Shown here: in pieces, positions 1 through 64,000 of the stretch
Position numbering within the stretch: position 1 is the stretch's first letter
Layout: the number at the start of each line of letters is the position of its first letter
From: Acinetobacter sp. XH1741
Lineage (GTDB): Bacteria; Pseudomonadota; Gammaproteobacteria; Pseudomonadales; Moraxellaceae
NCBI RefSeq assembly: GCF_041021895.1
Contig: NZ_CP157428.1
Coordinates: forward strand, 2,356,001-2,420,000
Reading direction: 5' to 3'
Length of the DNA: 64,000 bases
Notes under the pieces: generated by a model
Seen by the model: only the letters and a program-made list of their open reading frames with translations
The model's database searches: none
Told to the model about the DNA's origin: nothing
Translations under genes and position numbers: made by a program

Positions 1-282
1 GCATTGCCAGCCAGTCTTATGCCTGAATTGTTTACACTGACTGAGTTGCAAACTATTTATGAAATTATTCTTGGGCAATCCTTAGATAAAAAAGCGTTTA
101 GACGCCGAATGATAGAAGCTGGCGCTGTTGAAGAAACCAACCACAGTAAAATTGTGGGCAAACGCCCAGCTCAGCTTTACCGCTACGCACTCGATTCTTT
201 TGATTTTATATTTCCACGCTCACTTGAATTACCCAGAAATAAAGAGGGTGAAGATAAGCAAAACATTGAGCTTTCTGACTAG
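1..282 (+). CDS. NUDIX/NrtR-like regulator, C-terminal fragment (cut by window edge)
   Basis: The reading frame is open from base 1, so the gene begins outside the window and only the last 93 or so residues are visible. The stretch MPELFTLTELQTIYE, then LDKKAFRRRM and KRPAQLYRY, is the winged-helix tail typical of NrtR-type proteins, in which a NUDIX-like domain that senses ADP-ribose derivatives is fused to a DNA-binding domain controlling NAD-related genes. The NUDIX part itself is not visible, so a plain NUDIX hydrolase with the same tail cannot be excluded. It ends with TAG, 73 bases before the next gene on the same strand. Confidence 0.7.
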   Translation, partial: ALPASLMPELFTLTELQTIYEIILGQSLDKKAFRRRMIEAGAVEETNHSKIVGKRPAQLYRYALDSFDFIFPRSLELPRNKEGEDKQNIELSD

Positions 283-355
283 CGCATATTGATGCACTTT
301 TGATTTATAATGCCGCGCTTATGATTGATGTCATGTTTTGATCAGCACTTTGCCT

Positions 356-1750
356 ATGTCACACGCTTCTTCCTGCTTCCAGCAAAACCAGTTTTTTGTG
401 TTAGTGGAATATCTCACTTCACTGCATGAAATTTATCCTGTGAAACATGAGTTTGCAGGATATCCGGCTGCAATGACATTGGCAGATCGCGTACATTCAG
501 ATCATGATATTGCGCCACTTGATGCCAGCAAAAGTTACCCTGACTCAATCGATAAAGTCTTACACTTTTCAGGTAAGGCGCGAGACATACAAGACTTTGA
601 GTACTTTTTAGAACAAGCTCAAGCAGCCAATATTCAAAACTTGTTATTGCTTACAGGTGATAAACTTAAAGAACATCATAATGGTCGAGATGGACAGCTT
701 CGTAGTCGTTACCTAGAGTCGGTAAACGCCGTGATGGCAGCTAAGCAACATGGTGGGTTTCGTATTGGCGTTGCTTTTAATCCATTTAAATATGTTGAAG
801 CTGAGCGTGATGCGCAGTATTTAAAACTGCATAAGAAGATTAAAGCAGGTGCTGACTTTATCATTACCCAATTGGGCTATGACATTGAAGCTTTAAAACA
901 AGCCAAATTATTTTTAACCAAGCATCATTATTCACAGCAAATACTCGCTTGTGTCATGCCACTGACTTTGGCACGCGCCAATTTTATGGTGAAACATAAA
1001 GTGGCCGGTATTGTGATTACTCCGCACATGCTAAAAGTTCTAGCAGATGAAAAACAAGCAGGGCATACCGACCGTGTTTATTTACGCTGTGCTTTGCAAA
1101 TTTTGATATGTAAATATTTGGGATTTGCTGGAATTCATTTATCTGCTTGCCATAAGCCCGAAGAGCAAATGTTGCTTGAAAGCTATGTCGAGCAATATCG
1201 CCATTTGGAGCTTAAAGCCTTAGAAGAGCTTTGGAACTCACTTTGGCAAGTCACCACAGGCAAAGAATTTGCGCCTGAAATTTCTAGCTTTTCACATTCG
1301 CCTACGTCTAAACAATTAATTAAATATCGCCAGTTACATGTGATGCATGAGGCGTTGTTTGGTTCAAAAATTGCCAAAGGTATGGGGCGCTTTATTTTTA
1401 AAGCATCTTTTTGGGAAAATGCCTTGGTTGCCAAAGCATTACTTAAAACCGAAGTGCTGAGTAAACATAGCCTCGTGGGCTGTGAGAGCTGTGGTCAGTG
1501 CCGTTTAGGTGACACTTTATATATTTGCCCTGAAACGTGTCCAAAAGGTTTAGCCAATGGACCTTGTGGCGGGACAACTTTAGACCGCTGCGAATTTGGT
1601 GACCGTGAATGTATTCATTCAGTTAAAGCGAGACTTGCAAAAGCTCTTGAACAAACCGAAGTATTAAAAGAAAAACTCATTCCAACTGTGCCGATTGAAA
1701 AGAGAGGAACCAGTTCTTGGAAAAATTGGTATTTAGCAACTGAGGCTTGA
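356..1750 (+). CDS. Methylenetetrahydrofolate reductase-like protein with MTHFR C-terminal Cys domain
   Basis: Residues up to about 300 read as a MetF-like TIM barrel (LLLTGDKL, then GFRIGVAFNPFK, then GADFIITQLGYD), the fold that binds FAD and folate. The tail carries the cysteine-rich module CESCGQCRLGD...CPKGLANGPCGG...CEFGDRECIH, characteristic of the MTHFR C-terminal family that accompanies divergent MetF proteins. It probably takes part in one-carbon metabolism, but the substrate is not certain. I chose the ATG at 356; an in-frame TTG at 338 is possible. No strong ribosome-binding site precedes either. Length, about 464 residues, fits two-domain members. Confidence 0.75.
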   Translation: MSHASSCFQQNQFFVLVEYLTSLHEIYPVKHEFAGYPAAMTLADRVHSDHDIAPLDASKSYPDSIDKVLHFSGKARDIQDFEYFLEQAQAANIQNLLLLTGDKLKEHHNGRDGQLRSRYLESVNAVMAAKQHGGFRIGVAFNPFKYVEAERDAQYLKLHKKIKAGADFIITQLGYDIEALKQAKLFLTKHHYSQQILACVMPLTLARANFMVKHKVAGIVITPHMLKVLADEKQAGHTDRVYLRCALQILICKYLGFAGIHLSACHKPEEQMLLESYVEQYRHLELKALEELWNSLWQVTTGKEFAPEISSFSHSPTSKQLIKYRQLHVMHEALFGSKIAKGMGRFIFKASFWENALVAKALLKTEVLSKHSLVGCESCGQCRLGDTLYICPETCPKGLANGPCGGTTLDRCEFGDRECIHSVKARLAKALEQTEVLKEKLIPTVPIEKRGTSSWKNWYLATEA

Positions 1751-1765
1751 ATTTACCTGCCTTGG

Positions 1766-2026
1766 ATGGTCCTAAAACCCAAACTAACGTTGATGCAATC
1801 ACAAAACAGCAAGGTATTGCTGCCAATTACTGTGTCCGAAAATCAACAAATGCCGCAAACAGAAAAAGAGATTCGTCCTGTTACAGGTGATGTCTATTTA
1901 AAACTACATGATACAGGCATGGTACCATTTACCTTGATAATCAAAGACAAAGCTTATTTTAAACTTGCAGAAAAAGTTTCTATAGTCGATTTTCAGGGCG
2001 TGTTGAAAATGGCAAAACTCTATTAG
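1766..2026 (+). CDS. Small hypothetical protein
   Basis: An 86-codon frame starts 15 bases after the MTHFR-like gene on the same strand. The product is basic in its N-terminal half and has no signal peptide or motif that I recognise. No Shine-Dalgarno sequence is visible before ATG 1766 or the in-frame ATG at 1793. It could be a real small gene co-transcribed with its neighbour or a chance frame, so I keep it at low confidence and assign no function. Confidence 0.35.
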   Translation: MVLKPKLTLMQSQNSKVLLPITVSENQQMPQTEKEIRPVTGDVYLKLHDTGMVPFTLIIKDKAYFKLAEKVSIVDFQGVLKMAKLY

Positions 2027-2144
2027 TAATTCTGCTGTCGGATATTTGTTGGTTTGGTCATTATCTTTACTTATTTAGCTATTAATTTTTGTAGTCAGGA
2101 GACTGACATACTCTTAAATTTAGTCTGATTAAGGAAAGCTTATA

Positions 2145-3731
2145 ATGAAAACATACACTATAAAGATGCGAGGACTATTGGTGGCTGCTTTGGCCATCGG
2201 ACCTATGTTTCTGGTTGGCTGTCATGTAGGAAAATCATCAAGTGACACTAGTGTTTCGGTAGCACCTAATGATATTAGTAAAGTACAAAACGTGGTGGTG
2301 ATTTATTTGGAAAACCGTTCATTTGATAATTTGTTCGGTAACTTTCCAGGTGCTAACGGTATAAATAACTACACAAGTGCCAATGCACAGGTTGATTTTG
2401 ATGGCAAAACAACGCTGACAACATTGCCTCCAGTATGGGGAAGTGAAACCGATCCAAATTTGGGTTTAGTCAGTAAATTAACGAACGCACCTTTCCGCCT
2501 TGATGCTGCCCCAGTTAGTCTTCCTCAATCTGCTACTGGTCCTGACCTTGTTCACCGTTTTTACCAAAATCAGATGCAGATCAATGGTGGAGCAAATAAT
2601 ATGTTTGCTGCTTACTCCAACCGTGGTGGTCTGGTTATGGGCACCTACGATGGCTCAGCTCTAAACCTATTTAAACTAGCTCAGCAATATACACTGGCTG
2701 ACAATTTCTTCATGGGAGCATTTGGTGGTTCGTTCCTAAACCACCAATATTTTATATGTGCTTGCGCACCCTATAACCCGGCAGCACCTGCTAACATGCG
2801 TGCCATAGTGACTACACCAGGTGGTTCTAGTCTAGTAATTAATTCTGCTAAACCACCAAGTAGTGTACAAAATGGTCAAGTTAAGTTTGTCCAAGATGGC
2901 CAATATACTGATGATGGCTATGCTGTGAATACCATTTTGCCTCCTTATCAACCTTCAGCTTCTGCAGCTGCACCGGGTGCTAACCCAATGCTATCCAACC
3001 CAGCCGACCCGAACAATCCAGTATTGCCTCCAATTGATTCTAGCAAGACCATTACTATTGGTGATACGTTGAGTAATGGCGGTATTAGCTGGAAATGGTA
3101 TGCTGGTGCTTGGAATGATGCTTTGAAAGAAGGTACTTCACCGAATATCGGTACTACTGCTAATCCGTACAAAATCATCTGGGCTGAACAACCGGGTCAA
3201 GAGGACTTCGAGCCACATCATCAACCATTCAACTACTATACTCGTTTTGATCCAACAACAACGTCTGGTCAAAATGAGCGTTCTGCTCACTTAAAAGATG
3301 CAATTGATCTCTATGCTGATGCGGCAGCTGGTACTTTACCAGCAGTTTCTTTCTATAAGCCGGCTGGTAACATCAATGCTCACCCTGGTTATTCAGATAT
3401 TCAGAGTTCTGATGCAGAAGTTGCAAAAATTGTTGGAGCACTGCAAAAAAGCCCACAATGGGGTCATATGGCTGTGATTATTACTACAGATGAAAACGGT
3501 GGTTTCTTTGATCACGTAGCACCGCCTAAAGGTGATCGTTTTGGTCCCGGTACTCGTATCCCTGCAGTTGTGATTTCTCCGTACGCTAAAAAAGGATTTG
3601 TGGATCACACCTATTATGACACTGCGTCTATTCTGAAATTCATTACCAAACGTTTTAACTTGAAACCATTAGCTGGTTTCCGTCAAGCGACTGGTGACCT
3701 GACTAATGCGTTTGATTTTACTAAAAATTAA
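2145..3731 (+). CDS. Acid phosphatase / phospholipase C-type phosphoesterase lipoprotein
   Basis: The protein starts with a lipoprotein signal (basic start, LLVAALAIGPMF, lipobox LVGC with Cys26), so it is exported and probably lipid-anchored. VVVIYLENRSFDNLFGNFPG near residue 50 and TDENGGFFDHVAPP with DRFGPGTRIPAVVISPY near residue 450 are hallmark blocks of the phosphoesterase family that includes bacterial phospholipase C and Francisella AcpA-type acid phosphatase; the E-N and D-E-N-G residues are the expected metal and catalytic positions. At 528 residues it is full length for the AcpA type and shorter than haemolytic PlcC enzymes. Role inferred: phosphate scavenging or phospholipid cleavage in the periplasm or outside the cell. 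AAGGAAAG precedes ATG 2145. Confidence 0.85.
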   Translation: MKTYTIKMRGLLVAALAIGPMFLVGCHVGKSSSDTSVSVAPNDISKVQNVVVIYLENRSFDNLFGNFPGANGINNYTSANAQVDFDGKTTLTTLPPVWGSETDPNLGLVSKLTNAPFRLDAAPVSLPQSATGPDLVHRFYQNQMQINGGANNMFAAYSNRGGLVMGTYDGSALNLFKLAQQYTLADNFFMGAFGGSFLNHQYFICACAPYNPAAPANMRAIVTTPGGSSLVINSAKPPSSVQNGQVKFVQDGQYTDDGYAVNTILPPYQPSASAAAPGANPMLSNPADPNNPVLPPIDSSKTITIGDTLSNGGISWKWYAGAWNDALKEGTSPNIGTTANPYKIIWAEQPGQEDFEPHHQPFNYYTRFDPTTTSGQNERSAHLKDAIDLYADAAAGTLPAVSFYKPAGNINAHPGYSDIQSSDAEVAKIVGALQKSPQWGHMAVIITTDENGGFFDHVAPPKGDRFGPGTRIPAVVISPYAKKGFVDHTYYDTASILKFITKRFNLKPLAGFRQATGDLTNAFDFTKN

Positions 3732-4091
3732 TACTGTGAATACTTGCATTGACATTAAAAATTTAATGTCAGTTTTCTTTTAACTTATCTGAAGTTTTAA
3801 GATTCATGGCTGCATGGGGGCTGGCATAGTTATAAAAGCTTCCCATTCGGTTAGGTTTATATTTTAAGGTCAATAGTACCGATTGAGACTAAAACCAGCT
3901 TTTAGAAAAATTTGAGACTTAAGTTTTTTATTACTCCTTGATTTGATTTTGTTAAAAAATCAGAAGATATGCTAAAGCAGAGCGATAATTTTAAAAATAA
4001 CAATTGTTTGCCTTAATTATGTCCAATAAAAACGATCGCGTAGGAGTATACTTAAAGCAAATCTTTTGCGTTAAAAGAAAAGGCTGTCTCA
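3732..4091. other. Intergenic stretch
   Basis: The first 50 bases hold the terminator listed at 3750-3783. The remainder is AT-rich with no convincing reading frame. The promoter of the small lipoprotein at 4092 must lie here, but I see no box good enough to name. Confidence 0.5.
3750..3783 (+). terminator. Rho-independent terminator of the phosphoesterase gene
   Basis: The arms TGACATTAAA (3750-3759) and TTTAATGTCA (3762-3771) are perfectly complementary and are followed by GTTTTCTTTT, 18 bases after the stop codon. Confidence 0.75.
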
Positions 4092-4223
4092 ATGAAAAAG
4101 TTGGTTGCTGCACTTGCTGCACTTGCTGTAATTGTTGTTTTAACTGGATGCGTTTATGACCCTGTTAATTATGACAAAATACACGACCAAGAGTTCCAAG
4201 ACCACCTCAGGCAAAATGGTTAG
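4092..4223 (+). CDS. Small entericidin-like lipoprotein (43 residues)
   Basis: The frame ATG 4092 to TAG 4223 gives 43 residues: a Lys-Lys start, an Ala/Leu/Val hydrophobic run, and a lipobox LTGC with Cys20, followed by a short acidic-basic tail ending in LRQNG. It is the size and layout of an entericidin-type or other tiny outer-membrane lipoprotein; no function can be given beyond that. AGG lies about 9 bases before the start, and a strong terminator follows directly, which supports a real stand-alone gene. Confidence 0.7.
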   Translation: MKKLVAALAALAVIVVLTGCVYDPVNYDKIHDQEFQDHLRQNG

Positions 4224-4230
4224 TAATAAA

Positions 4231-4259
4231 AAACCCACTCAATGAGTGGGTTTCGTTTT
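4231..4259 (+). terminator. Rho-independent terminator of the small lipoprotein gene
   Basis: AACCCACT and AGTGGGTT form a perfect stem around CAATG and are followed by TTCGTTTT, starting 8 bases after the stop at 4223. Confidence 0.85.
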
Positions 4260-4329
4260 ATGAGTTTTTTTATTTATAAATATCTGATGTTTTTGATAAT
4301 ATACCTTAAATTAAATTGTTAGATTAAAA

Positions 4330-4698
4330 ATGAAAAGATATTTATTATTAGCTTGTATCATCTTTTCAAATGGTTGTATGGCATATTCGGATATTCCTAA
4401 CCTTCAAACATCGTGTGAACGTATAAGCATACAAGCAGAAAAAGTTATGGAAAGGAGACAAGCAGGTGTAACTTTAAGTGATGAAAAAGAAGTACTCAGA
4501 AAATTCAGGGAAATACATAAGTTTAATTCTGAAAGTTCAAAATCAGCATTTGAAATAGTTTTAGATAAAATTTTAATTGAAGTTAATAATGAAAATATCA
4601 AAGAAAGTGACTTTGAAAAAGAAATGATGATCAGTGGCTACAGACAAAGAATTTTCTATAAATTTTTATCTGGTGAGCTTCTTGATAAGCCAATATAA
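4330..4698 (+). CDS. Secreted hypothetical protein (122 residues)
   Basis: The N-terminus MKRYLLLACIIFSNGCMAYS is a signal peptide; SNGC is a weak lipobox, so either cleavage after the Ala or lipidation at Cys16 is possible. The mature part is helical and charged (SCERISIQAEKVMERRQAG, later KEVLRKFREIHKF) with one further Cys near the start. I recognise no family. Its codons are AT-rich, like those of the next gene. It sits between two small exported proteins and may act in the envelope; that is inference only. Confidence 0.6.
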   Translation: MKRYLLLACIIFSNGCMAYSDIPNLQTSCERISIQAEKVMERRQAGVTLSDEKEVLRKFREIHKFNSESSKSAFEIVLDKILIEVNNENIKESDFEKEMMISGYRQRIFYKFLSGELLDKPI

Positions 4699-4734
4699 AT
4701 TCTAAAACTCAAAAATAAAAAGACTCTGTTTAGA

Positions 4735-4762
4735 AAAGCTCGCATATTCGGGCTTTATTATA
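4735..4762 (+). terminator. Probable terminator
   Basis: AAAGCTCG (4735-4742) pairs with CGGGCTTT (4749-4756), one T-G pair included, followed by ATTAT. It lies 37 bases after the 122-residue gene. The T-tract is weak. Confidence 0.45.
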
Positions 4763-4896
4763 GCTTCTAAAAGCTAAACAAGTTTATTTAGTAGTAGACG
4801 ATGCACCAAAAAAATAAGATATGGAGCAATAGATTTTTTATTAAAGTTATATAAAATTTACGTATTCCAATATTTTGTAATGAGCATATTAATTTT

Positions 4897-5325
4897 ATGG
4901 GTAGAGTATTATTATCTTTTATAAGTTTATTGATTATTAGCCCAGTATGCAGTGCTGATGATTTTTTTGAAAAAAAACCTTCAATCTTAATTGCTAAAGA
5001 TGAAGAAGCTCAAAATAATAAGAGTAGTAATAATTTTGATTTTTTCGAGTCATCAAACCAACAAAAAATAGATCGTATAAATCAAGTTTTTAGACAGGCT
5101 GAGCGAAATAAAGATGTTCTATTCCAGACGTCCAATATGACTGATTATGATAAAGCACAATATTACAGAGAAAATAAGTTTGATAATTATAGAGGGTATT
5201 CACCGCACATTGAATCTACACCTAATAGACAAGTAATTTCAGAAGAAGAATATGAAAAGCTAATGGAGCAAAAAAGAAAATCGAGAAAAGTTGATCGAAG
5301 CCTTCTGTATTTATTCGACAAGTAA
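4897..5325 (+). CDS. Exported hypothetical protein (142 residues)
   Basis: The product begins with a clear signal peptide (MGRVLLSFISLLIISPVCSA, likely cleavage after Ala20) and continues with a low-complexity, strongly charged chain rich in Asn, Lys, Glu and Phe (DDFFEKKPS, later DFFESSNQQKIDRINQVF). DFF recurs in DDFFEKK and DFFESS. The C-terminal third is basic (EQKRKSRKVDRS). There is no domain I recognise. It may be a periplasmic protein that is largely unstructured. No strong ribosome-binding site is seen. Confidence 0.55.
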   Translation: MGRVLLSFISLLIISPVCSADDFFEKKPSILIAKDEEAQNNKSSNNFDFFESSNQQKIDRINQVFRQAERNKDVLFQTSNMTDYDKAQYYRENKFDNYRGYSPHIESTPNRQVISEEEYEKLMEQKRKSRKVDRSLLYLFDK

Positions 5326-5443
5326 ATTCAGAGGAAGACTTTCAATAGCTAAAAAGTATAATTTGTTTCAGGGAAAAGTGTTATTAGGAATTATGCTTTA
5401 AAATTATTTTAATATTTGCGCATAAATGTTATAGAAAAGGATG

Positions 5444-5488
5444 AGATCGGTCATAAGAATAAGCTCAAAAGAAGCACTTAACCGATCT
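5444..5488. promoter_or_regulatory. Inverted repeat upstream of the LuxR gene, possible operator
   Basis: AGATCGGT at 5444-5451 is repeated in inverted form as ACCGATCT at 5481-5488, with 29 bases between, ending 37 bases before the LuxR-type start. It could be a regulator-binding dyad or a long-range stem. Confidence 0.3.
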
Positions 5489-5525
5489 TCTTAAAAATCG
5501 ATGGATTTCGTTAAATAGGCAGACT

Positions 5526-6245
5526 ATGACTGCACTTTTAGAACAAGATTTAAGCCCCTCTGAGTTCACCTTGTTTTCTGAAATATTATGGAAACTTGGC
5601 TCAGGGAAAGGGCAATACAATTTACGTGAAAATATCATTGCAGATATTGCCATTTTATTAAGGGCCGATTTCGCTGCATCTTATATTTGGGATTCAGCGC
5701 ATAACTTATCGAAAAAAGGCGTGATATGGAAAATCGACCCAAAAGCCATGAAGGACTATGAGAGTGTTTGGCAATTTGCAGATCCGATTACTGCACAGCT
5801 TCGTAAACTCCAGAAACCGACATTTGTAAATGAAGTCATGCCTCTAGCTGACCTTAAAAAAACACCGTATTACAATGAGTTTTTAAGAGCCTATGGTTTG
5901 TATCACGGTATAAATATTTACTTTGTCCGAAATGGCATGGATATTGGTGATTTACGCATTTGGCGTGCGAAAGACGCCGATACGTTTGGTGACCGTGAAA
6001 AAAGAATATTAAACCTACTTGAGCCTTATTTTACTCAAGCCTTACCAGCAGATTTATCAACCCAATACGGTTTAACTTCACGTGAACAAGAAGTGGTTCG
6101 CTTGGTATCTAAAGGCTTAAGTGATAAACACGTGGCAAATTTACTAGGTATTGGTTTTACCACATTAAGAACTCATTTGAACAATTCTATGAGAAAAATC
6201 GGCTGCAATAATCGCACTGAAATGGCGTTGCTTATTCAACATTAA
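5526..6245 (+). CDS. LuxR-family transcriptional regulator
   Basis: The C-terminal 60 residues (YGLTSREQEVVRLVSKGLSD, then KHVANLLGIGFTTLRTHLNN and MRKIGCNNRTEMALL) are a complete LuxR/NarL helix-turn-helix. The N-terminal 170 residues look like a GAF-type sensory module rather than a receiver: there is no phosphoacceptor pattern and no clear acyl-homoserine-lactone pocket. It lies 92 bases upstream of the amidase on the same strand and may control it, perhaps in response to an aromatic or amide ligand; this is inference. The start follows TAGGCAGACT. Confidence 0.85.
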   Translation: MTALLEQDLSPSEFTLFSEILWKLGSGKGQYNLRENIIADIAILLRADFAASYIWDSAHNLSKKGVIWKIDPKAMKDYESVWQFADPITAQLRKLQKPTFVNEVMPLADLKKTPYYNEFLRAYGLYHGINIYFVRNGMDIGDLRIWRAKDADTFGDREKRILNLLEPYFTQALPADLSTQYGLTSREQEVVRLVSKGLSDKHVANLLGIGFTTLRTHLNNSMRKIGCNNRTEMALLIQH

Positions 6246-6255
6246 AGTTTAAGCA

Positions 6256-6275
6256 ATCCTCAATTTTGAGGATGC
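6256..6275 (+). terminator. Small hairpin after the LuxR gene
   Basis: ATCCTCAA and TTGAGGAT form an 8-bp stem just after the stop at 6245. No T-tract follows, so it may be an mRNA-end or processing hairpin rather than a full terminator. Confidence 0.35.
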
Positions 6276-6337
6276 GAATGAATGAGCAATTTATACTAAG
6301 TTCCTAAAATTACAACTTAAATGGATTCAAAATTACT

Positions 6338-7798
6338 ATGTTAAATACACATGAAAAAAATAACTGGATCGAATCACTTGATCTATCAAATGCCTCAGTA
6401 GATTTCATTACTCAATTGATTCAAGAGAGAAAAGTATCTTGTGAAGAGCTTGTGCATCATTACTTCAATACGATTGAAAAACAGCAATCCTTAAACGCAT
6501 TTATTAGCACAGATAAGGCTTCGGCAATTCAACAAGCTCAATATTGGGATAAATACCTACTCAGTGGAAAACCATGTCCAGCTTTGATGGGTATTTTAAT
6601 TGCGGTTAAAGATAATATTCATGTTGCAGGTTTCCCAAATAGTGCAGGTACACCAGCTTTAGCTCAATTTAGACCTCAAACTTCTGCGCCCGTTATTCAA
6701 AAACTGATTGATCACGGCGCGATTATTGTTGGTAAAGCCAATATGCACGAATTGGCCTTTGGGGTCACAGGTTATAATACTGCCATGCATATAGAGGGCG
6801 TGGTGGGTATACGAAATGCCGTAAACCCATTACATATTGCGGGCGGATCTTCTTCGGGTAGTGCGGTAGCTGTTGCCGCGGGTATGGTTCCGATTGCTAT
6901 GGGCACAGACACAGGCGCTTCGATTAGATTACCGAGTGCATTAAATGGTTGTGTGGGTTTTCGTCCAACGGTAGGACGGTATTCACAAGACGGTATTACC
7001 CCAATTTCACATACTCGGGATACCGCTGGCCCCATAGCGCATACCGTATCGGATATTATTTTAATTGATGAGCTTATTACTCAAGAACCAAGAAAAAAAC
7101 CATTACCACCTCATCAAATTCGGCTCGGTATCAATTCATATTTTTGGAATAATTTAGATGAAGACGTTCATGAGCAGGCGCATATTGCGCTTGAGCTTTT
7201 AAAAGATGCTGGAGTCGAAATTATTCCTGTCGATATGCCGAATTTAGAACAGCTCAATCAAGCGGTTTCATTTCCTGTGGCCATCTATGAAGGCAAATAT
7301 GATCTGATTCAATATTTGAAAGATCATCAGGTAAATTTGACCATAGAGGCTGTAGTCGATCAGATTTCAAGCCCAGATGTACAAGCAATTTTTAAACTGA
7401 ATATTCTTCCTGAGTTAACTCTAGATCCGACGGGGCAAATTGTTCCTGTTTTACCTTTGTATGAAAAAGCCATTAATGAAGCTCGGCCACAGTTGATTGA
7501 ACTCTACCAAAACACCTTTAAAGCGCATAACTTACATGCTTTATTATTTCCGACGTCACCAATTGTTGCACCACTAGCAAACGAACAAGTCTATTTAATA
7601 GAAACTTTCCAGACACTAATGCGAAACACAGACCCCGGCAGTAATATTGGAATACCGGGACTGAGCTTACCCATAGGAAAGGGTGCGAAATCAAAACTGC
7701 CAGTTGGATTTGAAATAGATGGCCTAGCTCACCAAGATAGTGAGCTGCTTGCGATAGGAGTAACTTTAGAAGAAATTTTTAAGGGTTTAAATAAATAA
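6338..7798 (+). CDS. Amidase-signature family amidohydrolase
   Basis: The protein has the complete amidase signature: catalytic Lys in LIAVKDNIHV, the Gly/Ser loop GGSSSGSAVAVAAG with the cis-Ser, and the nucleophile in GTDTGASIRLPSALNG. At 486 residues it is full length for indoleacetamide hydrolase-like and mandelamide hydrolase-like enzymes, which hydrolyse amides to acids. No signal peptide is seen, so it is cytoplasmic. Substrate is unknown. The downstream operon encodes a GH3-type amide-forming enzyme, so the amidase might act on a related amide, but a 677-base gap with a terminator separates them. Confidence 0.85.
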   Translation: MLNTHEKNNWIESLDLSNASVDFITQLIQERKVSCEELVHHYFNTIEKQQSLNAFISTDKASAIQQAQYWDKYLLSGKPCPALMGILIAVKDNIHVAGFPNSAGTPALAQFRPQTSAPVIQKLIDHGAIIVGKANMHELAFGVTGYNTAMHIEGVVGIRNAVNPLHIAGGSSSGSAVAVAAGMVPIAMGTDTGASIRLPSALNGCVGFRPTVGRYSQDGITPISHTRDTAGPIAHTVSDIILIDELITQEPRKKPLPPHQIRLGINSYFWNNLDEDVHEQAHIALELLKDAGVEIIPVDMPNLEQLNQAVSFPVAIYEGKYDLIQYLKDHQVNLTIEAVVDQISSPDVQAIFKLNILPELTLDPTGQIVPVLPLYEKAINEARPQLIELYQNTFKAHNLHALLFPTSPIVAPLANEQVYLIETFQTLMRNTDPGSNIGIPGLSLPIGKGAKSKLPVGFEIDGLAHQDSELLAIGVTLEEIFKGLNK

Positions 7799-8475
7799 AA
7801 ACCATTACTTAAACTGCTATTTTTAAAGGTTTGTTTGTCTTTTAATAATAGGTTTAAATTTGTTTGTAAGTCTGTACGTATCTGAAAAATTATAAGCCAT
7901 TTTACTTGTTATAATGGCTTATTTATTAAACAAATTATCACTTGCTGGATTTACAAATTTTGTCAGTTTTACTGTTGTTAATTTGAGAAAATATAATATT
8001 TATAACTTATATATATCTTATTTTTATAGCTATAATAATTTTGATTGTTAACTAATTTTTAAATTACATATTATTTTAATTAATAATATTTAAATATTAC
8101 AAAATAAAATTTATTCTTAATATTATTGCAATAATTTTCTGTGCTGGAAGATTGTTTAATTAGAATCAATTAAAAATTAATTTGTTTATTAACAATTAAT
8201 TAGGTTTAATTTTTAAGTGGATTTATTACGAGAAATCTACACCAATTCGAATTACATAATTTTTAAACATAGTTTATATAATATGCTTTATTGACATAAA
8301 TAGAAAAAATATATGGCAAAGAGGTCAATGTTATTTAATTAACTTCACAACCATAATTTGCACCAAATTTTACGCTGTCACGATTCATTGATAAAACCAA
8401 GTGAAAAGTTACGTAAAAAAGAAACCAATAATTTTATTGGCTTAAATAAAAAATCGAATATTACAAATAAGCGGA
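7799..8475. other. AT-rich intergenic region
   Basis: This stretch holds the amidase terminator (7892-7925) and then about 550 bases of very AT-rich DNA without a credible reading frame. Promoter and regulatory sequence for the exporter/GH3 operon starting at 8476 must lie here. No operator dyad stood out. Confidence 0.5.
7892..7928 (+). terminator. Rho-independent terminator of the amidase gene
   Basis: ATAAGCCATT (7892-7901) and AATGGCTTAT (7913-7922) are a perfect 10-bp stem with a short loop, followed by TTATTAAA. Confidence 0.7.
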
Positions 8476-9543
8476 ATGAATATGGATAACGTAGCTCAGC
8501 TAGAAACTGATACTAATTTCCAAAGTCGAAAGAAAATAACTTGGGGTGTTTTTAGTGTCCTGCTGTTATTTTTAGTTGCCGGTATTGTATATTATTTTTT
8601 TGTATATCGATTCTATCAATCTACTGATAATGCTTATGTGCAAGCTGATGTGACTTGGGTTATGCCAAAGATTTCAGGCGAAGTGATGGAGTTATTAATT
8701 AACGATAATCAGGTGGTAAAAAAAGGGGAAACTTTAGCGGTATTAGACCATCGTGACTATCAAGCTCGTTATGACCAAGCTCGTTCTGTAGTCAGCTTAA
8801 AAGAAGCTGCACTGGGCGTACAACAACAAAATGAAAAGTCTGCTAAGTCGTCAATTACCGAAGCAAATAGTGGTGTAGTGGCAGCACAAGCCGACCTATC
8901 TCGTTTGAAAAAAGAATATGAGCGCTATCAAGATTTATTAAAAGATGGCGTGATTACCCGACAAAATTTTGAAGGGATCCAGTCTCAATATTTAACAGCT
9001 CAAGCACAGCTCAGCAAAGCGCAAGCCGCCGTAAATGCAGCAGAAGCTCAGTTGGGGAGCTTACAAGCCAGTCGAGCGCAGCTTTTAGCAGATATTCAAA
9101 GTGCCAATGCAAATTTAAACCTGTATCAGGTTGATTTAGCTTCTTCAAAAGTGGTCAGTCCTGTTTCGGGTAAGATCGGTAGCCTTGCAATTCAAAAAGG
9201 TTCACGCGTTTCTCCACAAACTCGCTTAATGGCAATCATTCCTGAAAATAGTTTGTATGTACAAGCAAACTTCAAAGAAACCCAAATTGAAAAAATGCAT
9301 ATTGGTCAAAAAGTGAAGTTAAAACTTGATGCCTATCCGAGTCTCACCTATACCGGAAAAATTGAGAGTTTTTCACCAGCTTCAGGCGCAACTTTTTCAC
9401 TCATGCCACCAGACAATGCAACGGGTAACTTTAACAAGGTTGTACAGCGTATTCCTGTACGTATTGCCATAGATTCAAGCCCGCATATTGATTTGATTAA
9501 ACCTGGAATGTCGGTGAGTGCCACCGTGGACCTAAGAACTTAA
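8476..9543 (+). CDS. HlyD/EmrA-type membrane fusion protein
   Basis: One N-terminal transmembrane helix (about residues 22-45, GVFSVLLLFLVAGIVYYFFV) anchors a periplasmic adaptor. It is followed by a biotinyl-lipoyl half (STDNAYVQADVTWVMPKISGEV), a long Gln/Ala-rich coiled coil (about 95-215), the second lipoyl half (VVSPVSGKIGSLAIQKGSRV) and a beta-barrel. The layout and 355-residue length are those of EmrA-type adaptors. With the MFS pump immediately downstream (25-base gap) and the TolC-type protein in the same operon it should form a tripartite exporter through both membranes. Confidence 0.9.
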   Translation: MNMDNVAQLETDTNFQSRKKITWGVFSVLLLFLVAGIVYYFFVYRFYQSTDNAYVQADVTWVMPKISGEVMELLINDNQVVKKGETLAVLDHRDYQARYDQARSVVSLKEAALGVQQQNEKSAKSSITEANSGVVAAQADLSRLKKEYERYQDLLKDGVITRQNFEGIQSQYLTAQAQLSKAQAAVNAAEAQLGSLQASRAQLLADIQSANANLNLYQVDLASSKVVSPVSGKIGSLAIQKGSRVSPQTRLMAIIPENSLYVQANFKETQIEKMHIGQKVKLKLDAYPSLTYTGKIESFSPASGATFSLMPPDNATGNFNKVVQRIPVRIAIDSSPHIDLIKPGMSVSATVDLRT

Positions 9544-9568
9544 TAAAAAAATTTTAGGTAATAAGAAA

Positions 9569-11116
9569 ATGAATAAGCATCTTGAAGCCGAGTGGAGGTT
9601 TCCCGCAAAAACTGCATGGGCAATTTTTGCTGCCATGATTTTTGGCAACTTCATGGCGATTCTTGATATTCAGATTGTGGCGAGTTCTCTAAACGAAGTT
9701 CAAGCTGGTATGAGTGCAAGTCGTTATGAAGTCACTTGGGTACAAACGGTTTATTTAATTGCCGAAATTATTGCAATTCCAATGTCGAGTATTGTCTCGC
9801 GAGTGCTTTCAACACGGGTGTATTACACCATGTGTGCAATTGGCTTTACGGTGAGTTCTTTACTTTGTGCTTTGTCATGGAACTTGGAAAGTTTACTGGT
9901 GTTCCGTGGCATTCAAGGTTTTATGGGCGGCGGCATGATTCCGACTTCCATGACGGCGTTGTATTTACTGTTTCCAGAACCAAAACGTTCATTGCCTTTG
10001 GTTATGTTTGGCATGATCAGTACTTTAGGTCCAGCGATTGGTCCAACCATTGGCGGTTGGCTTACCAATAATTTTTCATGGCACTGGATGTTCCTGATTA
10101 ATATTATTCCGGGCATTATCATTGCCACAGTCATTTACTCAGGTCCAAATATCGACCGCGCGAATTATTCACTCATCAAAAGCATGGACTGGCTCAGTCT
10201 GGTGGGTATGGCGATGTTTTTGGGTGGGCTTGAATATTTCCTCGATGAAGGCGCACGGCATGACTGGCTTGCAGACACAGGCGTTCGGGTTGCATTTATG
10301 GTCTGCGTTGTTGGCGGCATGATTTTCTTCTCTAGAAGTTTTACCCAGCCTAAGCCTTTGCTCGATTTATCGGTATTTAAAAATAAAAACTTTACTTTAA
10401 GTGCCATCACAACATTTGTGATTGGTATGGCGCTGTACGGCTTGGGTTACATGATTCCCGTGTTTCTTGGGCAAGTCCGTGAAATGAATAGTAGCCAAAT
10501 TGGTCACGTCATGATGGTGACAGGCATTGTCATGTTTTGCTTTGCGCCGTTCCTTGCTTGGCTTATTCCTAACTTTGATACCCGAAAAACTGTATTTGTT
10601 GGAATGATTCTGGCGGGCTTTGGGGTTTGGCTTAATTCGCACCTCAGCATTCATAGCGATTATGACTTTATGTTTTGGCCTCAAATTTACCGTGGTATTG
10701 GTCTCATGATTTGCCTGATTGTGGTTTCGCATTTGGCTATGAGTACGTTGCCACTCAGTAAAGTGGCCGACGCCAGCGGTATTTATAACCTGATGCGTAA
10801 TATTGGCGGTGCGGTTGGACTGGCACTTATTAACTCATCGCTAGACTGGTTGACCGCAATGCATGTCACCCAGATTAATCAGGCGATGACACCACAAAAC
10901 TGGATATTTACAGAACGGCTCGATCAGCTCACGGCGCAATATCAAGAAGTCGGTGCAAATGCTCAGCAAATCGCGCTAAGTGTGATTTACCGCGACATTC
11001 ATTTTCAGGCACTGACATCTAGCTTTAATGATTTATTACGCATGCTTGCAATCATTATGTTTGTGACCGCCTTTTTAACCATCTTTATGGACAGGGGGAA
11101 GAAAATGAATATGTAA
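9569..11116 (+). CDS. EmrB-type MFS exporter (DHA2, 14-TM)
   Basis: This 515-residue protein has many hydrophobic segments, consistent with the 14 helices of the DHA2 family. Family marks are AILDIQIVASSLNEV in helix 1, GIQGFMGGGMIPTSMTALYLLFP, and GPAIGPTIGGWLTNNFSWHWMFLINIIPG (motif C). It should use the proton gradient to push a substrate into the HlyD/TolC conduit encoded alongside. Because it sits in an operon with amide-forming and acyl-transfer enzymes, I infer that its substrate is their product and not general drugs. Confidence 0.9.
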   Translation: MNKHLEAEWRFPAKTAWAIFAAMIFGNFMAILDIQIVASSLNEVQAGMSASRYEVTWVQTVYLIAEIIAIPMSSIVSRVLSTRVYYTMCAIGFTVSSLLCALSWNLESLLVFRGIQGFMGGGMIPTSMTALYLLFPEPKRSLPLVMFGMISTLGPAIGPTIGGWLTNNFSWHWMFLINIIPGIIIATVIYSGPNIDRANYSLIKSMDWLSLVGMAMFLGGLEYFLDEGARHDWLADTGVRVAFMVCVVGGMIFFSRSFTQPKPLLDLSVFKNKNFTLSAITTFVIGMALYGLGYMIPVFLGQVREMNSSQIGHVMMVTGIVMFCFAPFLAWLIPNFDTRKTVFVGMILAGFGVWLNSHLSIHSDYDFMFWPQIYRGIGLMICLIVVSHLAMSTLPLSKVADASGIYNLMRNIGGAVGLALINSSLDWLTAMHVTQINQAMTPQNWIFTERLDQLTAQYQEVGANAQQIALSVIYRDIHFQALTSSFNDLLRMLAIIMFVTAFLTIFMDRGKKMNM

Positions 11117-11147
11117 AGTTTTAGCAGTAGAGGGCAGCTTTTAAAGA

Positions 11148-11264
11148 ATGAAAACAATAGGGCATATCAAAACATATCCCTTTATAGAAAAAGAACATTT
11201 ATACGAGTTTCAAACATCGCCGTACGAGCGAGCGGAACTCACAGATCTGGATGTGGGAGATTAA
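11148..11264 (+). CDS. Candidate 38-residue peptide gene inside the exporter/GH3 operon
   Basis: ATG 11148 to TAA 11264 encodes 38 residues, starting MKTIGHIKTYPFIEKEHLYE and ending AELTDLDVGD. It fills the space between the exporter gene (ends 11116) and the acyltransferase-like gene (starts 11271), in an operon whose other genes overlap or nearly touch. The ribosome-binding site is weak (AAAG). It could be a small substrate or regulatory peptide, or the remnant of a larger gene. I recognise no family. Confidence 0.4.
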   Translation: MKTIGHIKTYPFIEKEHLYEFQTSPYERAELTDLDVGD

Positions 11265-11270
11265 AGTATT

Positions 11271-12092
11271 ATGATTAATACAACATATAAACTGATTTCA
11301 AAATTGAACCTGAAAAGCACAACTTATGGGCAATATTTTGAAAAAGAGCAAATTGATACTGATCGACTAAAAGAGATGTATTCCATTTACGAACAGTATT
11401 ATGAAAATACCAGATTTTCTATTTTTGTAGATGATTTTGAAAATAAAAGCGGTGCGATCTTAATTTTTGACTCAGAGACAGATGAGATTGTCGGTTTCTC
11501 GACGGTTGTGGTGCAGCACTTCTACTTAAACGGTAAAGACTACACCGTGTTGTTTAGCGGTGATACGGTCATTTTGAAGAAATTCTGGGGCACTCGTACA
11601 TTACAAAGTACCATGCTCAAGCTCATGATTAAGCTTCGTATTAAATATCCTTTTAACGAACTCTATTGGTTACTCATTTCTAAGGGCTATAAGACCTATC
11701 TATTACTTGCCAATAACTACTACGTGTATTACCCAAACATTAAAGATGAAAACCAACACCTTTCGGAAGTGGTTGAGCACTACTGTGAGAAATTCTTTGG
11801 TGAATACTATGACCGTGAAGCAGGCTTACTCAACTTCGGTGATGACTATCAGCCCCTAAAAGGCGAGGTCGCACCCATTACCGCTGAAATGAGAGAAAAG
11901 AACCCAAATATTCATTTCTTTGAACAAAAAAATCCAACGTGGAAAGCCGGTACTGAACTGCCATGTATTGGTCGTCTGGGCTGGAAAGATATTGCCCGTT
12001 TCCCAGTCAAGCTTATGACAAAACCGACCAGTAAAGGTAAATGTGAAGCGCGTATAACTCATAAAACAAAACCTAGAGAGGCCATCCAATGA
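11271..12092 (+). CDS. Acyltransferase-like (GNAT fold) protein
   Basis: The 273-residue protein reads as an N-acyltransferase fold: a central strand with DEIVGFSTVVVQHFYLNGKDYTVLFSGDTVI, then FWGTRTLQSTMLKLMIKLR in the place where GNAT proteins bind the CoA pyrophosphate, although the usual Q/RxxGxG/A loop is not clear. No signal peptide is present. Its last 4 bases overlap the GH3-type gene (ATGA), so translation is coupled. It probably makes or modifies an acyl group used in the same pathway. Family call is moderate and substrate unknown. Confidence 0.6.
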   Translation: MINTTYKLISKLNLKSTTYGQYFEKEQIDTDRLKEMYSIYEQYYENTRFSIFVDDFENKSGAILIFDSETDEIVGFSTVVVQHFYLNGKDYTVLFSGDTVILKKFWGTRTLQSTMLKLMIKLRIKYPFNELYWLLISKGYKTYLLLANNYYVYYPNIKDENQHLSEVVEHYCEKFFGEYYDREAGLLNFGDDYQPLKGEVAPITAEMREKNPNIHFFEQKNPTWKAGTELPCIGRLGWKDIARFPVKLMTKPTSKGKCEARITHKTKPREAIQ

Positions 12093-13675
12093 AATCTAAT
12101 GAATGGCTAACGCTTGGCTCGCATCTTATTTTAAAAAAATGGTGTGATTCATCTGACCGTAATTTCCAAAAACAGTTTAATGCCTTAGAGACCACACAAC
12201 ATCAAATTTTGCATTCGATATTACAGACCTCGACTTTTGCCAAAGATAAAAAAGTTCAAAACTATGAGCAGTTTGTAAAATCATTTCCTGCGACACGTTA
12301 CGGCGCATGGCGAGAAGACATTCAGCGTTACCGTGAACAAAAGCTTTCACTTTCTAGCAGTAAACTGGTTCGTTTCCAGCCGACCAGTGGTTCGAGTGAA
12401 CAAATTAAGTTTATTCCATACACCAAGTTGTTTTTAGATGAACTTGACCATGCCATTGCGCCGTGGATGGCAAGTTTATACCGTAAATGCCCACAGCTTA
12501 GCTCGGGTACACATTACTGGTCGGTGTCATGGTTGCCTGAAAGTCAACGTGAAGTTTTAAAAGACAAAAACTTAAATGATGATAGTGCGCTACTTGGTAT
12601 AGGTAAACGCATACTGTCTAAGTTTACTCAAGCGGTTCCAAGTAACGTTGCCTTTGCAGCCAATGCCGATGACGCACTGTTTGCCACTATTTGTTATTTG
12701 GTCGCAAACCGTAACTTAGCCATGATTTCGGTATGGAGTCCGACTTTTGCGCTGCAATTACTTGAGCGTTTGGAGTCATTGCAAAAAGACGTCATTGAAG
12801 TGCTTAACAGTGGCAAATGGGGTAATCGTGAGGCTTCATTAAAAGAAGTCACTGCACCGCATAGCCCTGAAAGTGCTCAAGCCTTAATTGCAAGTTCAAA
12901 CGGCGCACAGATCGACTTTAAAAAGCTCTGGCCAAAGTTAAGTTTAGTGTCGAGTTGGGATACCGCAGGTTCAAAAGCTTGGGCCGAAAAATTAAAAGAG
13001 AAATTGCCCAGTGTTCAGTTTGAAGGCAAAGGATTATGGGCGACCGAAGGTGTTGTGACCATTCCTTATAATGACCAATACCCATTGGCCTACCAAAGCC
13101 ACTTCTATGAATTTGAATACTTAGAGGGTGAGCAACAAGGTCAAATCATTCCTTCATGGCAGCTTAAACAAGGTGACGTGGTCAGCCCACTCATTACTTC
13201 GGGTAATGGCTTACTGCGTTACTGTCTAGATGACTGCTTAAAAGTGACTGGTTTTTTAGAGCAAATTCCGTGTTTTGAGTTTCAAGGCCGCCGTTTTGGT
13301 GTAGATCTGGTCGGTGAAAAACTTGCACCTGAAACCGCTCAACAGTTGTTGTCTCAGTTAAATGAAACGGAATCAAAAGCAATTTCTTTACTGGCGATTG
13401 ATACCCAACAACAGGTTAAACCATTTTATTGCGTGCTTTTTGAGGGCGAAATTCATCACAGCATTAACAATGAATATATCGACAGTATTTTGCGTCAAAA
13501 CTTCCACTACGAACTTGCTCGCAACTTAGGGCAGCTTGACCAGCCTCAAATTCGCCAAGCCAATAATGGCTGGAATGCCTATAAGCAACTGGTCATGTTT
13601 GATGGCATTATCGAAGGAAATATCAAACCTGAGCCACTTAAGAAAGTCACCCTCAATAGTTTGGAACAACTATGA
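12089..13675 (+). CDS. GH3 auxin-responsive family acyl-amide synthetase
   Basis: Residues around 95-115 contain RFQPTSGSSEQIKFIPYT, the ATP-binding block of the GH3 family, and the N-terminal layout (FVKSFPATRYGAWREDIQRY) is also typical. GH3 enzymes adenylate a carboxylic acid and join it to an amino acid or amine; plant members conjugate jasmonate and auxin, while bacterial members are little studied. At 528 residues it is near full length. It overlaps the preceding and following genes by 4 bases each. With its own exporter in the operon, an acyl-amide product that leaves the cell is the simplest reading. Confidence 0.8.
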   Translation: MKSNEWLTLGSHLILKKWCDSSDRNFQKQFNALETTQHQILHSILQTSTFAKDKKVQNYEQFVKSFPATRYGAWREDIQRYREQKLSLSSSKLVRFQPTSGSSEQIKFIPYTKLFLDELDHAIAPWMASLYRKCPQLSSGTHYWSVSWLPESQREVLKDKNLNDDSALLGIGKRILSKFTQAVPSNVAFAANADDALFATICYLVANRNLAMISVWSPTFALQLLERLESLQKDVIEVLNSGKWGNREASLKEVTAPHSPESAQALIASSNGAQIDFKKLWPKLSLVSSWDTAGSKAWAEKLKEKLPSVQFEGKGLWATEGVVTIPYNDQYPLAYQSHFYEFEYLEGEQQGQIIPSWQLKQGDVVSPLITSGNGLLRYCLDDCLKVTGFLEQIPCFEFQGRRFGVDLVGEKLAPETAQQLLSQLNETESKAISLLAIDTQQQVKPFYCVLFEGEIHHSINNEYIDSILRQNFHYELARNLGQLDQPQIRQANNGWNAYKQLVMFDGIIEGNIKPEPLKKVTLNSLEQL

Positions 13676-15000
13676 AAGGGATGAAGCAACTTAACACTCG
13701 TTTTTTAACACTTCGACACGCCTTGTATTTAGGCGTGTTGATTGTGTCGAATACACATGCCATGACTTTAGACGAGGCTTTATCTGCCAGTTTAAGACAT
13801 GAAAGCCAGCTTGAAGTCAGCCGTTTAAGCGTAAACCAGTCTACCGCGATGCTTGAACAAGCTAAACAGCGCGACGGACTCAAAGTCAATTTGGTGGGGC
13901 AACTTGACTATGAAAGAATAGATACGCCGCCAAAAGTCATGTTTCCAACCGAAGGAAACCGTAAAGGACGAAGTTTGCAATTGCAGGCGGATTATCCAAT
14001 TTACACCTCTGGACGGCATCGTTTGGGTGTAGATATTGCTGAAAGTCAGCTTTCTGCCCAACACCAAGGTTTGTCAGATCAAAGATCGGAAACCATTTTA
14101 AATACCGTGATGGTCTATACCGACGTATTAAAAAAGAAAGCCATTTTAGAACTTAGACAAAAGACCATGGCGAACCTACAACGGTCTTTATATGAGTCAA
14201 AGCGCCGTTTTGATGTAGGGATGATTACCCGTGCAGACTTGGCTCAGGTGTTGGCGCAAGTCGCCCAAGGTCAAGCAGATATTACACAGGCTCAATCTAA
14301 CTTGACCGTAAGCGAAGCACAGTTTTATCAAGTGACAGGTACAACACCTGACAACCTGACTGCCATTAAACAACTACCTGCTATACCAAGTGGGTTAGAT
14401 GAAATTTTGGCGCAAACCAAGAATCATCCAGCTTTAATGCGTGCCAAATACGAAATGCAAGCAGCCGAGAAACAATACGCTTTAACTAAACGGGAACTGT
14501 GGCCAACGGTCATGCTCACCAGCCGTGCCGGAAAGCAAGATGAAGCGAGTTATATTGGTTCTGAAAGTAATAACTATATGGTTGGGGTGCAGCTCAATGT
14601 ACCGCTCTATGACGATGGCTTAAATCGCGCCAATGTTAAAAAAGCGCAGGTCGATATCGATTTGGCTCACCAGAAAATACGAAGTCTTGAACTAGATTTA
14701 AATAAACGTACTCGTACTACTTACGCGCAGCTTCAAACCATCCGTCAAAATAAAGACGCACTGGCAAATGCCATAGAGGCAGCGTCTATTGCCTTTGTTT
14801 ATACACGTAAAGAGTTTGACGTGGGCACCAAAACCACCTTTGACTTGCTCAATACCGAGCAGAAGCTACTTGATGCCCAAACTCAGAAAACCGTAAATGA
14901 ACAAGACGAAGTAGTGTTTGTTTATCAGCTCCTCGACCAAATGGGGCGCTTAAATAGTTTGGTTCCTATGCAGACCGCACAACAGGTGAATAATGAATAA
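13672..15000 (+). CDS. TolC-family outer-membrane efflux protein
   Basis: A signal peptide ends near SNTHA, followed by MTLDEALSASLRHESQLEVSRLSVNQS, the typical start of TolC-like proteins. Two long coiled-coil repeats follow, each ending in the family pattern (RFDVGMITRADLAQVLAQVAQGQADI and EFDVGTKTTFDLLNTEQKLLDAQT). At 442 residues it is a full outer-membrane channel. Start ATG 13672 overlaps the GH3 stop. It supplies the outer-membrane part for the HlyD/MFS pair at the head of this operon. Confidence 0.9.
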   Translation: MKGMKQLNTRFLTLRHALYLGVLIVSNTHAMTLDEALSASLRHESQLEVSRLSVNQSTAMLEQAKQRDGLKVNLVGQLDYERIDTPPKVMFPTEGNRKGRSLQLQADYPIYTSGRHRLGVDIAESQLSAQHQGLSDQRSETILNTVMVYTDVLKKKAILELRQKTMANLQRSLYESKRRFDVGMITRADLAQVLAQVAQGQADITQAQSNLTVSEAQFYQVTGTTPDNLTAIKQLPAIPSGLDEILAQTKNHPALMRAKYEMQAAEKQYALTKRELWPTVMLTSRAGKQDEASYIGSESNNYMVGVQLNVPLYDDGLNRANVKKAQVDIDLAHQKIRSLELDLNKRTRTTYAQLQTIRQNKDALANAIEAASIAFVYTRKEFDVGTKTTFDLLNTEQKLLDAQTQKTVNEQDEVVFVYQLLDQMGRLNSLVPMQTAQQVNNE

Positions 15001-16156
15001 AACAAATACACCACTGACAGAAAATACCCTCATTACCCGTGAAGCGACTTTGGCAGATGACAAGGCTTTACGAGAGTTAATAGCCGTGCCCATGACCACC
15101 AAAGGCATACAAATTAGCTTTCAGCGTGAACCGAGTTATTTTAGAGCGTCTGATATTGTGTATCGGCATAAACTGCATGTTGTGATTGAAGACCTAGAGA
15201 GTCAAAAGAAGCTCGCTTGTTATAGCAATGGTTACCGACCATGTTATGTCAACCGAAACATACAGAACTTACGCTATGCTGGCGACTTACGGGTAGACCA
15301 TAGCTATCGGGGTAAATCACTGGTGAAGGTATTAGCCAAGCATGTAAAACAGACCATGCACGCACCGAACTTTAGCCAAATGATTATTTTTGATGATAAC
15401 CATGCCGCACGCGCCGCTATACAAACGGGCAAAACGGGAATGCCCGATTATTATGATGAAGGGCTTATAGAGACACTCAGTCTGACGAGTACAGGCGCAA
15501 AACGAAAAATTACGGCTTTTTTAAAGCAGACTTCTAAACAGAATCATCTTCAAGAGATTCGTAGATGTGTTGCTGAAGCCCAGCATGTACCAGCCATGAA
15601 TCAGTTTATTCGCGACATGGCAGAGTTTTATAACTTTATTCCAGCCTATAACTTTGAAGAGCTCGCCCAAGGTCATCAGTATTTTTCAGGGATGAAACTC
15701 TCAGACTTTTCACTTTACTTTAAGGGCGAAAAACTGGTGGGTATGTTTGGCTTGTGGGATCAGCATAGTATTAAGCAAACCAAGATTCTAAATTATAGTT
15801 CGGCTATAGGTGTGCTTAGACCCGTTTATAACTTGCTAACCCCAATTACTAAAGGCATGCGTTTGCCTAAGCTGGGCGACTCTATTCAGTACCATGTATT
15901 GCATACGCTTATGTGCCATCCCGAAGATTTGGCTTTGCATCATAAAATGCTCGAAGATGCCTATAATAAGTCAAAACAGCAGGGTGTTGGCGTGGTGAGT
16001 TTTACGCTTTCCCATAAAGACCCGCGTTATCAGTTAAACCAGTTTTATAAAGGTGAGCGTTTAACGGGTATGCATGGCTTTATTAGTTTTGAAGGCGACC
16101 CACGACCAAATTTTGATAAAAACCTGATTCCATATTTAGAGGTTGGGCGTATTTAA
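14993..16156 (+). CDS. GNAT-family N-acetyltransferase-like protein
   Basis: The N-terminal 170 residues match a GNAT domain: ITREATLADDKALRELI, the central YAGDLRVDHSYRGKSLVKVLAKHV (acetyl-CoA loop of the R-G-K-S-L type), then IIFDDNHAARAAIQTG. The C-terminal half (about 200-387) may be a second, degenerate acyltransferase domain. It overlaps the TolC gene by 8 bases and is the last gene of the operon before a terminator. It probably acylates the pathway product or an intermediate, by inference from context. Confidence 0.7.
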   Translation: MNKTNTPLTENTLITREATLADDKALRELIAVPMTTKGIQISFQREPSYFRASDIVYRHKLHVVIEDLESQKKLACYSNGYRPCYVNRNIQNLRYAGDLRVDHSYRGKSLVKVLAKHVKQTMHAPNFSQMIIFDDNHAARAAIQTGKTGMPDYYDEGLIETLSLTSTGAKRKITAFLKQTSKQNHLQEIRRCVAEAQHVPAMNQFIRDMAEFYNFIPAYNFEELAQGHQYFSGMKLSDFSLYFKGEKLVGMFGLWDQHSIKQTKILNYSSAIGVLRPVYNLLTPITKGMRLPKLGDSIQYHVLHTLMCHPEDLALHHKMLEDAYNKSKQQGVGVVSFTLSHKDPRYQLNQFYKGERLTGMHGFISFEGDPRPNFDKNLIPYLEVGRI

Positions 16157-16184
16157 TTTAAAGCCTAAGGTGATACTTTTAATG

Positions 16185-16214
16185 AAGCCCACGAAAGTGG
16201 GTTTTGTCATTTTT
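16185..16214 (+). terminator. Terminator of the exporter/GH3 operon
   Basis: AGCCCAC and GTGGGTT form a stem around the stable GAAA loop (16185-16203), followed by TTGTCATTTTT. It lies about 29 bases after the last gene of the operon. Confidence 0.8.
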
Positions 16215-16391
16215 AACATGAACAATGAGGCTGATAAACAGTTGATAAAAAGAAATATAGCAATAACTTATAATATAATTATTTAATTTTTAATGGAAAA
16301 ATATTTGGATTTTTACGAGTGTTTAGTCACTAAACCTACATATAGCCCAACTACTATACAAATCAAAATTTAAGAACATGGTAGTTAAGTG

Positions 16392-17360
16392 ATGAAAAAA
16401 AGTTTATTGGGCGGCCTTATTCTGTCTTTGTGTACGACTCAAGCTTTTGCATTAAATATTTTATTGGTTAATGATGACGGTCTAACAAGCAATATCAAAG
16501 CACTCTATGATGAATTAAAAGCAAATGGTCATAACGTGCTTGTGTCTGTACCGTGTTCACCACAAAGTGGTCGTGGTGGTGCAATTGTCATGTACAGCTC
16601 AACGACGATTAACGCGGATAATGATAAGCAAATTACGGCTGAAAACGGTTGTCACAATGGTGCAGCACCGATTGGCGCACCTGCGGCTGGAACCTTTACC
16701 AAAGCGGGCTATACCAATGGCGACTGGAATTACACGCATGGTACGCCAGTCATGGCAACCGTTTATGGACTAGACGTGGTTGCACAAAAGCATTGGGGTA
16801 AAGCGCCAGACTTAGTTTTATCTGGCCCAAATGAAGGCCAAAATGTCGGAAAAGTCGTTGTACACTCTGGCACCATTGGCAATGTACAGTTTTCGGCAGG
16901 ACGCGGGATTCCGTCTATTGCCTTAAGCGCCGATACCAACACGGTAGATGACAAAACTTTAAACAACCCTAACTCTGCAATTGTGGCAAAGCAAACTGTA
17001 GTGTTATTAAAAGAATTACAAGCTAAGGCAGGTAAGGGCCAGTTGTTGCCAAAAGGCATTACGCTAAATGTGAATTTCCCTAAAAATTTAACAACCAGCA
17101 CGCCGTTTGCATTTTCAAAAATTGGGACTTACGACTTATATAAATTGAAGTTCCAAGTGACCAAAGATAGTAAAGGCAACAATCAATTTGGCCTTGGAAT
17201 AGACGCGGCACCATCAGCACCAACTGCCGCTCAAATGTCAGATGAAAGTGCCGTAATGCAAAGTAAAATTGCTGTGACTGCAATGCAAGTGGCTTATGAC
17301 CAACGACCAGCAGGTCAAGAATGGCTTAAAATCCGTTTAAAAAGCTTATTTAACAAGTAA
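16392..17360 (+). CDS. SurE-like 5'/3'-nucleotidase or acid phosphatase, exported
   Basis: A signal peptide (MKKSLLGGLILSLCTTQAFA) precedes LNILLVNDDGLTSN, the SurE fold with its Asp-Asp metal ligands. Further conserved blocks are SPQSGRGGAIVMYSS, DLVLSGPNEGQNVG (Asn ligand) and VHSGTIGNVQFSAGRGIPSIALS. Cytoplasmic SurE proteins dephosphorylate nucleoside monophosphates; this 322-residue version is longer and exported, so it would work on periplasmic phosphate esters. I chose ATG 16392; a GTG directly before it is also in frame. Twelve bases separate it from the lipoprotein gene that follows. Confidence 0.85.
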   Translation: MKKSLLGGLILSLCTTQAFALNILLVNDDGLTSNIKALYDELKANGHNVLVSVPCSPQSGRGGAIVMYSSTTINADNDKQITAENGCHNGAAPIGAPAAGTFTKAGYTNGDWNYTHGTPVMATVYGLDVVAQKHWGKAPDLVLSGPNEGQNVGKVVVHSGTIGNVQFSAGRGIPSIALSADTNTVDDKTLNNPNSAIVAKQTVVLLKELQAKAGKGQLLPKGITLNVNFPKNLTTSTPFAFSKIGTYDLYKLKFQVTKDSKGNNQFGLGIDAAPSAPTAAQMSDESAVMQSKIAVTAMQVAYDQRPAGQEWLKIRLKSLFNK

Positions 17361-17371
17361 GGAGAAAGACC

Positions 17372-18016
17372 ATGAAACGTTGTTTATTGGTTTTACTCCT
17401 TGGGCTTGGATTGGCCGCTTGTAATGACAATGATCATGATGACCAAGTCTCGACTGAAAAACCTGCCTTAGCGCCGAGTTTAGACGTCGGCACTTATATT
17501 ATTAGTACCGAAACTGATGAAGAATTACCTATGGCGGGTAAATACTATTCTGGGGCAGATGGGACTAAATTATTGGTTTTAGATGATGACGAAAACCGTG
17601 CCAAAATTGTGATGAGCTATGACGCAAAAGCCAAAGCTTGGCGAAGCAACCAATCTAATCAAGCGATGGCAGTTGAATTAGCACATTATGAAAAAATTGC
17701 TGATCAAAAACTTTTGCTTAATCAATTGGTCGGCACCTACGATTTATCGTTTCCAGATGGAACGACGGTAAATGCCGAGGTGAATGCACAAGGCAAAATT
17801 GTCTCGAAAGACCCGAATTGTGTGTTTACAGGTGTGATTACTGAAAGTGCATTAGCCAATACCGCAAATTATCAACTTACCGATAATAAGTGTGATGCGC
17901 TAAAAAATAACTCAAAAGGTTATGTTGTGGTAGATGAAGACTTAGAGCCTATGAGTTTTAGACTGGTATCTGACGCGGTTGCATCAAAAGACATTTGGGC
18001 ATTTGCACAATCTTAA
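17372..18016 (+). CDS. Lipoprotein of unknown function
   Basis: The 214-residue product has a clean lipoprotein signal: MKRCLLVLLLGLGLAAC, with lipobox LAAC and Cys17, followed by NDNDHDD, an acidic linker. The mature part looks like beta-rich repeats (GTYIISTETDEELPMAGKYY and LVGTYDLSFPDGTTVNAEVN). GGAGAAAGACC before ATG is a good ribosome-binding site. It is probably co-transcribed with the SurE-like gene and ends at a shared terminator. No enzyme motif is visible. Confidence 0.7.
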   Translation: MKRCLLVLLLGLGLAACNDNDHDDQVSTEKPALAPSLDVGTYIISTETDEELPMAGKYYSGADGTKLLVLDDDENRAKIVMSYDAKAKAWRSNQSNQAMAVELAHYEKIADQKLLLNQLVGTYDLSFPDGTTVNAEVNAQGKIVSKDPNCVFTGVITESALANTANYQLTDNKCDALKNNSKGYVVVDEDLEPMSFRLVSDAVASKDIWAFAQS

Positions 18017-18022
18017 AAATAA

Positions 18023-18053
18023 AAAAGACAACGGATTCATTTCATTGTCTTTT
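18023..18053. terminator. Bidirectional terminator between convergent genes
   Basis: AAAAGACAA (18023-18031) and TTGTCTTTT (18045-18053) are perfectly complementary and lie between the stops of the lipoprotein gene (18016) and the HD hydrolase gene (18052). A and T runs flank both sides. Confidence 0.75.
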
Positions 18054-18492
18054 ATTCCAACCTATCTTGTGCCGTTGAAACAGTTAACATGGTTTGAAGA
18101 TAATAATCGACACGTGGGTGATTATTGTCTTTATGTGAGTTATGCGCATTAAAGGCTGCATCATGAAGTTTCACCACTCGAGCAATTGGATTTAAACCAC
18201 AACGGAATAAATATTCTTCGCGTGTTTCATCTTCTCGTTTAGTTAATGCATCTACAGCATCGCGGACTTCTTTTCCAAATAAACTTTCGATTTTGTCTAG
18301 CGTAAGAGGCGTGTCTTCAACACTATCGTGGAGAAGGGCGGTAATAATGTAGATTTCTGAAAATTGATGCTCGATTAATGAATTGACCACACCTTTAATA
18401 TGGTACTCAAAGTAATCATGAGGGCCATACTTTTGACCTTGATGCGATTCTTTTGATAATTTCTCTGCTAATTCAACTTTATTTTGAGTCAT
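18052..18492 (-). CDS. Small HD-domain hydrolase, SpoT/MESH1-like
   Basis: Residues YFEYHIKGVVNSLIEHQFSE, ALLHDSVEDTPLTLDKIESLFG, then EVRDAVDALTKR and NPIARVVKLHDAAFNA follow the ppGpp-hydrolase half of SpoT/RelA proteins; the HD pair is in LLHDSVED. At 146 residues it lacks synthetase and regulatory domains, like MESH1-type small alarmone hydrolases, but could act on another nucleotide. The N-terminal His of the metal site is not the usual one, so activity is uncertain. It stands alone on the minus strand, with no strong ribosome-binding site. Confidence 0.7.
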   Translation of the reverse strand: MTQNKVELAEKLSKESHQGQKYGPHDYFEYHIKGVVNSLIEHQFSEIYIITALLHDSVEDTPLTLDKIESLFGKEVRDAVDALTKREDETREEYLFRCGLNPIARVVKLHDAAFNAHNSHKDNNHPRVDYYLQTMLTVSTAQDRLE

Positions 18493-18850
18493 TTTTTGCT
18501 CTTATTAGTTTAAAGCTATAACGCAGCCTAATGGGTGAGATGGGGCGCTTAAGTCATAATTTTATACTGAATACTTAAGTTAGGCATAAGAGTTACTGCT
18601 CATTTTTATTTATTCATTCTTGTTTAATAAGAACAAAACCAGCCCTTAAGTTTTTGAAATTTTAAACTTTAACTTAATGATATAAAAGCAGATTGTAAAT
18701 ATTACTTAAGAATCTCCTTAATTATGTAATTAAATGAAAAATAATAACTATTTAAATAATTTCTAGCCAATTTTACATTGACACCTCAAATATTGGAGAT
18801 TACCATTTGCGGGCTGGCCTACATCGCCAGTCGGTTTTAGCAGACCGTTT
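18493..18850. other. AT-rich intergenic stretch
   Basis: From 18493 to about 18790 I see no gene, repeat or clear regulatory dyad; the promoter for the HD hydrolase should lie near its right-hand start at 18492. The last 60 bases belong to the structured region described at 18790-19080. Confidence 0.4.
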
Positions 18851-19080
18851 TTAAGACCGCATCAGAGCTATTTCATCTGAGGAATAGTTTTGTGCGCACA
18901 CTCCCAGTTCCCTCCCGTAGCGGTAGGACGGGAGAGGGACACCCTCGGGTGTGCTGGATGTCTTAACCAGTCTGCTAACCCTCTTCCGTTCTGCCACCAT
19001 AAATCTTATGCTCTGGCAGAACTCCATATATAAGGAGTTGGCTTTGCGCATCCATTATTTCTTGGCAACCATTGCCAAAA
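18790..19080 (-). ncRNA. Multi-hairpin phage-immunity-like RNA region (C4/P4-immunity type, candidate)
   Basis: The segment is GC-richer than its surroundings and packed with perfect stems: GTTCTGCCA/TGGCAGAAC (18988-18996 with 19014-19022), AACTCC/GGAGTT (19020-19039), TTGGCAA/TTGCCAA (19062-19078), CTCCCGT/ACGGGAG (18912-18934), and an outer GCACAC/GTGTGC pair (18896-18954) enclosing the ACCCTCGGGT hairpin. The minus-strand ORF it carries resembles the Icd/Ash peptides that overlap such RNAs in P1 and P4-type phage immunity regions. Strand and exact ends are inferred. A covariance-model search is the deciding test. Confidence 0.5.
18851..19051 (-). CDS. Icd/Ash-like phage immunity-region ORF
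   Basis: This 66-residue frame lies entirely within the structured region. Its MEFCQSIRFMVAERKRVSRL core follows the QSIRFMVA pattern of the many short Icd-like/Ash-family ORFs annotated over P1/P4-type immunity RNAs in enterobacterial prophages (recalled, not searched). In phage P1 icd is translated between the c4 RNA and the ant gene. No ant gene or integrase lies downstream here, so this is probably a relic, and the frame may be conserved because of the RNA and not the peptide. Confidence 0.45.
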   Translation of the reverse strand: MRKANSLYMEFCQSIRFMVAERKRVSRLVKTSSTPEGVPLPSYRYGRELGVCAQNYSSDEIALMRS

Positions 19081-19302
19081 GCTATAACAACACAGCTTAA
19101 AACATTTAACGCAGCTTGATCGCCGTAAGGCTTTTTCAGGCTTTAGCTCGTTATTACTTAAAACTTCGCAACAATTAAAATTTGAGATGTGCTAGGCACA
19201 GTCTTTATGGCTTTGCTACGCCTTTTTTTCACCTTTAGAAAAGTGTAAGGCTTTTATATCTCATTTATATACAACAAAAATTTAATTTATAACGGTAAAA
19301 AT

Positions 19303-19873
19303 ATGCCAAATTTAGTTCTCCCAACACGTGCATTAAAAGTCGTAAATAAATCAATTGAGCTGTTCCATTACAACGGGTTTCATATTGTTGGTGTCGACAG
19401 ACTTGTGAAAGAGTCTGAAATACCAAAAATGACGTTTTATAACTACTTTCAATCTAAAGAACGCTTTATTGAAATCTGTCTCATCGTACAAAAAGAACGA
19501 CTCCAAGAAAAAGTAGTTACCATGCTCGAATACGACCACGACACAAGCGCAGCCGATAAACTCAAAAAGCTCTATAACTTACACGCAGATATACACGGGC
19601 TGTATTACCTATTATTTAAAGCCATTTTTGAAACGAAAAATAACTACCCAAACGCCTATACAACCGCCGTGAGATATAGAACATGGCTCACCAATGAAAT
19701 ATATAGCCAGCTTAGAGTACTTAAACCCGATGCTTCTTTTACTGATGCCAAACTATTTTTATATATGGTCGAAGGCGCCGTCATTCAGTGTTTAGCAGTG
19801 TTTAGGTTCAGATAAAGTTGATGAAAGGGTGTTGGAGATGTTTTTGAGGGGGATGTTGACAATTAAGATTTAA
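19303..19873 (+). pseudogene. TetR-family regulator, frameshifted by a 10-bp tandem duplication
   Basis: The N-terminus carries a TetR helix-turn-helix (ALKVVNKSIELFHYNGFHIV, then DRLVKESEIPKMTFYNYFQSKERF). The uninterrupted frame stops at 19815 after VIQCLAVFRFR. At 19786-19805 the sequence CAGTGTTTAG occurs twice in direct tandem; removing one copy restores VIQCLGSDKVDERVLEMFLRG and an open frame to TAA at 19873, which reads as the natural tail of the protein. The DNA-binding half is intact, so a truncated protein of 170 residues may still be made. The target is unknown; it would be expected nearby. Confidence 0.7.
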
Positions 19874-19957
19874 GTTGTAGAGCAGCTTTTAGATATTTTT
19901 TCATATAAAATAAAGCCATATAACTTTTAGTACACTTAAAATTTTGGATTAACTTTT

Positions 19958-20167
19958 ATGTCTTTGCTGAATACCCTTGATGCGGTTGATACTATTACGC
20001 AGAATTTAGTATCTTTTGAGGTTTATGAGTCTGATAGCGGTTACCATATATTGCCATTATCTCCAGATTGTAAAAAAGGTGAGCATTTATGCCATCCATC
20101 GGTGAGAAGTTTCAATGATATAAAAAGAGAAATATTAATAGTATTTCAAGCAAGGATTATAGAATAA
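19958..20167 (+). CDS. Small hypothetical protein (69 residues)
   Basis: A short acidic product without signal peptide or recognisable motif: MSLLNTLDAVDTITQNLVSF, then a Cys-containing middle (SPDCKKGEHLCHPS). No clear ribosome-binding site is visible (TGGATTAACTTTT before ATG). Its position in the accessory strip between the broken regulator and other unknown genes is the only context. Function unknown. Confidence 0.45.
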   Translation: MSLLNTLDAVDTITQNLVSFEVYESDSGYHILPLSPDCKKGEHLCHPSVRSFNDIKREILIVFQARIIE

Positions 20168-20193
20168 AATTGAAAGTCAAAATATTAATTAAG

Positions 20194-20226
20194 CTTACAC
20201 GGATAATTCAATAATATTCGTGTAAG
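20194..20226. terminator. Hairpin, possible terminator
   Basis: CTTACACG (20194-20201) and CGTGTAAG (20219-20226) form an 8-bp stem 26 bases after the 69-residue gene. It is followed by AAAATTGG, not a T-tract, so on the plus strand it is weak; on the minus strand it could stop leftward transcripts. Confidence 0.35.
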
Positions 20227-20386
20227 AAAATTGGTTTGGCTTAACTTTTTTTCCTATATCGATAAGAAAAAAACGAACTAGTATTTATTATTAAAGTTTT
20301 ATTTGAAAATAATTTGACATAAACTTAAAATGATAGAAAAATAAAAAATATCACTCTTTATTTAAAAAATTGTAGATAAAATCAAG

Positions 20387-20650
20387 CTAAATTCTAAAAA
20401 TATTAATAAATTGGTTTTGAAATTCATTGTATAATAATTCATATTCTTTATAAAGAGATTCTGTTTTTTCTTCGTGTTGTTCAATAAAATTATCATTTTT
20501 TAAAAATAGGGCTATTTTTTTTATTTCTTTACTTTTGCTTAAATCATTATTTTTTATACTATAATCTATTAAATTGTTAATTTTATATATTAAGTGGTTT
20601 CTTAATTCTAATCTTACTTGTAATATTAAAAAAACACTTTCATACTTCAT
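20387..20650 (-). CDS. Hypothetical helical protein (87 residues)
   Basis: The product is Lys/Asn/Glu-rich and predicted to be mostly alpha-helical (LRNHLIYKINNLIDYSIKNN and EEKTESLYKEYELLYNEFQN). No signal peptide or motif is visible. It starts 26 bases after the membrane protein gene at 20677-21174 on the same strand, so the two form a likely pair. The very AT-rich codon use differs from the chromosomal genes further left. Function unknown. Confidence 0.5.
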   Translation of the reverse strand: MKYESVFLILQVRLELRNHLIYKINNLIDYSIKNNDLSKSKEIKKIALFLKNDNFIEQHEEKTESLYKEYELLYNEFQNQFINIFRI

Positions 20651-20676
20651 TCTTAATTTTTGAAGAGGATGAGTGT

Positions 20677-21174
20677 TTATGTTTTTTGACCATTTACTAC
20701 TATTAATTGACTAACAGTTGAGTTTAGCCTTATTAAGTTTTCATAGCTTGAAGATAAATGATTGTTATATTTGATACAGTCTTTAATTGTTTTTGGAATG
20801 TCAGAGTATATTATTTGTCCTAATGGGTTTTCATAAATAACTTGATCAATTCTAATAGATAAAAAGTAGACACTTTCTATTGATGAATTTAACTCAAAGA
20901 GATTTTCTAGTACTTTTTCAGCATATTGTTTTCCTACTTCAAATTTTTTTTGTTCTTTCCAATCAGTAAAAAGAAAAATAGCGATTAATGGTGCATATAA
21001 AGTAGCAGACCAACCAAGCAATCCTATAAAAAAAGCTGAAGAATCTGTCATTTTCCCAATAATTTGAATCCCTATTAAACTTCCATATAAAAAATAAATA
21101 AGAAAACAAAAAACTAGAAGTAAAAAATAGCCAATTATAAAAGTTGCTATTACTTCGGCTTTATTTTTATTCAT
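20677..21174 (-). CDS. Hypothetical two-helix membrane protein (165 residues)
   Basis: Two hydrophobic segments occupy about residues 10-33 (TFIIGYFLLLVFCFLIYFLY) and 46-68 (AFFIGLLGWSATLYAPLIAIFLF); the rest is a cytoplasmic helical domain. AAGGA lies 7 bases before ATG. I recognise no family. The operon-like pairing with the small 87-residue protein, in an accessory strip next to a phage immunity relic, is of a kind often seen with small defence or toxin/immunity modules, but nothing in the sequence proves such a role. Confidence 0.6.
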   Translation of the reverse strand: MNKNKAEVIATFIIGYFLLLVFCFLIYFLYGSLIGIQIIGKMTDSSAFFIGLLGWSATLYAPLIAIFLFTDWKEQKKFEVGKQYAEKVLENLFELNSSIESVYFLSIRIDQVIYENPLGQIIYSDIPKTIKDCIKYNNHLSSSYENLIRLNSTVSQLIVVNGQKT

Positions 21175-21452
21175 ATATAATTCCTTAAAAGCTTTTTATA
21201 AAAAATAACAATTATAATACCTTAATAGCTACTGAATGTTTTGTTTTAGATAAAAAATAGTTCTTTACTACCCACTAGTATAAAACTTAGGGATAGTGAA
21301 GCGAAATTGGCAGCACAGATCTGGCTATGAATGTCGTTTTTTCTATCAGAACATTTTATTAAGAAAATTCTATATTGAACTCCTCATTTAACTGATAATG
21401 ATTTTATAAATCTGTCTAATGAAATTTTATTCACATAACTTTGAGAAAAAAT

Positions 21453-21971
21453 ATGCAAAACATTGAAATCTTAGAAATAAAAGAAATTGGCGATTATGAA
21501 GAAGGCTTATCGCTATTGTTAGAAGATTCCATAAATAACGGAGCTTCTATCGGTTTCTTAGCTCCTATAGAAAAGAACGAAGTCTTAAATTATTGGCGTG
21601 AGGTCAACCATAAATTAGCACAAGGTAATAGTTGTCTATGGATTGCCATACAACAAGGCAGAGTTGTAGGTAGTGTTCAATTGTCTTTGGTAAGTAAAAA
21701 GAACGGCGTTCATAGAGCCGAGGTTGAAAAACTCATGGTGCTCACATCTACAAGAAAACAAGGGATAGCAACATTTCTAATGAATGAACTCGAAAATTTT
21801 GCTCGAGAAAAAGGTCTACGCTTACTTGTTTTAGATACACGTGAAGGTGATGTATCCGAACTTTTATATAACAAAATTGGATTTGTACGTGTGGGTGTAA
21901 TTCCAAGTTTCGCATTAAGTTCAAACGGGAACTATGACGGCACCGCGATTTATTTTAAGCAGCTTGTTTGA
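21453..21971 (+). CDS. GNAT-family N-acetyltransferase
   Basis: A single full GNAT domain: ISSUE motifs are CLWIAIQQGRVVGSVQLSLV (strand pair), VEKLMVLTSTRKQGIATFLMNELENFA (acetyl-CoA binding loop R-K-Q-G-I-A) and LLVLDTREGDVSELLYNKIGFVRVG. At 172 residues it is the usual length. The ATG at 21453 was chosen over an upstream TTG. It has ordinary Acinetobacter composition and probably marks the left chromosomal flank of the AT-rich island. The acetylated substrate is unknown; detoxifying acetyltransferases often look like this. Confidence 0.85.
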   Translation: MQNIEILEIKEIGDYEEGLSLLLEDSINNGASIGFLAPIEKNEVLNYWREVNHKLAQGNSCLWIAIQQGRVVGSVQLSLVSKKNGVHRAEVEKLMVLTSTRKQGIATFLMNELENFAREKGLRLLVLDTREGDVSELLYNKIGFVRVGVIPSFALSSNGNYDGTAIYFKQLV

Positions 21972-22202
21972 AATTAGATTTTAGGAAAGTTAAGCATTTC
22001 ATTGGCGTATGTGTCTAGATTATTAGTTAATTCTCTGCAATCATTTTATTTTAAATTTAACTAAAGAAGTGTTGTTTATTATTTTATAAATTACATAGAA
22101 TAATAAAATTATATACATATGAAAACAAAAAATGCCATTAAAAATATCTATATTGTTAATAAGTTAAAGGAATTTTTAATTATTGATTAATATTTAAATA
22201 AT
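21972..22202. other. Left edge of the AT-rich island
   Basis: Composition falls sharply in this 231-base gap between the GNAT gene and the MFS gene. No direct repeat, tRNA end or insertion-sequence terminus was found to mark an integration point. Confidence 0.4.
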
Positions 22203-23441
22203 ATGAATAAATTTAAAATTGTTGCTTATGGTTTTTTATCTGGATATATATATTGTTTTTTAACAATCACTCTTCAAGCAGTTTTTGCTACGTTAGGGTA
22301 TGATATTTCATTTATTTCATCTTTAGTTTTTGCTTTACTTCCATATTCTTTTAAATTTTTATGGAGTGGTTTTGCTGATTCGGTTAAAAAGGAAAATATA
22401 GACTATTTAATATCATTTTTTGCTCTTTTGATATGTTTGTCATTTATTGTTTTAATATTTTTTTCAAAGATTACAATGTTAATTTTTATGTTAATGTTGT
22501 TTAATATTGCATTTCTTGGAGCATGCTTCGATATTTTAACAGATTTAAATCTAATTAAAAATTTTTCAGATGAAAAAAGACCATTCTTTCTTTCATATTA
22601 TATTGGTGGGTGGAGGTTGTCTTCAATATTCGCAGGTGGTGCGGTTTTATTTATTTTTAATAATTTATTTGATAAAAATATTGATTTTTTATTTTTGTTT
22701 TCATCATTTATTTTTTTTATATTCTTAAATATATTTAATTTTACAACAATAAAAAAATTTTTAGCATTTATTTTGAAAAATAAATTATATTTTTTTCTTA
22801 TAATTCCTTGCACTTCTTTTTTATTTATATTGAAAACTAGTTTTACTAATTTTAAAGAGTCATTAATTATTTTTTTGAATTTGAAAGAATTTTATGTATA
22901 TTCTTTATTTTATAAGTTATTTGATTTAACATTATCATCATTTGTCGTTGTGTTTTTTATTAAGGAACTTAAACTATCTATTGAATTTTTTGGAATAATC
23001 AATACAATAGTTCCTCTTTTATCAATTTTAATTCTAAGTCATTTATGGAAATTTACAAGTAAAATTTTTTCACTTAAAGAAATAATGCTTTATTCTTTGT
23101 TGATTAAATCAATAACTATAATAATTTTTATGCTTCTTAATTTTTTAAGTTTAAATATTAATTTATTCTTATTAATAGCTTTTATATTAAATGTTTTTTC
23201 ATCAAGTTTTATTACTTATACTTATTCCAATTATATTATGCAATCTGTTCAAGGAGATAACTCTTCATTTAAATACTCTATATTATCGTCTTTACCTATG
23301 CTATTCTTAGTTGTTTCAGTTCCATTTTCTTCTATTTTAATTTCTAAATATAATTGGAATATATTTTTCTTCTTTATATTGTTTCTTCAAATTTTTAGCT
23401 ATTTATCAATTAATAATATAGAACTAAAAAAAAATAAATGA
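22203..23441 (+). CDS. MFS transporter, AmpG/RhtX-like
   Basis: About 12 hydrophobic helices fill this 412-residue protein. The N-terminal pattern GYDISFISSLVFALLPYSFKFLWSGFADS matches the AmpG-type MFS subfamily (muropeptide permease AmpG and siderophore importers RhtX/FptX), in which P-Y-x-x-K-F-L-W ends helix 2. These relatives usually import; here the neighbouring enzymes suggest transport of the cluster product or a precursor in either direction. The gene is extremely AT-rich (5 G/C in 60 bases at 22681-22740) and has no clear ribosome-binding site. It converges on the minus-strand operon, ending 6 bases before it. Confidence 0.75.
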   Translation: MNKFKIVAYGFLSGYIYCFLTITLQAVFATLGYDISFISSLVFALLPYSFKFLWSGFADSVKKENIDYLISFFALLICLSFIVLIFFSKITMLIFMLMLFNIAFLGACFDILTDLNLIKNFSDEKRPFFLSYYIGGWRLSSIFAGGAVLFIFNNLFDKNIDFLFLFSSFIFFIFLNIFNFTTIKKFLAFILKNKLYFFLIIPCTSFLFILKTSFTNFKESLIIFLNLKEFYVYSLFYKLFDLTLSSFVVVFFIKELKLSIEFFGIINTIVPLLSILILSHLWKFTSKIFSLKEIMLYSLLIKSITIIIFMLLNFLSLNINLFLLIAFILNVFSSSFITYTYSNYIMQSVQGDNSSFKYSILSSLPMLFLVVSVPFSSILISKYNWNIFFFFILFLQIFSYLSINNIELKKNK

Positions 23442-23447
23442 AATATT

Positions 23448-24314
23448 TTATGTGAAAATATCATATACATCATAATTTGAAAACTTATGAATATATTTCA
23501 CAATAGATACAGAAAACTCATCAAAATTTATTTTATTTTTACTATAAAGATCATAAAAACCGTATGGTCCACATAAATGCATGGCCGCTAAAATTCCAGA
23601 TAAAATACCATCATCATAGAGTTTAAAAAGTTCATAAAAATTTGATTCAGGATACTTATTTTCTTTAAAGATCATTAATAGATCTATTCCCTTGGAAATA
23701 TTAAAAAGTTTCTTTAAAACTTTTAAGTTATAGTAAAATGCTTTAATTATAATTTTTTCCTGAATTAAAGGAGATTTTAAATCCTCAAAGTTATTTAAAC
23801 CTACTAAACCTTTAAATTCACCTTCCCATAAATTTACATGTGTCGCTATAATCCCCTTATTTAAAAACTCATTGTAAGTATAATATTCAGTAACTCCATC
23901 ACTCCAAAACTTGTCGTCAATACCACCTATATAATACGAATCTATTAATAAATTTTGTCTTAGCTTTTTACTAGGAGTGTAAATTTCTAAGTCATAAAGT
24001 AATGCTTCACCAAATTGGTATCCAATAAAACCTAAAGCATTTATAGAATGATATTGCATATTTTTTATGCAATCAGGATTAGTAGCATCAAATAAATGAG
24101 CTATACCTAAAGTACAAAAGTATTCATATACAGTTAATTTCTTAGAAAGTGGTCTTCCAGTCATATAATCTCGTTTAACAACACCTGGATACTCAACATC
24201 ATAATAGTCAATAACTTTATTATTATAGTTGTTAATGTACCAGTTAAATTTATTTGGTGATATACCAGATTCTTGCTCTAATAGATCATTTAAAAAAAGA
24301 GAAAAAGATTTCAT
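23448..24314 (-). CDS. Unknown 288-residue protein, last gene of the leftward operon
   Basis: I do not recognise the family with confidence. A conserved-looking core runs ALGFIGYQFGEALLYDLEIY, then VNLWEGEFKGLVGLNNFEDL and SPLIQEKIIIKAF, faintly recalling a G-x-Y-Q-F-G-E...W-x-G-x-x-x-G pattern of lysozyme-like or cell-wall-associated proteins; that resemblance is weak. No signal peptide or membrane segment is present. GAGAA precedes ATG at 24314. It lies downstream of the acyl-CoA-dehydrogenase-like gene and is probably co-transcribed, so a role in the pathway or in self-protection is possible. Confidence 0.6.
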   Translation of the reverse strand: MKSFSLFLNDLLEQESGISPNKFNWYINNYNNKVIDYYDVEYPGVVKRDYMTGRPLSKKLTVYEYFCTLGIAHLFDATNPDCIKNMQYHSINALGFIGYQFGEALLYDLEIYTPSKKLRQNLLIDSYYIGGIDDKFWSDGVTEYYTYNEFLNKGIIATHVNLWEGEFKGLVGLNNFEDLKSPLIQEKIIIKAFYYNLKVLKKLFNISKGIDLLMIFKENKYPESNFYELFKLYDDGILSGILAAMHLCGPYGFYDLYSKNKINFDEFSVSIVKYIHKFSNYDVYDIFT

Positions 24315-24392
24315 TAATAGTTCTCACATTTTATGCAAAAAAAAGATATTAAATTGTTAAGATTAAATAATTTACTCATAAAAAATTTTATT

Positions 24393-25514
24393 TTATAATT
24401 TAACTATTTTCAATAGTTCAGATATATTACTATTAATCCTATTATTGTTGATCATAACTAGAGAAGATAATGAATCTGAGATATTTTTTGTAATACTATA
24501 TTCTGAATTATTATTATATCCTATAATCCCTAAAACTTTAAGACAATTTAGACATATATCAATACATAATTCTGATATTTGTGGTTTCATAGAAGTGAGT
24601 TCTATTTTTTTTGTAAATTCTTCACAATAGCCATTACTGAATGAAATTAAATTACTAAGTATAGAGTTTTCCATCAAAAGTAAGTTATTATAAATTTCAG
24701 CAACTTTGATGCCATTTTCATCATTAATTTTATAATACTTTAATGTCTTATCAAAGGCATTTGAAGCTATTCCTAACCAACATCCACTCCATAATAAATG
24801 ACTATAGGGTAATATAACTTCATTAATTATTTTACTTGAAGAACATAATAATATATCTGACTCATTAAATTCAGAATTTAAATCATATCCATTGCTACAT
24901 GTTCCTCTTAAACCCATTGAATTCCATACACTTAATAGTTCTAAAGTATACTTTTCTTTTGTTAAATAGATAAATACTTGCTTATTGTTATAGTCATTGG
25001 CTGTTAATAAAATAGCATCTGCATAGTCAGCATAAGAGATAACTGGGCATTTTTTATTTAAAAATAATAAATTATTTTTATTTTTTACAATTTTTGTAAT
25101 GCTTTTAGAGATATCTCCACCTTTTCCTATTTCAGAAGTGGCAGACGCAATTAAAGTCTGTTCTTTAAAAATATTATATAGTAAAGTTTCATTACATTTA
25201 TTGTTGATAATTGCATATAACTGGGTAATATGCATAGCATATATCATACCAGTTGAAGCACATTCTTTTGATAAAATATAGATAAAATAAAAATGGTCAT
25301 ATAAATTAAATTGATAAGGGTTATCTTTTAAATTAATTATTGTAGTTAAAAGTTTTTTTTCTTTCAACTTGGAGAAAGTCTTATGTGGAAATATTGATTT
25401 TTCATGGACAACTTTACTTTCTGATTTTAATACAGGAATTATTTCTTTATTAATAATTTCTAGTGCTTTCTTAAATGAAACTGAAAGATTTTTCTCTATT
25501 TTGCTTATATTCAT
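24393..25514 (-). CDS. Acyl-CoA dehydrogenase-fold flavoprotein
   Basis: The order of blocks fits the acyl-CoA dehydrogenase superfamily: an N-terminal helical domain, then TLIASATSEIGKGGDISKS (flavin-binding strand region), LLSVWNSMGLRGTCSNGYDL, and a C-terminal helical domain. The usual catalytic Glu near the C-terminus (Y-E-G in dehydrogenases) has no obvious counterpart; that region reads SLVMINNNRINSN. Relatives lacking it include flavin-dependent N- or C-hydroxylases such as nitrososynthases, while PltE-type members oxidise prolyl-carrier proteins. Here it may oxidise a carrier-bound amino acid or an amino sugar. Three bases separate it from the glycosyltransferase gene. Confidence 0.75.
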   Translation of the reverse strand: MNISKIEKNLSVSFKKALEIINKEIIPVLKSESKVVHEKSIFPHKTFSKLKEKKLLTTIINLKDNPYQFNLYDHFYFIYILSKECASTGMIYAMHITQLYAIINNKCNETLLYNIFKEQTLIASATSEIGKGGDISKSITKIVKNKNNLLFLNKKCPVISYADYADAILLTANDYNNKQVFIYLTKEKYTLELLSVWNSMGLRGTCSNGYDLNSEFNESDILLCSSSKIINEVILPYSHLLWSGCWLGIASNAFDKTLKYYKINDENGIKVAEIYNNLLLMENSILSNLISFSNGYCEEFTKKIELTSMKPQISELCIDICLNCLKVLGIIGYNNNSEYSITKNISDSLSSLVMINNNRINSNISELLKIVKL

Positions 25515-25517
25515 TAA

Positions 25518-26294
25518 TTAGTTTCCTTCTAAATAGGCTATGTGGTTTTCTAATTGTTGCTTCAATGCAGGGAATTCGGTAAAAAATCCTTCATATTTTT
25601 TTAATAAAATTTTTGATTCTTTTACTCTTAAATTATTAAATTCTGGAGAAGTCATTCTTATTTTATCATGATTATGTACTTTAACTTTAGCCTTACCAGA
25701 TATAAAGTAGGGAGTGAAACCTTTGGATAAAAGTCTAATAAAAAAATCTGTATCTTCTACTACTTTAATTTTTTCATCAAAAAAATTTTGTTGTTTATTA
25801 ATATGTGAAGATCTTATAGTAACACCATGACCTATACCTATACTAAGTAGTTTTTTAAATATATCAATTTTCTTTTTGAAAACTTCAGTTTTTTCTGGGG
25901 GATCAACATAGCAACTATTATTAATGTATTGGACTGAGCACCAAGTTATTGAAATATTAGGATTTTCACTTAATACATTTAATGAGTCTTCTAGAAAAGT
26001 TTCACAATACTCATCATCATCCTCTAAAAAACTTATATACTTGCCTAAAGCTGCTTTAATACCTATATTTCTGGCTGTAGCAGCTCCAAGGTTTTCATGA
26101 TTCTGAATATAATTGATCTTAAAATTGAATCCCTTTAATTGTTCGTGATCAATTTTTTCTGTAGAACCATCGTCTACTACTATTACTTCATAATCTTTGA
26201 AAGTTTGTTTTTCAACACTATTAAGGCTTCTAATTAATTCGTAAGGTCTATTAAATGTTGGAATAACTATTGAAAAAGTTGGACTACTTTTCAT
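25518..26294 (-). CDS. Family 2 glycosyltransferase (GT-A fold)
   Basis: The first 100 residues are a classic GT2 domain: FSIVIPTFNRPYELIRSLNS, then DYEVIVVDDGSTEKI and AATARNIGIKAALGKYISFLEDDDEYCE with the D-D-D metal/nucleotide-sugar motif. At 258 residues it is a short soluble form without membrane helices. It would transfer a sugar from a nucleotide-sugar donor to an acceptor. It sits in the leftward operon 268 bases after the thymidylate-kinase-like gene. The product of this cluster may therefore be glycosylated, or the enzyme may handle an activated intermediate made by the nucleotidyltransferases. Confidence 0.85.
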   Translation of the reverse strand: MKSSPTFSIVIPTFNRPYELIRSLNSVEKQTFKDYEVIVVDDGSTEKIDHEQLKGFNFKINYIQNHENLGAATARNIGIKAALGKYISFLEDDDEYCETFLEDSLNVLSENPNISITWCSVQYINNSCYVDPPEKTEVFKKKIDIFKKLLSIGIGHGVTIRSSHINKQQNFFDEKIKVVEDTDFFIRLLSKGFTPYFISGKAKVKVHNHDKIRMTSPEFNNLRVKESKILLKKYEGFFTEFPALKQQLENHIAYLEGN

Positions 26295-26562
26295 TATATC
26301 GAATCCTGATTCTAAAATAACTTATACTCTAAAATTGATATTTATTAATAAAAAATTATCTATTTATAAGGTTAATTAGCTTCTTTTAAAGAAAATTGAG
26401 TGGTTTTTTACTATCTTTTTTAGAAGCTAGTTTTAATATTTTGATGTATATAATCAATGTGAACTCCTCCAAACTATATTTTTCATTTTAAATATATAAT
26501 ATTCTCATTTGAAAATATTTCTATAGTATAAATTATAAAATTCAAACAAATAGTAAATTAAA
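26295..26562. other. AT-rich gap inside the leftward operon
   Basis: The 268 bases between the thymidylate-kinase-like gene and the glycosyltransferase gene hold no gene. A separate promoter for the glycosyltransferase, flavoprotein and unknown genes could lie here, but no strong boxes stand out in such AT-rich DNA. Confidence 0.35.
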
Positions 26563-27228
26563 TCAATTGTTTAAATTTCCTACTAGCTCAATAAATTTAA
26601 GTTTAATTCTATTAAATACATCATGCTTTGTGCCTGAACCATCAATTCGAATACAGTTGTCATCTGCCAATTGACATAATGCATTATGAAAATTTTGTAG
26701 TTCTTCAAGTGGTTCGTAATCTGTTCCTCTATCATTAACTCTCTTATATGCAATTTCAGGAGGTGTATCTATCCAAAATACGAAGTCATATTTTTTTGCA
26801 GACTCATAAACATCAATAATCTTATTGATATCATTGCAATTATTCGCAACTGCTAGGCCGAGTCGACAAAAGTTTGTACGTGGTTCAATAACATCTATAC
26901 CAGTATTGATACAAGGTAAAATAGCACTGTAATGATGTCGTACAGCACTAAAGGCTTTAGCTAATTCAAAAGGATATGTTCCAAAATAGCTTCTTGGAAG
27001 CATTGAATTTTGTCTGCTTATTGCTGTAGCAAGTTGAGGAACTAAATCATCCTTAGGTTCACAAACATAACACTGCCGTTTTAATGACCTTAAATATTGA
27101 CCTAACATACCTGCTTGCGTTGATTTCCCGGCACCATCAAGTCCTGTAAACCCTATATAGAGTGAGCGATTTGAAAAATCGGTACTTTTTATTTTCTGTA
27201 TTTCTTGAACAATACCACTTGTAAGCAT
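26563..27228 (-). CDS. Thymidylate kinase-like nucleotide kinase
   Basis: The P-loop GLDGAGKSTQAGMLGQYLR near residue 30, the DxxEPR-like segment GIDVIEPRTNF and the lid region YKRVNDRGTDYEP place this 221-residue protein in the dTMP kinase family, which phosphorylates nucleoside monophosphates. It is surely additional to the housekeeping tmk, which is not expected beside such genes. AAGGAGTTTTGAA before ATG is a strong ribosome-binding site. With the amino-acid-kinase-fold and NDK-like genes it could extend a phosphate chain on an unusual alcohol or nucleoside. Confidence 0.8.
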   Translation of the reverse strand: MLTSGIVQEIQKIKSTDFSNRSLYIGFTGLDGAGKSTQAGMLGQYLRSLKRQCYVCEPKDDLVPQLATAISRQNSMLPRSYFGTYPFELAKAFSAVRHHYSAILPCINTGIDVIEPRTNFCRLGLAVANNCNDINKIIDVYESAKKYDFVFWIDTPPEIAYKRVNDRGTDYEPLEELQNFHNALCQLADDNCIRIDGSGTKHDVFNRIKLKFIELVGNLNN

Positions 27229-27401
27229 TTCAAAACTCCTTATATATTATTTATTGGACAAAGATAGATATTTATTTTTATCTATATCTAAATTGTTCCA
27301 AAAATATAATTTCTATTTCATATTTTGTTAAATTCTTATAGAAACTTAATATTTATATTAATAAAGTTGCTACAAGAGTTTTAGTAAAACATGAATAAAT
27401 G

Positions 27402-28130
27402 TTAATTATTACTATAGTAAACTCGTGTGGATAATGTATTTTTATTAAGTAAAGTATCTTGTAAACGCTCAGAATACTTGCCATTTATAATGAGACATTC
27501 ATTAATAAAGCCATGCGCTATCCATTTTGCAAGACAAACATCAATTGAAGTATGTCCTATTTTTACAATATCAGCTGCTGAAGCAGATTCTATTGGTTTT
27601 TGTTTTAATAGGTTTCCACAAATATCCAGATCATAAATACCATCTACATCCGTGAGTACAATCAATTTTGGTGCTCCTACTTGCCAAGCAATCCAACCCG
27701 CGATTGCATCAGATGTAATATCCCAACTATATTCAACTGGATCTAAAGACATTATAAGTTGTGAGGGTAGAAGAATAGGTGTCTTTAAGTTGTCTAACGC
27801 TATTCGGATATCTTTAAAATTTCGACAAGTCAATGATGCCTTTGAGTAATAAGGATCTGAAAGAATTAATCCTATTTGATCTTGAGCTAAGGCACATGCC
27901 TCATGAGCTGTTGGCATAGTAAATTTTCTTTTGGCATAAATCTCTTCAATAGATTTATCTGGCGGCCCCCCACCAGGCACAACTAATAATCTAGCTCCAT
28001 TCTGTGAAGCTTCATTAATTATTTCAAGCAAAGCACCGGCTTCTTCTGGGTCTTTTAAAAGACTTCCACCAAATTTAATGACTAAATCTATATTTAGGTC
28101 TAGGTAACCAGAAATATTCTTTTTATTCAT
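27402..28130 (-). CDS. Amino-acid-kinase-fold kinase (MfnE/FomA/uridylate-kinase-like)
   Basis: The fold is shown by VIKFGGSLLKDPEEAGALLE, RLLVVPGGGPPDKS and DITSDAIAGWIAWQVGAPKL followed by VLTDVDGIYD. The I-T-S-D-x-I-A pattern with T-D-V-D-G-I-Y is closest, from memory, to MfnE, which adds a phosphate to an aminomethyl-furan phosphate in methanofuran synthesis; FomA of fosfomycin pathways and isopentenyl phosphate kinase share the fold. All of these phosphorylate small phosphorylated molecules. I chose ATG 28130, directly after the ligase stop, over an in-frame TTG at 28163. Substrate unknown. Confidence 0.75.
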   Translation of the reverse strand: MNKKNISGYLDLNIDLVIKFGGSLLKDPEEAGALLEIINEASQNGARLLVVPGGGPPDKSIEEIYAKRKFTMPTAHEACALAQDQIGLILSDPYYSKASLTCRNFKDIRIALDNLKTPILLPSQLIMSLDPVEYSWDITSDAIAGWIAWQVGAPKLIVLTDVDGIYDLDICGNLLKQKPIESASAADIVKIGHTSIDVCLAKWIAHGFINECLIINGKYSERLQDTLLNKNTLSTRVYYSNN

Positions 28131-28131
28131 A

Positions 28132-29088
28132 TTATCTACTACCACGTATGAACGCTGTGTCAACTAATTGTTTTACTAGTTCATCAAAAGATATACCAGC
28201 AGCTCGGGCTGCATCAGGATAAAGACTAGTTGGGGTCATACCCGGTAAAGTATTAGTTTCAAGTAAATAAATTTCTGAAGAATCTGTAATGATAAAATCT
28301 GATCTTGATAGATCTTTACAACCTAGTACTTGATGGGCTTGGATGGCTATCTCTGAGGCGCGTTCATATACATCTTGCGGTAGTTGAGCTGGTACTACAT
28401 GCTGACTGGCACCCTCAGTATAACGGTGCTCAAAATCATACCATTGACCGAGTGGAGTGATTACTTCAACTATAGGTAAAGCTTTAATTTGTGTATGATC
28501 TTCTAAAACTCCTATCGTGATTTCACGACCAATAATTCTCTTTTCCACAACAGCTTCTGCGCTATTATCAAAAACTCTCTTGATTGAAGAGGCAATATTT
28601 TGACTTCCTTGAGCAAACTCAATCCCTAGAGCAGATCCTTGATCACAAGGTTTGATTACAACATCATTTCCAACATTTTTTAAAATATTATTAACAACTT
28701 CTTCTATTTCTTCATCTCTATTAATGGTAATACCTAATGCACAAGGAAGTTTCGCAGCCGCAAAAATCAACTTTGCTGTAGGTTTGTGAAGTGCACATGC
28801 ACTAGCTTTAACGCCACTGCCAACGTAAGGTAGGCCTAGTATTTCAAGAAAACCTTGAATAGTCCCATCTTCTCCTATAGCTCCATGTAAAACTGGGAAT
28901 ACAACATCAAAGTTGTCATTAATCAACTTTTTTGGAAGCTCACTATCGAGTTCAAGTACATGAATATCCGCATATGAATTTCTTAAAGCTTTAGCTACAG
29001 CGTTAGCTGAACTTCTTGATACTTCAGATTCGGTGGAGAAGCCACCACAAATAATAGCAACTTTTAATTTTTTCGTTGCATTTTCCAT
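28132..29088 (-). CDS. D-alanine--D-alanine ligase paralogue 1 (ATP-grasp)
   Basis: This 318-residue protein is a complete Ddl: KVAIICGGFSTESEVSRSSA (conserved Glu), PVLHGAIGEDGTIQGFLE, GLPYVGSGVKASAC, the ATP-grasp block VIKPCDQGSALGIEF, then DFEHRYTEGASQHVVPA with the active-site Tyr, and YLLETNTLPGMTPTSLYP with the Mg-binding Glu and Asn. All usual residues are present. ATG 29088 follows AAGGATTTAACT and was chosen over an upstream in-frame GTG. It heads the leftward operon. It could ligate two D-amino acids of the product, or protect the host from a product that inhibits the housekeeping Ddl. Confidence 0.85.
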   Translation of the reverse strand: MENATKKLKVAIICGGFSTESEVSRSSANAVAKALRNSYADIHVLELDSELPKKLINDNFDVVFPVLHGAIGEDGTIQGFLEILGLPYVGSGVKASACALHKPTAKLIFAAAKLPCALGITINRDEEIEEVVNNILKNVGNDVVIKPCDQGSALGIEFAQGSQNIASSIKRVFDNSAEAVVEKRIIGREITIGVLEDHTQIKALPIVEVITPLGQWYDFEHRYTEGASQHVVPAQLPQDVYERASEIAIQAHQVLGCKDLSRSDFIITDSSEIYLLETNTLPGMTPTSLYPDAARAAGISFDELVKQLVDTAFIRGSR

Positions 29089-29786
29089 AGTTAAATCCTT
29101 CTTTAGTTTTAGTTCATAATTTTGGTTCACAAATAAATTACTTTACTTCAATCTTTATAATCAAAGATGTGATTTAGTATTATTCAGTGAAGAAAAACAA
29201 TAATTTACCATCTGATTTGTTTTCTGAATTGCATAGTATTCATATATATTCATCAGATAAAAGCAGCTATTTGTTTTTTGCTTACTTTAGTATATTAATA
29301 ATTGATGTTTGCAAAAAATTAAATTTAGTTTTGTTAGTCTTTTGTATATGTCATTGGGCTTGTAGCTAATTATAATTCACATTATTCATATATATATTGC
29401 TATAATTTTTTGTTTTTTGTGTATTGATTGAATTTCACTATTTTTAATATAAAACATATACTTATATATAATATTTGGTATAAAAAATTATATGATTTTT
29501 TTTTTGATTTATTAATTTTTGTGAAATGGATATTATTAATTTTATTTCTCAATATTTGACTTGCAATTTTTTTTTATTATCTTTATAAGATGTAAAAAAC
29601 ATAGAGGAGAGTGATTTTTAAATTTTATAACTAAAACTTAAAGTGTAATAATTAGTTGTTTGCTTAGTAGATTGTTGAAAATATGAGTTTTAATAAGTAT
29701 TTAATGTCTATATGCGCTTATTAATTTTTTTAGCATTTATAAGTGTTTAATTAATAAAATAATACTTGTAATTTAGAGGTTATAAT
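29089..29786. promoter_or_regulatory. Divergent control region between the two cluster operons
   Basis: About 700 bases of extremely AT-rich, apparently non-coding DNA separate the two head-to-head ligase genes, so promoters for both operons must lie here. The longest frame (60 codons from 29187) is low-complexity and lacks a ribosome-binding site; I reject it. One reasonable rightward promoter is listed separately. No clear operator dyad was seen. AT-tracts of this kind are typical H-NS-binding DNA, which is inference. Confidence 0.6.
29561..29589 (+). promoter_or_regulatory. Candidate sigma-70 promoter of the rightward operon
   Basis: TTGCAA (29561-29566) and TATAAG (29584-29589) are spaced 17 bases, about 200 bases upstream of the second ligase gene. 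A TTGACT overlaps the -35. In DNA this AT-rich such matches are easy to find, so confidence is low. Confidence 0.35.
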
Positions 29787-30809
29787 ATGAGTGTTGATAA
29801 ACTAAAAATAGCAGTACTTTTTGGTGGAAATAGCTCAGAGCGAGATATTTCTATTGAAAGTGGCATTGAAGTGGTCAAAGCTCTGCAACGCGCAGGTCAT
29901 GAAGTTCTAGCTGTTGATACAGCACAAGGTGTTTTAGACGAATCAACTCAAAAAATGCTAATTGAAACAGGCTCAACTTCATTGCTTTCGCCAGAAACTG
30001 AGGGAGAAGAAAACTCAATTCATCAAGTTGTTCTAACTAAAACAGGTGATTTATTTGATGTGGATATAGTTTTTCTAGTTTTACATGGCGGGAATGGTGA
30101 GGATGGAACTACACAAGGAATGCTTGATTTAGCTAAATTGCCATATACCGGTAGTGGGCATTTGGGAAGTGCTATAGCTATGGATAAAGATATTGCAAAG
30201 CGACTTCTTGTAAAAGCAGGTGTCCCAACTCCAGATTGGGTTATGGCACCCGTAGATTCAAGGATTGTTAGTGAAAAAATCGGATTTCCTGTAATCGTAA
30301 AGCCTAACAAACAGGGATCAACAATAGGCCTCACTTTGGTTAGGAATCCGTATCAATTGCAAGATGCTGTAAATTTTGCATTACAACATGATGATGAAGT
30401 AATGATTGAAAAATTTATAGAAGGTCGTGAGTTAACGGTTGGCATTCTTGCAGATAAGGCTTTAACAGTAGGGGAGATCATTTTACCGAGATCAGGAATA
30501 TATGATTATGAGAGTAAAAATCAAACCAAAGCTGCAAAAGTAGTATTTCCAGCCGAGATTACTCCAGAGCAAGCGAATCAAGCTTGTCATTTTGCAATTT
30601 CTGCTCATAAGGCATTAAAACTTAAAGACTATAGTCGTGCTGATTTTCGAATGGATGGGAATGGTAAATTATGGTGCCTGGAAGTTGAAACTTTACCTGG
30701 AATGAGAACATCTAGCCTATTACCTAAATCAGCTGAAGCTAGTGGTATTAGTTTCCCTCAGTTATGTGAGGAAATAGCTTCTCTTGCTGTCAAACGTACA
30801 AAAAAATGA
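29787..30809 (+). CDS. D-alanine--D-alanine ligase paralogue 2, altered active site
   Basis: At 340 residues this is a full Ddl-type ATP-grasp enzyme: VLFGGNSSERDISIESG (Glu18), VLHGGNGEDGTTQG, VIVKPNKQGSTIGLTLV and KDYSRADFRMDGNG. Two usual positions differ: the active-site Lys-Tyr of YDYEAKY-type loops is Lys-Asn here (YESKNQTK, Asn245), and the Mg-binding E-x-N of the LLE-N-TLPGM block is E-x-E (CLEVETLPGM, Glu299 and Glu301). It may thus accept another second substrate, making a D-alanyl amide or depsipeptide. It heads the rightward operon; GAGG precedes ATG. It is only moderately similar to paralogue 1. Confidence 0.85.
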   Translation: MSVDKLKIAVLFGGNSSERDISIESGIEVVKALQRAGHEVLAVDTAQGVLDESTQKMLIETGSTSLLSPETEGEENSIHQVVLTKTGDLFDVDIVFLVLHGGNGEDGTTQGMLDLAKLPYTGSGHLGSAIAMDKDIAKRLLVKAGVPTPDWVMAPVDSRIVSEKIGFPVIVKPNKQGSTIGLTLVRNPYQLQDAVNFALQHDDEVMIEKFIEGRELTVGILADKALTVGEIILPRSGIYDYESKNQTKAAKVVFPAEITPEQANQACHFAISAHKALKLKDYSRADFRMDGNGKLWCLEVETLPGMRTSSLLPKSAEASGISFPQLCEEIASLAVKRTKK

Positions 30810-30971
30810 GCTATTTCAAGTATTTATTAATAAAAGAATATTCGAAGAATTTTTATTAATAATTGAATTTTGAGCTTTATAAAATTTATTAACGTGACAT
30901 TTGTATAAAAACAATGTCTAGAATGATTTTAGATTACAGCTTTATTTCAAAATATTTATTAAAGGATTTAT

Positions 30972-32291
30972 ATGTTAAGAAAAAAAGAAAGTGGAGGTCT
31001 AGCAGTTATTTCACCTGAAGCAATACAAGCAGGTTTGGATAAATTGATAGTGAAATTTTGTAAAGATAGGTTATTTTTGTCGCCCACAAATATTTTTCAC
31101 AGTCAGTTAGGTACTGCTCAAGTTTCCCAATTATATCCGCATTTAAGCCAAAATAAATTAGATAAAGTTAAAAAACTGCATTCAATTGGCCCTTCATTAG
31201 TGTTGTATTGGGATATAATTCCATATAAATATTTCCTTAATTTTTTAAAAGGAGCTGCTCATCCAGCTTTTTCCTTGAAGCATACTATTAGACATGAATT
31301 CCCATGTGATAATCAGATATTAAACTTAATACATTGTAGTGATGATTCCCAAACTGCTGCAATAGAGTTTGATATATTAAATAGTTGTAAGATTAAGGAA
31401 AATCAGAAAAAAAATGTAATAACTTCACCACATGCTCATTTAGGAATACTTAATTATATTGATTTAATATCAGAAGTTTTCCATTATAAAATAGACGATA
31501 GAATAATATCAAAAATTAAAGAGCAACCACAGAAGAATATAAGACATGTGTTTACTTTATTAAATAATTACGCAAATAATTGCGCAGAATTTAGAAGTGT
31601 ACACGAGAACTTTTTCTTAGGAAATTTCTCACCTTTACTTAATTTTATTGATTCAAATACTTTAAGCAAAAAGATAGTATTTAAAAATAATTTATCAAGG
31701 TTGGCAATTGAAAGTTTTGCTGATTCAGCTCCTATGTGGTTAAAAGAGCCTATTGAAAATGTCGTTGATTTTATTAGTAATATTTTAAATAGTTTAGGTA
31801 TAAGCACATGGGAGATCTGTGGAAGTACTGCATTATGGCATTATGGGATTCCTATTGTTCCAAGAGATCTTGATATTAGATGTAAAGAAAAAGATCTTTA
31901 TAAGATTGCCAACTATTTTTCGAAAAATATAAAGTTTATTGATGCTGGTACTCATAGTAGTAATGTAGTGAGTCTTAATATTCAAGGATGGGATATCGAA
32001 TTTACGGGTGATACTCATTGTCGCAATAATATTCATATAATTTTGAATGATGAAGAAAGTAAGAAAGAAAATAGTTATTTTCAATCAGCGGTCGAATGCG
32101 CCATTGAATATTTAAGTATGGGAAGAAGTGATAGAGCAGTCAGTGATCAGAAAGTTGCCCAGATGTTAATAGAAAAACAAAATATACAAATTTCTGATCT
32201 TTTGGATAAAGCATTTAAAGCTGGATATAAGTCAGACAATAACCTATCTAAAATTTACTCGGATTGTGAATTAAAATGCAAAAGAAATTAA
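30972..32291 (+). CDS. Fusion: nucleoside-diphosphate-kinase-like domain plus nucleotidyltransferase domain
   Basis: Residues about 8-140 follow nucleoside diphosphate kinase: GLAVISPEAIQAGLDKLIVKF for the N-terminal strand and helix (the usual K-P-D-A is S-P-E-A), GPSLVLYWDI, and HTIRHEFPCDNQILNLIHCS with the catalytic His of N-x-I-H-G-S-D kept at His121. Residues about 258-400 are a nucleotidyltransferase domain: WEICGSTALWHYGIPIVPRD with the Asp pair D299/D301. I know no described fusion of this kind. It may make and use a triphosphate or nucleotidyl intermediate. AAGGATTTAT precedes ATG. The 3' end overlaps the aminotransferase gene by 16 bases. Confidence 0.7.
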   Translation: MLRKKESGGLAVISPEAIQAGLDKLIVKFCKDRLFLSPTNIFHSQLGTAQVSQLYPHLSQNKLDKVKKLHSIGPSLVLYWDIIPYKYFLNFLKGAAHPAFSLKHTIRHEFPCDNQILNLIHCSDDSQTAAIEFDILNSCKIKENQKKNVITSPHAHLGILNYIDLISEVFHYKIDDRIISKIKEQPQKNIRHVFTLLNNYANNCAEFRSVHENFFLGNFSPLLNFIDSNTLSKKIVFKNNLSRLAIESFADSAPMWLKEPIENVVDFISNILNSLGISTWEICGSTALWHYGIPIVPRDLDIRCKEKDLYKIANYFSKNIKFIDAGTHSSNVVSLNIQGWDIEFTGDTHCRNNIHIILNDEESKKENSYFQSAVECAIEYLSMGRSDRAVSDQKVAQMLIEKQNIQISDLLDKAFKAGYKSDNNLSKIYSDCELKCKRN

Positions 32292-33526
32292 AGAATCTCG
32301 CTTATTATGGCGGCAAACCAAGTGTTGAGAAAAGCTCTTTTATTCCTTGGCCTGCTCCAAACACTAATCATCTACATGCACTTCAGAGAGTATTAGATAG
32401 TGGAAAATTTCATCGTGTTAATCACCCACTTATTGAGGAACTCGAAGCTCGAAGTAGAGAATATTGTGGAACTCAGTACTCTAGAGCAGTTTCTTCTGGA
32501 AGTGCTGCTTTACATGTGGCAACTAACTATTTTGCGGAAAAAGGTAATTCAGCAATAGTTTGTGCACTTAATTGGCCAGGCGCTATAGCTGCTATAGCAC
32601 ACTGTGGTCTAGATCCTATTTTTGTTGATACAGCTGAGGATGGTTGTATTGACGAAGCTTCTGCAATATCTCATATGGATAAAGAAAATGTTTCTTTAGT
32701 GCAGATTACACATCTTTTCGGTAATTGTGCTTCTAGAAATAAACTTCGTTCATATGCTCGAGCAGAAAATATAGCGATAATAGATGATTGTGCACAAGCA
32801 GCAAATGTCCCCCGGTATTTGCAACATACTCTGCATTTGGAAAGTGATGCATATATCCTTTCAGGAAATGGGGCAAAACATCTAGCTTCTGGTGAATTAG
32901 GTTTACTTAGCACTAACTCAATAGGATTAATCGAACATGTTGATAATGTGTCCTTAAGTAGCTCCTCACGCAACGGCGAAAGAATATTTTCTCCATCCTC
33001 TCTCGGTTATAACTATCGCCCTAATGTTTTCTCTGCATCTATTGCAATTGATAGATTTAGTGAAATTGATGAACAAATTAAGATAAGACGTGAAAATGCA
33101 CAATATCTAGTTACTCATCTTGAAAAGTTACCAGGAATTAATCGCCTCTTTGGAATGGATTACGAGAGTAGCGGTTTTTGTTCAGTTCCCATGAGAATTA
33201 ACTTTAAAGCATTAGGATTACCTGAGACGGCCGAGGTACGTAATAGAATAGTTGAATTATTAGCTGCCGAGAACGTGCCCGTAACCGTCTGGTTAACACG
33301 TCCAGTGTGGGAATATATTCCTATATGGAAAAATAAATATGATTTGGATAATTATCCAAATACAAAAGCTATTTTGAACTCCATGTTCTGTATTTCTGAA
33401 ATTGCCCCGCCCAATGGAATTTCTCAACTACATGCAGTGGTTCAAGCTTTTGAAAAGGTATGGGAAGCAATAAATATCTTTGGTATTGAATTGTTTGATA
33501 CGGAGAGGGGCAATTGTGAAATTTGA
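32276..33526 (+). CDS. DegT/DnrJ/EryC1-type PLP aminotransferase
   Basis: The 416-residue protein has the family marks: SSGSAALHVATNYFAEKG, the cofactor Asp in IIDDCAQAANVPRY, the PLP-binding Lys in LSGNGAKHLASGELGLLST, and SLGYNYRPNVFSASIAIDRF. The extended substrate region looks most like inosose aminotransferases and AHBA synthase-type members. It should put an amino group on a keto-sugar or keto-cyclitol, usually with Gln or Glu as donor. It overlaps the gene before it by 16 bases and the DXS-like gene after it by 11, so the three are translationally coupled and likely act in sequence. Confidence 0.85.
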   Translation: MQKKLKNLAYYGGKPSVEKSSFIPWPAPNTNHLHALQRVLDSGKFHRVNHPLIEELEARSREYCGTQYSRAVSSGSAALHVATNYFAEKGNSAIVCALNWPGAIAAIAHCGLDPIFVDTAEDGCIDEASAISHMDKENVSLVQITHLFGNCASRNKLRSYARAENIAIIDDCAQAANVPRYLQHTLHLESDAYILSGNGAKHLASGELGLLSTNSIGLIEHVDNVSLSSSSRNGERIFSPSSLGYNYRPNVFSASIAIDRFSEIDEQIKIRRENAQYLVTHLEKLPGINRLFGMDYESSGFCSVPMRINFKALGLPETAEVRNRIVELLAAENVPVTVWLTRPVWEYIPIWKNKYDLDNYPNTKAILNSMFCISEIAPPNGISQLHAVVQAFEKVWEAINIFGIELFDTERGNCEI

Positions 33527-35210
33527 TCTTACTACACTTAAAAAAAGTACTTATCTTGATCTAGATAGTTTCGCAAAAAATTTAAGAGAATATTTAAAAA
33601 TATCCATCGAAATGTCTGGTGGACATTATGCAAGTCCACTGGGTGTTGTAGGGATTACCGTAGCTGTACACTATGTCTTTAATTCTCCACAAGATAAACT
33701 TATTTTTGATACAGGACATCAATGCTATGCACATAAAATAATTACAGGCAGACACGAAGATTTTAAATTTATTCGTCAGGCCCATGGTATCAGTGGTTTT
33801 CCTGAACCTACAGAGTCTAATCATGATCATTTTCGTGTTGGACACGCTGGTACTGCATTAGCAATAGCTATGGGGCTTTCAGTGATTCCTTCTGATGACT
33901 GGGTAATAGTTATTGTTGGAGATGCTGCTTTTGCAAATGGTGTTTCGCTAGAGTCACTTTTACTAATACATAAAGCTAAACGTCCAGTTCTAATTATAGT
34001 AAATGATAATGGGCACAGTATTTCAGATGCAGTGTCTTCATTACGAACTCTGAATTCTTCTCGTTATGAAGCCTTGGCACTAGCTGCAGATATAGATTTT
34101 GCTGGCACTATAAATGGTAATGAACCTCTTGATTTAGCAGTTAAACTAAAAAAACTCAAAAATTTGGGAAAGAGCTCATTAATCCATGTGTCTACCGTTA
34201 AAGGCTATAGTGATGAGTATGCTTCTTCTAATCCATTTAAATATCATGCAATTCAGTCAGTAAAAAGAAAAAATCTTTTTCCGGCTTCAAAAGAAAGTTC
34301 ACAAGAAGTCTTGAGCCAATTTTTGATTAATGCCGCGCATAAATCAAAATTATTTTTTATTTCGATAGGAATGGCTGAGACAGCAGGTTTTGGTCGTATT
34401 GTAAAAGATAGTAAAATTCACTATTTAGATGTAGGTATTGCAGAGCATACTGGCTTTACAATTGCCGCAGCAGCTACTAAAAGTTTTGATTTGACTTTCA
34501 TACATATATATTCAACTTTTTTACAACGTTCCGCAGATGCACTTTTACATGATATTGGTGTTAATCAATCTCCAGTAGTTTTATTAGTTGATAGATGTGG
34601 TCTTGGAGCTGAAGATGGTCCTACACATCATGGAATTTATGACTTAGCAATTTTAAGGTCATGTCCAATGATGGAAGTGTACTCTTGTTCAAATAATAAT
34701 TTATTTAATATAGTTCAAGAATTATTCTGGAAAAAAAGAAGTGCTCCTTTAGCAATTCGTATTTTTAAAGGAGGACTAATTAATAACTCAGAAAAAACAA
34801 TTTTAGACAGGACAATGGGTATCTGTACTCATCGATATGGCGATAATATAACAATTATTAGTCATGGTAGAATTCTTGAAGAATGCATAAAAGCTGCTGA
34901 TATCTTAGAAGAAAATAATATTACTTGTAATGTAATAGAATTAATTAAACTACATCCTATTAGTGAAAATACCGTATCTTATTTTCAAAATAAAGGGCCA
35001 GTAATTATTGTTGAAGAACACGCTGAAACTGGTTCAGTAGGAAATATCATTGGTGCAATGTGGAAAACACTAGTACCCCTTAAGCAAGTATATATTACTA
35101 ACAAATTAACTCCACATGGCGATATTTTTTGGCAATGGGAAATCAATAAAATTGACTCCAGTAGTATTGCTAAGACTTGTCTAGAGTTTCTTGATGAAAT
35201 TAAACTTTAA
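33516..35210 (+). CDS. DXS/transketolase-like thiamine diphosphate enzyme
   Basis: Blocks match 1-deoxyxylulose-5-phosphate synthase: SGGHYASPLGVVGITVAVHY, FDTGHQCYAHKIITGRHEDF, VGDAAFANGVSLESLL with IVNDNGHSIS (thiamine diphosphate/Mg site), LDVGIAEHTGFTIAAAATKS (catalytic Glu) and DRCGLGAEDGPTHHG. The usual G-D-G of the cofactor motif is G-D-A, and at 564 residues it is shorter than housekeeping DXS (about 620-640). I start it at GTG 33516, preceded by GGAGAGGGG. Coupled to the aminotransferase, it probably builds or lengthens the ketose that is aminated. It is not the cell's only dxs by context. Confidence 0.8.
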   Translation: MKFDLTTLKKSTYLDLDSFAKNLREYLKISIEMSGGHYASPLGVVGITVAVHYVFNSPQDKLIFDTGHQCYAHKIITGRHEDFKFIRQAHGISGFPEPTESNHDHFRVGHAGTALAIAMGLSVIPSDDWVIVIVGDAAFANGVSLESLLLIHKAKRPVLIIVNDNGHSISDAVSSLRTLNSSRYEALALAADIDFAGTINGNEPLDLAVKLKKLKNLGKSSLIHVSTVKGYSDEYASSNPFKYHAIQSVKRKNLFPASKESSQEVLSQFLINAAHKSKLFFISIGMAETAGFGRIVKDSKIHYLDVGIAEHTGFTIAAAATKSFDLTFIHIYSTFLQRSADALLHDIGVNQSPVVLLVDRCGLGAEDGPTHHGIYDLAILRSCPMMEVYSCSNNNLFNIVQELFWKKRSAPLAIRIFKGGLINNSEKTILDRTMGICTHRYGDNITIISHGRILEECIKAADILEENNITCNVIELIKLHPISENTVSYFQNKGPVIIVEEHAETGSVGNIIGAMWKTLVPLKQVYITNKLTPHGDIFWQWEINKIDSSSIAKTCLEFLDEIKL

Positions 35211-35265
35211 ATTTTATTAAGGATTTAAATTTAATATTTATTAATTTATAGATGAGGTTATAATT

Positions 35266-36543
35266 ATGGAATATATAGAAAGCCTTCCTAATAGATATTC
35301 ATACCTTCTCAAAAAAAAATCAAATTTTTATGATTGGTTTATAAGTTCGAAAGTTTATATTAGTAGTAAAAAAATAAATATAAAACAAATACTCTACTCA
35401 TTAGAAATTTTATTAGAGGAATGTGAAAGTTTAAGAATTAAATTTAAAATATTTAATGAAGAAATTTTTGAGTTTATAGAGGAAGTATATAATGTAGAAA
35501 ATTATATTGATATTGGTTGTGTTGATGCAATAAAAAAAGATGATATTGAAAATAATATTATTTATAGGATAAATAAATATAAAGGCACACTAGGTGGAGA
35601 TAAAGAATTATTTAAATTATTTATTACTATAGATGCCAATGAAAAATTTTATATATATTTTTTAGTTCATCATATTACTTGTGATCTAATTTCATATGTA
35701 ATGATAAAGAATAGATTTTTTAATTTACTTGAGGACCCTAAGATTGGTGAAAAAATATCATACAAAGAATATGTCGAAGAGGTAAGGAAATATTGGAAAA
35801 ATGAAAAAAATTTAAAAGATAATATTATATTTTATTGGAAAAATTTTTATTTAAGGAAATTTGATAGTCTAGGTGAATTTGATGGTCAACTTTTACTAGA
35901 GAAGAATTCAGAAAAAATAGAAATAAAACTAACTGGTAATATAAAAGAAATTATTAATAGAATTAGTAAAAGGGATTTGGCTATTGCTTTATTAATTTCA
36001 TATTCAAGAGCACTTTACTTTTGGTCAAATGGTAAGATGAAAAATAACTTAATATATCTTGTATATCATGGAAGAGAATATTTTGGTAATAAAATAAATA
36101 GTGCTAATCTAGTTGGTTGGTTAAATCAAGTTTTTCCGTTTTCTATAGAAAATAGTTTGCCAGCAGAAAAACTTATAGAAATTTTAAGAACACAAATGTA
36201 TTATATGTATGCTAATAGTTCTAGTTATGGAATTTTAAAATATATTGTCAAACTTCCGTTGTTAGTAAATATTCCTGAGGCACAAATATCTATAAATATT
36301 GCTTTAGAAAATAGAGAAATAAATTTAGATGATGTTGAAGTAGCAAATATCAATATAGAAAATAAAATGAATGAAAACTCAGAACGTGCTTTTATTTTAA
36401 GTAGTGGGTTTTATATTAGGGATGGTAGTTATTGTTTTTCCATAGATTTTTCAAATAAAATTTATTCTAGTATTTCTATTAATAATCTTTTAACTAAATT
36501 TAAAAGTGAATTTAATAATTTTTTGGTAGATAGTTATGCGTAA
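35266..36543 (+). CDS. Free-standing NRPS condensation domain
   Basis: The catalytic motif of condensation domains is present as FLVHHITCDLISYVMI (His135, His136, Asp140; the usual final Gly is Leu), followed by the typical SYKEYVEEVRKYW bridging helix and GWLNQVFPFSIEN. At 425 residues it is one complete C domain with no A or carrier part attached. It should take an aminoacyl group from the carrier protein and place it on an amine or hydroxyl of the pathway molecule. GAGG lies before ATG 35266. It overlaps the adenylation gene by 8 bases. Codon use is extremely AT-rich. Confidence 0.8.
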   Translation: MEYIESLPNRYSYLLKKKSNFYDWFISSKVYISSKKINIKQILYSLEILLEECESLRIKFKIFNEEIFEFIEEVYNVENYIDIGCVDAIKKDDIENNIIYRINKYKGTLGGDKELFKLFITIDANEKFYIYFLVHHITCDLISYVMIKNRFFNLLEDPKIGEKISYKEYVEEVRKYWKNEKNLKDNIIFYWKNFYLRKFDSLGEFDGQLLLEKNSEKIEIKLTGNIKEIINRISKRDLAIALLISYSRALYFWSNGKMKNNLIYLVYHGREYFGNKINSANLVGWLNQVFPFSIENSLPAEKLIEILRTQMYYMYANSSSYGILKYIVKLPLLVNIPEAQISINIALENREINLDDVEVANINIENKMNENSERAFILSSGFYIRDGSYCFSIDFSNKIYSSISINNLLTKFKSEFNNFLVDSYA

Positions 36544-37960
36544 TTTTATTGAAATATTATTTTCTAAAACTAAAGGAAAAAATAATGCTGTAATCTACAA
36601 AGGAGTATCATATTCTTATGATAAACTTTATAAAGATGTAATTCAGTACTCTTTGTCAATAGGAGGTAGAGTTGAGTCAAATAATGGCCAAAAAATTGGT
36701 TTTATGTTTGATAAAAGTTATAACTCTTTATGTATATTACTGGCTATAATGCATAGTGGAAATACGTATGTACCTTTGAATAAAAAAACACCAAAAAATA
36801 GATTGATAAATATATTAAAAAATTATGGTATAGAAAATATTATTTCTGATGAAAATTTTATTATTGAAGGAGTTGATATTATAAATCTAAATGATTTAAA
36901 AAATAGTAACAATATTATTTGTAATTACAATAATTCAGAAAGAGACTATGCGTATATAATTTTTACTTCAGGAAGTACAGGATTGCCTAAAGCAGTAGGA
37001 ATTTCTTATTTTAATCTTCAATGTTTCCTCGATTCAATGAAAGAAGTTGTTGATATAACTGAAGATGATAGAGTAAGTTTTTATGCGGATTATTTTTTCG
37101 ACTTCTCGATTGCTGAAATATTTTTAACTATAGGTAATAGTGCTTGCTTAGTAATACCAGATGATTTTGAAAAAAGAAATCCATTAAAATTTGTTGAGGA
37201 AAATGAAATTACTATTTGGATGTCTGTTCCAAGTTATGTAAATTATTGCATGGAATTAAATAAGATTAAAAAATATATTTTAAATAATATCCGTATCACT
37301 ATATTTTGTGGTGAAGGATTGCCCGTTCAATTAGCAAGATCATGGTTAAATATTGTCCCAAACTCTAAAGTTTACAATGCATATGGTCCAACAGAAGCAA
37401 CTGTTTTTTCGACAATATATCTTTTTGATTTAGATATAGATTATGAGACTTATCTATTGCCAATTGGTACTGATCTAAAAAATATTAAATCAAAAATTAC
37501 GTTAACAGATGAAAAAGGAATAGGAGAATTATTTCTTTCTGGGGGACAAGTTTTTTCTGGATATTTATTAGATGAATGTATAAATGAATGGTATGGAACA
37601 GGTGATATAGTTTATAAAGATAAAAATGGAAATTATAATTTTGTCTGTAGAAATGATTTCCAGATAAAACGTAATGGATATAGAATTGATATCAATGAAA
37701 TAAAAAGTATTATAAAAAATAGTTTAAATAATATTGAATTGGAAGTTATTGATTTAGATTTAGATGATGTAAAAAAAATAATATTTATAATAAATAATAA
37801 AATAGATGTTTTAATTGTTAAGAATATTATTGATGATAAATTGGAGTCATACATGAAGCCTGATAATATTTTGGTTTTAGATAGGTTTCCTCTAAATCAA
37901 AATGGCAAGTTGGATTATAGTAGTCTTAAAACTATTGCTAAAGAAATTTTATCAACTTAG
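36536..37960 (+). CDS. Free-standing adenylation domain, DltA-like
   Basis: All core motifs of amino-acid-activating enzymes are visible: YIIFTSGSTGLPKAVGIS (about 140-157), FFDFSIAEIF with the amino-group-binding Asp189, FCGEGLPVQLA, NAYGPTEATVF, YGTGD (353-357), NDFQIKRNGYRID and the final catalytic Lys in NQNGKLDY. The F-C-G-E-x-L-P block, with Cys258 in the pocket, resembles D-alanine-activating DltA, where a Cys at this place favours D-alanine. So a small amino acid, perhaps D-Ala, is a reasonable guess; the pocket code is not decisive. 474 residues, no fused domains. Confidence 0.85.
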   Translation: MRNFIEILFSKTKGKNNAVIYKGVSYSYDKLYKDVIQYSLSIGGRVESNNGQKIGFMFDKSYNSLCILLAIMHSGNTYVPLNKKTPKNRLINILKNYGIENIISDENFIIEGVDIINLNDLKNSNNIICNYNNSERDYAYIIFTSGSTGLPKAVGISYFNLQCFLDSMKEVVDITEDDRVSFYADYFFDFSIAEIFLTIGNSACLVIPDDFEKRNPLKFVEENEITIWMSVPSYVNYCMELNKIKKYILNNIRITIFCGEGLPVQLARSWLNIVPNSKVYNAYGPTEATVFSTIYLFDLDIDYETYLLPIGTDLKNIKSKITLTDEKGIGELFLSGGQVFSGYLLDECINEWYGTGDIVYKDKNGNYNFVCRNDFQIKRNGYRIDINEIKSIIKNSLNNIELEVIDLDLDDVKKIIFIINNKIDVLIVKNIIDDKLESYMKPDNILVLDRFPLNQNGKLDYSSLKTIAKEILST

Positions 37961-37974
37961 GAGTAATATATTTT

Positions 37975-38850
37975 ATGTTTTACCTTTCTAATAATATTTT
38001 TGAATTTAATAATTACTTTGAAAAATTATTAGGTCAAAGTATTAATGATTTACTATGCACTTATGTTCATGATAATAATCAGGCTTTATTTTTATTAGTT
38101 GGTTCTATTCCGGAAGGAAATGCTAGTGAAGTTTCTGATATAGATATAATTTGTATAACTAATTATGAAAATATAAATTTTAATACTAAAGATAATGCTG
38201 TTTTTAATGGTTTTTATTCTTTTGATAATGATCCTTTAGCTTTTTTTAATAAAGTTGTATTTTACAATAATATTGAATTTGATATTTTATTTGTTTCGCA
38301 AGATAAAATCACTCGAATATTAAATAGATTGGATCATACAAAATGTAACTTCACTGTGCAAGAACTTCATGTTTTTTCTAGAATATTTAATAGCTGGTCT
38401 ATCTATGAAACTGAATATTGTCAATTTTTATCTAAAGTAAAAGAAGATGGTAAATTAAGGTTATTTTGTGTTTTGAGAAACTTAGTTGGTGCTTTAAAAC
38501 ATATGGAAGATGCTATTATTCACAAGACTAGAAACCCAAGACTTTATAAATATCTTATCAAATATGCACTGGTTGAATTCATTCAATGTATATATGCAAG
38601 TTTTGATATTTATGATAATGGACATAAATGGTTGAGAAGTTTTGATAAGTTAAATATAGACTCTAAGATAAAGTCTTTATTTTATACTTTATATTTTGAT
38701 GAGTTAACTATTTCAGGAGAAATGTATGAGGAGAATGTAAAGGAATTTATAAATTTAGTTATGAGTTATCTGAAAAAGGATCCTATTCTAAAAATTGCAA
38801 TTAATAGTAATTCACAAGTCAAAAAATATGGGTATATATATGAATATTAA
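37975..38850 (+). CDS. Nucleotidyltransferase-domain protein
   Basis: The motif LFLLVGSIPEGNASEVSDID near residues 42-62, with G-S and the D-x-D pair (SDIDII), is that of the polymerase-beta-type nucleotidyltransferases, the superfamily of aminoglycoside and lincosamide nucleotidyltransferases and MNT proteins. The C-terminal 170 residues are helical, as in ANT-type enzymes. In this operon it may activate an intermediate as a nucleotidyl ester or modify the product for self-resistance. GGAG lies 10 bases before ATG. The end of the gene overlaps the carrier protein gene. Confidence 0.75.
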   Translation: MFYLSNNIFEFNNYFEKLLGQSINDLLCTYVHDNNQALFLLVGSIPEGNASEVSDIDIICITNYENINFNTKDNAVFNGFYSFDNDPLAFFNKVVFYNNIEFDILFVSQDKITRILNRLDHTKCNFTVQELHVFSRIFNSWSIYETEYCQFLSKVKEDGKLRLFCVLRNLVGALKHMEDAIIHKTRNPRLYKYLIKYALVEFIQCIYASFDIYDNGHKWLRSFDKLNIDSKIKSLFYTLYFDELTISGEMYEENVKEFINLVMSYLKKDPILKIAINSNSQVKKYGYIYEY

Positions 38851-39067
38851 ACAAAACGTTATAAAAATCTGGAAAAATCGAACTAAAGATTCTCAAGAGA
38901 AACTTAGTGAGGATTTCTTTGATGTTGGTGGAGATTCATTAGGATCTATTCATTTATTAGTTGATCTAAATAATTTTTTTGAAATAGAGTTAGATCCTAA
39001 TGATTTCTTTTGCTCTCCGACGTTAGGAAACTTAATTAAGATAACTGAACAAAAAATATATGAATAA
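38840..39067 (+). CDS. Acyl/peptidyl carrier protein
   Basis: A 75-residue carrier domain with the phosphopantetheine attachment motif DFFDVGGDSLGSIHLLVDL; Ser33 would carry the arm. EIELDPNDFFCSPTLGNL is the expected helix 3 region. I chose ATG 38840 because it gives the normal length of a PCP; in-frame starts at 38828 and 38795 exist. It overlaps the nucleotidyltransferase gene by 11 bases. It is the likely partner of the adenylation and condensation proteins and possibly of the flavoprotein. No phosphopantetheinyl transferase lies in the window. Confidence 0.85.
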   Translation: MNIKQNVIKIWKNRTKDSQEKLSEDFFDVGGDSLGSIHLLVDLNNFFEIELDPNDFFCSPTLGNLIKITEQKIYE

Positions 39068-39126
39068 AATTAAAATATATTTAAAATTTTTAAATAATAA
39101 ATATATTTTAAAAAATTCTGTTCCCT

Positions 39127-39173
39127 GGTGCATGGGTTTTGATTGAGGTGGTTTACCATGTGCCTCGTTTTTT
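39127..39173 (+). terminator. Hairpin plus T-tract between carrier and deacetylase genes (terminator or attenuator)
   Basis: GGTGCATGG (39127-39135) pairs along its full length with CCATGTGCC (39156-39164), two G-T pairs included, followed by TCGTTTTTT. It is a GC-rich patch in very AT-rich DNA, inside what otherwise looks like one operon, so it may reduce or regulate expression of the last two genes. Confidence 0.55.
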
Positions 39174-39247
39174 AAATATAAATTATTTCATATCACTTGA
39201 GAAAGGATATTTTGATGTATCTTAATAAACTAAAACTAGGAGAAAAA

Positions 39248-40036
39248 ATGTCATTAAAACCTTTAATTATTTGTATATCACCGCATCAAGATGATATTGC
39301 GTTATCTATTTCTTCATTATTACATGAATTATATACAAAAAATATAGAAGTTCAATGTAAGTTGATAAGTTGCTTTACCAGAACTAATTACGCTCCCTAT
39401 TTGAAAAATAAAAGTGTTGAATATATTAGTAGGGAAAGAGAGTTAGAAGATAGAAAATATGTAAAAAAAATAGCTTTAGATATGATCGAAGTAATCAGTA
39501 TTGGTATGAATGATTCTCCTCTTAGAGAAGAGTGGGATACAAAGTGTGATATTTATCGACCTGATAATTATTATAAGCATGATAAAAGTGAAATTATGCG
39601 ATATATCCATGAATTGTTCGATAAATTATCTAGATATCCAGAAAAACCAGAACTTGCAATTTTACCACTTGGACTCCAACATAAAGATCATGTAATAGTA
39701 TCGAAAACGAGTTCAATGAGGTTTAAAGAAGCTCCAATCCTAGTATATGAGGATATACCGTATAGATTTGATATGAGTAATGATGATATTAAAGATAGAG
39801 TAAGAGATATTGAGTTATCAATTGGTAAAAAATTATTTACAATAAAAAGCAAGTATAAATTTAATCTGAATTTATGGGTTAATCTATTAAATAGTTATGC
39901 CTCACAATTTTCTAGAGAAGAAGTTTTAAATATGGCAAATAAGTTAAATAATATAGGAGGTGAAAATTATTGGGCATGCAATGACGCAATAAATTTATTG
40001 GAAAGTATGGGTTTTGAGCTTAGTATTAGTATGTAA
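39248..40036 (+). CDS. PIG-L/LmbE-family N-deacetylase
   Basis: The zinc-binding motif is at the start as CISPHQDDIALSISSLL (family P-H-x-D-D), with a second metal/catalytic segment LPLGLQHKDHVIVSKTS (H-x-D-H). PIG-L enzymes remove acetyl groups from N-acetyl sugars and related amines; examples are MshB, BshB and the deacetylases of aminoglycoside and teicoplanin pathways. ATG 39248 has an ideal AGGAG five bases upstream; an earlier ATG at 39215 with its own AAGGA is the alternative. A protecting N-acyl group removed late in the pathway would fit. Confidence 0.8.
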   Translation: MSLKPLIICISPHQDDIALSISSLLHELYTKNIEVQCKLISCFTRTNYAPYLKNKSVEYISRERELEDRKYVKKIALDMIEVISIGMNDSPLREEWDTKCDIYRPDNYYKHDKSEIMRYIHELFDKLSRYPEKPELAILPLGLQHKDHVIVSKTSSMRFKEAPILVYEDIPYRFDMSNDDIKDRVRDIELSIGKKLFTIKSKYKFNLNLWVNLLNSYASQFSREEVLNMANKLNNIGGENYWACNDAINLLESMGFELSISM

Positions 40037-40062
40037 TTTTTTAATTGATAAGAGGTAGTTAG

Positions 40063-40899
40063 ATGAACAAAAATATAGTAATTATTACTGGAAATAAACC
40101 ACATATGAATTATTTTGTATCAGAAATGGCAAAAAAATTAAATGTAGTTTCAGTTTTTTATTTTAAAGTTTGGAAACGACCAACTTCAAGAACCCTAGAA
40201 TATTTTAAAAGCAAAGAATTTAGAAGTAGAAATAAACTATCATCATCTATAGCATATGATATTTTGGGAGAGAATAATATTGGTTATAATTATGCGGACG
40301 ATATATTTAAAAATAATTTGAAAATAAAGTCAATTCCAGCATATCATTGTGAAGATATAAACTCAGATAAAGTTATAGAGAAAATAAAGAAGCTTAGACC
40401 TGATATCGTTTTTTGTCATGGAGGGCCGATATACGGAGAAGGTATAATAAACTGTGCTCCTCTAGTTATTAATTTTCATTCAGGAATCTCACCAAATTAT
40501 AGAGGTGCACATTCTCATCTCTTTGCATATATAGATGGATCTAAAAATGATATAGGGGGCACTTTGATGAAATTAAACAGTAAAATTGATGGTGGAGATA
40601 TAATAAGACAATGCAGACCAATAATTAAACAAAGTGATACACCTAAGGAAATTTTTGTAAAAATCATGGAATCAGGTTGTTCTCTAGTAATAGATTTTAT
40701 CGAAAATTATCAAAATAATAATGAAATAAAACTTGAAAAACAGATTGACAAAGGGAAATATACAAAAAACTCTGATTTTAATTTTAATAAATTATTAAAA
40801 TATTATTATAGAAAGCTTGTAGGGTTTAAATTTAAAGCATATAAGCTTGAGCAGACTAAACTCAATCGTGAGCTTTTTTACATTCCTTATTTAGAATAA
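40063..40899 (+). CDS. Formyltransferase-family protein (Fmt/PurN-like)
   Basis: Family marks are RPDIVFCHGGPIYGEGIINC, then VINFHSGISPNYRGAHSHLF with the Asn and His of the catalytic triad, and GGTLMKLNSKIDGGDIIRQC with the Asp. These enzymes use 10-formyl-tetrahydrofolate to formylate amines, including amino-sugars in polysaccharides and amino acids in natural products; a few relatives carry out other one-carbon transfers. At 278 residues it has the catalytic domain and a short helical tail. AGAGGTAG precedes ATG. It ends the rightward operon, and with the deacetylase before it suggests exchange of one N-acyl group for formyl. Confidence 0.8.
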   Translation: MNKNIVIITGNKPHMNYFVSEMAKKLNVVSVFYFKVWKRPTSRTLEYFKSKEFRSRNKLSSSIAYDILGENNIGYNYADDIFKNNLKIKSIPAYHCEDINSDKVIEKIKKLRPDIVFCHGGPIYGEGIINCAPLVINFHSGISPNYRGAHSHLFAYIDGSKNDIGGTLMKLNSKIDGGDIIRQCRPIIKQSDTPKEIFVKIMESGCSLVIDFIENYQNNNEIKLEKQIDKGKYTKNSDFNFNKLLKYYYRKLVGFKFKAYKLEQTKLNRELFYIPYLE

Positions 40900-40954
40900 T
40901 TAATGTTAATTTGTTGTATATGCACAAGTGTATTAGATATTTTGCTCTAGACAT

Positions 40955-41032
40955 AGACACGTATTATAAAGGGAGGTTCGTTATGTATTTTGATAGATAA
41001 GCTTTTTCTTGATTGGCGCATACTACGTGTCT
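40955..41032. repeat. 78-bp segment bounded by imperfect inverted repeats, possible island-edge element
   Basis: AGACACGTATTATA (40955-40968) and its inverse, read as ATACTACGTGTCT ending at 41032, differ at few positions. The enclosed 50 bases include GGGAGG followed by a 5-codon frame. It lies in the gap between the last cluster gene and the chromosomal dehydrogenase, so it could be a small transposable-element remnant, or simply a long stem at the operon end. Confidence 0.35.
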
Positions 41033-41130
41033 AATAACTAGCTGAGAGGGCCATTATCTTTAATCTTTTGCGCTGATTTTAGAAAGGAAACAACTCTCAA
41101 CTAGAAAATTTAGTCAGAACGTATTTGAGT

Positions 41131-42171
41131 TTATAAGGTGCTCATATCAATCACAAAACGATACCGCACGTCAGAACGCTCTAGGCGCTCAAATGCCTCA
41201 TTAATTTGAACCATACGAATCATTTCACAGTCAGGTAAAATATTTTGACGGGCGCAGAAATTCAACATTTCCTGAGTTTCAGCGATACCCCCAATCATAG
41301 AACCTGCAATTCGACGGCGGCCCATAATCATTGGAACGGTAAACGGCTCTTCAAGTAACCCTAATTGTCCAACCACCACAAAAGTTCCATCAATGTCTAA
41401 TAATGGAATATAAGGGTTAATATCGTGTTTTACTGGCACTGTGTCCAAAATCACATCAAAGCCATTCAATGCTTGCTGCATAGCAGCCTCATCTGAAGTA
41501 TCTAACAAGTGATGTGCACCCAATTGCAAAGCATCTGCTTCTTTATTTTTTGAACGGCTAAGTACCGTGACATCTGCACCTAAGCCTATAGCAAGTTTTA
41601 CGGCCATATGACCCAAACCACCAAGTCCGATAATACCTGCACGAGTACCGGGGCCAACGTTCCAAGTACGTAGAGGAGAATAGGTAGTAATACCTGCACA
41701 TAGTAAAGGTGCTGCACGCGAAATATCTAAACGGTCCGGAATGCTTAGAACAAAATGTTCCTTCACGACAATATGCTTGGCGTATCCACCATAGGTATTT
41801 TCACCTGTGACCCGATCCTGACCATTGTAGGTTTCTGTCAAAATTTCACGGCACATGTGCTCTTCACCTTTTTGACATTGATCGCAAGCCATACAACTAT
41901 CAATAAAAGTTCCCACGGCGACATGGTCACCAATTTTAAACTTGGTCACATCTCGACCAATGGCAATTACTTTGCCAACAATTTCATGACCGGGAACCAG
42001 TGGGTAGACCGTGCGTCCCCAGTCGTTTTTTGCCATGTGCAAATCTGAGTGGCAGACGCCTGAATATAAAATCTCGACTGTCACGTCATCGCCATTTGAT
42101 TCGCGACGTTCAAATGTGAATGGCACAAGGGACGTACCTTGCTCTACAGCAGCATAGCCATAAGTTTTCAT
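41131..42171 (-). CDS. Zinc-dependent NAD(P)-alcohol dehydrogenase, CAD/YahK type
   Basis: Catalytic zinc ligands are in YSGVCHSDLHMAKNDWG and PLVPGHEIVGKV, the structural zinc in DSCMACDQCQKGEEHMC, and the Rossmann motif is AGIIGLGGLGHMAVKLA. This combination and the 346-residue length fit the cinnamyl-alcohol-dehydrogenase-like YahK/AdhC group, which reduce a broad range of aldehydes with NADPH. It is on the minus strand 22 bases after a short-chain dehydrogenase gene, likely in one operon. Composition is normal for the genus, so it marks the right flank of the AT-rich island. Confidence 0.9.
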   Translation of the reverse strand: MKTYGYAAVEQGTSLVPFTFERRESNGDDVTVEILYSGVCHSDLHMAKNDWGRTVYPLVPGHEIVGKVIAIGRDVTKFKIGDHVAVGTFIDSCMACDQCQKGEEHMCREILTETYNGQDRVTGENTYGGYAKHIVVKEHFVLSIPDRLDISRAAPLLCAGITTYSPLRTWNVGPGTRAGIIGLGGLGHMAVKLAIGLGADVTVLSRSKNKEADALQLGAHHLLDTSDEAAMQQALNGFDVILDTVPVKHDINPYIPLLDIDGTFVVVGQLGLLEEPFTVPMIMGRRRIAGSMIGGIAETQEMLNFCARQNILPDCEMIRMVQINEAFERLERSDVRYRFVIDMSTL

Positions 42172-42193
42172 CTTTAAATCTCAACTTTTGAAT

Positions 42194-42952
42194 TTATGAG
42201 CCAAGAACTACTCGAGGGTAAATAAGATCTTTGAGATCGAAGTCATTTTGCTCATTGACAATGCCAACCACTTTGTCGCTTTGATACAGTTGGTAGGCAT
42301 AATCCGCTAATTGTTCGGCGCTAATAAATGCTTCTGGACTAAACAGGTGATCGCCATCTATGCTACCATTAACAGAAGCTTGGCCTACAAATTCGGTTGC
42401 CGTTGCACCCGGTGCCAAGACTTTAACTCGCATTTTTTTGCCTTGAGACTGCATAGCTAAAGCTAGACCTTCGGTAAACGAGGCAACATAAAACTTAGTG
42501 GCGCAATAGGTGACTGCAATATCAAATTGGGCGTATCCACCAATTGAAGCGGTATTGATTAAGGTTGAATCTTTGTCTGCATAATCTTTTACATACAGCA
42601 AAGATAAATCCGTCAAAGCCTTAATATTCAGGTTAATCATATCGTTGGCTTTCTCGAGATTAACATCCCATGGAAAACCATAATCGCCAAAGCCTGCATT
42701 ATTAATAAGAACATCAATGTGGAACGAATTTAGCTTTTCATAAAGTTGTTTTGCGCTACCGTCTTTACTTAAGTCGGCAGTTTCAACATAAACTTTAATG
42801 GTAGGATATTTTGATTCAATGTCTTGTTTGATTTGCTCAAGTGCCTCAATGCGGCGGGCAACAATAATTAAATTAAAACCTTCAGCCGCAAATTTATAGC
42901 TCAGCGCTTTACCGATACCCGAGCTGGCACCAGTGATAAGAACAGTTTTCAT
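42194..42952 (-). CDS. Short-chain dehydrogenase/reductase
   Basis: A standard SDR: cofactor motif TGASSGIGKALSYKFA at the start, NNAGFGDYG, catalytic Ser in NTASIGGYAQFD, and the Y-x-x-x-K pair in VTYCATKFYVASF. The 252-residue length is typical. RIEALEQIKQ with Arg-Arg before it suggests NADPH preference. It is adjacent to the alcohol dehydrogenase gene and likely co-transcribed; the two may reduce carbonyl compounds. No substrate-specific residues are recognised. Confidence 0.9.
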   Translation of the reverse strand: MKTVLITGASSGIGKALSYKFAAEGFNLIIVARRIEALEQIKQDIESKYPTIKVYVETADLSKDGSAKQLYEKLNSFHIDVLINNAGFGDYGFPWDVNLEKANDMINLNIKALTDLSLLYVKDYADKDSTLINTASIGGYAQFDIAVTYCATKFYVASFTEGLALAMQSQGKKMRVKVLAPGATATEFVGQASVNGSIDGDHLFSPEAFISAEQLADYAYQLYQSDKVVGIVNEQNDFDLKDLIYPRVVLGS

Positions 42953-43001
42953 AGATATATTCAGCTTATAAAGAGAGGGTGAAACACGAGGTGAAGGCAG
43001 T

Positions 43002-43030
43002 GGAAAGTTTCCCCGATTGAGAAACTTTCC
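43002..43030 (-). terminator. Hairpin downstream of the alpha/beta hydrolase gene
   Basis: GGAAAGTTTC (43002-43011) and GAAACTTTCC (43021-43030) form a perfect 10-bp stem 11 bases beyond the hydrolase stop. No T-tract follows on the minus strand, so termination is uncertain. Confidence 0.4.
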
Positions 43031-43040
43031 AATTTATGAC

Positions 43041-43967
43041 TTAAAGATGTTTTTGAAAAAATGGAATAATTTTTTCTAGGGCTTGAGCAACAGGTTCAGG
43101 TTGATCATATAAGTCATAATGACTTGCATCTTTAACTACAAAAAGATTCTTATCTTTAGAAGCAGCTTTGCTAAATAGCTCATAACCATCACGATAAGAA
43201 CCGAACCCGCCCGGAATTTCACCAATCACTATTTGTAAGGGTTGAGTGAGTAGGTGCTCTGCCAAATGAAATGCATCAAACCCAACAGCAGCGGCTAAAC
43301 TTGAAAAACGAAGTTTATTTGGTGAACCTTCTGCCTGACCACGTGGGGTTTTGTAGTAATCAATCGCTTCTTTAATATCAATATCATGAATGCCAACTTG
43401 CTCACGCTCTTGTTGTGAGTTTGGAATGTACTGAGTAATAAATGGTTCGGCACCACGAGCTTCCGCAGTACGCTGTGCTGCAATGGCTTCTAAAGTTTTA
43501 ATGGCAGCTTCAGGTGTTTGGTCGCCTTCACGCATTAAACGACCATAATTTGCCGCAACCACAGTCGCCACCGCTTTAAAACGGCGTTCAGTCATAGCCG
43601 CATTAACTGCATAACCACCGCCACCACATACACCTAATACACCAATACGGTTTTCATCAACATAAGTAAGCGTTGTTAAATAGTCGGCTGCACAGCGGAA
43701 ATCTTCTACACGTGTTGCAGGGTCTTCAAGAAAACGAGGTTCACCACCGCTAGCACCTTGATAAGATGCATCAAATGCTAACGTTATAAAACCAGCTTCA
43801 GTCAGTTTCTCACCATAGATTGCGCCGGCAGTTTGTTCTTTACAGCTACTAATAGGATGGGCACATACAATGGCTGCATATTTTTTGTTTTCATCAAAAT
43901 CTTTTGGAAAACGAATAGTTGCAAAAACATCAATATCTTTATTTTTAAAAGTTACAGTTTTCATCAT
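43041..43967 (-). CDS. Alpha/beta hydrolase with Cys nucleophile motif
   Basis: The 308-residue protein starts MMKTVTFKNKDIDV, after a good GGAG; a longer upstream frame to 44105 would overlap the LysR gene and is rejected. The nucleophile elbow reads GVLGVCGGGGYAVNAA, with Cys where most alpha/beta hydrolases have Ser, as in dienelactone-hydrolase-like and YcjY-like groups. The acid is probably in the VIGEIPGG region and the His in KDASHYDLYDQ near the C-terminus. Substrate unknown. It is divergent from the LysR gene, which probably regulates it. Confidence 0.85.
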   Translation of the reverse strand: MMKTVTFKNKDIDVFATIRFPKDFDENKKYAAIVCAHPISSCKEQTAGAIYGEKLTEAGFITLAFDASYQGASGGEPRFLEDPATRVEDFRCAADYLTTLTYVDENRIGVLGVCGGGGYAVNAAMTERRFKAVATVVAANYGRLMREGDQTPEAAIKTLEAIAAQRTAEARGAEPFITQYIPNSQQEREQVGIHDIDIKEAIDYYKTPRGQAEGSPNKLRFSSLAAAVGFDAFHLAEHLLTQPLQIVIGEIPGGFGSYRDGYELFSKAASKDKNLFVVKDASHYDLYDQPEPVAQALEKIIPFFQKHL

Positions 43968-44074
43968 CTTATCTCCGAAAGAAAAACTTGGTCGATGAAA
44001 TAAATATAACCGTGGTGATTTATTATGATAATCCACTATAATCAGATAGCACTTATATTGAATACTTATAAATA

Positions 44075-44974
44075 ATGAAAGAAAATCTGAATGATTTGCA
44101 TACATTTATTGTGGTTGCACAGGAGCGAAGCTTCACTCGTGCGGCTGCAAAACTCAGAACTTCACAATCAGCCATTAGCCAAACACTCCGTAATTTAGAG
44201 GACCGAATTGGTATAAAGCTATTATCACGAACCACCAGAAGTGTCGCACCGACAGAAGCAGGTGAATATCTGCTTAGCTTGATTCAACCTGCCATTGAAG
44301 AAATAGAAAATGGCATGAATCAGCTTAGTGCTTTAAAAAACGATCCGGCAGGAACATTACGTATTAGTGCCGATGAATATGGCATCCAGACTGTTTTATG
44401 GCCCGCCGTTGAAAAAGTCATACAACAATTTCCTAAAATTTCAGTAGAGATCATATCTGATTATGGTCTGGTCGATATTGTAGATGGTCGTTTTGATGCA
44501 GGGCTTCGAAGAGGCGGTTTGGTTTCTAAAGATATGATCGCTTTACAAGTAAGTGAGCCAATACAAATGCTAACGGTTGCCACTAAGGAATATTTGGATT
44601 GTTATGGTCACCCTAAGCAACCAAAAGATTTAGTTGAACATCAGTGTATTAATTTAAGATTACCCACGCATGGTGAGCTCTATCGTTGGCAATTTACTAA
44701 ACAAGGTAAAACTCAGACAGTTACCGTTAACGCTAAAGTTATTTTTACAACCTTATCTCCAGTGCTTCAAGCAGCAAGAAGTGGTGTAGGAATCGCTTAT
44801 CTACCTATTGATATGGTTCAACCTTATATTGAAAGTGGTGAGTTAGAAGAAACACTAAAGGACTGGCGACATAGCTATGAACCTTATCACTTGTATTATC
44901 CTCATAGACGTGAGCAAGCGCCTTTATTAAATATCTTAATCGATGCGTTAAAAGAAAATTTTGATAAAGGATAG
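44075..44974 (+). CDS. LysR-family transcriptional regulator
   Basis: The N-terminal 60 residues are the LysR winged helix (LNDLHTFIVVAQERSFTRAA, then KLRTSQSAISQTLRNLEDRIGIKLLSRTTR), followed by the effector-binding domain with GVGIAYLPIDMVQPYI. The 299-residue length and the absence of unusual features make it a member of the CrgA/DmlR-like group by eye. Divergent arrangement with the hydrolase gene (107-base gap) suggests it controls that gene and perhaps the SDR and dehydrogenase beyond. Effector unknown. Confidence 0.9.
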   Translation: MKENLNDLHTFIVVAQERSFTRAAAKLRTSQSAISQTLRNLEDRIGIKLLSRTTRSVAPTEAGEYLLSLIQPAIEEIENGMNQLSALKNDPAGTLRISADEYGIQTVLWPAVEKVIQQFPKISVEIISDYGLVDIVDGRFDAGLRRGGLVSKDMIALQVSEPIQMLTVATKEYLDCYGHPKQPKDLVEHQCINLRLPTHGELYRWQFTKQGKTQTVTVNAKVIFTTLSPVLQAARSGVGIAYLPIDMVQPYIESGELEETLKDWRHSYEPYHLYYPHRREQAPLLNILIDALKENFDKG

Positions 44975-45002
44975 TGACAACTTGGTCTTTAGATAAAACT
45001 AA

Positions 45003-45031
45003 AAATGGACTACAAAAAATAGTCCATTTAT
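45003..45031. terminator. Bidirectional terminator between convergent genes
   Basis: AAATGGACTA (45003-45012) and TAGTCCATTT (45020-45029) flank a CAAAAAA loop, between the LysR stop (44974) and the oxidoreductase stop (45053). Confidence 0.75.
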
Positions 45032-45052
45032 GATTTACCGTACTAAAAATGC

Positions 45053-46426
45053 TTAGGTTTCTGAATCCTTTTTAGCTGCAAGCGCTTTGCGGTCAGTTAG
45101 ACGGTCATAAAATGCAGCCGCCTTGAAGCCAGTTTTAAATACACACCACTGAAATGGTTCAGGTAGCGTAGATGGAGTCTTATGATATAAGTTTTTCAGA
45201 ATAGGGCTTTCTATTCCTTTAATTTTCTCGGCAAGAAGTTGTCCCATGAGCGACTGAGTCGCAAGCCCATGACCTGTACAGCCCGCTGCATAGATAATAT
45301 TTTGATGCGGCCCGGTCGATCCAACCACAGGTAAAAAGTCATAAGCCACGCTAACGTAACCACTCCAGCAGTGCTTAATACTAAGACCTTTTAATGTTGG
45401 ATGGCGTTCATATAAGGTCTGTGCGAGTGCCGCATAGGCATCTTGATCTGGTACGTTCGGCGTTTTTGAACCATAAACATAATTCAACTTCTTAACTGTC
45501 AACACCATTGTGTTGTGAGCAGTCAGACGATGGCTTTCCATCATAAGGTGCGGTGTAATAATACCTTCTCGGCCGGGCCAACCCAGCGATTCCAATTGCT
45601 TTGGAGATAGTTGTTGGGTTTCAATCGCCGAGACTCGTATTGGAGCAACCTTATCACGTAGCAGTCCCAACTGAGGTGTGAAAGCATTTGTGGTTAACAC
45701 CATGATGGGTGCGCTGGCACTACCGCGAGCAGTCTTGCAAGTAATGATTGGGCCTTCGCTATAAGAGAGCAATGGTGTTTTTTCATAAATTTTAACTCCT
45801 GCCTGAAGAGCTGCACGGCGTAAACCACTCACGTATTTACCGGGGTTTAACGTGCCGCCGCGCTGTTCGCTACCAAACAGAAAAGCTGGGGGAATCCCGC
45901 GAGCACGCATTTCGGCTTGATCTACAAAGCGAGTACGAGACCCTAGTTCCTCGCCAACTCTCATACTGCGGCGTAGCCATTTTTCCTGCGAAGGGTCTAT
46001 AACGGCGCGTATAATGCCGGAAGGGTTGTAATCACAATCAATACCTAACTCGACCAGACGTTTTTCAACATAGGTCACGCCCTCGTCGTAGAAATTGACA
46101 AACTGCCTTGCACGCTCAACGCCGAGGCGCTTGGCGAACACTTCGAATTCAATTCCCATACTACCGAGCAGATAGCCAGCATTACGACCGCTGGCACCGA
46201 AACCACCGAACTCTTGCTCAAGCACGACCACTTTTGCACCACGAGCAGTAAGTTCAAGAGCTGTAGATAGTCCGGCAAAACCAGCACCAACCACAATGAC
46301 ATCTGCGCTGACAGAGCCGATCAGCTCAGGTTGAAGGTCACTAGGCTGTTCTATCCAGCCACCCAGAAGACGAAATGGCATAGCTTCAGGGTTGCCACTC
46401 ATCACTTGTTCATTTGAATAATTCAT
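45053..46426 (-). CDS. FAD-dependent amino-acid/amine oxidoreductase (DAO family)
   Basis: The FAD-binding motif is DVIVVGAGFAGLSTALELTA near residue 42, followed by GFGASGRNAGYL, the motif of the DadA/PuuB/glycine-oxidase group, and near the end YAAGCTGHGLATQSLMGQLL. At 457 residues it matches PuuB-like gamma-glutamylputrescine oxidase and related amine oxidases that convert a primary amine to an aldehyde. It lies 78 bases downstream of a 7-TM protein gene on the same strand, under the likely control of the divergent TetR gene. Substrate, probably an amine or amino acid, is not certain. Confidence 0.85.
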   Translation of the reverse strand: MNYSNEQVMSGNPEAMPFRLLGGWIEQPSDLQPELIGSVSADVIVVGAGFAGLSTALELTARGAKVVVLEQEFGGFGASGRNAGYLLGSMGIEFEVFAKRLGVERARQFVNFYDEGVTYVEKRLVELGIDCDYNPSGIIRAVIDPSQEKWLRRSMRVGEELGSRTRFVDQAEMRARGIPPAFLFGSEQRGGTLNPGKYVSGLRRAALQAGVKIYEKTPLLSYSEGPIITCKTARGSASAPIMVLTTNAFTPQLGLLRDKVAPIRVSAIETQQLSPKQLESLGWPGREGIITPHLMMESHRLTAHNTMVLTVKKLNYVYGSKTPNVPDQDAYAALAQTLYERHPTLKGLSIKHCWSGYVSVAYDFLPVVGSTGPHQNIIYAAGCTGHGLATQSLMGQLLAEKIKGIESPILKNLYHKTPSTLPEPFQWCVFKTGFKAAAFYDRLTDRKALAAKKDSET

Positions 46427-46504
46427 TCGCTATCCTTCTATATGATTTTACAGTGCTAGAGCGCTGTCCTTAATCTTTTTTAAAAACAATGCACGTAGCG
46501 CGTT

Positions 46505-47260
46505 TTACTGGCGAGCTGGAATAAAAGATTGAATGGAAATATTCTGCGAGCGCTCTAGAGCCGCATAGGCGTAATACAACTGAATGATGGCATAGCCCCA
46601 CGTTACGAAAGCCCAAGTCATAAAAATCATATGGGTAGTGTCACCAGGAATAGGGAAGAAGTCATATACGACGGCTACGGCCAAACTCACCACAGCCGTT
46701 ATGGTGGTGGCTAACGCATGGAAAACTTCACCAGCGCGTGCTAGGCAAATGATGAAATAGCAGAGATAAATCGTAAGAAAGCCCCACATGATGACGTAAA
46801 AATAGGGACGTATTTCTTGAAAAAAATCTGCCAGAAAGACTACAAAAGTTCCGGCAAATGAAAATGCGAATAGCAGGATTTCTTTAAGGGTAGAGGGTTT
46901 ATAGTTATGGGTCAGTGCCATCAAACCAAGCACACCAATGATCGGCATGCCGAAACTACGTGAGAATGAGTCGAGAAACATGGTAATTGAAAAATTAACA
47001 TTCCAACCTGTAACCATGTAGGAAACAAAGTTTGTCGCAGAGAATGCAACCACCCACCACTCTAAACCAAGCAGGTAGTTTTTCTTCTTAAGGAATTTCG
47101 CGCCGTAGATCCAGCCTGAAAGCGCAAGAGCAATACAAGCAATAAGCCCAAAGATATTTACAATTTCCAATAGGGCAGTATGTGTCATTCCACTATTCGT
47201 TAAGATTTTTGACACGGTAGCTTCCGTTTCGCTACCTGCATCAAGACCAAGAATTTTCAT
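46505..47260 (-). CDS. Seven-helix membrane protein of unknown function
   Basis: Seven hydrophobic segments are spread over the 251 residues (for example ALLEIVNIFGLIACIALALS, WWVVAFSATNFVSYMVTGWN, and TWAFVTWGYAIIQLYYAYAA). No transporter signature or retinal-binding Lys is clear. It is the first gene of a two-gene operon with the DAO-type flavoprotein and directly follows a palindromic operator, so it may be a carrier or sensor for the flavoprotein's substrate. Family not recognised. Confidence 0.65.
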   Translation of the reverse strand: MKILGLDAGSETEATVSKILTNSGMTHTALLEIVNIFGLIACIALALSGWIYGAKFLKKKNYLLGLEWWVVAFSATNFVSYMVTGWNVNFSITMFLDSFSRSFGMPIIGVLGLMALTHNYKPSTLKEILLFAFSFAGTFVVFLADFFQEIRPYFYVIMWGFLTIYLCYFIICLARAGEVFHALATTITAVVSLAVAVVYDFFPIPGDTTHMIFMTWAFVTWGYAIIQLYYAYAALERSQNISIQSFIPARQ

Positions 47261-47285
47261 AATATGACTTCCTTTTAATTAATTG

Positions 47286-47299
47286 ACTGTCATGACAGT
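47286..47299. promoter_or_regulatory. Perfect palindromic operator (TetR type)
   Basis: ACTGTCATGACAGT is a 14-bp perfect palindrome in the 81-base gap between the divergent 7-TM and TetR genes. It overlaps a TTGACT (47283-47288) that with TATGCT (47307-47312) makes a plausible promoter for the TetR gene, so binding would block transcription of its own gene and probably of the leftward operon. Confidence 0.65.
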
Positions 47300-47341
47300 A
47301 AAATAATATGCTATGATTAATTAGTAAACATTTTTTTATTT

Positions 47342-47938
47342 ATGACGATGATGGAAAACAAAATAGGACGACCAAGTAAAGCTCAGGAAAGGTCGTATGA
47401 AATTCTTCAAGCAGCTGTTTCGGTGGTTGCAAAAGAAGGGCTGGAAGGAATTACCTTTGCTAAAGTCGCGGAAGCTTCAGGCATGCAACGTACTCTCGTA
47501 CATCATTATTTTTCTTCACGTGCAGAGCTAGTGAATGCTTTCATTGAGCACTATATTGGAAAAATGGGCACTGAAATTCTTCATCGTTTTAATGGAAAAC
47601 CATTGAATGAACGCATCATAATGATGTTCACACCTGAAGTGTATCGAACGCATGATGATTTGATTGTTTGGTTCGAGTTGGTTGTTCAAAGTGCTAGAAA
47701 TCCATTTATTCAGCAAATGTTGCATACACTTTGGACAACACACTGGCTTCCGGATTTTGAAAATCAATTGGCACAAGAATATCCAAAGGCAACTCCAGAG
47801 GCGATTAGTTCAGCTGCATATGTAATGGTTTGTTTATTTGAAGCCTATTGGGCATTCAGTATTCAAGGTGTGAATGATGGACAAAGAAAAAAGCAAATGG
47901 AGCAAACGGTATTAATGATTTTAAATGGCTTAAAATAA
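47342..47938 (+). CDS. TetR-family transcriptional regulator
   Basis: The first 60 residues hold the TetR DNA-binding domain (SYEILQAAVSVVAKEGLEGI, then FAKVAEASGMQRTLVHHYFSSRAELVNAF). The remaining 130 residues form the ligand-binding helical domain, with MLHTLWTTHWLPDFENQLAQ. At 198 residues it is complete. It is divergent from the 7-TM/flavoprotein operon and most likely represses it through the palindrome at 47286-47299. Ligand unknown, presumably the amine or amino acid that the operon handles. Confidence 0.9.
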   Translation: MTMMENKIGRPSKAQERSYEILQAAVSVVAKEGLEGITFAKVAEASGMQRTLVHHYFSSRAELVNAFIEHYIGKMGTEILHRFNGKPLNERIIMMFTPEVYRTHDDLIVWFELVVQSARNPFIQQMLHTLWTTHWLPDFENQLAQEYPKATPEAISSAAYVMVCLFEAYWAFSIQGVNDGQRKKQMEQTVLMILNGLK

Positions 47939-48127
47939 ATTTAGGATAACTTTTTAAAATCAATAGAATATTTTCATATAAACTATGAATTAATCCCGTG
48001 CTTGCTAAAAAGCTTTAGTAGGCAGGTAAAGCTATACATAAATGGTTAGATCTTTTTATGCAATGGTTGCGTACTCAACAACAATAGGTAAGATAAAAGA
48101 TTAGAAAACCTATAAAGCACGGTATCT

Positions 48128-48535
48128 ATGAAGAAAAATTCAAAACTTGATCAAGATACACTTTTTATTAAATTATTATTTAAGTCATCTGCCAAAGTGA
48201 CAGCGGATGAAATCGAGTACTACCGAAAGTATCCTGACCAAATTGACCAAGTCACAGCACCTATCAATATTCATAAAATATTCTTATGGACGGGTGCATT
48301 ATTAGGTGCCGTGATTGTCGCAATTGCAAAATTCCTTAAATTTTCAGGAATATTCGATTTTTTGTCGGCAGGTGTTTTGGAGTTCGTTATCGATATTATT
48401 TATGAAAGTGGAATTGCTTTAATTGGTGCAGCTATCACAGCTTATATGCTCGGTGTCTTACTCAATAAACAGCAAGAAAACGCGGTAAAATGGCGAGAAG
48501 AAATTCGTAAACACATAGATGAAACTGAACAGTAG
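48128..48535 (+). CDS. Hypothetical membrane protein (135 residues)
   Basis: Two hydrophobic segments (about 48-66, IFLWTGALLGAVIVAIAKFL, and 85-112, IIYESGIALIGAAITAYMLGVLL) are framed by charged cytoplasmic ends. The N-terminal part contains a Lys/Asp-rich helix with EIEYYRKYPDQIDQV. No family is recognised. The product is likely a small inner-membrane protein. A strong bidirectional terminator separates it from the convergent lipase-like gene. Confidence 0.65.
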   Translation: MKKNSKLDQDTLFIKLLFKSSAKVTADEIEYYRKYPDQIDQVTAPINIHKIFLWTGALLGAVIVAIAKFLKFSGIFDFLSAGVLEFVIDIIYESGIALIGAAITAYMLGVLLNKQQENAVKWREEIRKHIDETEQ

Positions 48536-48542
48536 ATAGATA

Positions 48543-48574
48543 AAAAAGCTAAAGTACTACCACTTTAGCTTTTT
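48543..48574. terminator. Strong bidirectional terminator
   Basis: AAAAAGCTAAAGT (48543-48555) and ACTTTAGCTTTTT (48562-48574) form a perfect 13-bp stem with an ACTACC loop between the convergent 135-residue and lipase-like genes. Confidence 0.9.
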
Positions 48575-48579
48575 TATTT

Positions 48580-50553
48580 TTAGTTCTTTAATTTGTATAA
48601 GCCATGATCTATTAAATGTTGACTCAAGATCCGACGAAGTTCTAAGACTGATTCGGGCTTGAGTTGAATTGAATGTCCACCTTTAATGACTTTTTCTGAA
48701 ATGGGGCCATCCAAATGAGCACTTTTATACGGAACAATACCGTCTGTAATGGTGTTCGGATCATCGCTTTTTGTGATATTGCCCATAATAGAGTGGAAAA
48801 CTAATCCTTCTTTCGGCGTTATGCCTGAGGTGAGTTCCATAAACTCAGATTTATTACTTAAGTCACTAGGACCATTTTGAAGTTTATTATTAATTGTTCT
48901 TACAAAGTCTTTAAGGTCGTCATCATAGCTCGTCAATGTATCGGTTAATGTTTTTAAAAAAGTAGAAGGTAATCGAATAATTTTTCGTGCTGTTACAGTA
49001 AACCAGCGATCGGCATAGCTTGTTCCACGATGAGGCGCTGCAAGAAAAATGACACGATCAAAGTTTGGAATAGCCTGCATTTTTAAACGTTCACCAATGA
49101 CTGGATGTTTTCTCATACGTGCTTGTGCATGTTGACTCATCATAGGCAAAGCTTCTTTTGAAATGTCGGCATTACTCACTAATAGTCGGCTAATAATTCC
49201 TCCCATGCTGTGACCAATTAAAACGGCATTGGTGGCAGCGGGGTCTTCTGGATTAAGAGATCCAAATGCTTGCTTGAGTAATGCGTAAATTTGAAAACGA
49301 CTTTCCAAAATAGGCATATTGGTTGAGTAAAATATTTGCCAAACTTGATAATGTTCACGCAAGACTTTATCCCCCATAATTTCATTAGTGACTGCAATCC
49401 ATGCTTCGGGACTACTGGCAAGTCCATGAATTAATACAATGACTTTTTTATTGGGGTTGTAAGGTTCAAGCATATATAAATGCGGCATGTTTAAACGTTG
49501 ATTACCATCAATCAGAGTTAAATATGCGGCTGCACCAAGATTATTTTCGGCTAACCATAGACCATAAGGCGCAGAGAAGTTTGCTGCTAAAGAGTATTCT
49601 TTGCCTGCAACATTAATTTTTTCAACATTGTACGGGTCATAAATTTTTATTTTGAAATCTGGACTGTTTAATATGTCGCTCTGAGAAGCGCCCTCATTTT
49701 GCGGCTCGGCCACAAGCGTAGAGGCAAGGTAATGGGCTTTATGGATATTCGGATTGATGCCATTTGGATAATTGTAAGTTAAGGGATCCAGAATATATGG
49801 ATTTTCTTTTTCAGACGTCTCTTCATTAGCGTGTAAAACTGCCACAAAATCTGAGCCAAAACCATCACGACGGTTAATGCTTCTCAAACCAGAAAAATTC
49901 ATGTTGTAACTTGAGGTGAATTTTTCTAGCTGTTTGCCTTGTAGTTTTTGATAAGAGTCAATATCAATCGTATAGGTACTTTTACCAATTTTTATCTCGG
50001 AGGGAATTGTTGCAGAGGTATTTTTTTCACCATAAGCATTTACTAATTGGTTGAGTGCCTGATTATAAAAATCTCGGATTTGAACCTGTCGGTTATCAAA
50101 AATACGATCTTGCGGCTGGCGAGACGATTTAAATAAATAAGCATAGCTATAGCGAATACTTTTATCTAAAGCTTGAAGTTCTTGTTCCAAACAATCGTCA
50201 TTGTTTGCTTGGCAATTATAAGATTCTGAAAGAGCCAAAGCTTTTGAAAGATAGAGTTCGCTGGCAGTAGATAATAATTGCTCTTCCTGAATTTGTGGAA
50301 TCTTCTCTAAATCAGCAATACATGCTTCTGGAGTTTGCATGCAATTTTTTGAATCCATACCAGCCATATATAAAACATTTAGGCTGGCTTCACTTAATTT
50401 GTTTTGGGTGAGAATACTATTACGTTCGTTAGAAATAGTGGTGTGAAGTGTTTGTTTCTTCAAACTCACTAACTGACAGCCACTTGTTATGAAGATGCTA
50501 AATAGGCTGAGAATACATAAATGTTGGCGTAACGGGAGTACAAGCATGTTCAT
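48580..50553 (-). CDS. Large lipase-like alpha/beta hydrolase, lipoprotein
   Basis: I place the start at ATG 50553 (MNMLVLPLRQHLCILSLFSI) because GAGG lies 7 bases upstream; the signal ends in a lipobox ITSGC, so the protein is lipid-anchored. The C-terminal half is a lipase-type alpha/beta hydrolase: oxyanion block KVIVLIHGLASSPEAWIAVT, nucleophile elbow NAVLIGHSMGGIISRLLVSN, and a late His in VIKGGHSIQL. The N-terminal 300 residues have no recognised domain. 657 residues in total. Function: probable envelope esterase or lipase acting on lipids or fatty-acyl esters. Confidence 0.8.
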   Translation of the reverse strand: MNMLVLPLRQHLCILSLFSIFITSGCQLVSLKKQTLHTTISNERNSILTQNKLSEASLNVLYMAGMDSKNCMQTPEACIADLEKIPQIQEEQLLSTASELYLSKALALSESYNCQANNDDCLEQELQALDKSIRYSYAYLFKSSRQPQDRIFDNRQVQIRDFYNQALNQLVNAYGEKNTSATIPSEIKIGKSTYTIDIDSYQKLQGKQLEKFTSSYNMNFSGLRSINRRDGFGSDFVAVLHANEETSEKENPYILDPLTYNYPNGINPNIHKAHYLASTLVAEPQNEGASQSDILNSPDFKIKIYDPYNVEKINVAGKEYSLAANFSAPYGLWLAENNLGAAAYLTLIDGNQRLNMPHLYMLEPYNPNKKVIVLIHGLASSPEAWIAVTNEIMGDKVLREHYQVWQIFYSTNMPILESRFQIYALLKQAFGSLNPEDPAATNAVLIGHSMGGIISRLLVSNADISKEALPMMSQHAQARMRKHPVIGERLKMQAIPNFDRVIFLAAPHRGTSYADRWFTVTARKIIRLPSTFLKTLTDTLTSYDDDLKDFVRTINNKLQNGPSDLSNKSEFMELTSGITPKEGLVFHSIMGNITKSDDPNTITDGIVPYKSAHLDGPISEKVIKGGHSIQLKPESVLELRRILSQHLIDHGLYKLKN

Positions 50554-50646
50554 AAATAGACCTCGTGAACTGAATAAGGCAAGGCACAATTCGACTAAAC
50601 TAAATAAAGATGGGAAATAAATAACGTCTTCTATAAAAAACAGAAA

Positions 50647-50682
50647 TTTAAAGGCTAAGGACGATGCTGGTTAGCCTTTAAA
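50647..50682 (-). terminator. Terminator of the adeABC operon
   Basis: TTTAAAGGCTAA (50647-50658) and TTAGCCTTTAAA (50671-50682) are a perfect 12-bp stem just beyond the adeC stop; on the minus strand it is followed by TTTCTGTTTTTT. Confidence 0.85.
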
Positions 50683-50700
50683 CTATTTATGAGTGGTGGG

Positions 50701-52095
50701 TTATTTATTTAACCCTCCACCTAAGGCCTTATAGAGTTCAATTTGATTATTTAATTTGGTTTGTTCGAGAACCAACAAACCTTGTTGTGCAGTATATGCA
50801 GAACGCTGAGCATCCAAAACAGTCAAATAACTATCGATTCCAGCTCTAAAGCGGGCTGTAGATAGCTTATAAGTGGTATCGGTTGCAGATACCAAACGGC
50901 GCTGGGCACTTAAGCGCTCTTCAATATGAGCATGGGCAGCTAAGGCATCGTTAACTTCACGGAAAGAAGCCTGAATCGCTTTTTCATATTCAGAAAGCGC
51001 AATTTTTTGATCGATCTCTGAAACCTTAATATTGGCTTTGCGGGTTCCCCAATCAAAAATAGGCAGGTCTATGCTAGGGCCAACTGACCATGCAAAGCCA
51101 CCGGATTTAAATAAATCTTTAAGTTCAGTCGATGCATATCCTGCTGAGCCTGTAAGTGTGATGGTTGGGAACATACGGGCTTTTGCTGCGCCAATGTTGG
51201 CACCAGCTGCACGAAGTTGATATTCAGCTACTTTTAGGTCTGGGCGGTTTTGTAGTAAATCGCTACTTAAACCAGTTGAGAAAGTCTTTTCTTGAGTAAT
51301 TGTTTTAACCGACTGAGTTGGAAGCAGGTTTGATGGAACCGCTTGTCCAGCCAAAAGATTTAACAAGTTTTGCGCTTGTGCAACTTGAGTTCTGTAGTTT
51401 GCGACATCATTACGTGCGGTTTCGACCGAAATCTGGGCTTGGCGTAAAGGGATTTCGCTATCAATCCCGACATTAAAACGCTTTTGATTTAGATTGTACG
51501 AATCCAGTTGAGCTTGTAAGGTTTGTTCTGCAAGTTTTAGGTTGGCTGTTGCAAAAGAATAATTTAACCATGCTTGTGCAACTTGGCTCACTAAACTAAT
51601 TTGCGTGGAGTCTTTTGCACTTTGCGTGGCAAGGTAATTATTTAATGCTGCATCTTTAAGACTTTGAACACGTCCCCAAAAATCCAGTTCATATGCCGTT
51701 ACACCCAAACCAACCTGAAACGTAGAGTAAGGGTTGTTAGGGTTTACCGAAGGATTAACTTGCCTAATGGCATTGGCTGTAGCACCAATGGTAGGAAGTT
51801 GGTCATATTTACTAATTTGGTATTGCTGCTGAGCACGCTCGATATTTAACGCTGCTGTACGTAAATCGCGATTATTATTCAAGCTTATTTCAATAACTTC
51901 TAATAAACGAGGATCGGAAAAAAAGGTTTTATATCCCTTTTCAGCAATTGAAGGACCAGCATAGGTTTCAGCGAAATCTTGAGGAATATTAGATTTAACA
52001 GTAGGTTGTGGCGGCTGCATGCTTATACATGCAGTTAAAGTAAATGAGAGTGTGGAAATCATAAATCCACGAGATAAGACAGCCGACTTAGACAT
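50701..52095 (-). CDS. adeC: AdeC outer-membrane channel of the AdeABC efflux system
   Basis: A lipoprotein signal (LSFTLTACISM, lipobox LTAC) is followed by an OprM/NodT-type channel: two copies of the coiled-coil hairpin pattern, FNVGIDSEIPLRQAQISVET and FRAGIDSYLTVLDAQRSAYT. TTTGGAGAAAAGC sets the start at ATG 52095 (464 residues, the usual AdeC length). AdeC gives the AdeAB pump its outer-membrane exit; some Acinetobacter lineages lack it and use AdeK instead, so its presence here is informative. It lies 75 bases after adeB on the same strand. Confidence 0.92.
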   Translation of the reverse strand: MSKSAVLSRGFMISTLSFTLTACISMQPPQPTVKSNIPQDFAETYAGPSIAEKGYKTFFSDPRLLEVIEISLNNNRDLRTAALNIERAQQQYQISKYDQLPTIGATANAIRQVNPSVNPNNPYSTFQVGLGVTAYELDFWGRVQSLKDAALNNYLATQSAKDSTQISLVSQVAQAWLNYSFATANLKLAEQTLQAQLDSYNLNQKRFNVGIDSEIPLRQAQISVETARNDVANYRTQVAQAQNLLNLLAGQAVPSNLLPTQSVKTITQEKTFSTGLSSDLLQNRPDLKVAEYQLRAAGANIGAAKARMFPTITLTGSAGYASTELKDLFKSGGFAWSVGPSIDLPIFDWGTRKANIKVSEIDQKIALSEYEKAIQASFREVNDALAAHAHIEERLSAQRRLVSATDTTYKLSTARFRAGIDSYLTVLDAQRSAYTAQQGLLVLEQTKLNNQIELYKALGGGLNK

Positions 52096-52169
52096 GCTTT
52101 TCTCCAAATAATAAATTTAGACATAAGAGGAACAAGGGAAATTGATTAATTTCCCTTGCTTTATTTCAT

Positions 52170-55100
52170 TTAAGATTTAATTTTCTGTTTGGAAGAAAAC
52201 AGTTTTTCGGCTGCACCTAGTACAAAGATGAAGAATACCGGTACAAAGAAAATAGCTAGAATGGTTGCTGAAATCATACCGCCAAACACACCAGTTCCGA
52301 GCGCATGTTGTGTTTCAGAACTTGCGCCTGAAGCAATCACTAAAGGCACCACGCCGCAAGTAAAGGCAAGAGAAGTCATCAGAATAGGGCGTAAGCGGAG
52401 TTTGGCTGCGGCAACAGTGGCTTCAACTAAACTCATTCCTTCTTCTTTGAGCATCTTGGCGAATTCAACAATCAAAATCGCATTCTTGGCGGAAAGACCG
52501 ATAATCGTAATCAGGCCAATTTTGAAAAAGACATCATTCATCAGCCCTTTGGTCATAATGGCAATGATCGCTCCAAAAATACCTAATGGCACAACCAGCA
52601 TAACCGATAGCGGAATTGACCAACTTTCATAAAGGGCTGCGAGTACGAGGAACACCACTAACATCGATAAACCCAGTAAGAATGCCATTTGTGATTCTGA
52701 TTGTTTCTCTTGTAAAGAAATACCAGTCCATTCATAGCCAATCCCTTTTGGTAATTTTGCGATGAGTTGTTCCATTTCACGCATTGCATCACCCGATGAA
52801 GTATCGAAGTTAGGAATACCCGCGATACTCAAAGATGGACGTCCGTTATAGCGGTTGTATTGTTGTGGAGCTTTGTTCCACTGAGGTGTTACAACTTCAG
52901 ATAAAGAGACCAACTGACCACTTGCACCCATCACTTTAAGATTCAAAATATCTTGCAATTTCATACGTGATTTTGCTTCGACTTGCACAATCACTTGCTG
53001 CATACGACCTTGGTTTGGAAAGTCATTGATATACATTGAACCCATTGACGTTGAGATAATGTCTGACACATCGGCAAATTTAACGCCGAGTGCATTTAAT
53101 TTATCTCGGTCAATTTTTAAAGAAATATTGTCTCCTTGAGGTAAGCCCTCATTCCAAACCATATAAAACTTCTTGTTTTTGGCCGCCATTGCCATTAATT
53201 GATCTTGGGCAGCAAGTAATGCAGGCATACCTAAGTTGGCCCGATCTTGTAGTCGAAGGCTAAAACCAGAGAATGTTCCTAACTCGTCAATCGCTGGAGG
53301 TAAAACAGCCATTGATGAACCTTCTTTACTATGTGCCAATGTGCCATTAATTGAGTTGGTCATCTCAGATGCTGAAGATTTTCTTTCTTTAAAATCTTTT
53401 AGTGTTGTAAAGGCAACGGCAACGTTCTGACCTGAACCACCGAAACCCCAGCCTAAAATTGACGTATTACTTTTAACATCAGGGTTATTTTGAATGCTTG
53501 TTTCAAACTCTTTTACAACATTTTTAGTGCGTTCAGTAGAAGCATCCGATGGAAGCTGGAAGGTGGTTAAAAACCAACCTTGATCTTCTTCGGGCATAAA
53601 TGCGGTTGGCCAAAACTTCATTCCGGCAAAAGTCGCAGCTGTAATAATGATAAACAGCACCATCATTGGAATGGTATGTTTGATGACTTTAAAGAGAATA
53701 ATTTCATACTTTTTAGTGAGGTTATCAAAGGTACGATCAAACCATGCAAAGAAGCCTTTTTTCTGATGGTGTTCATCAATTGGCTTAAGAATAGTTGCAC
53801 AGAGTGCTGGAGTTAAGATCAATGCCAATAGCGCAGAGAACAAGATTGACACCGACATGGTCAGCGTAAATTGCTTGTAAATAATCCCGACCGAGCCACT
53901 TGCAAACGCCATTGGTAAAAATACGGCGGCAAGTACCAAGGTAATACCGATAATTGGACTCGTGATTTCCTTCATTGCTTTAGAGGTCGCTTCTTTAGGC
54001 GGTAAGCCTTCAGTCGCCATAATCCGTTCGACATTTTCTACAACTACAATGGCGTCATCGACGATGATACCGATTGCGAGCACCATACCAAACATGGTGA
54101 GCACGTTAATAGAGAACCCTGCAAGCAACATCACAGAGAATGTTCCTAGCAATGCAATAGGAGCAACGATTGCTGGAATAAGCGTATAACGAACATTATG
54201 AAGAAAGAGGTACATCACAATGAAAACCAAAACCATGGCTTCAATTAAAGTGTGAATTACCTTTTCAATAGAAATTTTAACAAATGGAGCAGTATCGTAA
54301 GGGATACTAAATTGCATACCTTCTGGTAAATTGACTTTTAACTCTTCAATTTTGGCTCTAACACCTTCAGCCGTTTTTACAGCATTTGCACCAGGGCTAA
54401 GCTGAATTGCCGCCGCCGTTGCCGGTTTACCATTTTCTAAAATAGCGAAGTTATATGCTTGGGAACCAATTTCAACATTAGCTACATCAGAAAGTCTAAT
54501 AACACTGCCATTAGTTTTACTTTTTAAACTAATGTTTTTGAATTGTTCAACGCTGTTCAGCTGCCCTTGTGCAGACAGTGGAACTGTAATGAGCTGTCCT
54601 TTTTCCGCAGGTAAGTCCCCTAAACGACCGGGAGCGATTTCAACATTATTTTCACGAATTGCCGCATTTACGTCACTAATTGAAAGACCATATGAAACTA
54701 ACTTGTTTGGATCTACCCAAATACGCATCGCTTTTTCAGCGCCAAATGATTGGACTTTACCAACGCCTTCAACACGTTTTAATTCTTCAACGACGTTACG
54801 GACTAAATAGTCGCTTAAATCAACTTCAGAATATTGATTAGTAGGTGAATTAATACCAACCAACATTAGAAACCCTGAAGAAGTAGCCTCAACTTGTAAA
54901 CCTTGTTGACGAACAATTTGAGGAAGGCGGGCTTCAACGGCTTTAATTTTATTCTGCACATCAACCTGAGCCATATCGACATCTGTACCCGGTTTAAAGG
55001 TTGCCGATATTTGAGCCATACCAGAGGTGTCTGTTGTTGCGCTGTAATAAAGTAAATTTTTAACACCCGATAGTTCTCTTTCAATCAGTGTTACCACACT

Positions 55101-55283
55101 GTCGTTGATTGTTTTCGGTGTCGCACCCGGATAGACAGCGCTAATGGTGACTTGTGGTGGTGCAACGCTAGGAAAGCGCGCGATAGGGAGCTTAGGAATA
55201 CTTAGCAACCCAAACAAAATAATAAAAATCGCGATCACCCATGCAAACACAGGGCGACGAATGAAAAATTGTGACAACATCAT
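52170..55283 (-). CDS. adeB: AdeB RND multidrug efflux pump
   Basis: At 1037 residues with the N-terminus MMLSQFFIRRPVFAWVIAIF, this is the AdeB/AcrB-type RND transporter. Visible family blocks are the proton-relay pair in GMVLAIGIIVDDAIVVVENV, the porter-domain PEEDQGWFLTTFQLP, and GLSAKNAILIVEFAK in helix 11. It exports aminoglycosides, tetracyclines, fluoroquinolones, tigecycline and others in A. baumannii (established knowledge). It overlaps adeA by 4 bases (start within the adeA stop). No internal stop or frameshift is present, so the pump appears functional. Confidence 0.95.
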   Translation of the reverse strand: MMLSQFFIRRPVFAWVIAIFIILFGLLSIPKLPIARFPSVAPPQVTISAVYPGATPKTINDSVVTLIERELSGVKNLLYYSATTDTSGMAQISATFKPGTDVDMAQVDVQNKIKAVEARLPQIVRQQGLQVEATSSGFLMLVGINSPTNQYSEVDLSDYLVRNVVEELKRVEGVGKVQSFGAEKAMRIWVDPNKLVSYGLSISDVNAAIRENNVEIAPGRLGDLPAEKGQLITVPLSAQGQLNSVEQFKNISLKSKTNGSVIRLSDVANVEIGSQAYNFAILENGKPATAAAIQLSPGANAVKTAEGVRAKIEELKVNLPEGMQFSIPYDTAPFVKISIEKVIHTLIEAMVLVFIVMYLFLHNVRYTLIPAIVAPIALLGTFSVMLLAGFSINVLTMFGMVLAIGIIVDDAIVVVENVERIMATEGLPPKEATSKAMKEITSPIIGITLVLAAVFLPMAFASGSVGIIYKQFTLTMSVSILFSALLALILTPALCATILKPIDEHHQKKGFFAWFDRTFDNLTKKYEIILFKVIKHTIPMMVLFIIITAATFAGMKFWPTAFMPEEDQGWFLTTFQLPSDASTERTKNVVKEFETSIQNNPDVKSNTSILGWGFGGSGQNVAVAFTTLKDFKERKSSASEMTNSINGTLAHSKEGSSMAVLPPAIDELGTFSGFSLRLQDRANLGMPALLAAQDQLMAMAAKNKKFYMVWNEGLPQGDNISLKIDRDKLNALGVKFADVSDIISTSMGSMYINDFPNQGRMQQVIVQVEAKSRMKLQDILNLKVMGASGQLVSLSEVVTPQWNKAPQQYNRYNGRPSLSIAGIPNFDTSSGDAMREMEQLIAKLPKGIGYEWTGISLQEKQSESQMAFLLGLSMLVVFLVLAALYESWSIPLSVMLVVPLGIFGAIIAIMTKGLMNDVFFKIGLITIIGLSAKNAILIVEFAKMLKEEGMSLVEATVAAAKLRLRPILMTSLAFTCGVVPLVIASGASSETQHALGTGVFGGMISATILAIFFVPVFFIFVLGAAEKLFSSKQKIKS

Positions 55284-56425
55284 TGAGCTCCTTGAGTACT
55301 AGGGGCTTTCCAATTCGTTATTTCAAGCTTTTGATTAGGTTTAATACGGTCAACTCCCTCAACGATGACTTTGTCACCTACTTTGAGGCCCTTATTGACT
55401 AAGTAGAACTGTTCATATTGCTGTCCAAGTTCAATCGGGCGGATATCTGCTAAACCCTTAGCATTGATGACATACACTTGTGGATCACCATTGTTATTAC
55501 GTTGGATTGCTTGAGACGGCACAAGGAGGGCTTGAGGTACCGATGCACGGTCAATATTGACACGCACGTACATTCCAGGAAGCAGCTTCCGTTCAGGGTT
55601 GTTCACTTCGATACGAATCGTGACGTCGCCTGTTTCCGGATCTACATTAATATCTTCAAACAACATTTTTGCGCTGACGTTGTAGAGCTGACCATGGCTA
55701 TTAGAAATACGAACGGTTTTATCGCTATTGGCAGATAATTCGCCGTTTTGTAATGCGGTTTGTAAGCGCTCGTACTCACTGATCGATTGCTTGACATCCA
55801 CATAAACTTTATCAATCTGTTGTATGGTTGCCAGAGTATTGGTATCGCCTTGGCTCACTAAGGCACCTTCAGTTACAAAGGATTGACCAATACGACCAGA
55901 AATAGGCGCACGTACGGTTGCATATTGCAAATTAAGGTTTTGACGTGCCAATAAAGCTTTCATTTGTGCGACATCAGCTAAAGCTTGGCGATATTCAGCC
56001 TGTGCATTACTCACTTCTTGTTTACTAATGGCATTACTTGGTAAAAGTTGTTGATAGCGTTCTAATTGAACTTTTAGGCGAGCTACCTCTGCTTCAGCTT
56101 TATTTAAAGATGCCTGATTACTTCTAACGTCTGCTTGAAAGGTTTCAGAGTTAATTTTGTATAAGGCTTGTCCGGCTTTAACTTCACTACCTTGAGTAAA
56201 TAATACTTTTTCGATAATGCCCCCAACTTGTGGGCGTATTTCAGCAGTACGGAAGGCATGAACACGAGCTGGGAGATTCTCGCTAAAATTAACCGATTGC
56301 GGCTTAAGACTTAAGACACTTACCTTAGCAGGAGGTGCCTCAACTGGTTTCTTCTCTTCAGAGCTACAACCTTGGATCACCAGTCCAATAGATAAAAATA
56401 ATGGAAGTAAAAGATGCTTTTGCAT
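55280..56425 (-). CDS. adeA: AdeA periplasmic adaptor of the AdeABC efflux system
   Basis: The product (381 residues from ATG 56425) starts with a lipoprotein signal, MQKHLLLPLFLSIGLVIQGC. Adaptor features follow: IRPQVGGIIEKVLFTQGSEV and ATVRAPISGRIGQSFVTEGA as lipoyl halves around a coiled coil. Compared with A. baumannii AdeA as remembered, the C-terminus is shorter, ending WKAPSTQGAQ. It links AdeB to AdeC in the periplasm. First gene of the operon, divergent from adeR, with AdeR-type repeats at 56494-56512 upstream. Confidence 0.93.
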   Translation of the reverse strand: MQKHLLLPLFLSIGLVIQGCSSEEKKPVEAPPAKVSVLSLKPQSVNFSENLPARVHAFRTAEIRPQVGGIIEKVLFTQGSEVKAGQALYKINSETFQADVRSNQASLNKAEAEVARLKVQLERYQQLLPSNAISKQEVSNAQAEYRQALADVAQMKALLARQNLNLQYATVRAPISGRIGQSFVTEGALVSQGDTNTLATIQQIDKVYVDVKQSISEYERLQTALQNGELSANSDKTVRISNSHGQLYNVSAKMLFEDINVDPETGDVTIRIEVNNPERKLLPGMYVRVNIDRASVPQALLVPSQAIQRNNNGDPQVYVINAKGLADIRPIELGQQYEQFYLVNKGLKVGDKVIVEGVDRIKPNQKLEITNWKAPSTQGAQ

Positions 56426-56493
56426 ACTGTCCAAACCTATGGAGTTTTTGATGTTGTTATTATTTTGAGTAAGTGTGTAATCCGGATCTTTGA

Positions 56494-56513
56494 AATGTGG
56501 AAAAAGTGTGGAG
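56494..56513. promoter_or_regulatory. AdeR-binding direct repeats in the adeA-adeR intergenic region
   Basis: AATGTGGA (56494-56501) is followed 11 bases later by AAGTGTGGA (56504-56512). In A. baumannii, AdeR binds a 10-bp direct repeat of the AAGTGTGGAG type spaced by one base here (established); the first copy in this strain differs at one or two bases. The site lies between the two divergent starts and would activate adeABC. Confidence 0.7.
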
Positions 56514-56571
56514 ATCTGCACATAAATAAGCGTATTATGATGTTTGTCTGAAATTTTTCGATGATTTACCT

Positions 56572-57300
56572 ATGTTCGAAGCTTCATTTTCTTTTGATTG
56601 CCGTGATAAACAGATTCTTGTTGTAGAAGATGAATACGATATTGGGGACATTATTGAGCAGTATTTAAAACGTGAAGGTATGCGAGTCATTCGAGCAATG
56701 AATGGTAAGCAGGCAATCGAAATTCACGCTGCACAACCTATTGATTTGATCTTACTTGATATTAAATTGCCTGAGCTTAATGGTTGGGAAGTACTCAGTA
56801 AAATTCGTCAAAAAGCCCAAACACCTGTCATTATGCTGACTGCATTAGATCAAGATATTGATAAGGTTATGGCATTACGAATTGGTGCAGATGATTTTGT
56901 GGTTAAGCCATTCAATCCAAATGAAGTGGTTGCACGTGTTCAGGCTGTTTTAAGAAGAACCCATCAAAACAAACAAGCTGCTGTCAAAAATCTGTTTTAT
57001 AAAAATATTGAAATTAATACCGAGATTCATAGCGTGTATATCAATCAGGTAGATAAGAAAACCTTACTCAACCTGACATTAACCGAATATAAAATATTAC
57101 TCCTCATGATTAATCAGCCACATAGGGTATTTACACGTGGTGAATTAATGAATCAGTGCTTACCCGACAGTGATGCTCTAGAAAGAACGGTAGATAGTCA
57201 CGTCAGTAAACTAAGAAAAAAACTAGAAGAGCAAGGACTTGAACAAATGTTAATTAATGTCCGCGGTGTTGGGTATAGATTAGATCATCCACAAGAATGA
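56572..57300 (+). CDS. adeR: AdeR response regulator
   Basis: The receiver domain has the acidic pair in ILVVEDEYDIGD, phosphoacceptor Asp63 in LILLDIKLPELNGWEVL and Lys in DDFVVKPFNPNEV. The C-terminal OmpR-type winged helix ends with DSHVSKLRKKLEEQG and INVRGVGYRLDHP. The protein matches A. baumannii AdeR closely but with a distinct linker and shorter tail (242 residues). It controls adeABC. Residues 20, 63 and 116, often altered in resistant A. baumannii, look normal here to the extent that I can line them up. Confidence 0.93.
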   Translation: MFEASFSFDCRDKQILVVEDEYDIGDIIEQYLKREGMRVIRAMNGKQAIEIHAAQPIDLILLDIKLPELNGWEVLSKIRQKAQTPVIMLTALDQDIDKVMALRIGADDFVVKPFNPNEVVARVQAVLRRTHQNKQAAVKNLFYKNIEINTEIHSVYINQVDKKTLLNLTLTEYKILLLMINQPHRVFTRGELMNQCLPDSDALERTVDSHVSKLRKKLEEQGLEQMLINVRGVGYRLDHPQE

Positions 57301-57348
57301 TTGGATTGCATATAAATAGACTGACATGCTGCAAGTTGAGACAAGATC

Positions 57349-58419
57349 ATGAAAAATAAATTAGGGATTAATAAGCAGTTTTTTATTGCTTTTAGCATGG
57401 TGAATTTAAGCATCACTTTATTGTCTGTATTTATAGGCTATGTCGTTTATAACTATGCAATTGATCATGGCTGGATTTCATTAAGTTCCCTGCAAGGAGA
57501 CTTTACAGATTTCCATCTGATTGACTGGATTTGGCTAGGTACAGTTATTTTATGTGGTTCAATTATTTCTTTAATCATTGGAATGCAGTTAGCAAAAAGA
57601 TTTATTGTACCGATTAATTCATTGGCAGACGCTGTTAACAAAATTAGTGATGGTGATTTGTCTGCTCGGGCAGATGATAAAAAAATCCATTCTACCGAGA
57701 TTTCTACTCTAATTTTAAATTTTAATGATATGGCTCAAAAGCTTGAGAGTTCTGTACAAAATGCGCAAGTATGGAATGCTGCTATTGCCCACGAATTAAG
57801 AACACCCATCACAATTTTGCAAGGCAGATTACAAGGGATTGTAGATGGAATCTTTAAAGCTGAGCCAGAACTCATTCGAAGTTTGTTGAACCAAGTAGAA
57901 GGGTTATCGCATTTAGTAGAAGACTTGAGAACGTTGAGTTTATTTGAAAATAAACAGCTTAAGTTAAATATTGAGTCAGTTGATTTTTTAAGATGTGTTG
58001 AAAAAGTCATACTGATGTTTGATGAAAAACTTAAACAGGCAAATCTTACTGTAAATTATGATATTTCTAATGACCTTGTAACTTGCGATGCAAGACGTAT
58101 GGAGCAAGTTCTAATTGCTTTGATTGATAATGCAATTAGATACTCTAATCCCGGAGTTTTGAAAATTAAGTCTTCAGTTCAGCAAGAATACTGGACATTA
58201 GAAATCGTAGATGAAGGTCCAGGAATTCCCGCTGAATATCAAAAAGAATTATTCAATCCTTTTTATAGAGTAGAGCAGTCTAGGAATAAAGCTTTGGGAG
58301 GGACGGGGTTAGGTCTGGCAGTCGTGCAAGCTATTGTGTTAGCTCATGCAGGCACAATTCGATATGAAAATCGGGCTCCTAATAGCGCTTTTATCATTCA
58401 ATTAAAAACAACGATCTAA
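57349..58419 (+). CDS. adeS: AdeS sensor histidine kinase
   Basis: Two transmembrane helices (about 11-35 and 62-80) flank a short periplasmic loop, followed by a HAMP domain (RFIVPINSLADAVNKISDGD) and the kinase core: H-box AAIAHELRTPITILQGRLQG with His148, N-box LIALIDNAIRYSNPG, and G-box ALGGTGLGLAVVQAIVLAHA. At 356 residues it is full length. It phosphorylates AdeR. Gap to adeR is 48 bases. The gene is intact, so wild-type control of efflux is expected unless point changes alter it. Confidence 0.93.
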   Translation: MKNKLGINKQFFIAFSMVNLSITLLSVFIGYVVYNYAIDHGWISLSSLQGDFTDFHLIDWIWLGTVILCGSIISLIIGMQLAKRFIVPINSLADAVNKISDGDLSARADDKKIHSTEISTLILNFNDMAQKLESSVQNAQVWNAAIAHELRTPITILQGRLQGIVDGIFKAEPELIRSLLNQVEGLSHLVEDLRTLSLFENKQLKLNIESVDFLRCVEKVILMFDEKLKQANLTVNYDISNDLVTCDARRMEQVLIALIDNAIRYSNPGVLKIKSSVQQEYWTLEIVDEGPGIPAEYQKELFNPFYRVEQSRNKALGGTGLGLAVVQAIVLAHAGTIRYENRAPNSAFIIQLKTTI

Positions 58420-58448
58420 CTTAAACTATGTATTAAGTTTAAATAAAA

Positions 58449-58483
58449 AAGAGAAACCTGTATGAATTGAGGTTTCTCTTTCT
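58449..58483. terminator. Bidirectional terminator between adeS and the PhyH gene
   Basis: AAGAGAAACCT (58449-58459) and AGGTTTCTCTT (58470-58480) are a perfect 11-bp stem with A and T runs on either side. Confidence 0.85.
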
Positions 58484-58503
58484 GAGATATCGAGTATTAA
58501 GAA

Positions 58504-59379
58504 TTAAATGATTCCAGACGTTTTAAAATTTTGAACATTTAACATATCTATTGGGTTCATCATTTTCCCGTCGTGTTCTACAAATCCAACAAATGTCGTA
58601 CTCATATTCCAGCCCAACAAACCTTTTAACTCATCTGGAAAGTTTTTAACTGTTTCAGACGATAGAGATAAATAATGGTTTTCTTCTTGACGAAGGAACC
58701 CGAGATCGTAAGACATCGTTAAACCAATACGAGGCTCATGACTTACATTTGCTCCACCGCCGTGGTAGGTAGAACCAATCCATATTAAAGCATCACCAGC
58801 TTTCATTTCGGCTGGTATTGTTTCCTCTTCTTTAGGTACTCTTTGATCATCCCATAAATGACTTGCAGGAATAACGCGAGTAGCACCGTTTTCTTCGGTA
58901 AAATCAGTCACAGCAAACATAATTTGTACTCTAGCTTCACGTCCATACACAGGGTGTCGCCACATCCATACGGTATCATCACGATGTAAGGGCTGAGCCT
59001 TTTGACCTGGCCAAATTTGAATGGCTTGTGTCACACCCACCTGAATGTCGGGGCATAATTCAATTTTATTTTCACCACTCCATGCGTGTAGCGGCGTTTG
59101 AAGAATTGCTTTTGCAGTGTCCAAAAATAGCGGATTCATTGCAACTAAAGGCATTTGTGGTAAGCGGGCAAATAAACGACTCATTCGACGAGTTTTTGTA
59201 CCAGCAAAATAATCATCTTCGCCGTCTGGAATCAACTCTAATTGCTTAGATAAGGTTTGATAAATATCTTGGGTGATTTCATCATTTAAAAAATTTTCAA
59301 TAATGACACCACCATCTCTTTTAATAATCGAAACGATTTCATCGATTTGTGTATCTTTGCTTAATTTAACGAGTGACAT
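58504..59379 (-). CDS. Phytanoyl-CoA dioxygenase (PhyH)-family Fe(II)/2-oxoglutarate enzyme
   Basis: The iron-binding H-x-D is in AQPLHRDDTVWMW, the second His in IGSTYHGGGANVSHEPR, and the following Arg should bind 2-oxoglutarate. At 291 residues it is a complete PhyH-type oxygenase, which hydroxylates lipids, alkyl chains or small natural products. It lies 194 bases beyond the alpha/beta hydrolase gene on the same strand, with its own likely ribosome-binding site. Context suggests breakdown of a hydrophobic compound with the monooxygenase and hydrolase. Confidence 0.85.
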   Translation of the reverse strand: MSLVKLSKDTQIDEIVSIIKRDGGVIIENFLNDEITQDIYQTLSKQLELIPDGEDDYFAGTKTRRMSRLFARLPQMPLVAMNPLFLDTAKAILQTPLHAWSGENKIELCPDIQVGVTQAIQIWPGQKAQPLHRDDTVWMWRHPVYGREARVQIMFAVTDFTEENGATRVIPASHLWDDQRVPKEEETIPAEMKAGDALIWIGSTYHGGGANVSHEPRIGLTMSYDLGFLRQEENHYLSLSSETVKNFPDELKGLLGWNMSTTFVGFVEHDGKMMNPIDMLNVQNFKTSGII

Positions 59380-59573
59380 AAGATTTCCTTATCAATCCTG
59401 ATTGAGAATACTCCAAAGCATTTAAGTAAACTGCTTTGTTGTGAGATTGGTTTTCATACATATCTCTTCACTTTTCGTATTCATCGTTACAGTTCACTAA
59501 ATTGTTAGATTGCTGAAAAATGCTATGAGCTTATGTATGTATTTGAATTAAGTGTTTTTCTGCAATGAAAAAT

Positions 59574-60503
59574 TTATAAACTCTCATTGCTATTTGTTTG
59601 TGGAGCAAGAGTCTTCCTCAAGAAACTAATCTGATCATTGAGTACCGCGCTATGCCAAGATTCCGTATAGAAATCAAAATGATCAATTGGATATTCGAGT
59701 AGTTTAGAAGGCCCTTGAATCAGACTTGCTGTTTTTCGAGCTGGGTCAGGTGGTGCAATTTGGTCATTAGAACCGACTTGAATTAAAGTAGGGCACTTAA
59801 CTTTTTTTGCAAAAGTAACTGGTCGGTTGTATGAGACTTCCAGAGCTGCACGAGCACAGACTTCATTACGCCAAGTGGGACCTGCCATTGCGGTATAACT
59901 TTCTTCAGCACCTGGGGTACTAATCATGGCAGCGGTACCAGGTTGCCCAACAATTGGAATAAGATGCGGAGGGCGTTGTGCTATGGCATGAATTAAATCC
60001 TTTATGCCATGACCGATAGCCGTTGTTATTTGCTTTATCCCTCCATATTGGAAAACTTGTTTTAAAGCTGCTAAACCATCTGTAGCAGGATTCATGGATA
60101 TAACTGCTGATACTTTAGGATCTTGTGCAGCAACTACAACGACATGACCACCCGAATACGAAGTACCCCATAGTACAATTCGATCTTGATCAACGAATGG
60201 TAAACTTCGTGCAGCTGCGATCGCTGCATGATAATCCTCACGTTGGTTAATATAGGATACATGTTGTCTAGGTAAGCCTGCTGACTCGCCAAATCCACGA
60301 TAATCAAATACGAATGTATCAAAACCTGCTTGGCTGAACGGCTCGGCAAAATCTAACAATCCTGTATCTTTTGTACCACCAAAGCCTGTTGCCATAACAA
60401 TGCAAGGTCGGCCTTCAGAGGTCATAAACTCTTCTGAAGTTGAAGGGATATACCATGCAGAACAGGTAACTCCTTTGCTTATAAATTTAATATTTTCCAT
60501 CAT
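59574..60503 (-). CDS. Alpha/beta hydrolase
   Basis: The nucleophile elbow is RIVLWGTSYSGGHVVVVAA with Ser, the early oxyanion block CIVMATGFGGTKDTGLLDFA, and a late acid/His pair in QVGSNDQIAPPDPARK and YPIDHFDFYTE. The 309-residue protein is related to dienelactone hydrolase and acetyl-xylan esterase-like proteins. It is 69 bases after the Baeyer-Villiger monooxygenase gene; such hydrolases often cleave the ester made by that enzyme. Two ATGs open the frame; the first was kept. Confidence 0.85.
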   Translation of the reverse strand: MMENIKFISKGVTCSAWYIPSTSEEFMTSEGRPCIVMATGFGGTKDTGLLDFAEPFSQAGFDTFVFDYRGFGESAGLPRQHVSYINQREDYHAAIAAARSLPFVDQDRIVLWGTSYSGGHVVVVAAQDPKVSAVISMNPATDGLAALKQVFQYGGIKQITTAIGHGIKDLIHAIAQRPPHLIPIVGQPGTAAMISTPGAEESYTAMAGPTWRNEVCARAALEVSYNRPVTFAKKVKCPTLIQVGSNDQIAPPDPARKTASLIQGPSKLLEYPIDHFDFYTESWHSAVLNDQISFLRKTLAPQTNSNESL

Positions 60504-60572
60504 ATTTTCCCTAATTGATTTTTGTCTCTTACTCGTACTCTAGATAAGAGATGAAAATGTAAATCGCCGTTG

Positions 60573-62108
60573 TTAAGCTTGGATTTTTATTTGTGCTGTC
60601 AGAGGTTCTTCTGTGATGACGTGGAGTTTTTTCTTGATTTGAGGATTTGAAAACAGCAACTCTTTATCAAACACAGAACCTTTATGGAGTCGTTCAAGAT
60701 CGAATTTATAATCTTGTTTTACAATCCATGGGCCTTGTGTACCTGCCATTGGAAATTGTGCAATGCTTCGTTGGATGTAGCCTGAGTTCAAATCTACAAA
60801 TGGAATACGTTTCATGTTTTTATTACTAATTACAGGCGTGAATGTTCCATATTTATTTTCATCCATGTAATCCAGTAATCTACAAAAGTGTTTCCAGACC
60901 AAATCAACTTTTAAAGTCCATGCAAGATTGGTATAGCCAAATGCAAAGGCGAAGTTAGGAACATCAGAGAGCATCATTGACTTGAAAATAGTGGTATCTG
61001 GGTAATTAATTTTTTTCCCGTCCACAATTAATTGAGTCTTACTAAATGCGACTGCGTTTAGACCTGTTGCGGTCACAATAATATCGGCTTCTAATGTTTT
61101 ACCCGATTTAAGTAAAATGCCATCTTTGGTAAAACGCTCGATATGATCGGTTACTACAGAAGCTTTTCCAGTAGAAATTGCTTTAAACATATCTCCGTCT
61201 GGTACAACACATAAGCGTTCATCCCATGGATTGTATTTGGGTGAAAAATGAGTGGCGACATCAAAGTCTTTTGGTAGGTTTCGTTGTACATCTGAGATTA
61301 AAAAGCGACGCATGAGCTTCGGAAAGCGACGACTCAAATTGTAGACGCCTCGAGTCAAGGCAATATTTTTACGGCGAATAAGATCGAAAGCACGTTGTGG
61401 TGAGAAAACACGATTGAGCGCGTTCGCGATTGAATCTGTACTTGGGGCAGCCATGACATAACTTGGCGATCTTTGAAGCATCGTGATGTGCTCAACATCC
61501 TGAGCCATCGCTGGAATTAAGGTAACAGCTGTAGCACCACTACCAATGACCACGACTTTTTTGCCAGAATAATCTAGGTTCTCTGGCCATTGTTGAGGAT
61601 GGATGATTTGTCCTTGAAATTCCTCGGTTCCCTTAAACTCAGGTGTATAACCGTTATCATAGTCATAATAACCTGTACTCATCAGTAAGAAACGTGAACG
61701 GAAAGTAGTTAAACTTTTTTGATCTTTACGTTTTACTTTAACTATCCAAACGCCTTCTTGTGATGAGAATTCGGCACTTGTCATATAGTGACCAAATCGA
61801 ATATGAGATTCAATGTCGTTCTCAGTAATGGTTTCTTGTAAATAATCACAGATCATTTGAGCACTGCCAAAAACCCTTTTATTGGTCCAAGGCTTAAAGC
61901 CAAATGCAAAAGATTGCATGTCTGAATCTGAGCGAATACCTGGATAACGGAACAGGCTCCATGTGCCTCCAATTTCATCACGGCCTTCTAGCATAGTGAA
62001 TGTTGTATTCGGTCTATATTTTTTTAAATGGTAGGCTGCACTAATACCTGAGATCCCTGCACCGATAATTAAAACATCAATAATAGTATTTTGATTTGAT
62101 GTACTCAT
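60573..62108 (-). CDS. Baeyer-Villiger-type flavin monooxygenase (EthA-like)
   Basis: It has the N-terminal FAD motif DVLIIGAGISGISAAYHLKK, the Baeyer-Villiger fingerprint in FQGQIIHPQQWPENL (F-x-G-x-x-x-H-x-x-x-W-P), and the NADPH motif VVVIGSGATAVTLIPAMAQ. ATG 62108 (511 residues) has AGGAAAAGG close upstream and is preferred over a longer frame. Such enzymes turn ketones into esters using NADPH and oxygen. The next gene is a hydrolase that would open the ester. The operon has a shared operator-like site upstream. Confidence 0.9.
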   Translation of the reverse strand: MSTSNQNTIIDVLIIGAGISGISAAYHLKKYRPNTTFTMLEGRDEIGGTWSLFRYPGIRSDSDMQSFAFGFKPWTNKRVFGSAQMICDYLQETITENDIESHIRFGHYMTSAEFSSQEGVWIVKVKRKDQKSLTTFRSRFLLMSTGYYDYDNGYTPEFKGTEEFQGQIIHPQQWPENLDYSGKKVVVIGSGATAVTLIPAMAQDVEHITMLQRSPSYVMAAPSTDSIANALNRVFSPQRAFDLIRRKNIALTRGVYNLSRRFPKLMRRFLISDVQRNLPKDFDVATHFSPKYNPWDERLCVVPDGDMFKAISTGKASVVTDHIERFTKDGILLKSGKTLEADIIVTATGLNAVAFSKTQLIVDGKKINYPDTTIFKSMMLSDVPNFAFAFGYTNLAWTLKVDLVWKHFCRLLDYMDENKYGTFTPVISNKNMKRIPFVDLNSGYIQRSIAQFPMAGTQGPWIVKQDYKFDLERLHKGSVFDKELLFSNPQIKKKLHVITEEPLTAQIKIQA

Positions 62109-62526
62109 ATCCTTTTCCTCTTTACACAATTTTAATAAATTGAGCATCAGTTATATTCTCTAAGATGATGATTTTTATAATCTTCATCTTCCCTGATGAA
62201 CAAAGTCCTTGATCCAATCCATTTTCACTTCGATTTAAATCTAAGTGAGGTTTAGGTATGTGTGAATATTATTAAGCTAATAATTACACACTGTCAATGA
62301 CTGCATGTAATTATTGCTTGCAACATAGATAGACTAATTAATACAGTCTTGTGGAGGATAAATTTTTTAATTTAAGATTTTGATTTTTATAAATTATATT
62401 TTATTTTTAATTAAGTGATTTCTTCTTGTATTACGTCATTAGCATATATGATAAGAGGGGATAAAGACTTGTCGAAAGATTTTTTAATACCTACAATGAC
62501 GCCATGCCAAAAGGAAATAGGACAGT
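62109..62526. other. Divergent control region of the monooxygenase operon and the TetR gene
   Basis: This 418-base AT-rich gap holds promoters for both directions. The leftward promoter with its operator-like motif is listed at 62264-62302. I see no small gene. Confidence 0.5.
62264..62302 (-). promoter_or_regulatory. Leftward promoter and operator-like site of the monooxygenase operon
   Basis: Read on the minus strand, 62302-62281 has AGTCATTGACA then GTGTGT then AATTA; it contains a -35 TTGACA with a TAATAA-type -10 about 17 bases on. The same 22-bp sequence with two differences recurs at 63241-63262. Confidence 0.6.
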
Positions 62527-63132
62527 ATGACAACCTCTCGCCGTAGACCTAAACATGATCCAAAAGAATCTGAGCGAGAAATATTAGAAGCTGCTGAACA
62601 GTTTTTAAATGAACATCATTTTCGTGACCTCAATATTGATGAAGTCATGCGACGTACAGGCTTAAAACGTCCAGCTTTTTATGTCCATTTTCGTGATAAA
62701 CACGATCTTACGCTCCGTCTTGTTGAGAATATTGCTAAAGAATTGTTCAGTATCACAGAACGGTGGTTGGCAGGAAATAATCTTCAAGACGATCTAGAGC
62801 GTGCCTTAGTCGACTCTATAAATGTCTATATGCAACATGGTCGTTTATTAAGAGCTTTTGTCGAAGCAGCAAGTGGAGACGAACGTGTTGATACTGTTTA
62901 TCGAGCTATAATTCAAGACTTTATCAAGGCTGCTGCTCAACATATAAGAGCGGAACAACAAACAGGGAACATTAAACAAAATTTAGATGTCGACGAAACA
63001 GCAAAAGCACTAATCTGGTTGGAAGAGCGTTATCTTTCAGAAGCATTCGGCCGTTCATCTCCTGTAGAACCAGAAGTCGTTATCCGTGTACTTCGAAATA
63101 TTTGGACTTCAACACTTTATGTGAACAAATAA
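62527..63132 (+). CDS. TetR-family transcriptional regulator
   Basis: The DNA-binding domain is complete (EREILEAAEQFLNEHHFRDL, then DEVMRRTGLKRPAFYVHFRDKHDLTLRLV); the remaining helical domain has the QTGNIKQNLDVDETAKALIW segment common in EthR-like members. 201 residues, with AGGAAATAGGACAGT before ATG. It is divergent from the EthA-like monooxygenase gene, the same arrangement as ethR-ethA in mycobacteria, so it most likely represses that operon and, by the shared site, the FadL-type gene downstream. Confidence 0.9.
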   Translation: MTTSRRRPKHDPKESEREILEAAEQFLNEHHFRDLNIDEVMRRTGLKRPAFYVHFRDKHDLTLRLVENIAKELFSITERWLAGNNLQDDLERALVDSINVYMQHGRLLRAFVEAASGDERVDTVYRAIIQDFIKAAAQHIRAEQQTGNIKQNLDVDETAKALIWLEERYLSEAFGRSSPVEPEVVIRVLRNIWTSTLYVNK

Positions 63133-63240
63133 AAATCCACCTATAATTTGTCGATCTTATATTTAAAAATATTTTATTTATTAGTTGGTTATAATAAAAA
63201 CTATAACTATGAACAACTGATTTTTCTATAAATTACACAT

Positions 63241-63273
63241 AGTCATTGACACTGTGTCATTAATTTTATAGCT
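63241..63273 (+). promoter_or_regulatory. Promoter and operator-like palindrome of the FadL-type gene
   Basis: AGTCATTGACA, one base, TGTGT, one base, ATTA matches the site at 62302-62281 at 20 of 22 positions. The palindrome TGACAC-T-GTGTCA (63247-63259) overlaps the -35 TTGACA. It lies about 110 bases before the FadL-type start. Confidence 0.6.
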
Positions 63274-63372
63274 TGTATTTTATTCACTTTGATTAATACA
63301 CGTAATCTTAGTGAACAAATAAATTGCTAGGTAATGAGTGATTTAACAAAAATTATAATTTAAGGATAAATA

Positions 63373-64000
63373 ATGGAAAAATCTCTAAGCATGGATTGTG
63401 CTGAGTTAAGAGCGCACTTGGAAATCGTAAAAAATACTTTCGGAAACGACCCAAATAAATATTTCTTTAGCCGAAAATTTCAGGTGAAATCTGGGTTAAT
63501 GATATTTAGCGTAATTGGTATTTGTTTTAGTAGTTATAGTCACGCTTCAGCACTTGACCAGTCTGGGCAGTCAATACTGCCATTTTTAGAGGCTGGTAAT
63601 TATGCAGAAGCAAATGCTTTCGCTGTTGATCCTTCTGTTTCTGGTGTAGTTCATGATCGTCCAGATCTTGTTCGACCTAACCAGAGTCGCGATACTGGAA
63701 ATATTGGGCAAGATAATCAATTTTATACTGCTGCATTAAAGCTACAACTTACAGACCAATTCAGTTTTGGTTTACTTTACGATCAGCCTTTTGCTGCAAA
63801 AACAGCTTATCCACTTCTTCCTAATAATAGTTATTCAGATGATGCCAGCCGTGAAGGTACTTCTGTAAATGTAAAAAGCCAAAATTTAAGTTTTATTTTG
63901 GGTTATTCACCTATTAAAAACTTTCAAGTTTATGGCGGACCTGTCTATCAAACTGTAGAAGGAGATGTCTCTTTCAGAGGAATGGCATATACCGAAGCTT
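63373..64000 (+). CDS. FadL/OMPP1-type outer-membrane transporter, 5' part (runs off the window)
   Basis: ATG 63373 follows AAGGATAAATA and opens a frame that continues to the last base (209 codons visible). After a charged leader of about 45 residues a signal-like hydrophobic segment (SGLMIFSVIGICFSSYSHAS) precedes the mature start ALDQSGQSILPFLEAGNYAE, typical of FadL/TodX outer-membrane barrels. SFILGYSPIKNFQVYGGPVY fits a barrel strand pair. FadL proteins carry fatty acids and other hydrophobic compounds across the outer membrane. The unusually long N-terminus may mean that the true start is further in (Met at 63484 or so). Confidence 0.8.
   Translation, partial: MEKSLSMDCAELRAHLEIVKNTFGNDPNKYFFSRKFQVKSGLMIFSVIGICFSSYSHASALDQSGQSILPFLEAGNYAEANAFAVDPSVSGVVHDRPDLVRPNQSRDTGNIGQDNQFYTAALKLQLTDQFSFGLLYDQPFAAKTAYPLLPNNSYSDDASREGTSVNVKSQNLSFILGYSPIKNFQVYGGPVYQTVEGDVSFRGMAYTEA

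Follow-up and report, generated by a model that had tools for sequence, protein, structure and literature searches.

A composite, horizontally acquired biosynthetic gene cluster in Acinetobacter sp. XH1741 with an inner core and an outer cassette of different relatives

In the D-cycloserine cluster of Streptomyces a Ddl and a transporter are proposed for self-resistance, according to a review (PMC6804068), and Ddl is also found in the Acinetobacter cluster described here. A plasmid cluster of Acinetobacter sp. SAAs474/SAAs470 (NZ_CP127913, NZ_CP127894), for which the existing annotation goes gene by gene only, holds 15 of the 17 genes of the present cluster, whole or in pieces, with 50-81% amino acid identity. 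Parts of it also have relatives in rhizobial operons (e.g. L023, L026 and L012), where a DegT aminotransferase, an MfnE-like kinase, an NDK-like protein and a small nucleotidyltransferase-like (NTase-like) protein are encoded in one run, and in plasmid clusters of Vibrio lentus and V. nigripulchritudo (NZ_AP025501, NZ_AP027047). To our knowledge few natural products are known from Acinetobacter beyond siderophores, and beyond Ddl we know of no gene in common with the D-cycloserine cluster. Among the matches listed in the family libraries and in the part of the literature consulted, a scope with MIBiG outside it, no known cluster matched gene by gene, in agreement with the statement of an earlier note on this DNA that no pathway known to it has this set.

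The window, i.e. the whole stretch of 64,000 nucleotides analysed, contains 17 open genes between positions 22203 and 40899 according to its ORF calls; the large biosynthetic cluster proposed in the earlier note is present, with one gene fewer than the estimate of about 18. The genes are laid out as two divergent runs, both headed by a Ddl gene, and a separate transporter gene, which is convergent with the minus run and has to be added as a third unit to the two divergent operons previously described. The tight overlaps attributed to the cluster occur in five of the 16 neighbouring pairs and not elsewhere, the remaining gaps within a run reaching 268 bp. The divergent runs are separated by an intergenic region of 656 bp (29131..29786) located between Ddl-B and Ddl-A. 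No Rfam match was found over 19800-43100, this region included, and promoter-like sites over 21900-41150 were not more frequent than in shuffled sequence. The gene families originally named largely hold, with both nucleotidyltransferases weakly supported; three cluster proteins have no Pfam hit, a 291-aa nucleotidyltransferase-like protein among them.

The adenylation gene is present in three of 175 genomes of the genus, the present one counted. In one relative (G160) all 17 genes are found in conserved order with 86-99% amino acid identity. Since the set exists in G160 and on plasmids, the objection that it might be conserved in no other genome, which the earlier note had raised against its own reading, fails. 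The plasmid copy differs in that the block encoding the condensation, adenylation, nucleotidyltransferase-like and carrier proteins is inverted, the DXS gene is split by an IS3 transposase gene and the condensation gene is in two pieces. These interruptions, together with the very low GC content, could be taken as signs that the island is dead or decaying and its genes neighbours by chance, a reading that we find hardly credible because all 17 frames are open in the window and in G160, with dN/dS of 0.09-0.41. Against the plasmid copy dN/dS is 0.09-0.28 at dS of 1.19-1.62 (12 genes compared). The dS to G160 is 0.47 for the formyltransferase gene, whose frame in G160 has 257 residues instead of 278, and 0.03-0.21 for the remaining 16 genes. 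A related genome (G007) shows the site without the cluster, and the left flank in G160 is the same. The cluster is thus a real, selected and horizontally acquired unit.

Uncharacterised as the cluster is, it is not the single unit for which it was taken: it is a composite of an inner core and an outer cassette with different composition and different relatives, and this two-module make-up is new. The inner core (GC 29-38%) comprises two Ddl-type ligases, a DegT aminotransferase, three kinases and a DXS-like enzyme, and the outer cassette has a GC content of 20-27%.

Among the kinases of the inner core, the thymidylate-kinase-like P-loop kinase (26563..27228, minus strand; Pfam 55 bits), with its P-loop at residue 29, scores under the dTMP kinase equivalog cut-off. 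The amino-acid-kinase-fold (AA_kinase, AAK) protein (27402..28163, minus strand), which has rhizobial relatives, finds its best NCBIfam family in MfnE, the methanofuran/methylofuran kinase, with 123.5 bits, well short of the curated cut-off of 300; in the tree the MfnE rows form a separate clade of 11, of which nine are archaeal. The third kinase is the NDK-like protein fused to a nucleotidyltransferase-like domain (30972..32291, plus strand; NDK Pfam 29.7 bits). The NDK half of this fusion was confirmed by fold (target-normalised TM 0.72-0.80 among the 50 matches listed), and for the other half there is a weak match of residues 279-351 to TM1012 (E 0.0027). The DegT/StrS aminotransferase (32276..33526, plus strand; Pfam 155 bits) has 2-deoxy-scyllo-inosose aminotransferase as its best solved relative (72 bits), with sugar aminotransferases close behind. 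The DXS-like thiamine-diphosphate enzyme (33480..35210, plus strand; DXP_synthase_N 210 bits) falls under both equivalog-level cut-offs (363 bits vs 395 and 352 bits vs 466). Its GHxAS, IAE, STFLQR and DGxTH segments, which we take to be the catalytic segments of 1-deoxy-D-xylulose-5-phosphate synthase, align with solved DXS, and the arginine of YPRG is replaced by lysine.

The two D-Ala-D-Ala-ligase-type ATP-grasp proteins, Ddl-B (28132..29130, minus strand; 280 bits) and Ddl-A (29787..30809, plus strand; 293 bits), both exceed the cut-off of 245.65 of the Ddl subfamily model TIGR01205 and share 34-35% identity with a further Ddl of the genome, presumed to be the housekeeping one. Two active-site positions were checked, presumably the acceptor Tyr and the Mg-ligand Asn (Y216 and N272 of E. 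coli): Ddl-B keeps Y and N, whereas in the three copies of Ddl-A compared the Y position is N, N and C and the N position is E in all. The presence of two such genes, their degree of identity to the presumed housekeeping Ddl, the changes in Ddl-A and the self-resistance role proposed for Ddl and a transporter in the D-cycloserine cluster (PMC6804068) would all suit an antimetabolite, as the earlier note had thought possible, directed against D-Ala-D-Ala metabolism, with both ligases as insensitive spare targets and a product mimicking D-Ala or D-Ala-D-Ala. We regard this as unlikely, given that Ddl genes leading both divergent runs fit biosynthesis equally, and the target suggested before, cell-wall alanine metabolism, would rest solely on the two Ddl genes.

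The outer cassette includes the MFS transporter gene (22203..23441, plus strand; Pfam MFS_1 35 bits), also present in G160 and in the plasmid copy, whose product is distantly AmpG-like (77.6 bits against model TIGR00901, a weak similarity at a cut-off of 350). It is followed by a gene for a 288-aa protein of no named family and without evident signal peptide (23448..24314, minus strand), which on weak evidence may be a lysozyme-like enzyme; its Glu15-Ser16, conserved in all 29 rows, is only suggestive of glycosidase activity. An acyl-CoA-dehydrogenase-like flavoprotein (24393..25514, minus strand) has no Pfam hit and matches NCBIfam FadE16 (59 bits, cut-off 600) and PigA (26 bits), all under cut-off; no match to it was found in the two Vibrio loci. 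The family 2 glycosyltransferase, GT2 (25518..26294, minus strand), reaches 102 bits in Pfam. On the plus strand, the functions of NRPS type are all present and each free-standing: a condensation protein, C (35266..36543; Pfam 57 bits; HHxxxD at 135), an adenylation protein, A (36536..37960; AMP-binding 182 bits), with pocket letters identical in the plasmid copy, and a peptidyl carrier protein (38795..39067; PP-binding 46.8 bits; GGDS at 45-48). Between the last two lies the gene for the 291-aa nucleotidyltransferase-like protein (37975..38850, plus strand), which has a GS...DxD motif, relatives in Vibrio and on the plasmids and no Pfam hit at 0.001; two of its relatives match NTP_transf_2, one below the cut-off (E 0.0032) and one just above it (E 0.00026).

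The plus run ends with a PIG-L-type deacetylase (39197..40036, plus strand; Pfam 34.7 bits), present in G160, and a formyltransferase-like protein (40063..40899, plus strand; Pfam 45.8 bits), neither with a match in the 37-kb plasmid locus. Against a DltA model the A protein scores 226 bits, while the carrier reaches 29 bits against DltC, both under cut-off, and the best NCBIfam match of the formyltransferase is ArnA, also under cut-off. A cell-surface locus could therefore be imagined, with the A/carrier pair in the role of DltA/DltC, decorating a capsule or a lipid-linked sugar together with the glycosyltransferase, PIG-L protein and formyltransferase. This seems quite unlikely: none of the 17 genes (three of them without Pfam hit) could be recognised as a flippase, polymerase or initiating transferase for a polysaccharide, neither a condensation protein nor a pair of Ddl genes would be expected, and PIG-L and formyltransferase were not found in the plasmid copy.

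The product appears to be a small molecule in which amino acids are combined with a unit resembling an amino sugar. That the unit is aminated and phosphate-activated, as proposed in the earlier note, is a fair reading of the DXS-like enzyme, DegT, kinases and nucleotidyltransferase. The C5-C7 size, the D-amino acids and the N-formylation that the note also put forward are more conjectural, and neither PIG-L nor formyltransferase had a match in the plasmid copy. From pyruvate the DXS-like enzyme would transfer an acetyl unit to an aldose phosphate. DegT would aminate the ketone of the resulting 1-deoxy-2-ketose phosphate, which yields a 2-amino-1,2-dideoxy-alditol phosphate with a CH3-CH(NH2) end resembling alanine. 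The kinases may convert the phosphate into a di- or triphosphate and a nucleotidyltransferase domain may lead to a phosphodiester or nucleotide-linked form, while Ddl-A, with its changed acceptor pocket, would couple an amino acid to the amine and Ddl-B would perform a second coupling or serve as spare target. In the outer cassette another amino acid would be loaded by A onto the carrier and transferred by C, the glycosyltransferase, second nucleotidyltransferase, flavoprotein and possible lysozyme-fold enzyme would decorate the product, and the transporter would complete the cassette; deacetylation and formylation would occur in some strains only. We give an even chance to the two joined modules being a horizontally acquired, functional natural-product cluster working by this mechanism.

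DegT, kinase, NDK and probably also nucleotidyltransferase are common to the inner core and the rhizobial operons. Of 18 close genome loci, 12 have DegT, AAK and NDK together, as do two of the three alphaproteobacterial plasmid loci compared, and a small NTase-like gene lies immediately after NDK or one gene on in 15 of 15 loci compared. The rhizobial operons differ in that NDK and NTase are separate genes, fused in the Acinetobacter cluster; the profile match between the NTase part of the fusion and the small rhizobial protein is poor (hhalign probability 2%). In several of these operons the next genes encode a class III aminotransferase and a GMC oxidoreductase, and the DXS, Ddl and NRPS proteins of the window have no match in the rhizobial loci compared. 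AAK and DegT relatives are found also without each other, and in trees long branches separate those of the window and plasmid from the rhizobial rows, so that their function may have diverged. Many rhizobial operons lie near phosphodiesterase and sugar-type ABC transporter genes: the Roseibium and Sinorhizobium neighbours include a phosphodiesterase and an ABC substrate-binding protein, in Sinorhizobium also a permease, and of 15 loci 11, 9 and 6, respectively, contain members of these three families. Such operons may make a phosphodiester or opine-like signalling compound, but that the Acinetobacter cluster does the same is very unlikely, as such uptake genes are not among its 17.

The conserved cluster, its DegT-kinase-NDK-nucleotidyltransferase unit, which recurs in rhizobial genomes and plasmids, and the cassette common to Acinetobacter and Vibrio plasmids offer concrete, testable enzymes. 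Their products may be a novel compound class, amino-sugar-like or antimetabolite.

The Vibrio plasmid clusters have the 288-aa protein, GT2, NTase-like protein, carrier and A in common with the outer cassette. With the Vibrio GT2 as query the Acinetobacter plasmid copies rank immediately below the Vibrio rows. V. lentus also has a C protein, barely like that of Acinetobacter (20% over 162 residues), and the Vibrio A pocket reads, as we take it, like a glycine code. The inner set is different: next to a gene for a class V aminotransferase it has two with the annotation pyrF and one with the annotation dTMP kinase. An unlikely idea is that of a modular antimetabolite family. Its members would have one outer cassette in common, with A, carrier, C, nucleotidyltransferase, glycosyltransferase and an enzyme of lysozyme fold recruited to small-molecule work, and this cassette would be combined with interchangeable warhead modules. 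Each such module would carry an essential-enzyme type in two copies, used for biosynthesis or as a spare target: Ddl in Acinetobacter and orotidine-phosphate decarboxylase in Vibrio.

The cluster, at 22203-40899 in a host genome of 4.0 Mb, holds seventeen genes. These form a minus-strand run from Ddl-B to a 288-aa protein and a plus-strand run from Ddl-A to the formyltransferase, with the transporter gene placed apart from both. The cluster is real, composite, conserved and biosynthetic, and no known counterpart was identified among what was searched. Its product is something that we infer, as are the roles of both Ddl proteins and of the 288-aa, possibly lysozyme-like protein. A reading as a modular antimetabolite family is possible, at low probability.

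The cluster is composed of two modules. GC content per gene is 29-38% in the seven inner genes (TMK-like, AAK, Ddl-B, Ddl-A, NDK fusion, DegT and DXS-like) and 20-27.5% in the remaining ten. The flanks have about 40% GC left of about 18 kb and right of about 42 kb; at 19-22 kb, a stretch left of the cluster, GC is already down to 25-29%.

In the related genome G007, 3 kb of other DNA separates the left flank (up to 19855) from the right flank (starting at 43001); the same left flank adjoins the cluster in the relative G160, and in genome G008 the GNAT gene (21441 in the window) is found within the same left-flank neighbourhood, where no cluster sequence was matched in the 19 kb fetched. From these comparisons, therefore, the cluster was probably inserted to the right of the GNAT gene. 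At the G007 site, the ADH and SDR genes (41131-42952) also lack a match. The formyltransferase gene (40063-40899; compared locus L104) has a dS of 0.47 to G160, against about 0.04 for the two preceding genes, and similarity to G160 stops at 40836, so that the right end of the cluster is perhaps a recombination edge. A TetR-type regulator gene with its upstream DNA (18806-19795) has four more copies among the places scored in the genome (77-80% identity), and is repeated in related genomes as well.

The A gene was found in 3 of 175 genomes of the genus, the window's own included (E 1e-60 or better), and the NDK fusion in one of 38 relatives searched, namely the window's own genome. G168, of the same genus, has a contig carrying the cluster, and G160 has all 17 genes in unchanged order with 86-99% identity. 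The cluster is under selection: dN/dS is 0.09-0.41 over the 17 genes against G160 and 0.09-0.28 (dS 1.19-1.62) over 12 genes against the Acinetobacter plasmid copy, a set leaving out DXS and C, which are in pieces there, and the carrier; PIG-L and formyltransferase were not found in the plasmid copy and hence are outside it.

The DXS-like protein, aligned to solved DXS (2o1s, the E. coli enzyme), keeps the DXS segments, with arginine replaced by lysine in YPRG, so that it could plausibly transfer an acyl group from pyruvate to an aldehyde phosphate. At two positions of the Ddl proteins, equivalent to Y216 and N272 of E. coli, tyrosine and asparagine are kept in Ddl-B, in the solved DdlA and DdlB compared and in the third Ddl gene of the host genome; Ddl-A has N, N and C at the first and E, E and E at the second (window, G160 and plasmid, respectively). 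The pocket letters of the A protein are identical in window and plasmid, and those of the Vibrio A proteins resemble a glycine code. The Vibrio lentus plasmid cluster also encodes two orotidine-phosphate-decarboxylase-type proteins (L013:11708-15999), which resemble different branches of that family.

The NDK domain of the fusion retains the NDK fold and the NLxH histidine motif. Across 15 loci, 13 of which have DegT, a family of small proteins (174-242 residues, with a longer frame in locus L027) comes directly after NDK in 10 and one gene later in 5. Its position and its conserved GS and PNDIDIHH-like motifs suggest that it corresponds to the C-terminal domain of the fusion, but profile comparison of the two was poor.

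After its own copies, the AAK kinase at 27402 is closest to kinases that, where named, come mostly from rhizobia. A scan of 84,980 species genomes gave at least 227 stretches encoding a relative, of which the best 80 were kept. Among these best 80 of at least 227, 18 loci were compared (L021-L037 and L065, some on short contigs): DegT, AAK and NDK occur together in 12, AAK and NDK without DegT in two, and AAK alone in four, including Acinetobacter apis (L025:9992-10696) and A. boissieri (L031:10001-10708), where the kinase family has no DegT or NDK match within the locus. The A. apis locus additionally encodes a large A-domain protein and a phosphopantetheinyl transferase. Two MAGs carry the kinase (L030:462-1160 and L034:10001-11859); in the latter an NDK-NTase-like fusion follows it, in a different setting among complex-I-like genes. 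In Sinorhizobium sp. 8-89 (L028:5052-6614) a single 520-residue frame holds both the AAK and NDK matches, and in a Rhizobiales genome (L021:3060-6311) the DegT-AAK-NDK run is preceded by genes for a YcaO protein and a weakly TPR-like one. Three alphaproteobacterial plasmid loci were compared as well, and two of them have all three genes. A Rhizobium tropici plasmid carries the kinase without an annotated NDK next to it. In trees midpoint-rooted for display only, AAK (100/99) and DegT (100/100) of the window each group with their plasmid counterpart, apart from the rhizobial rows.
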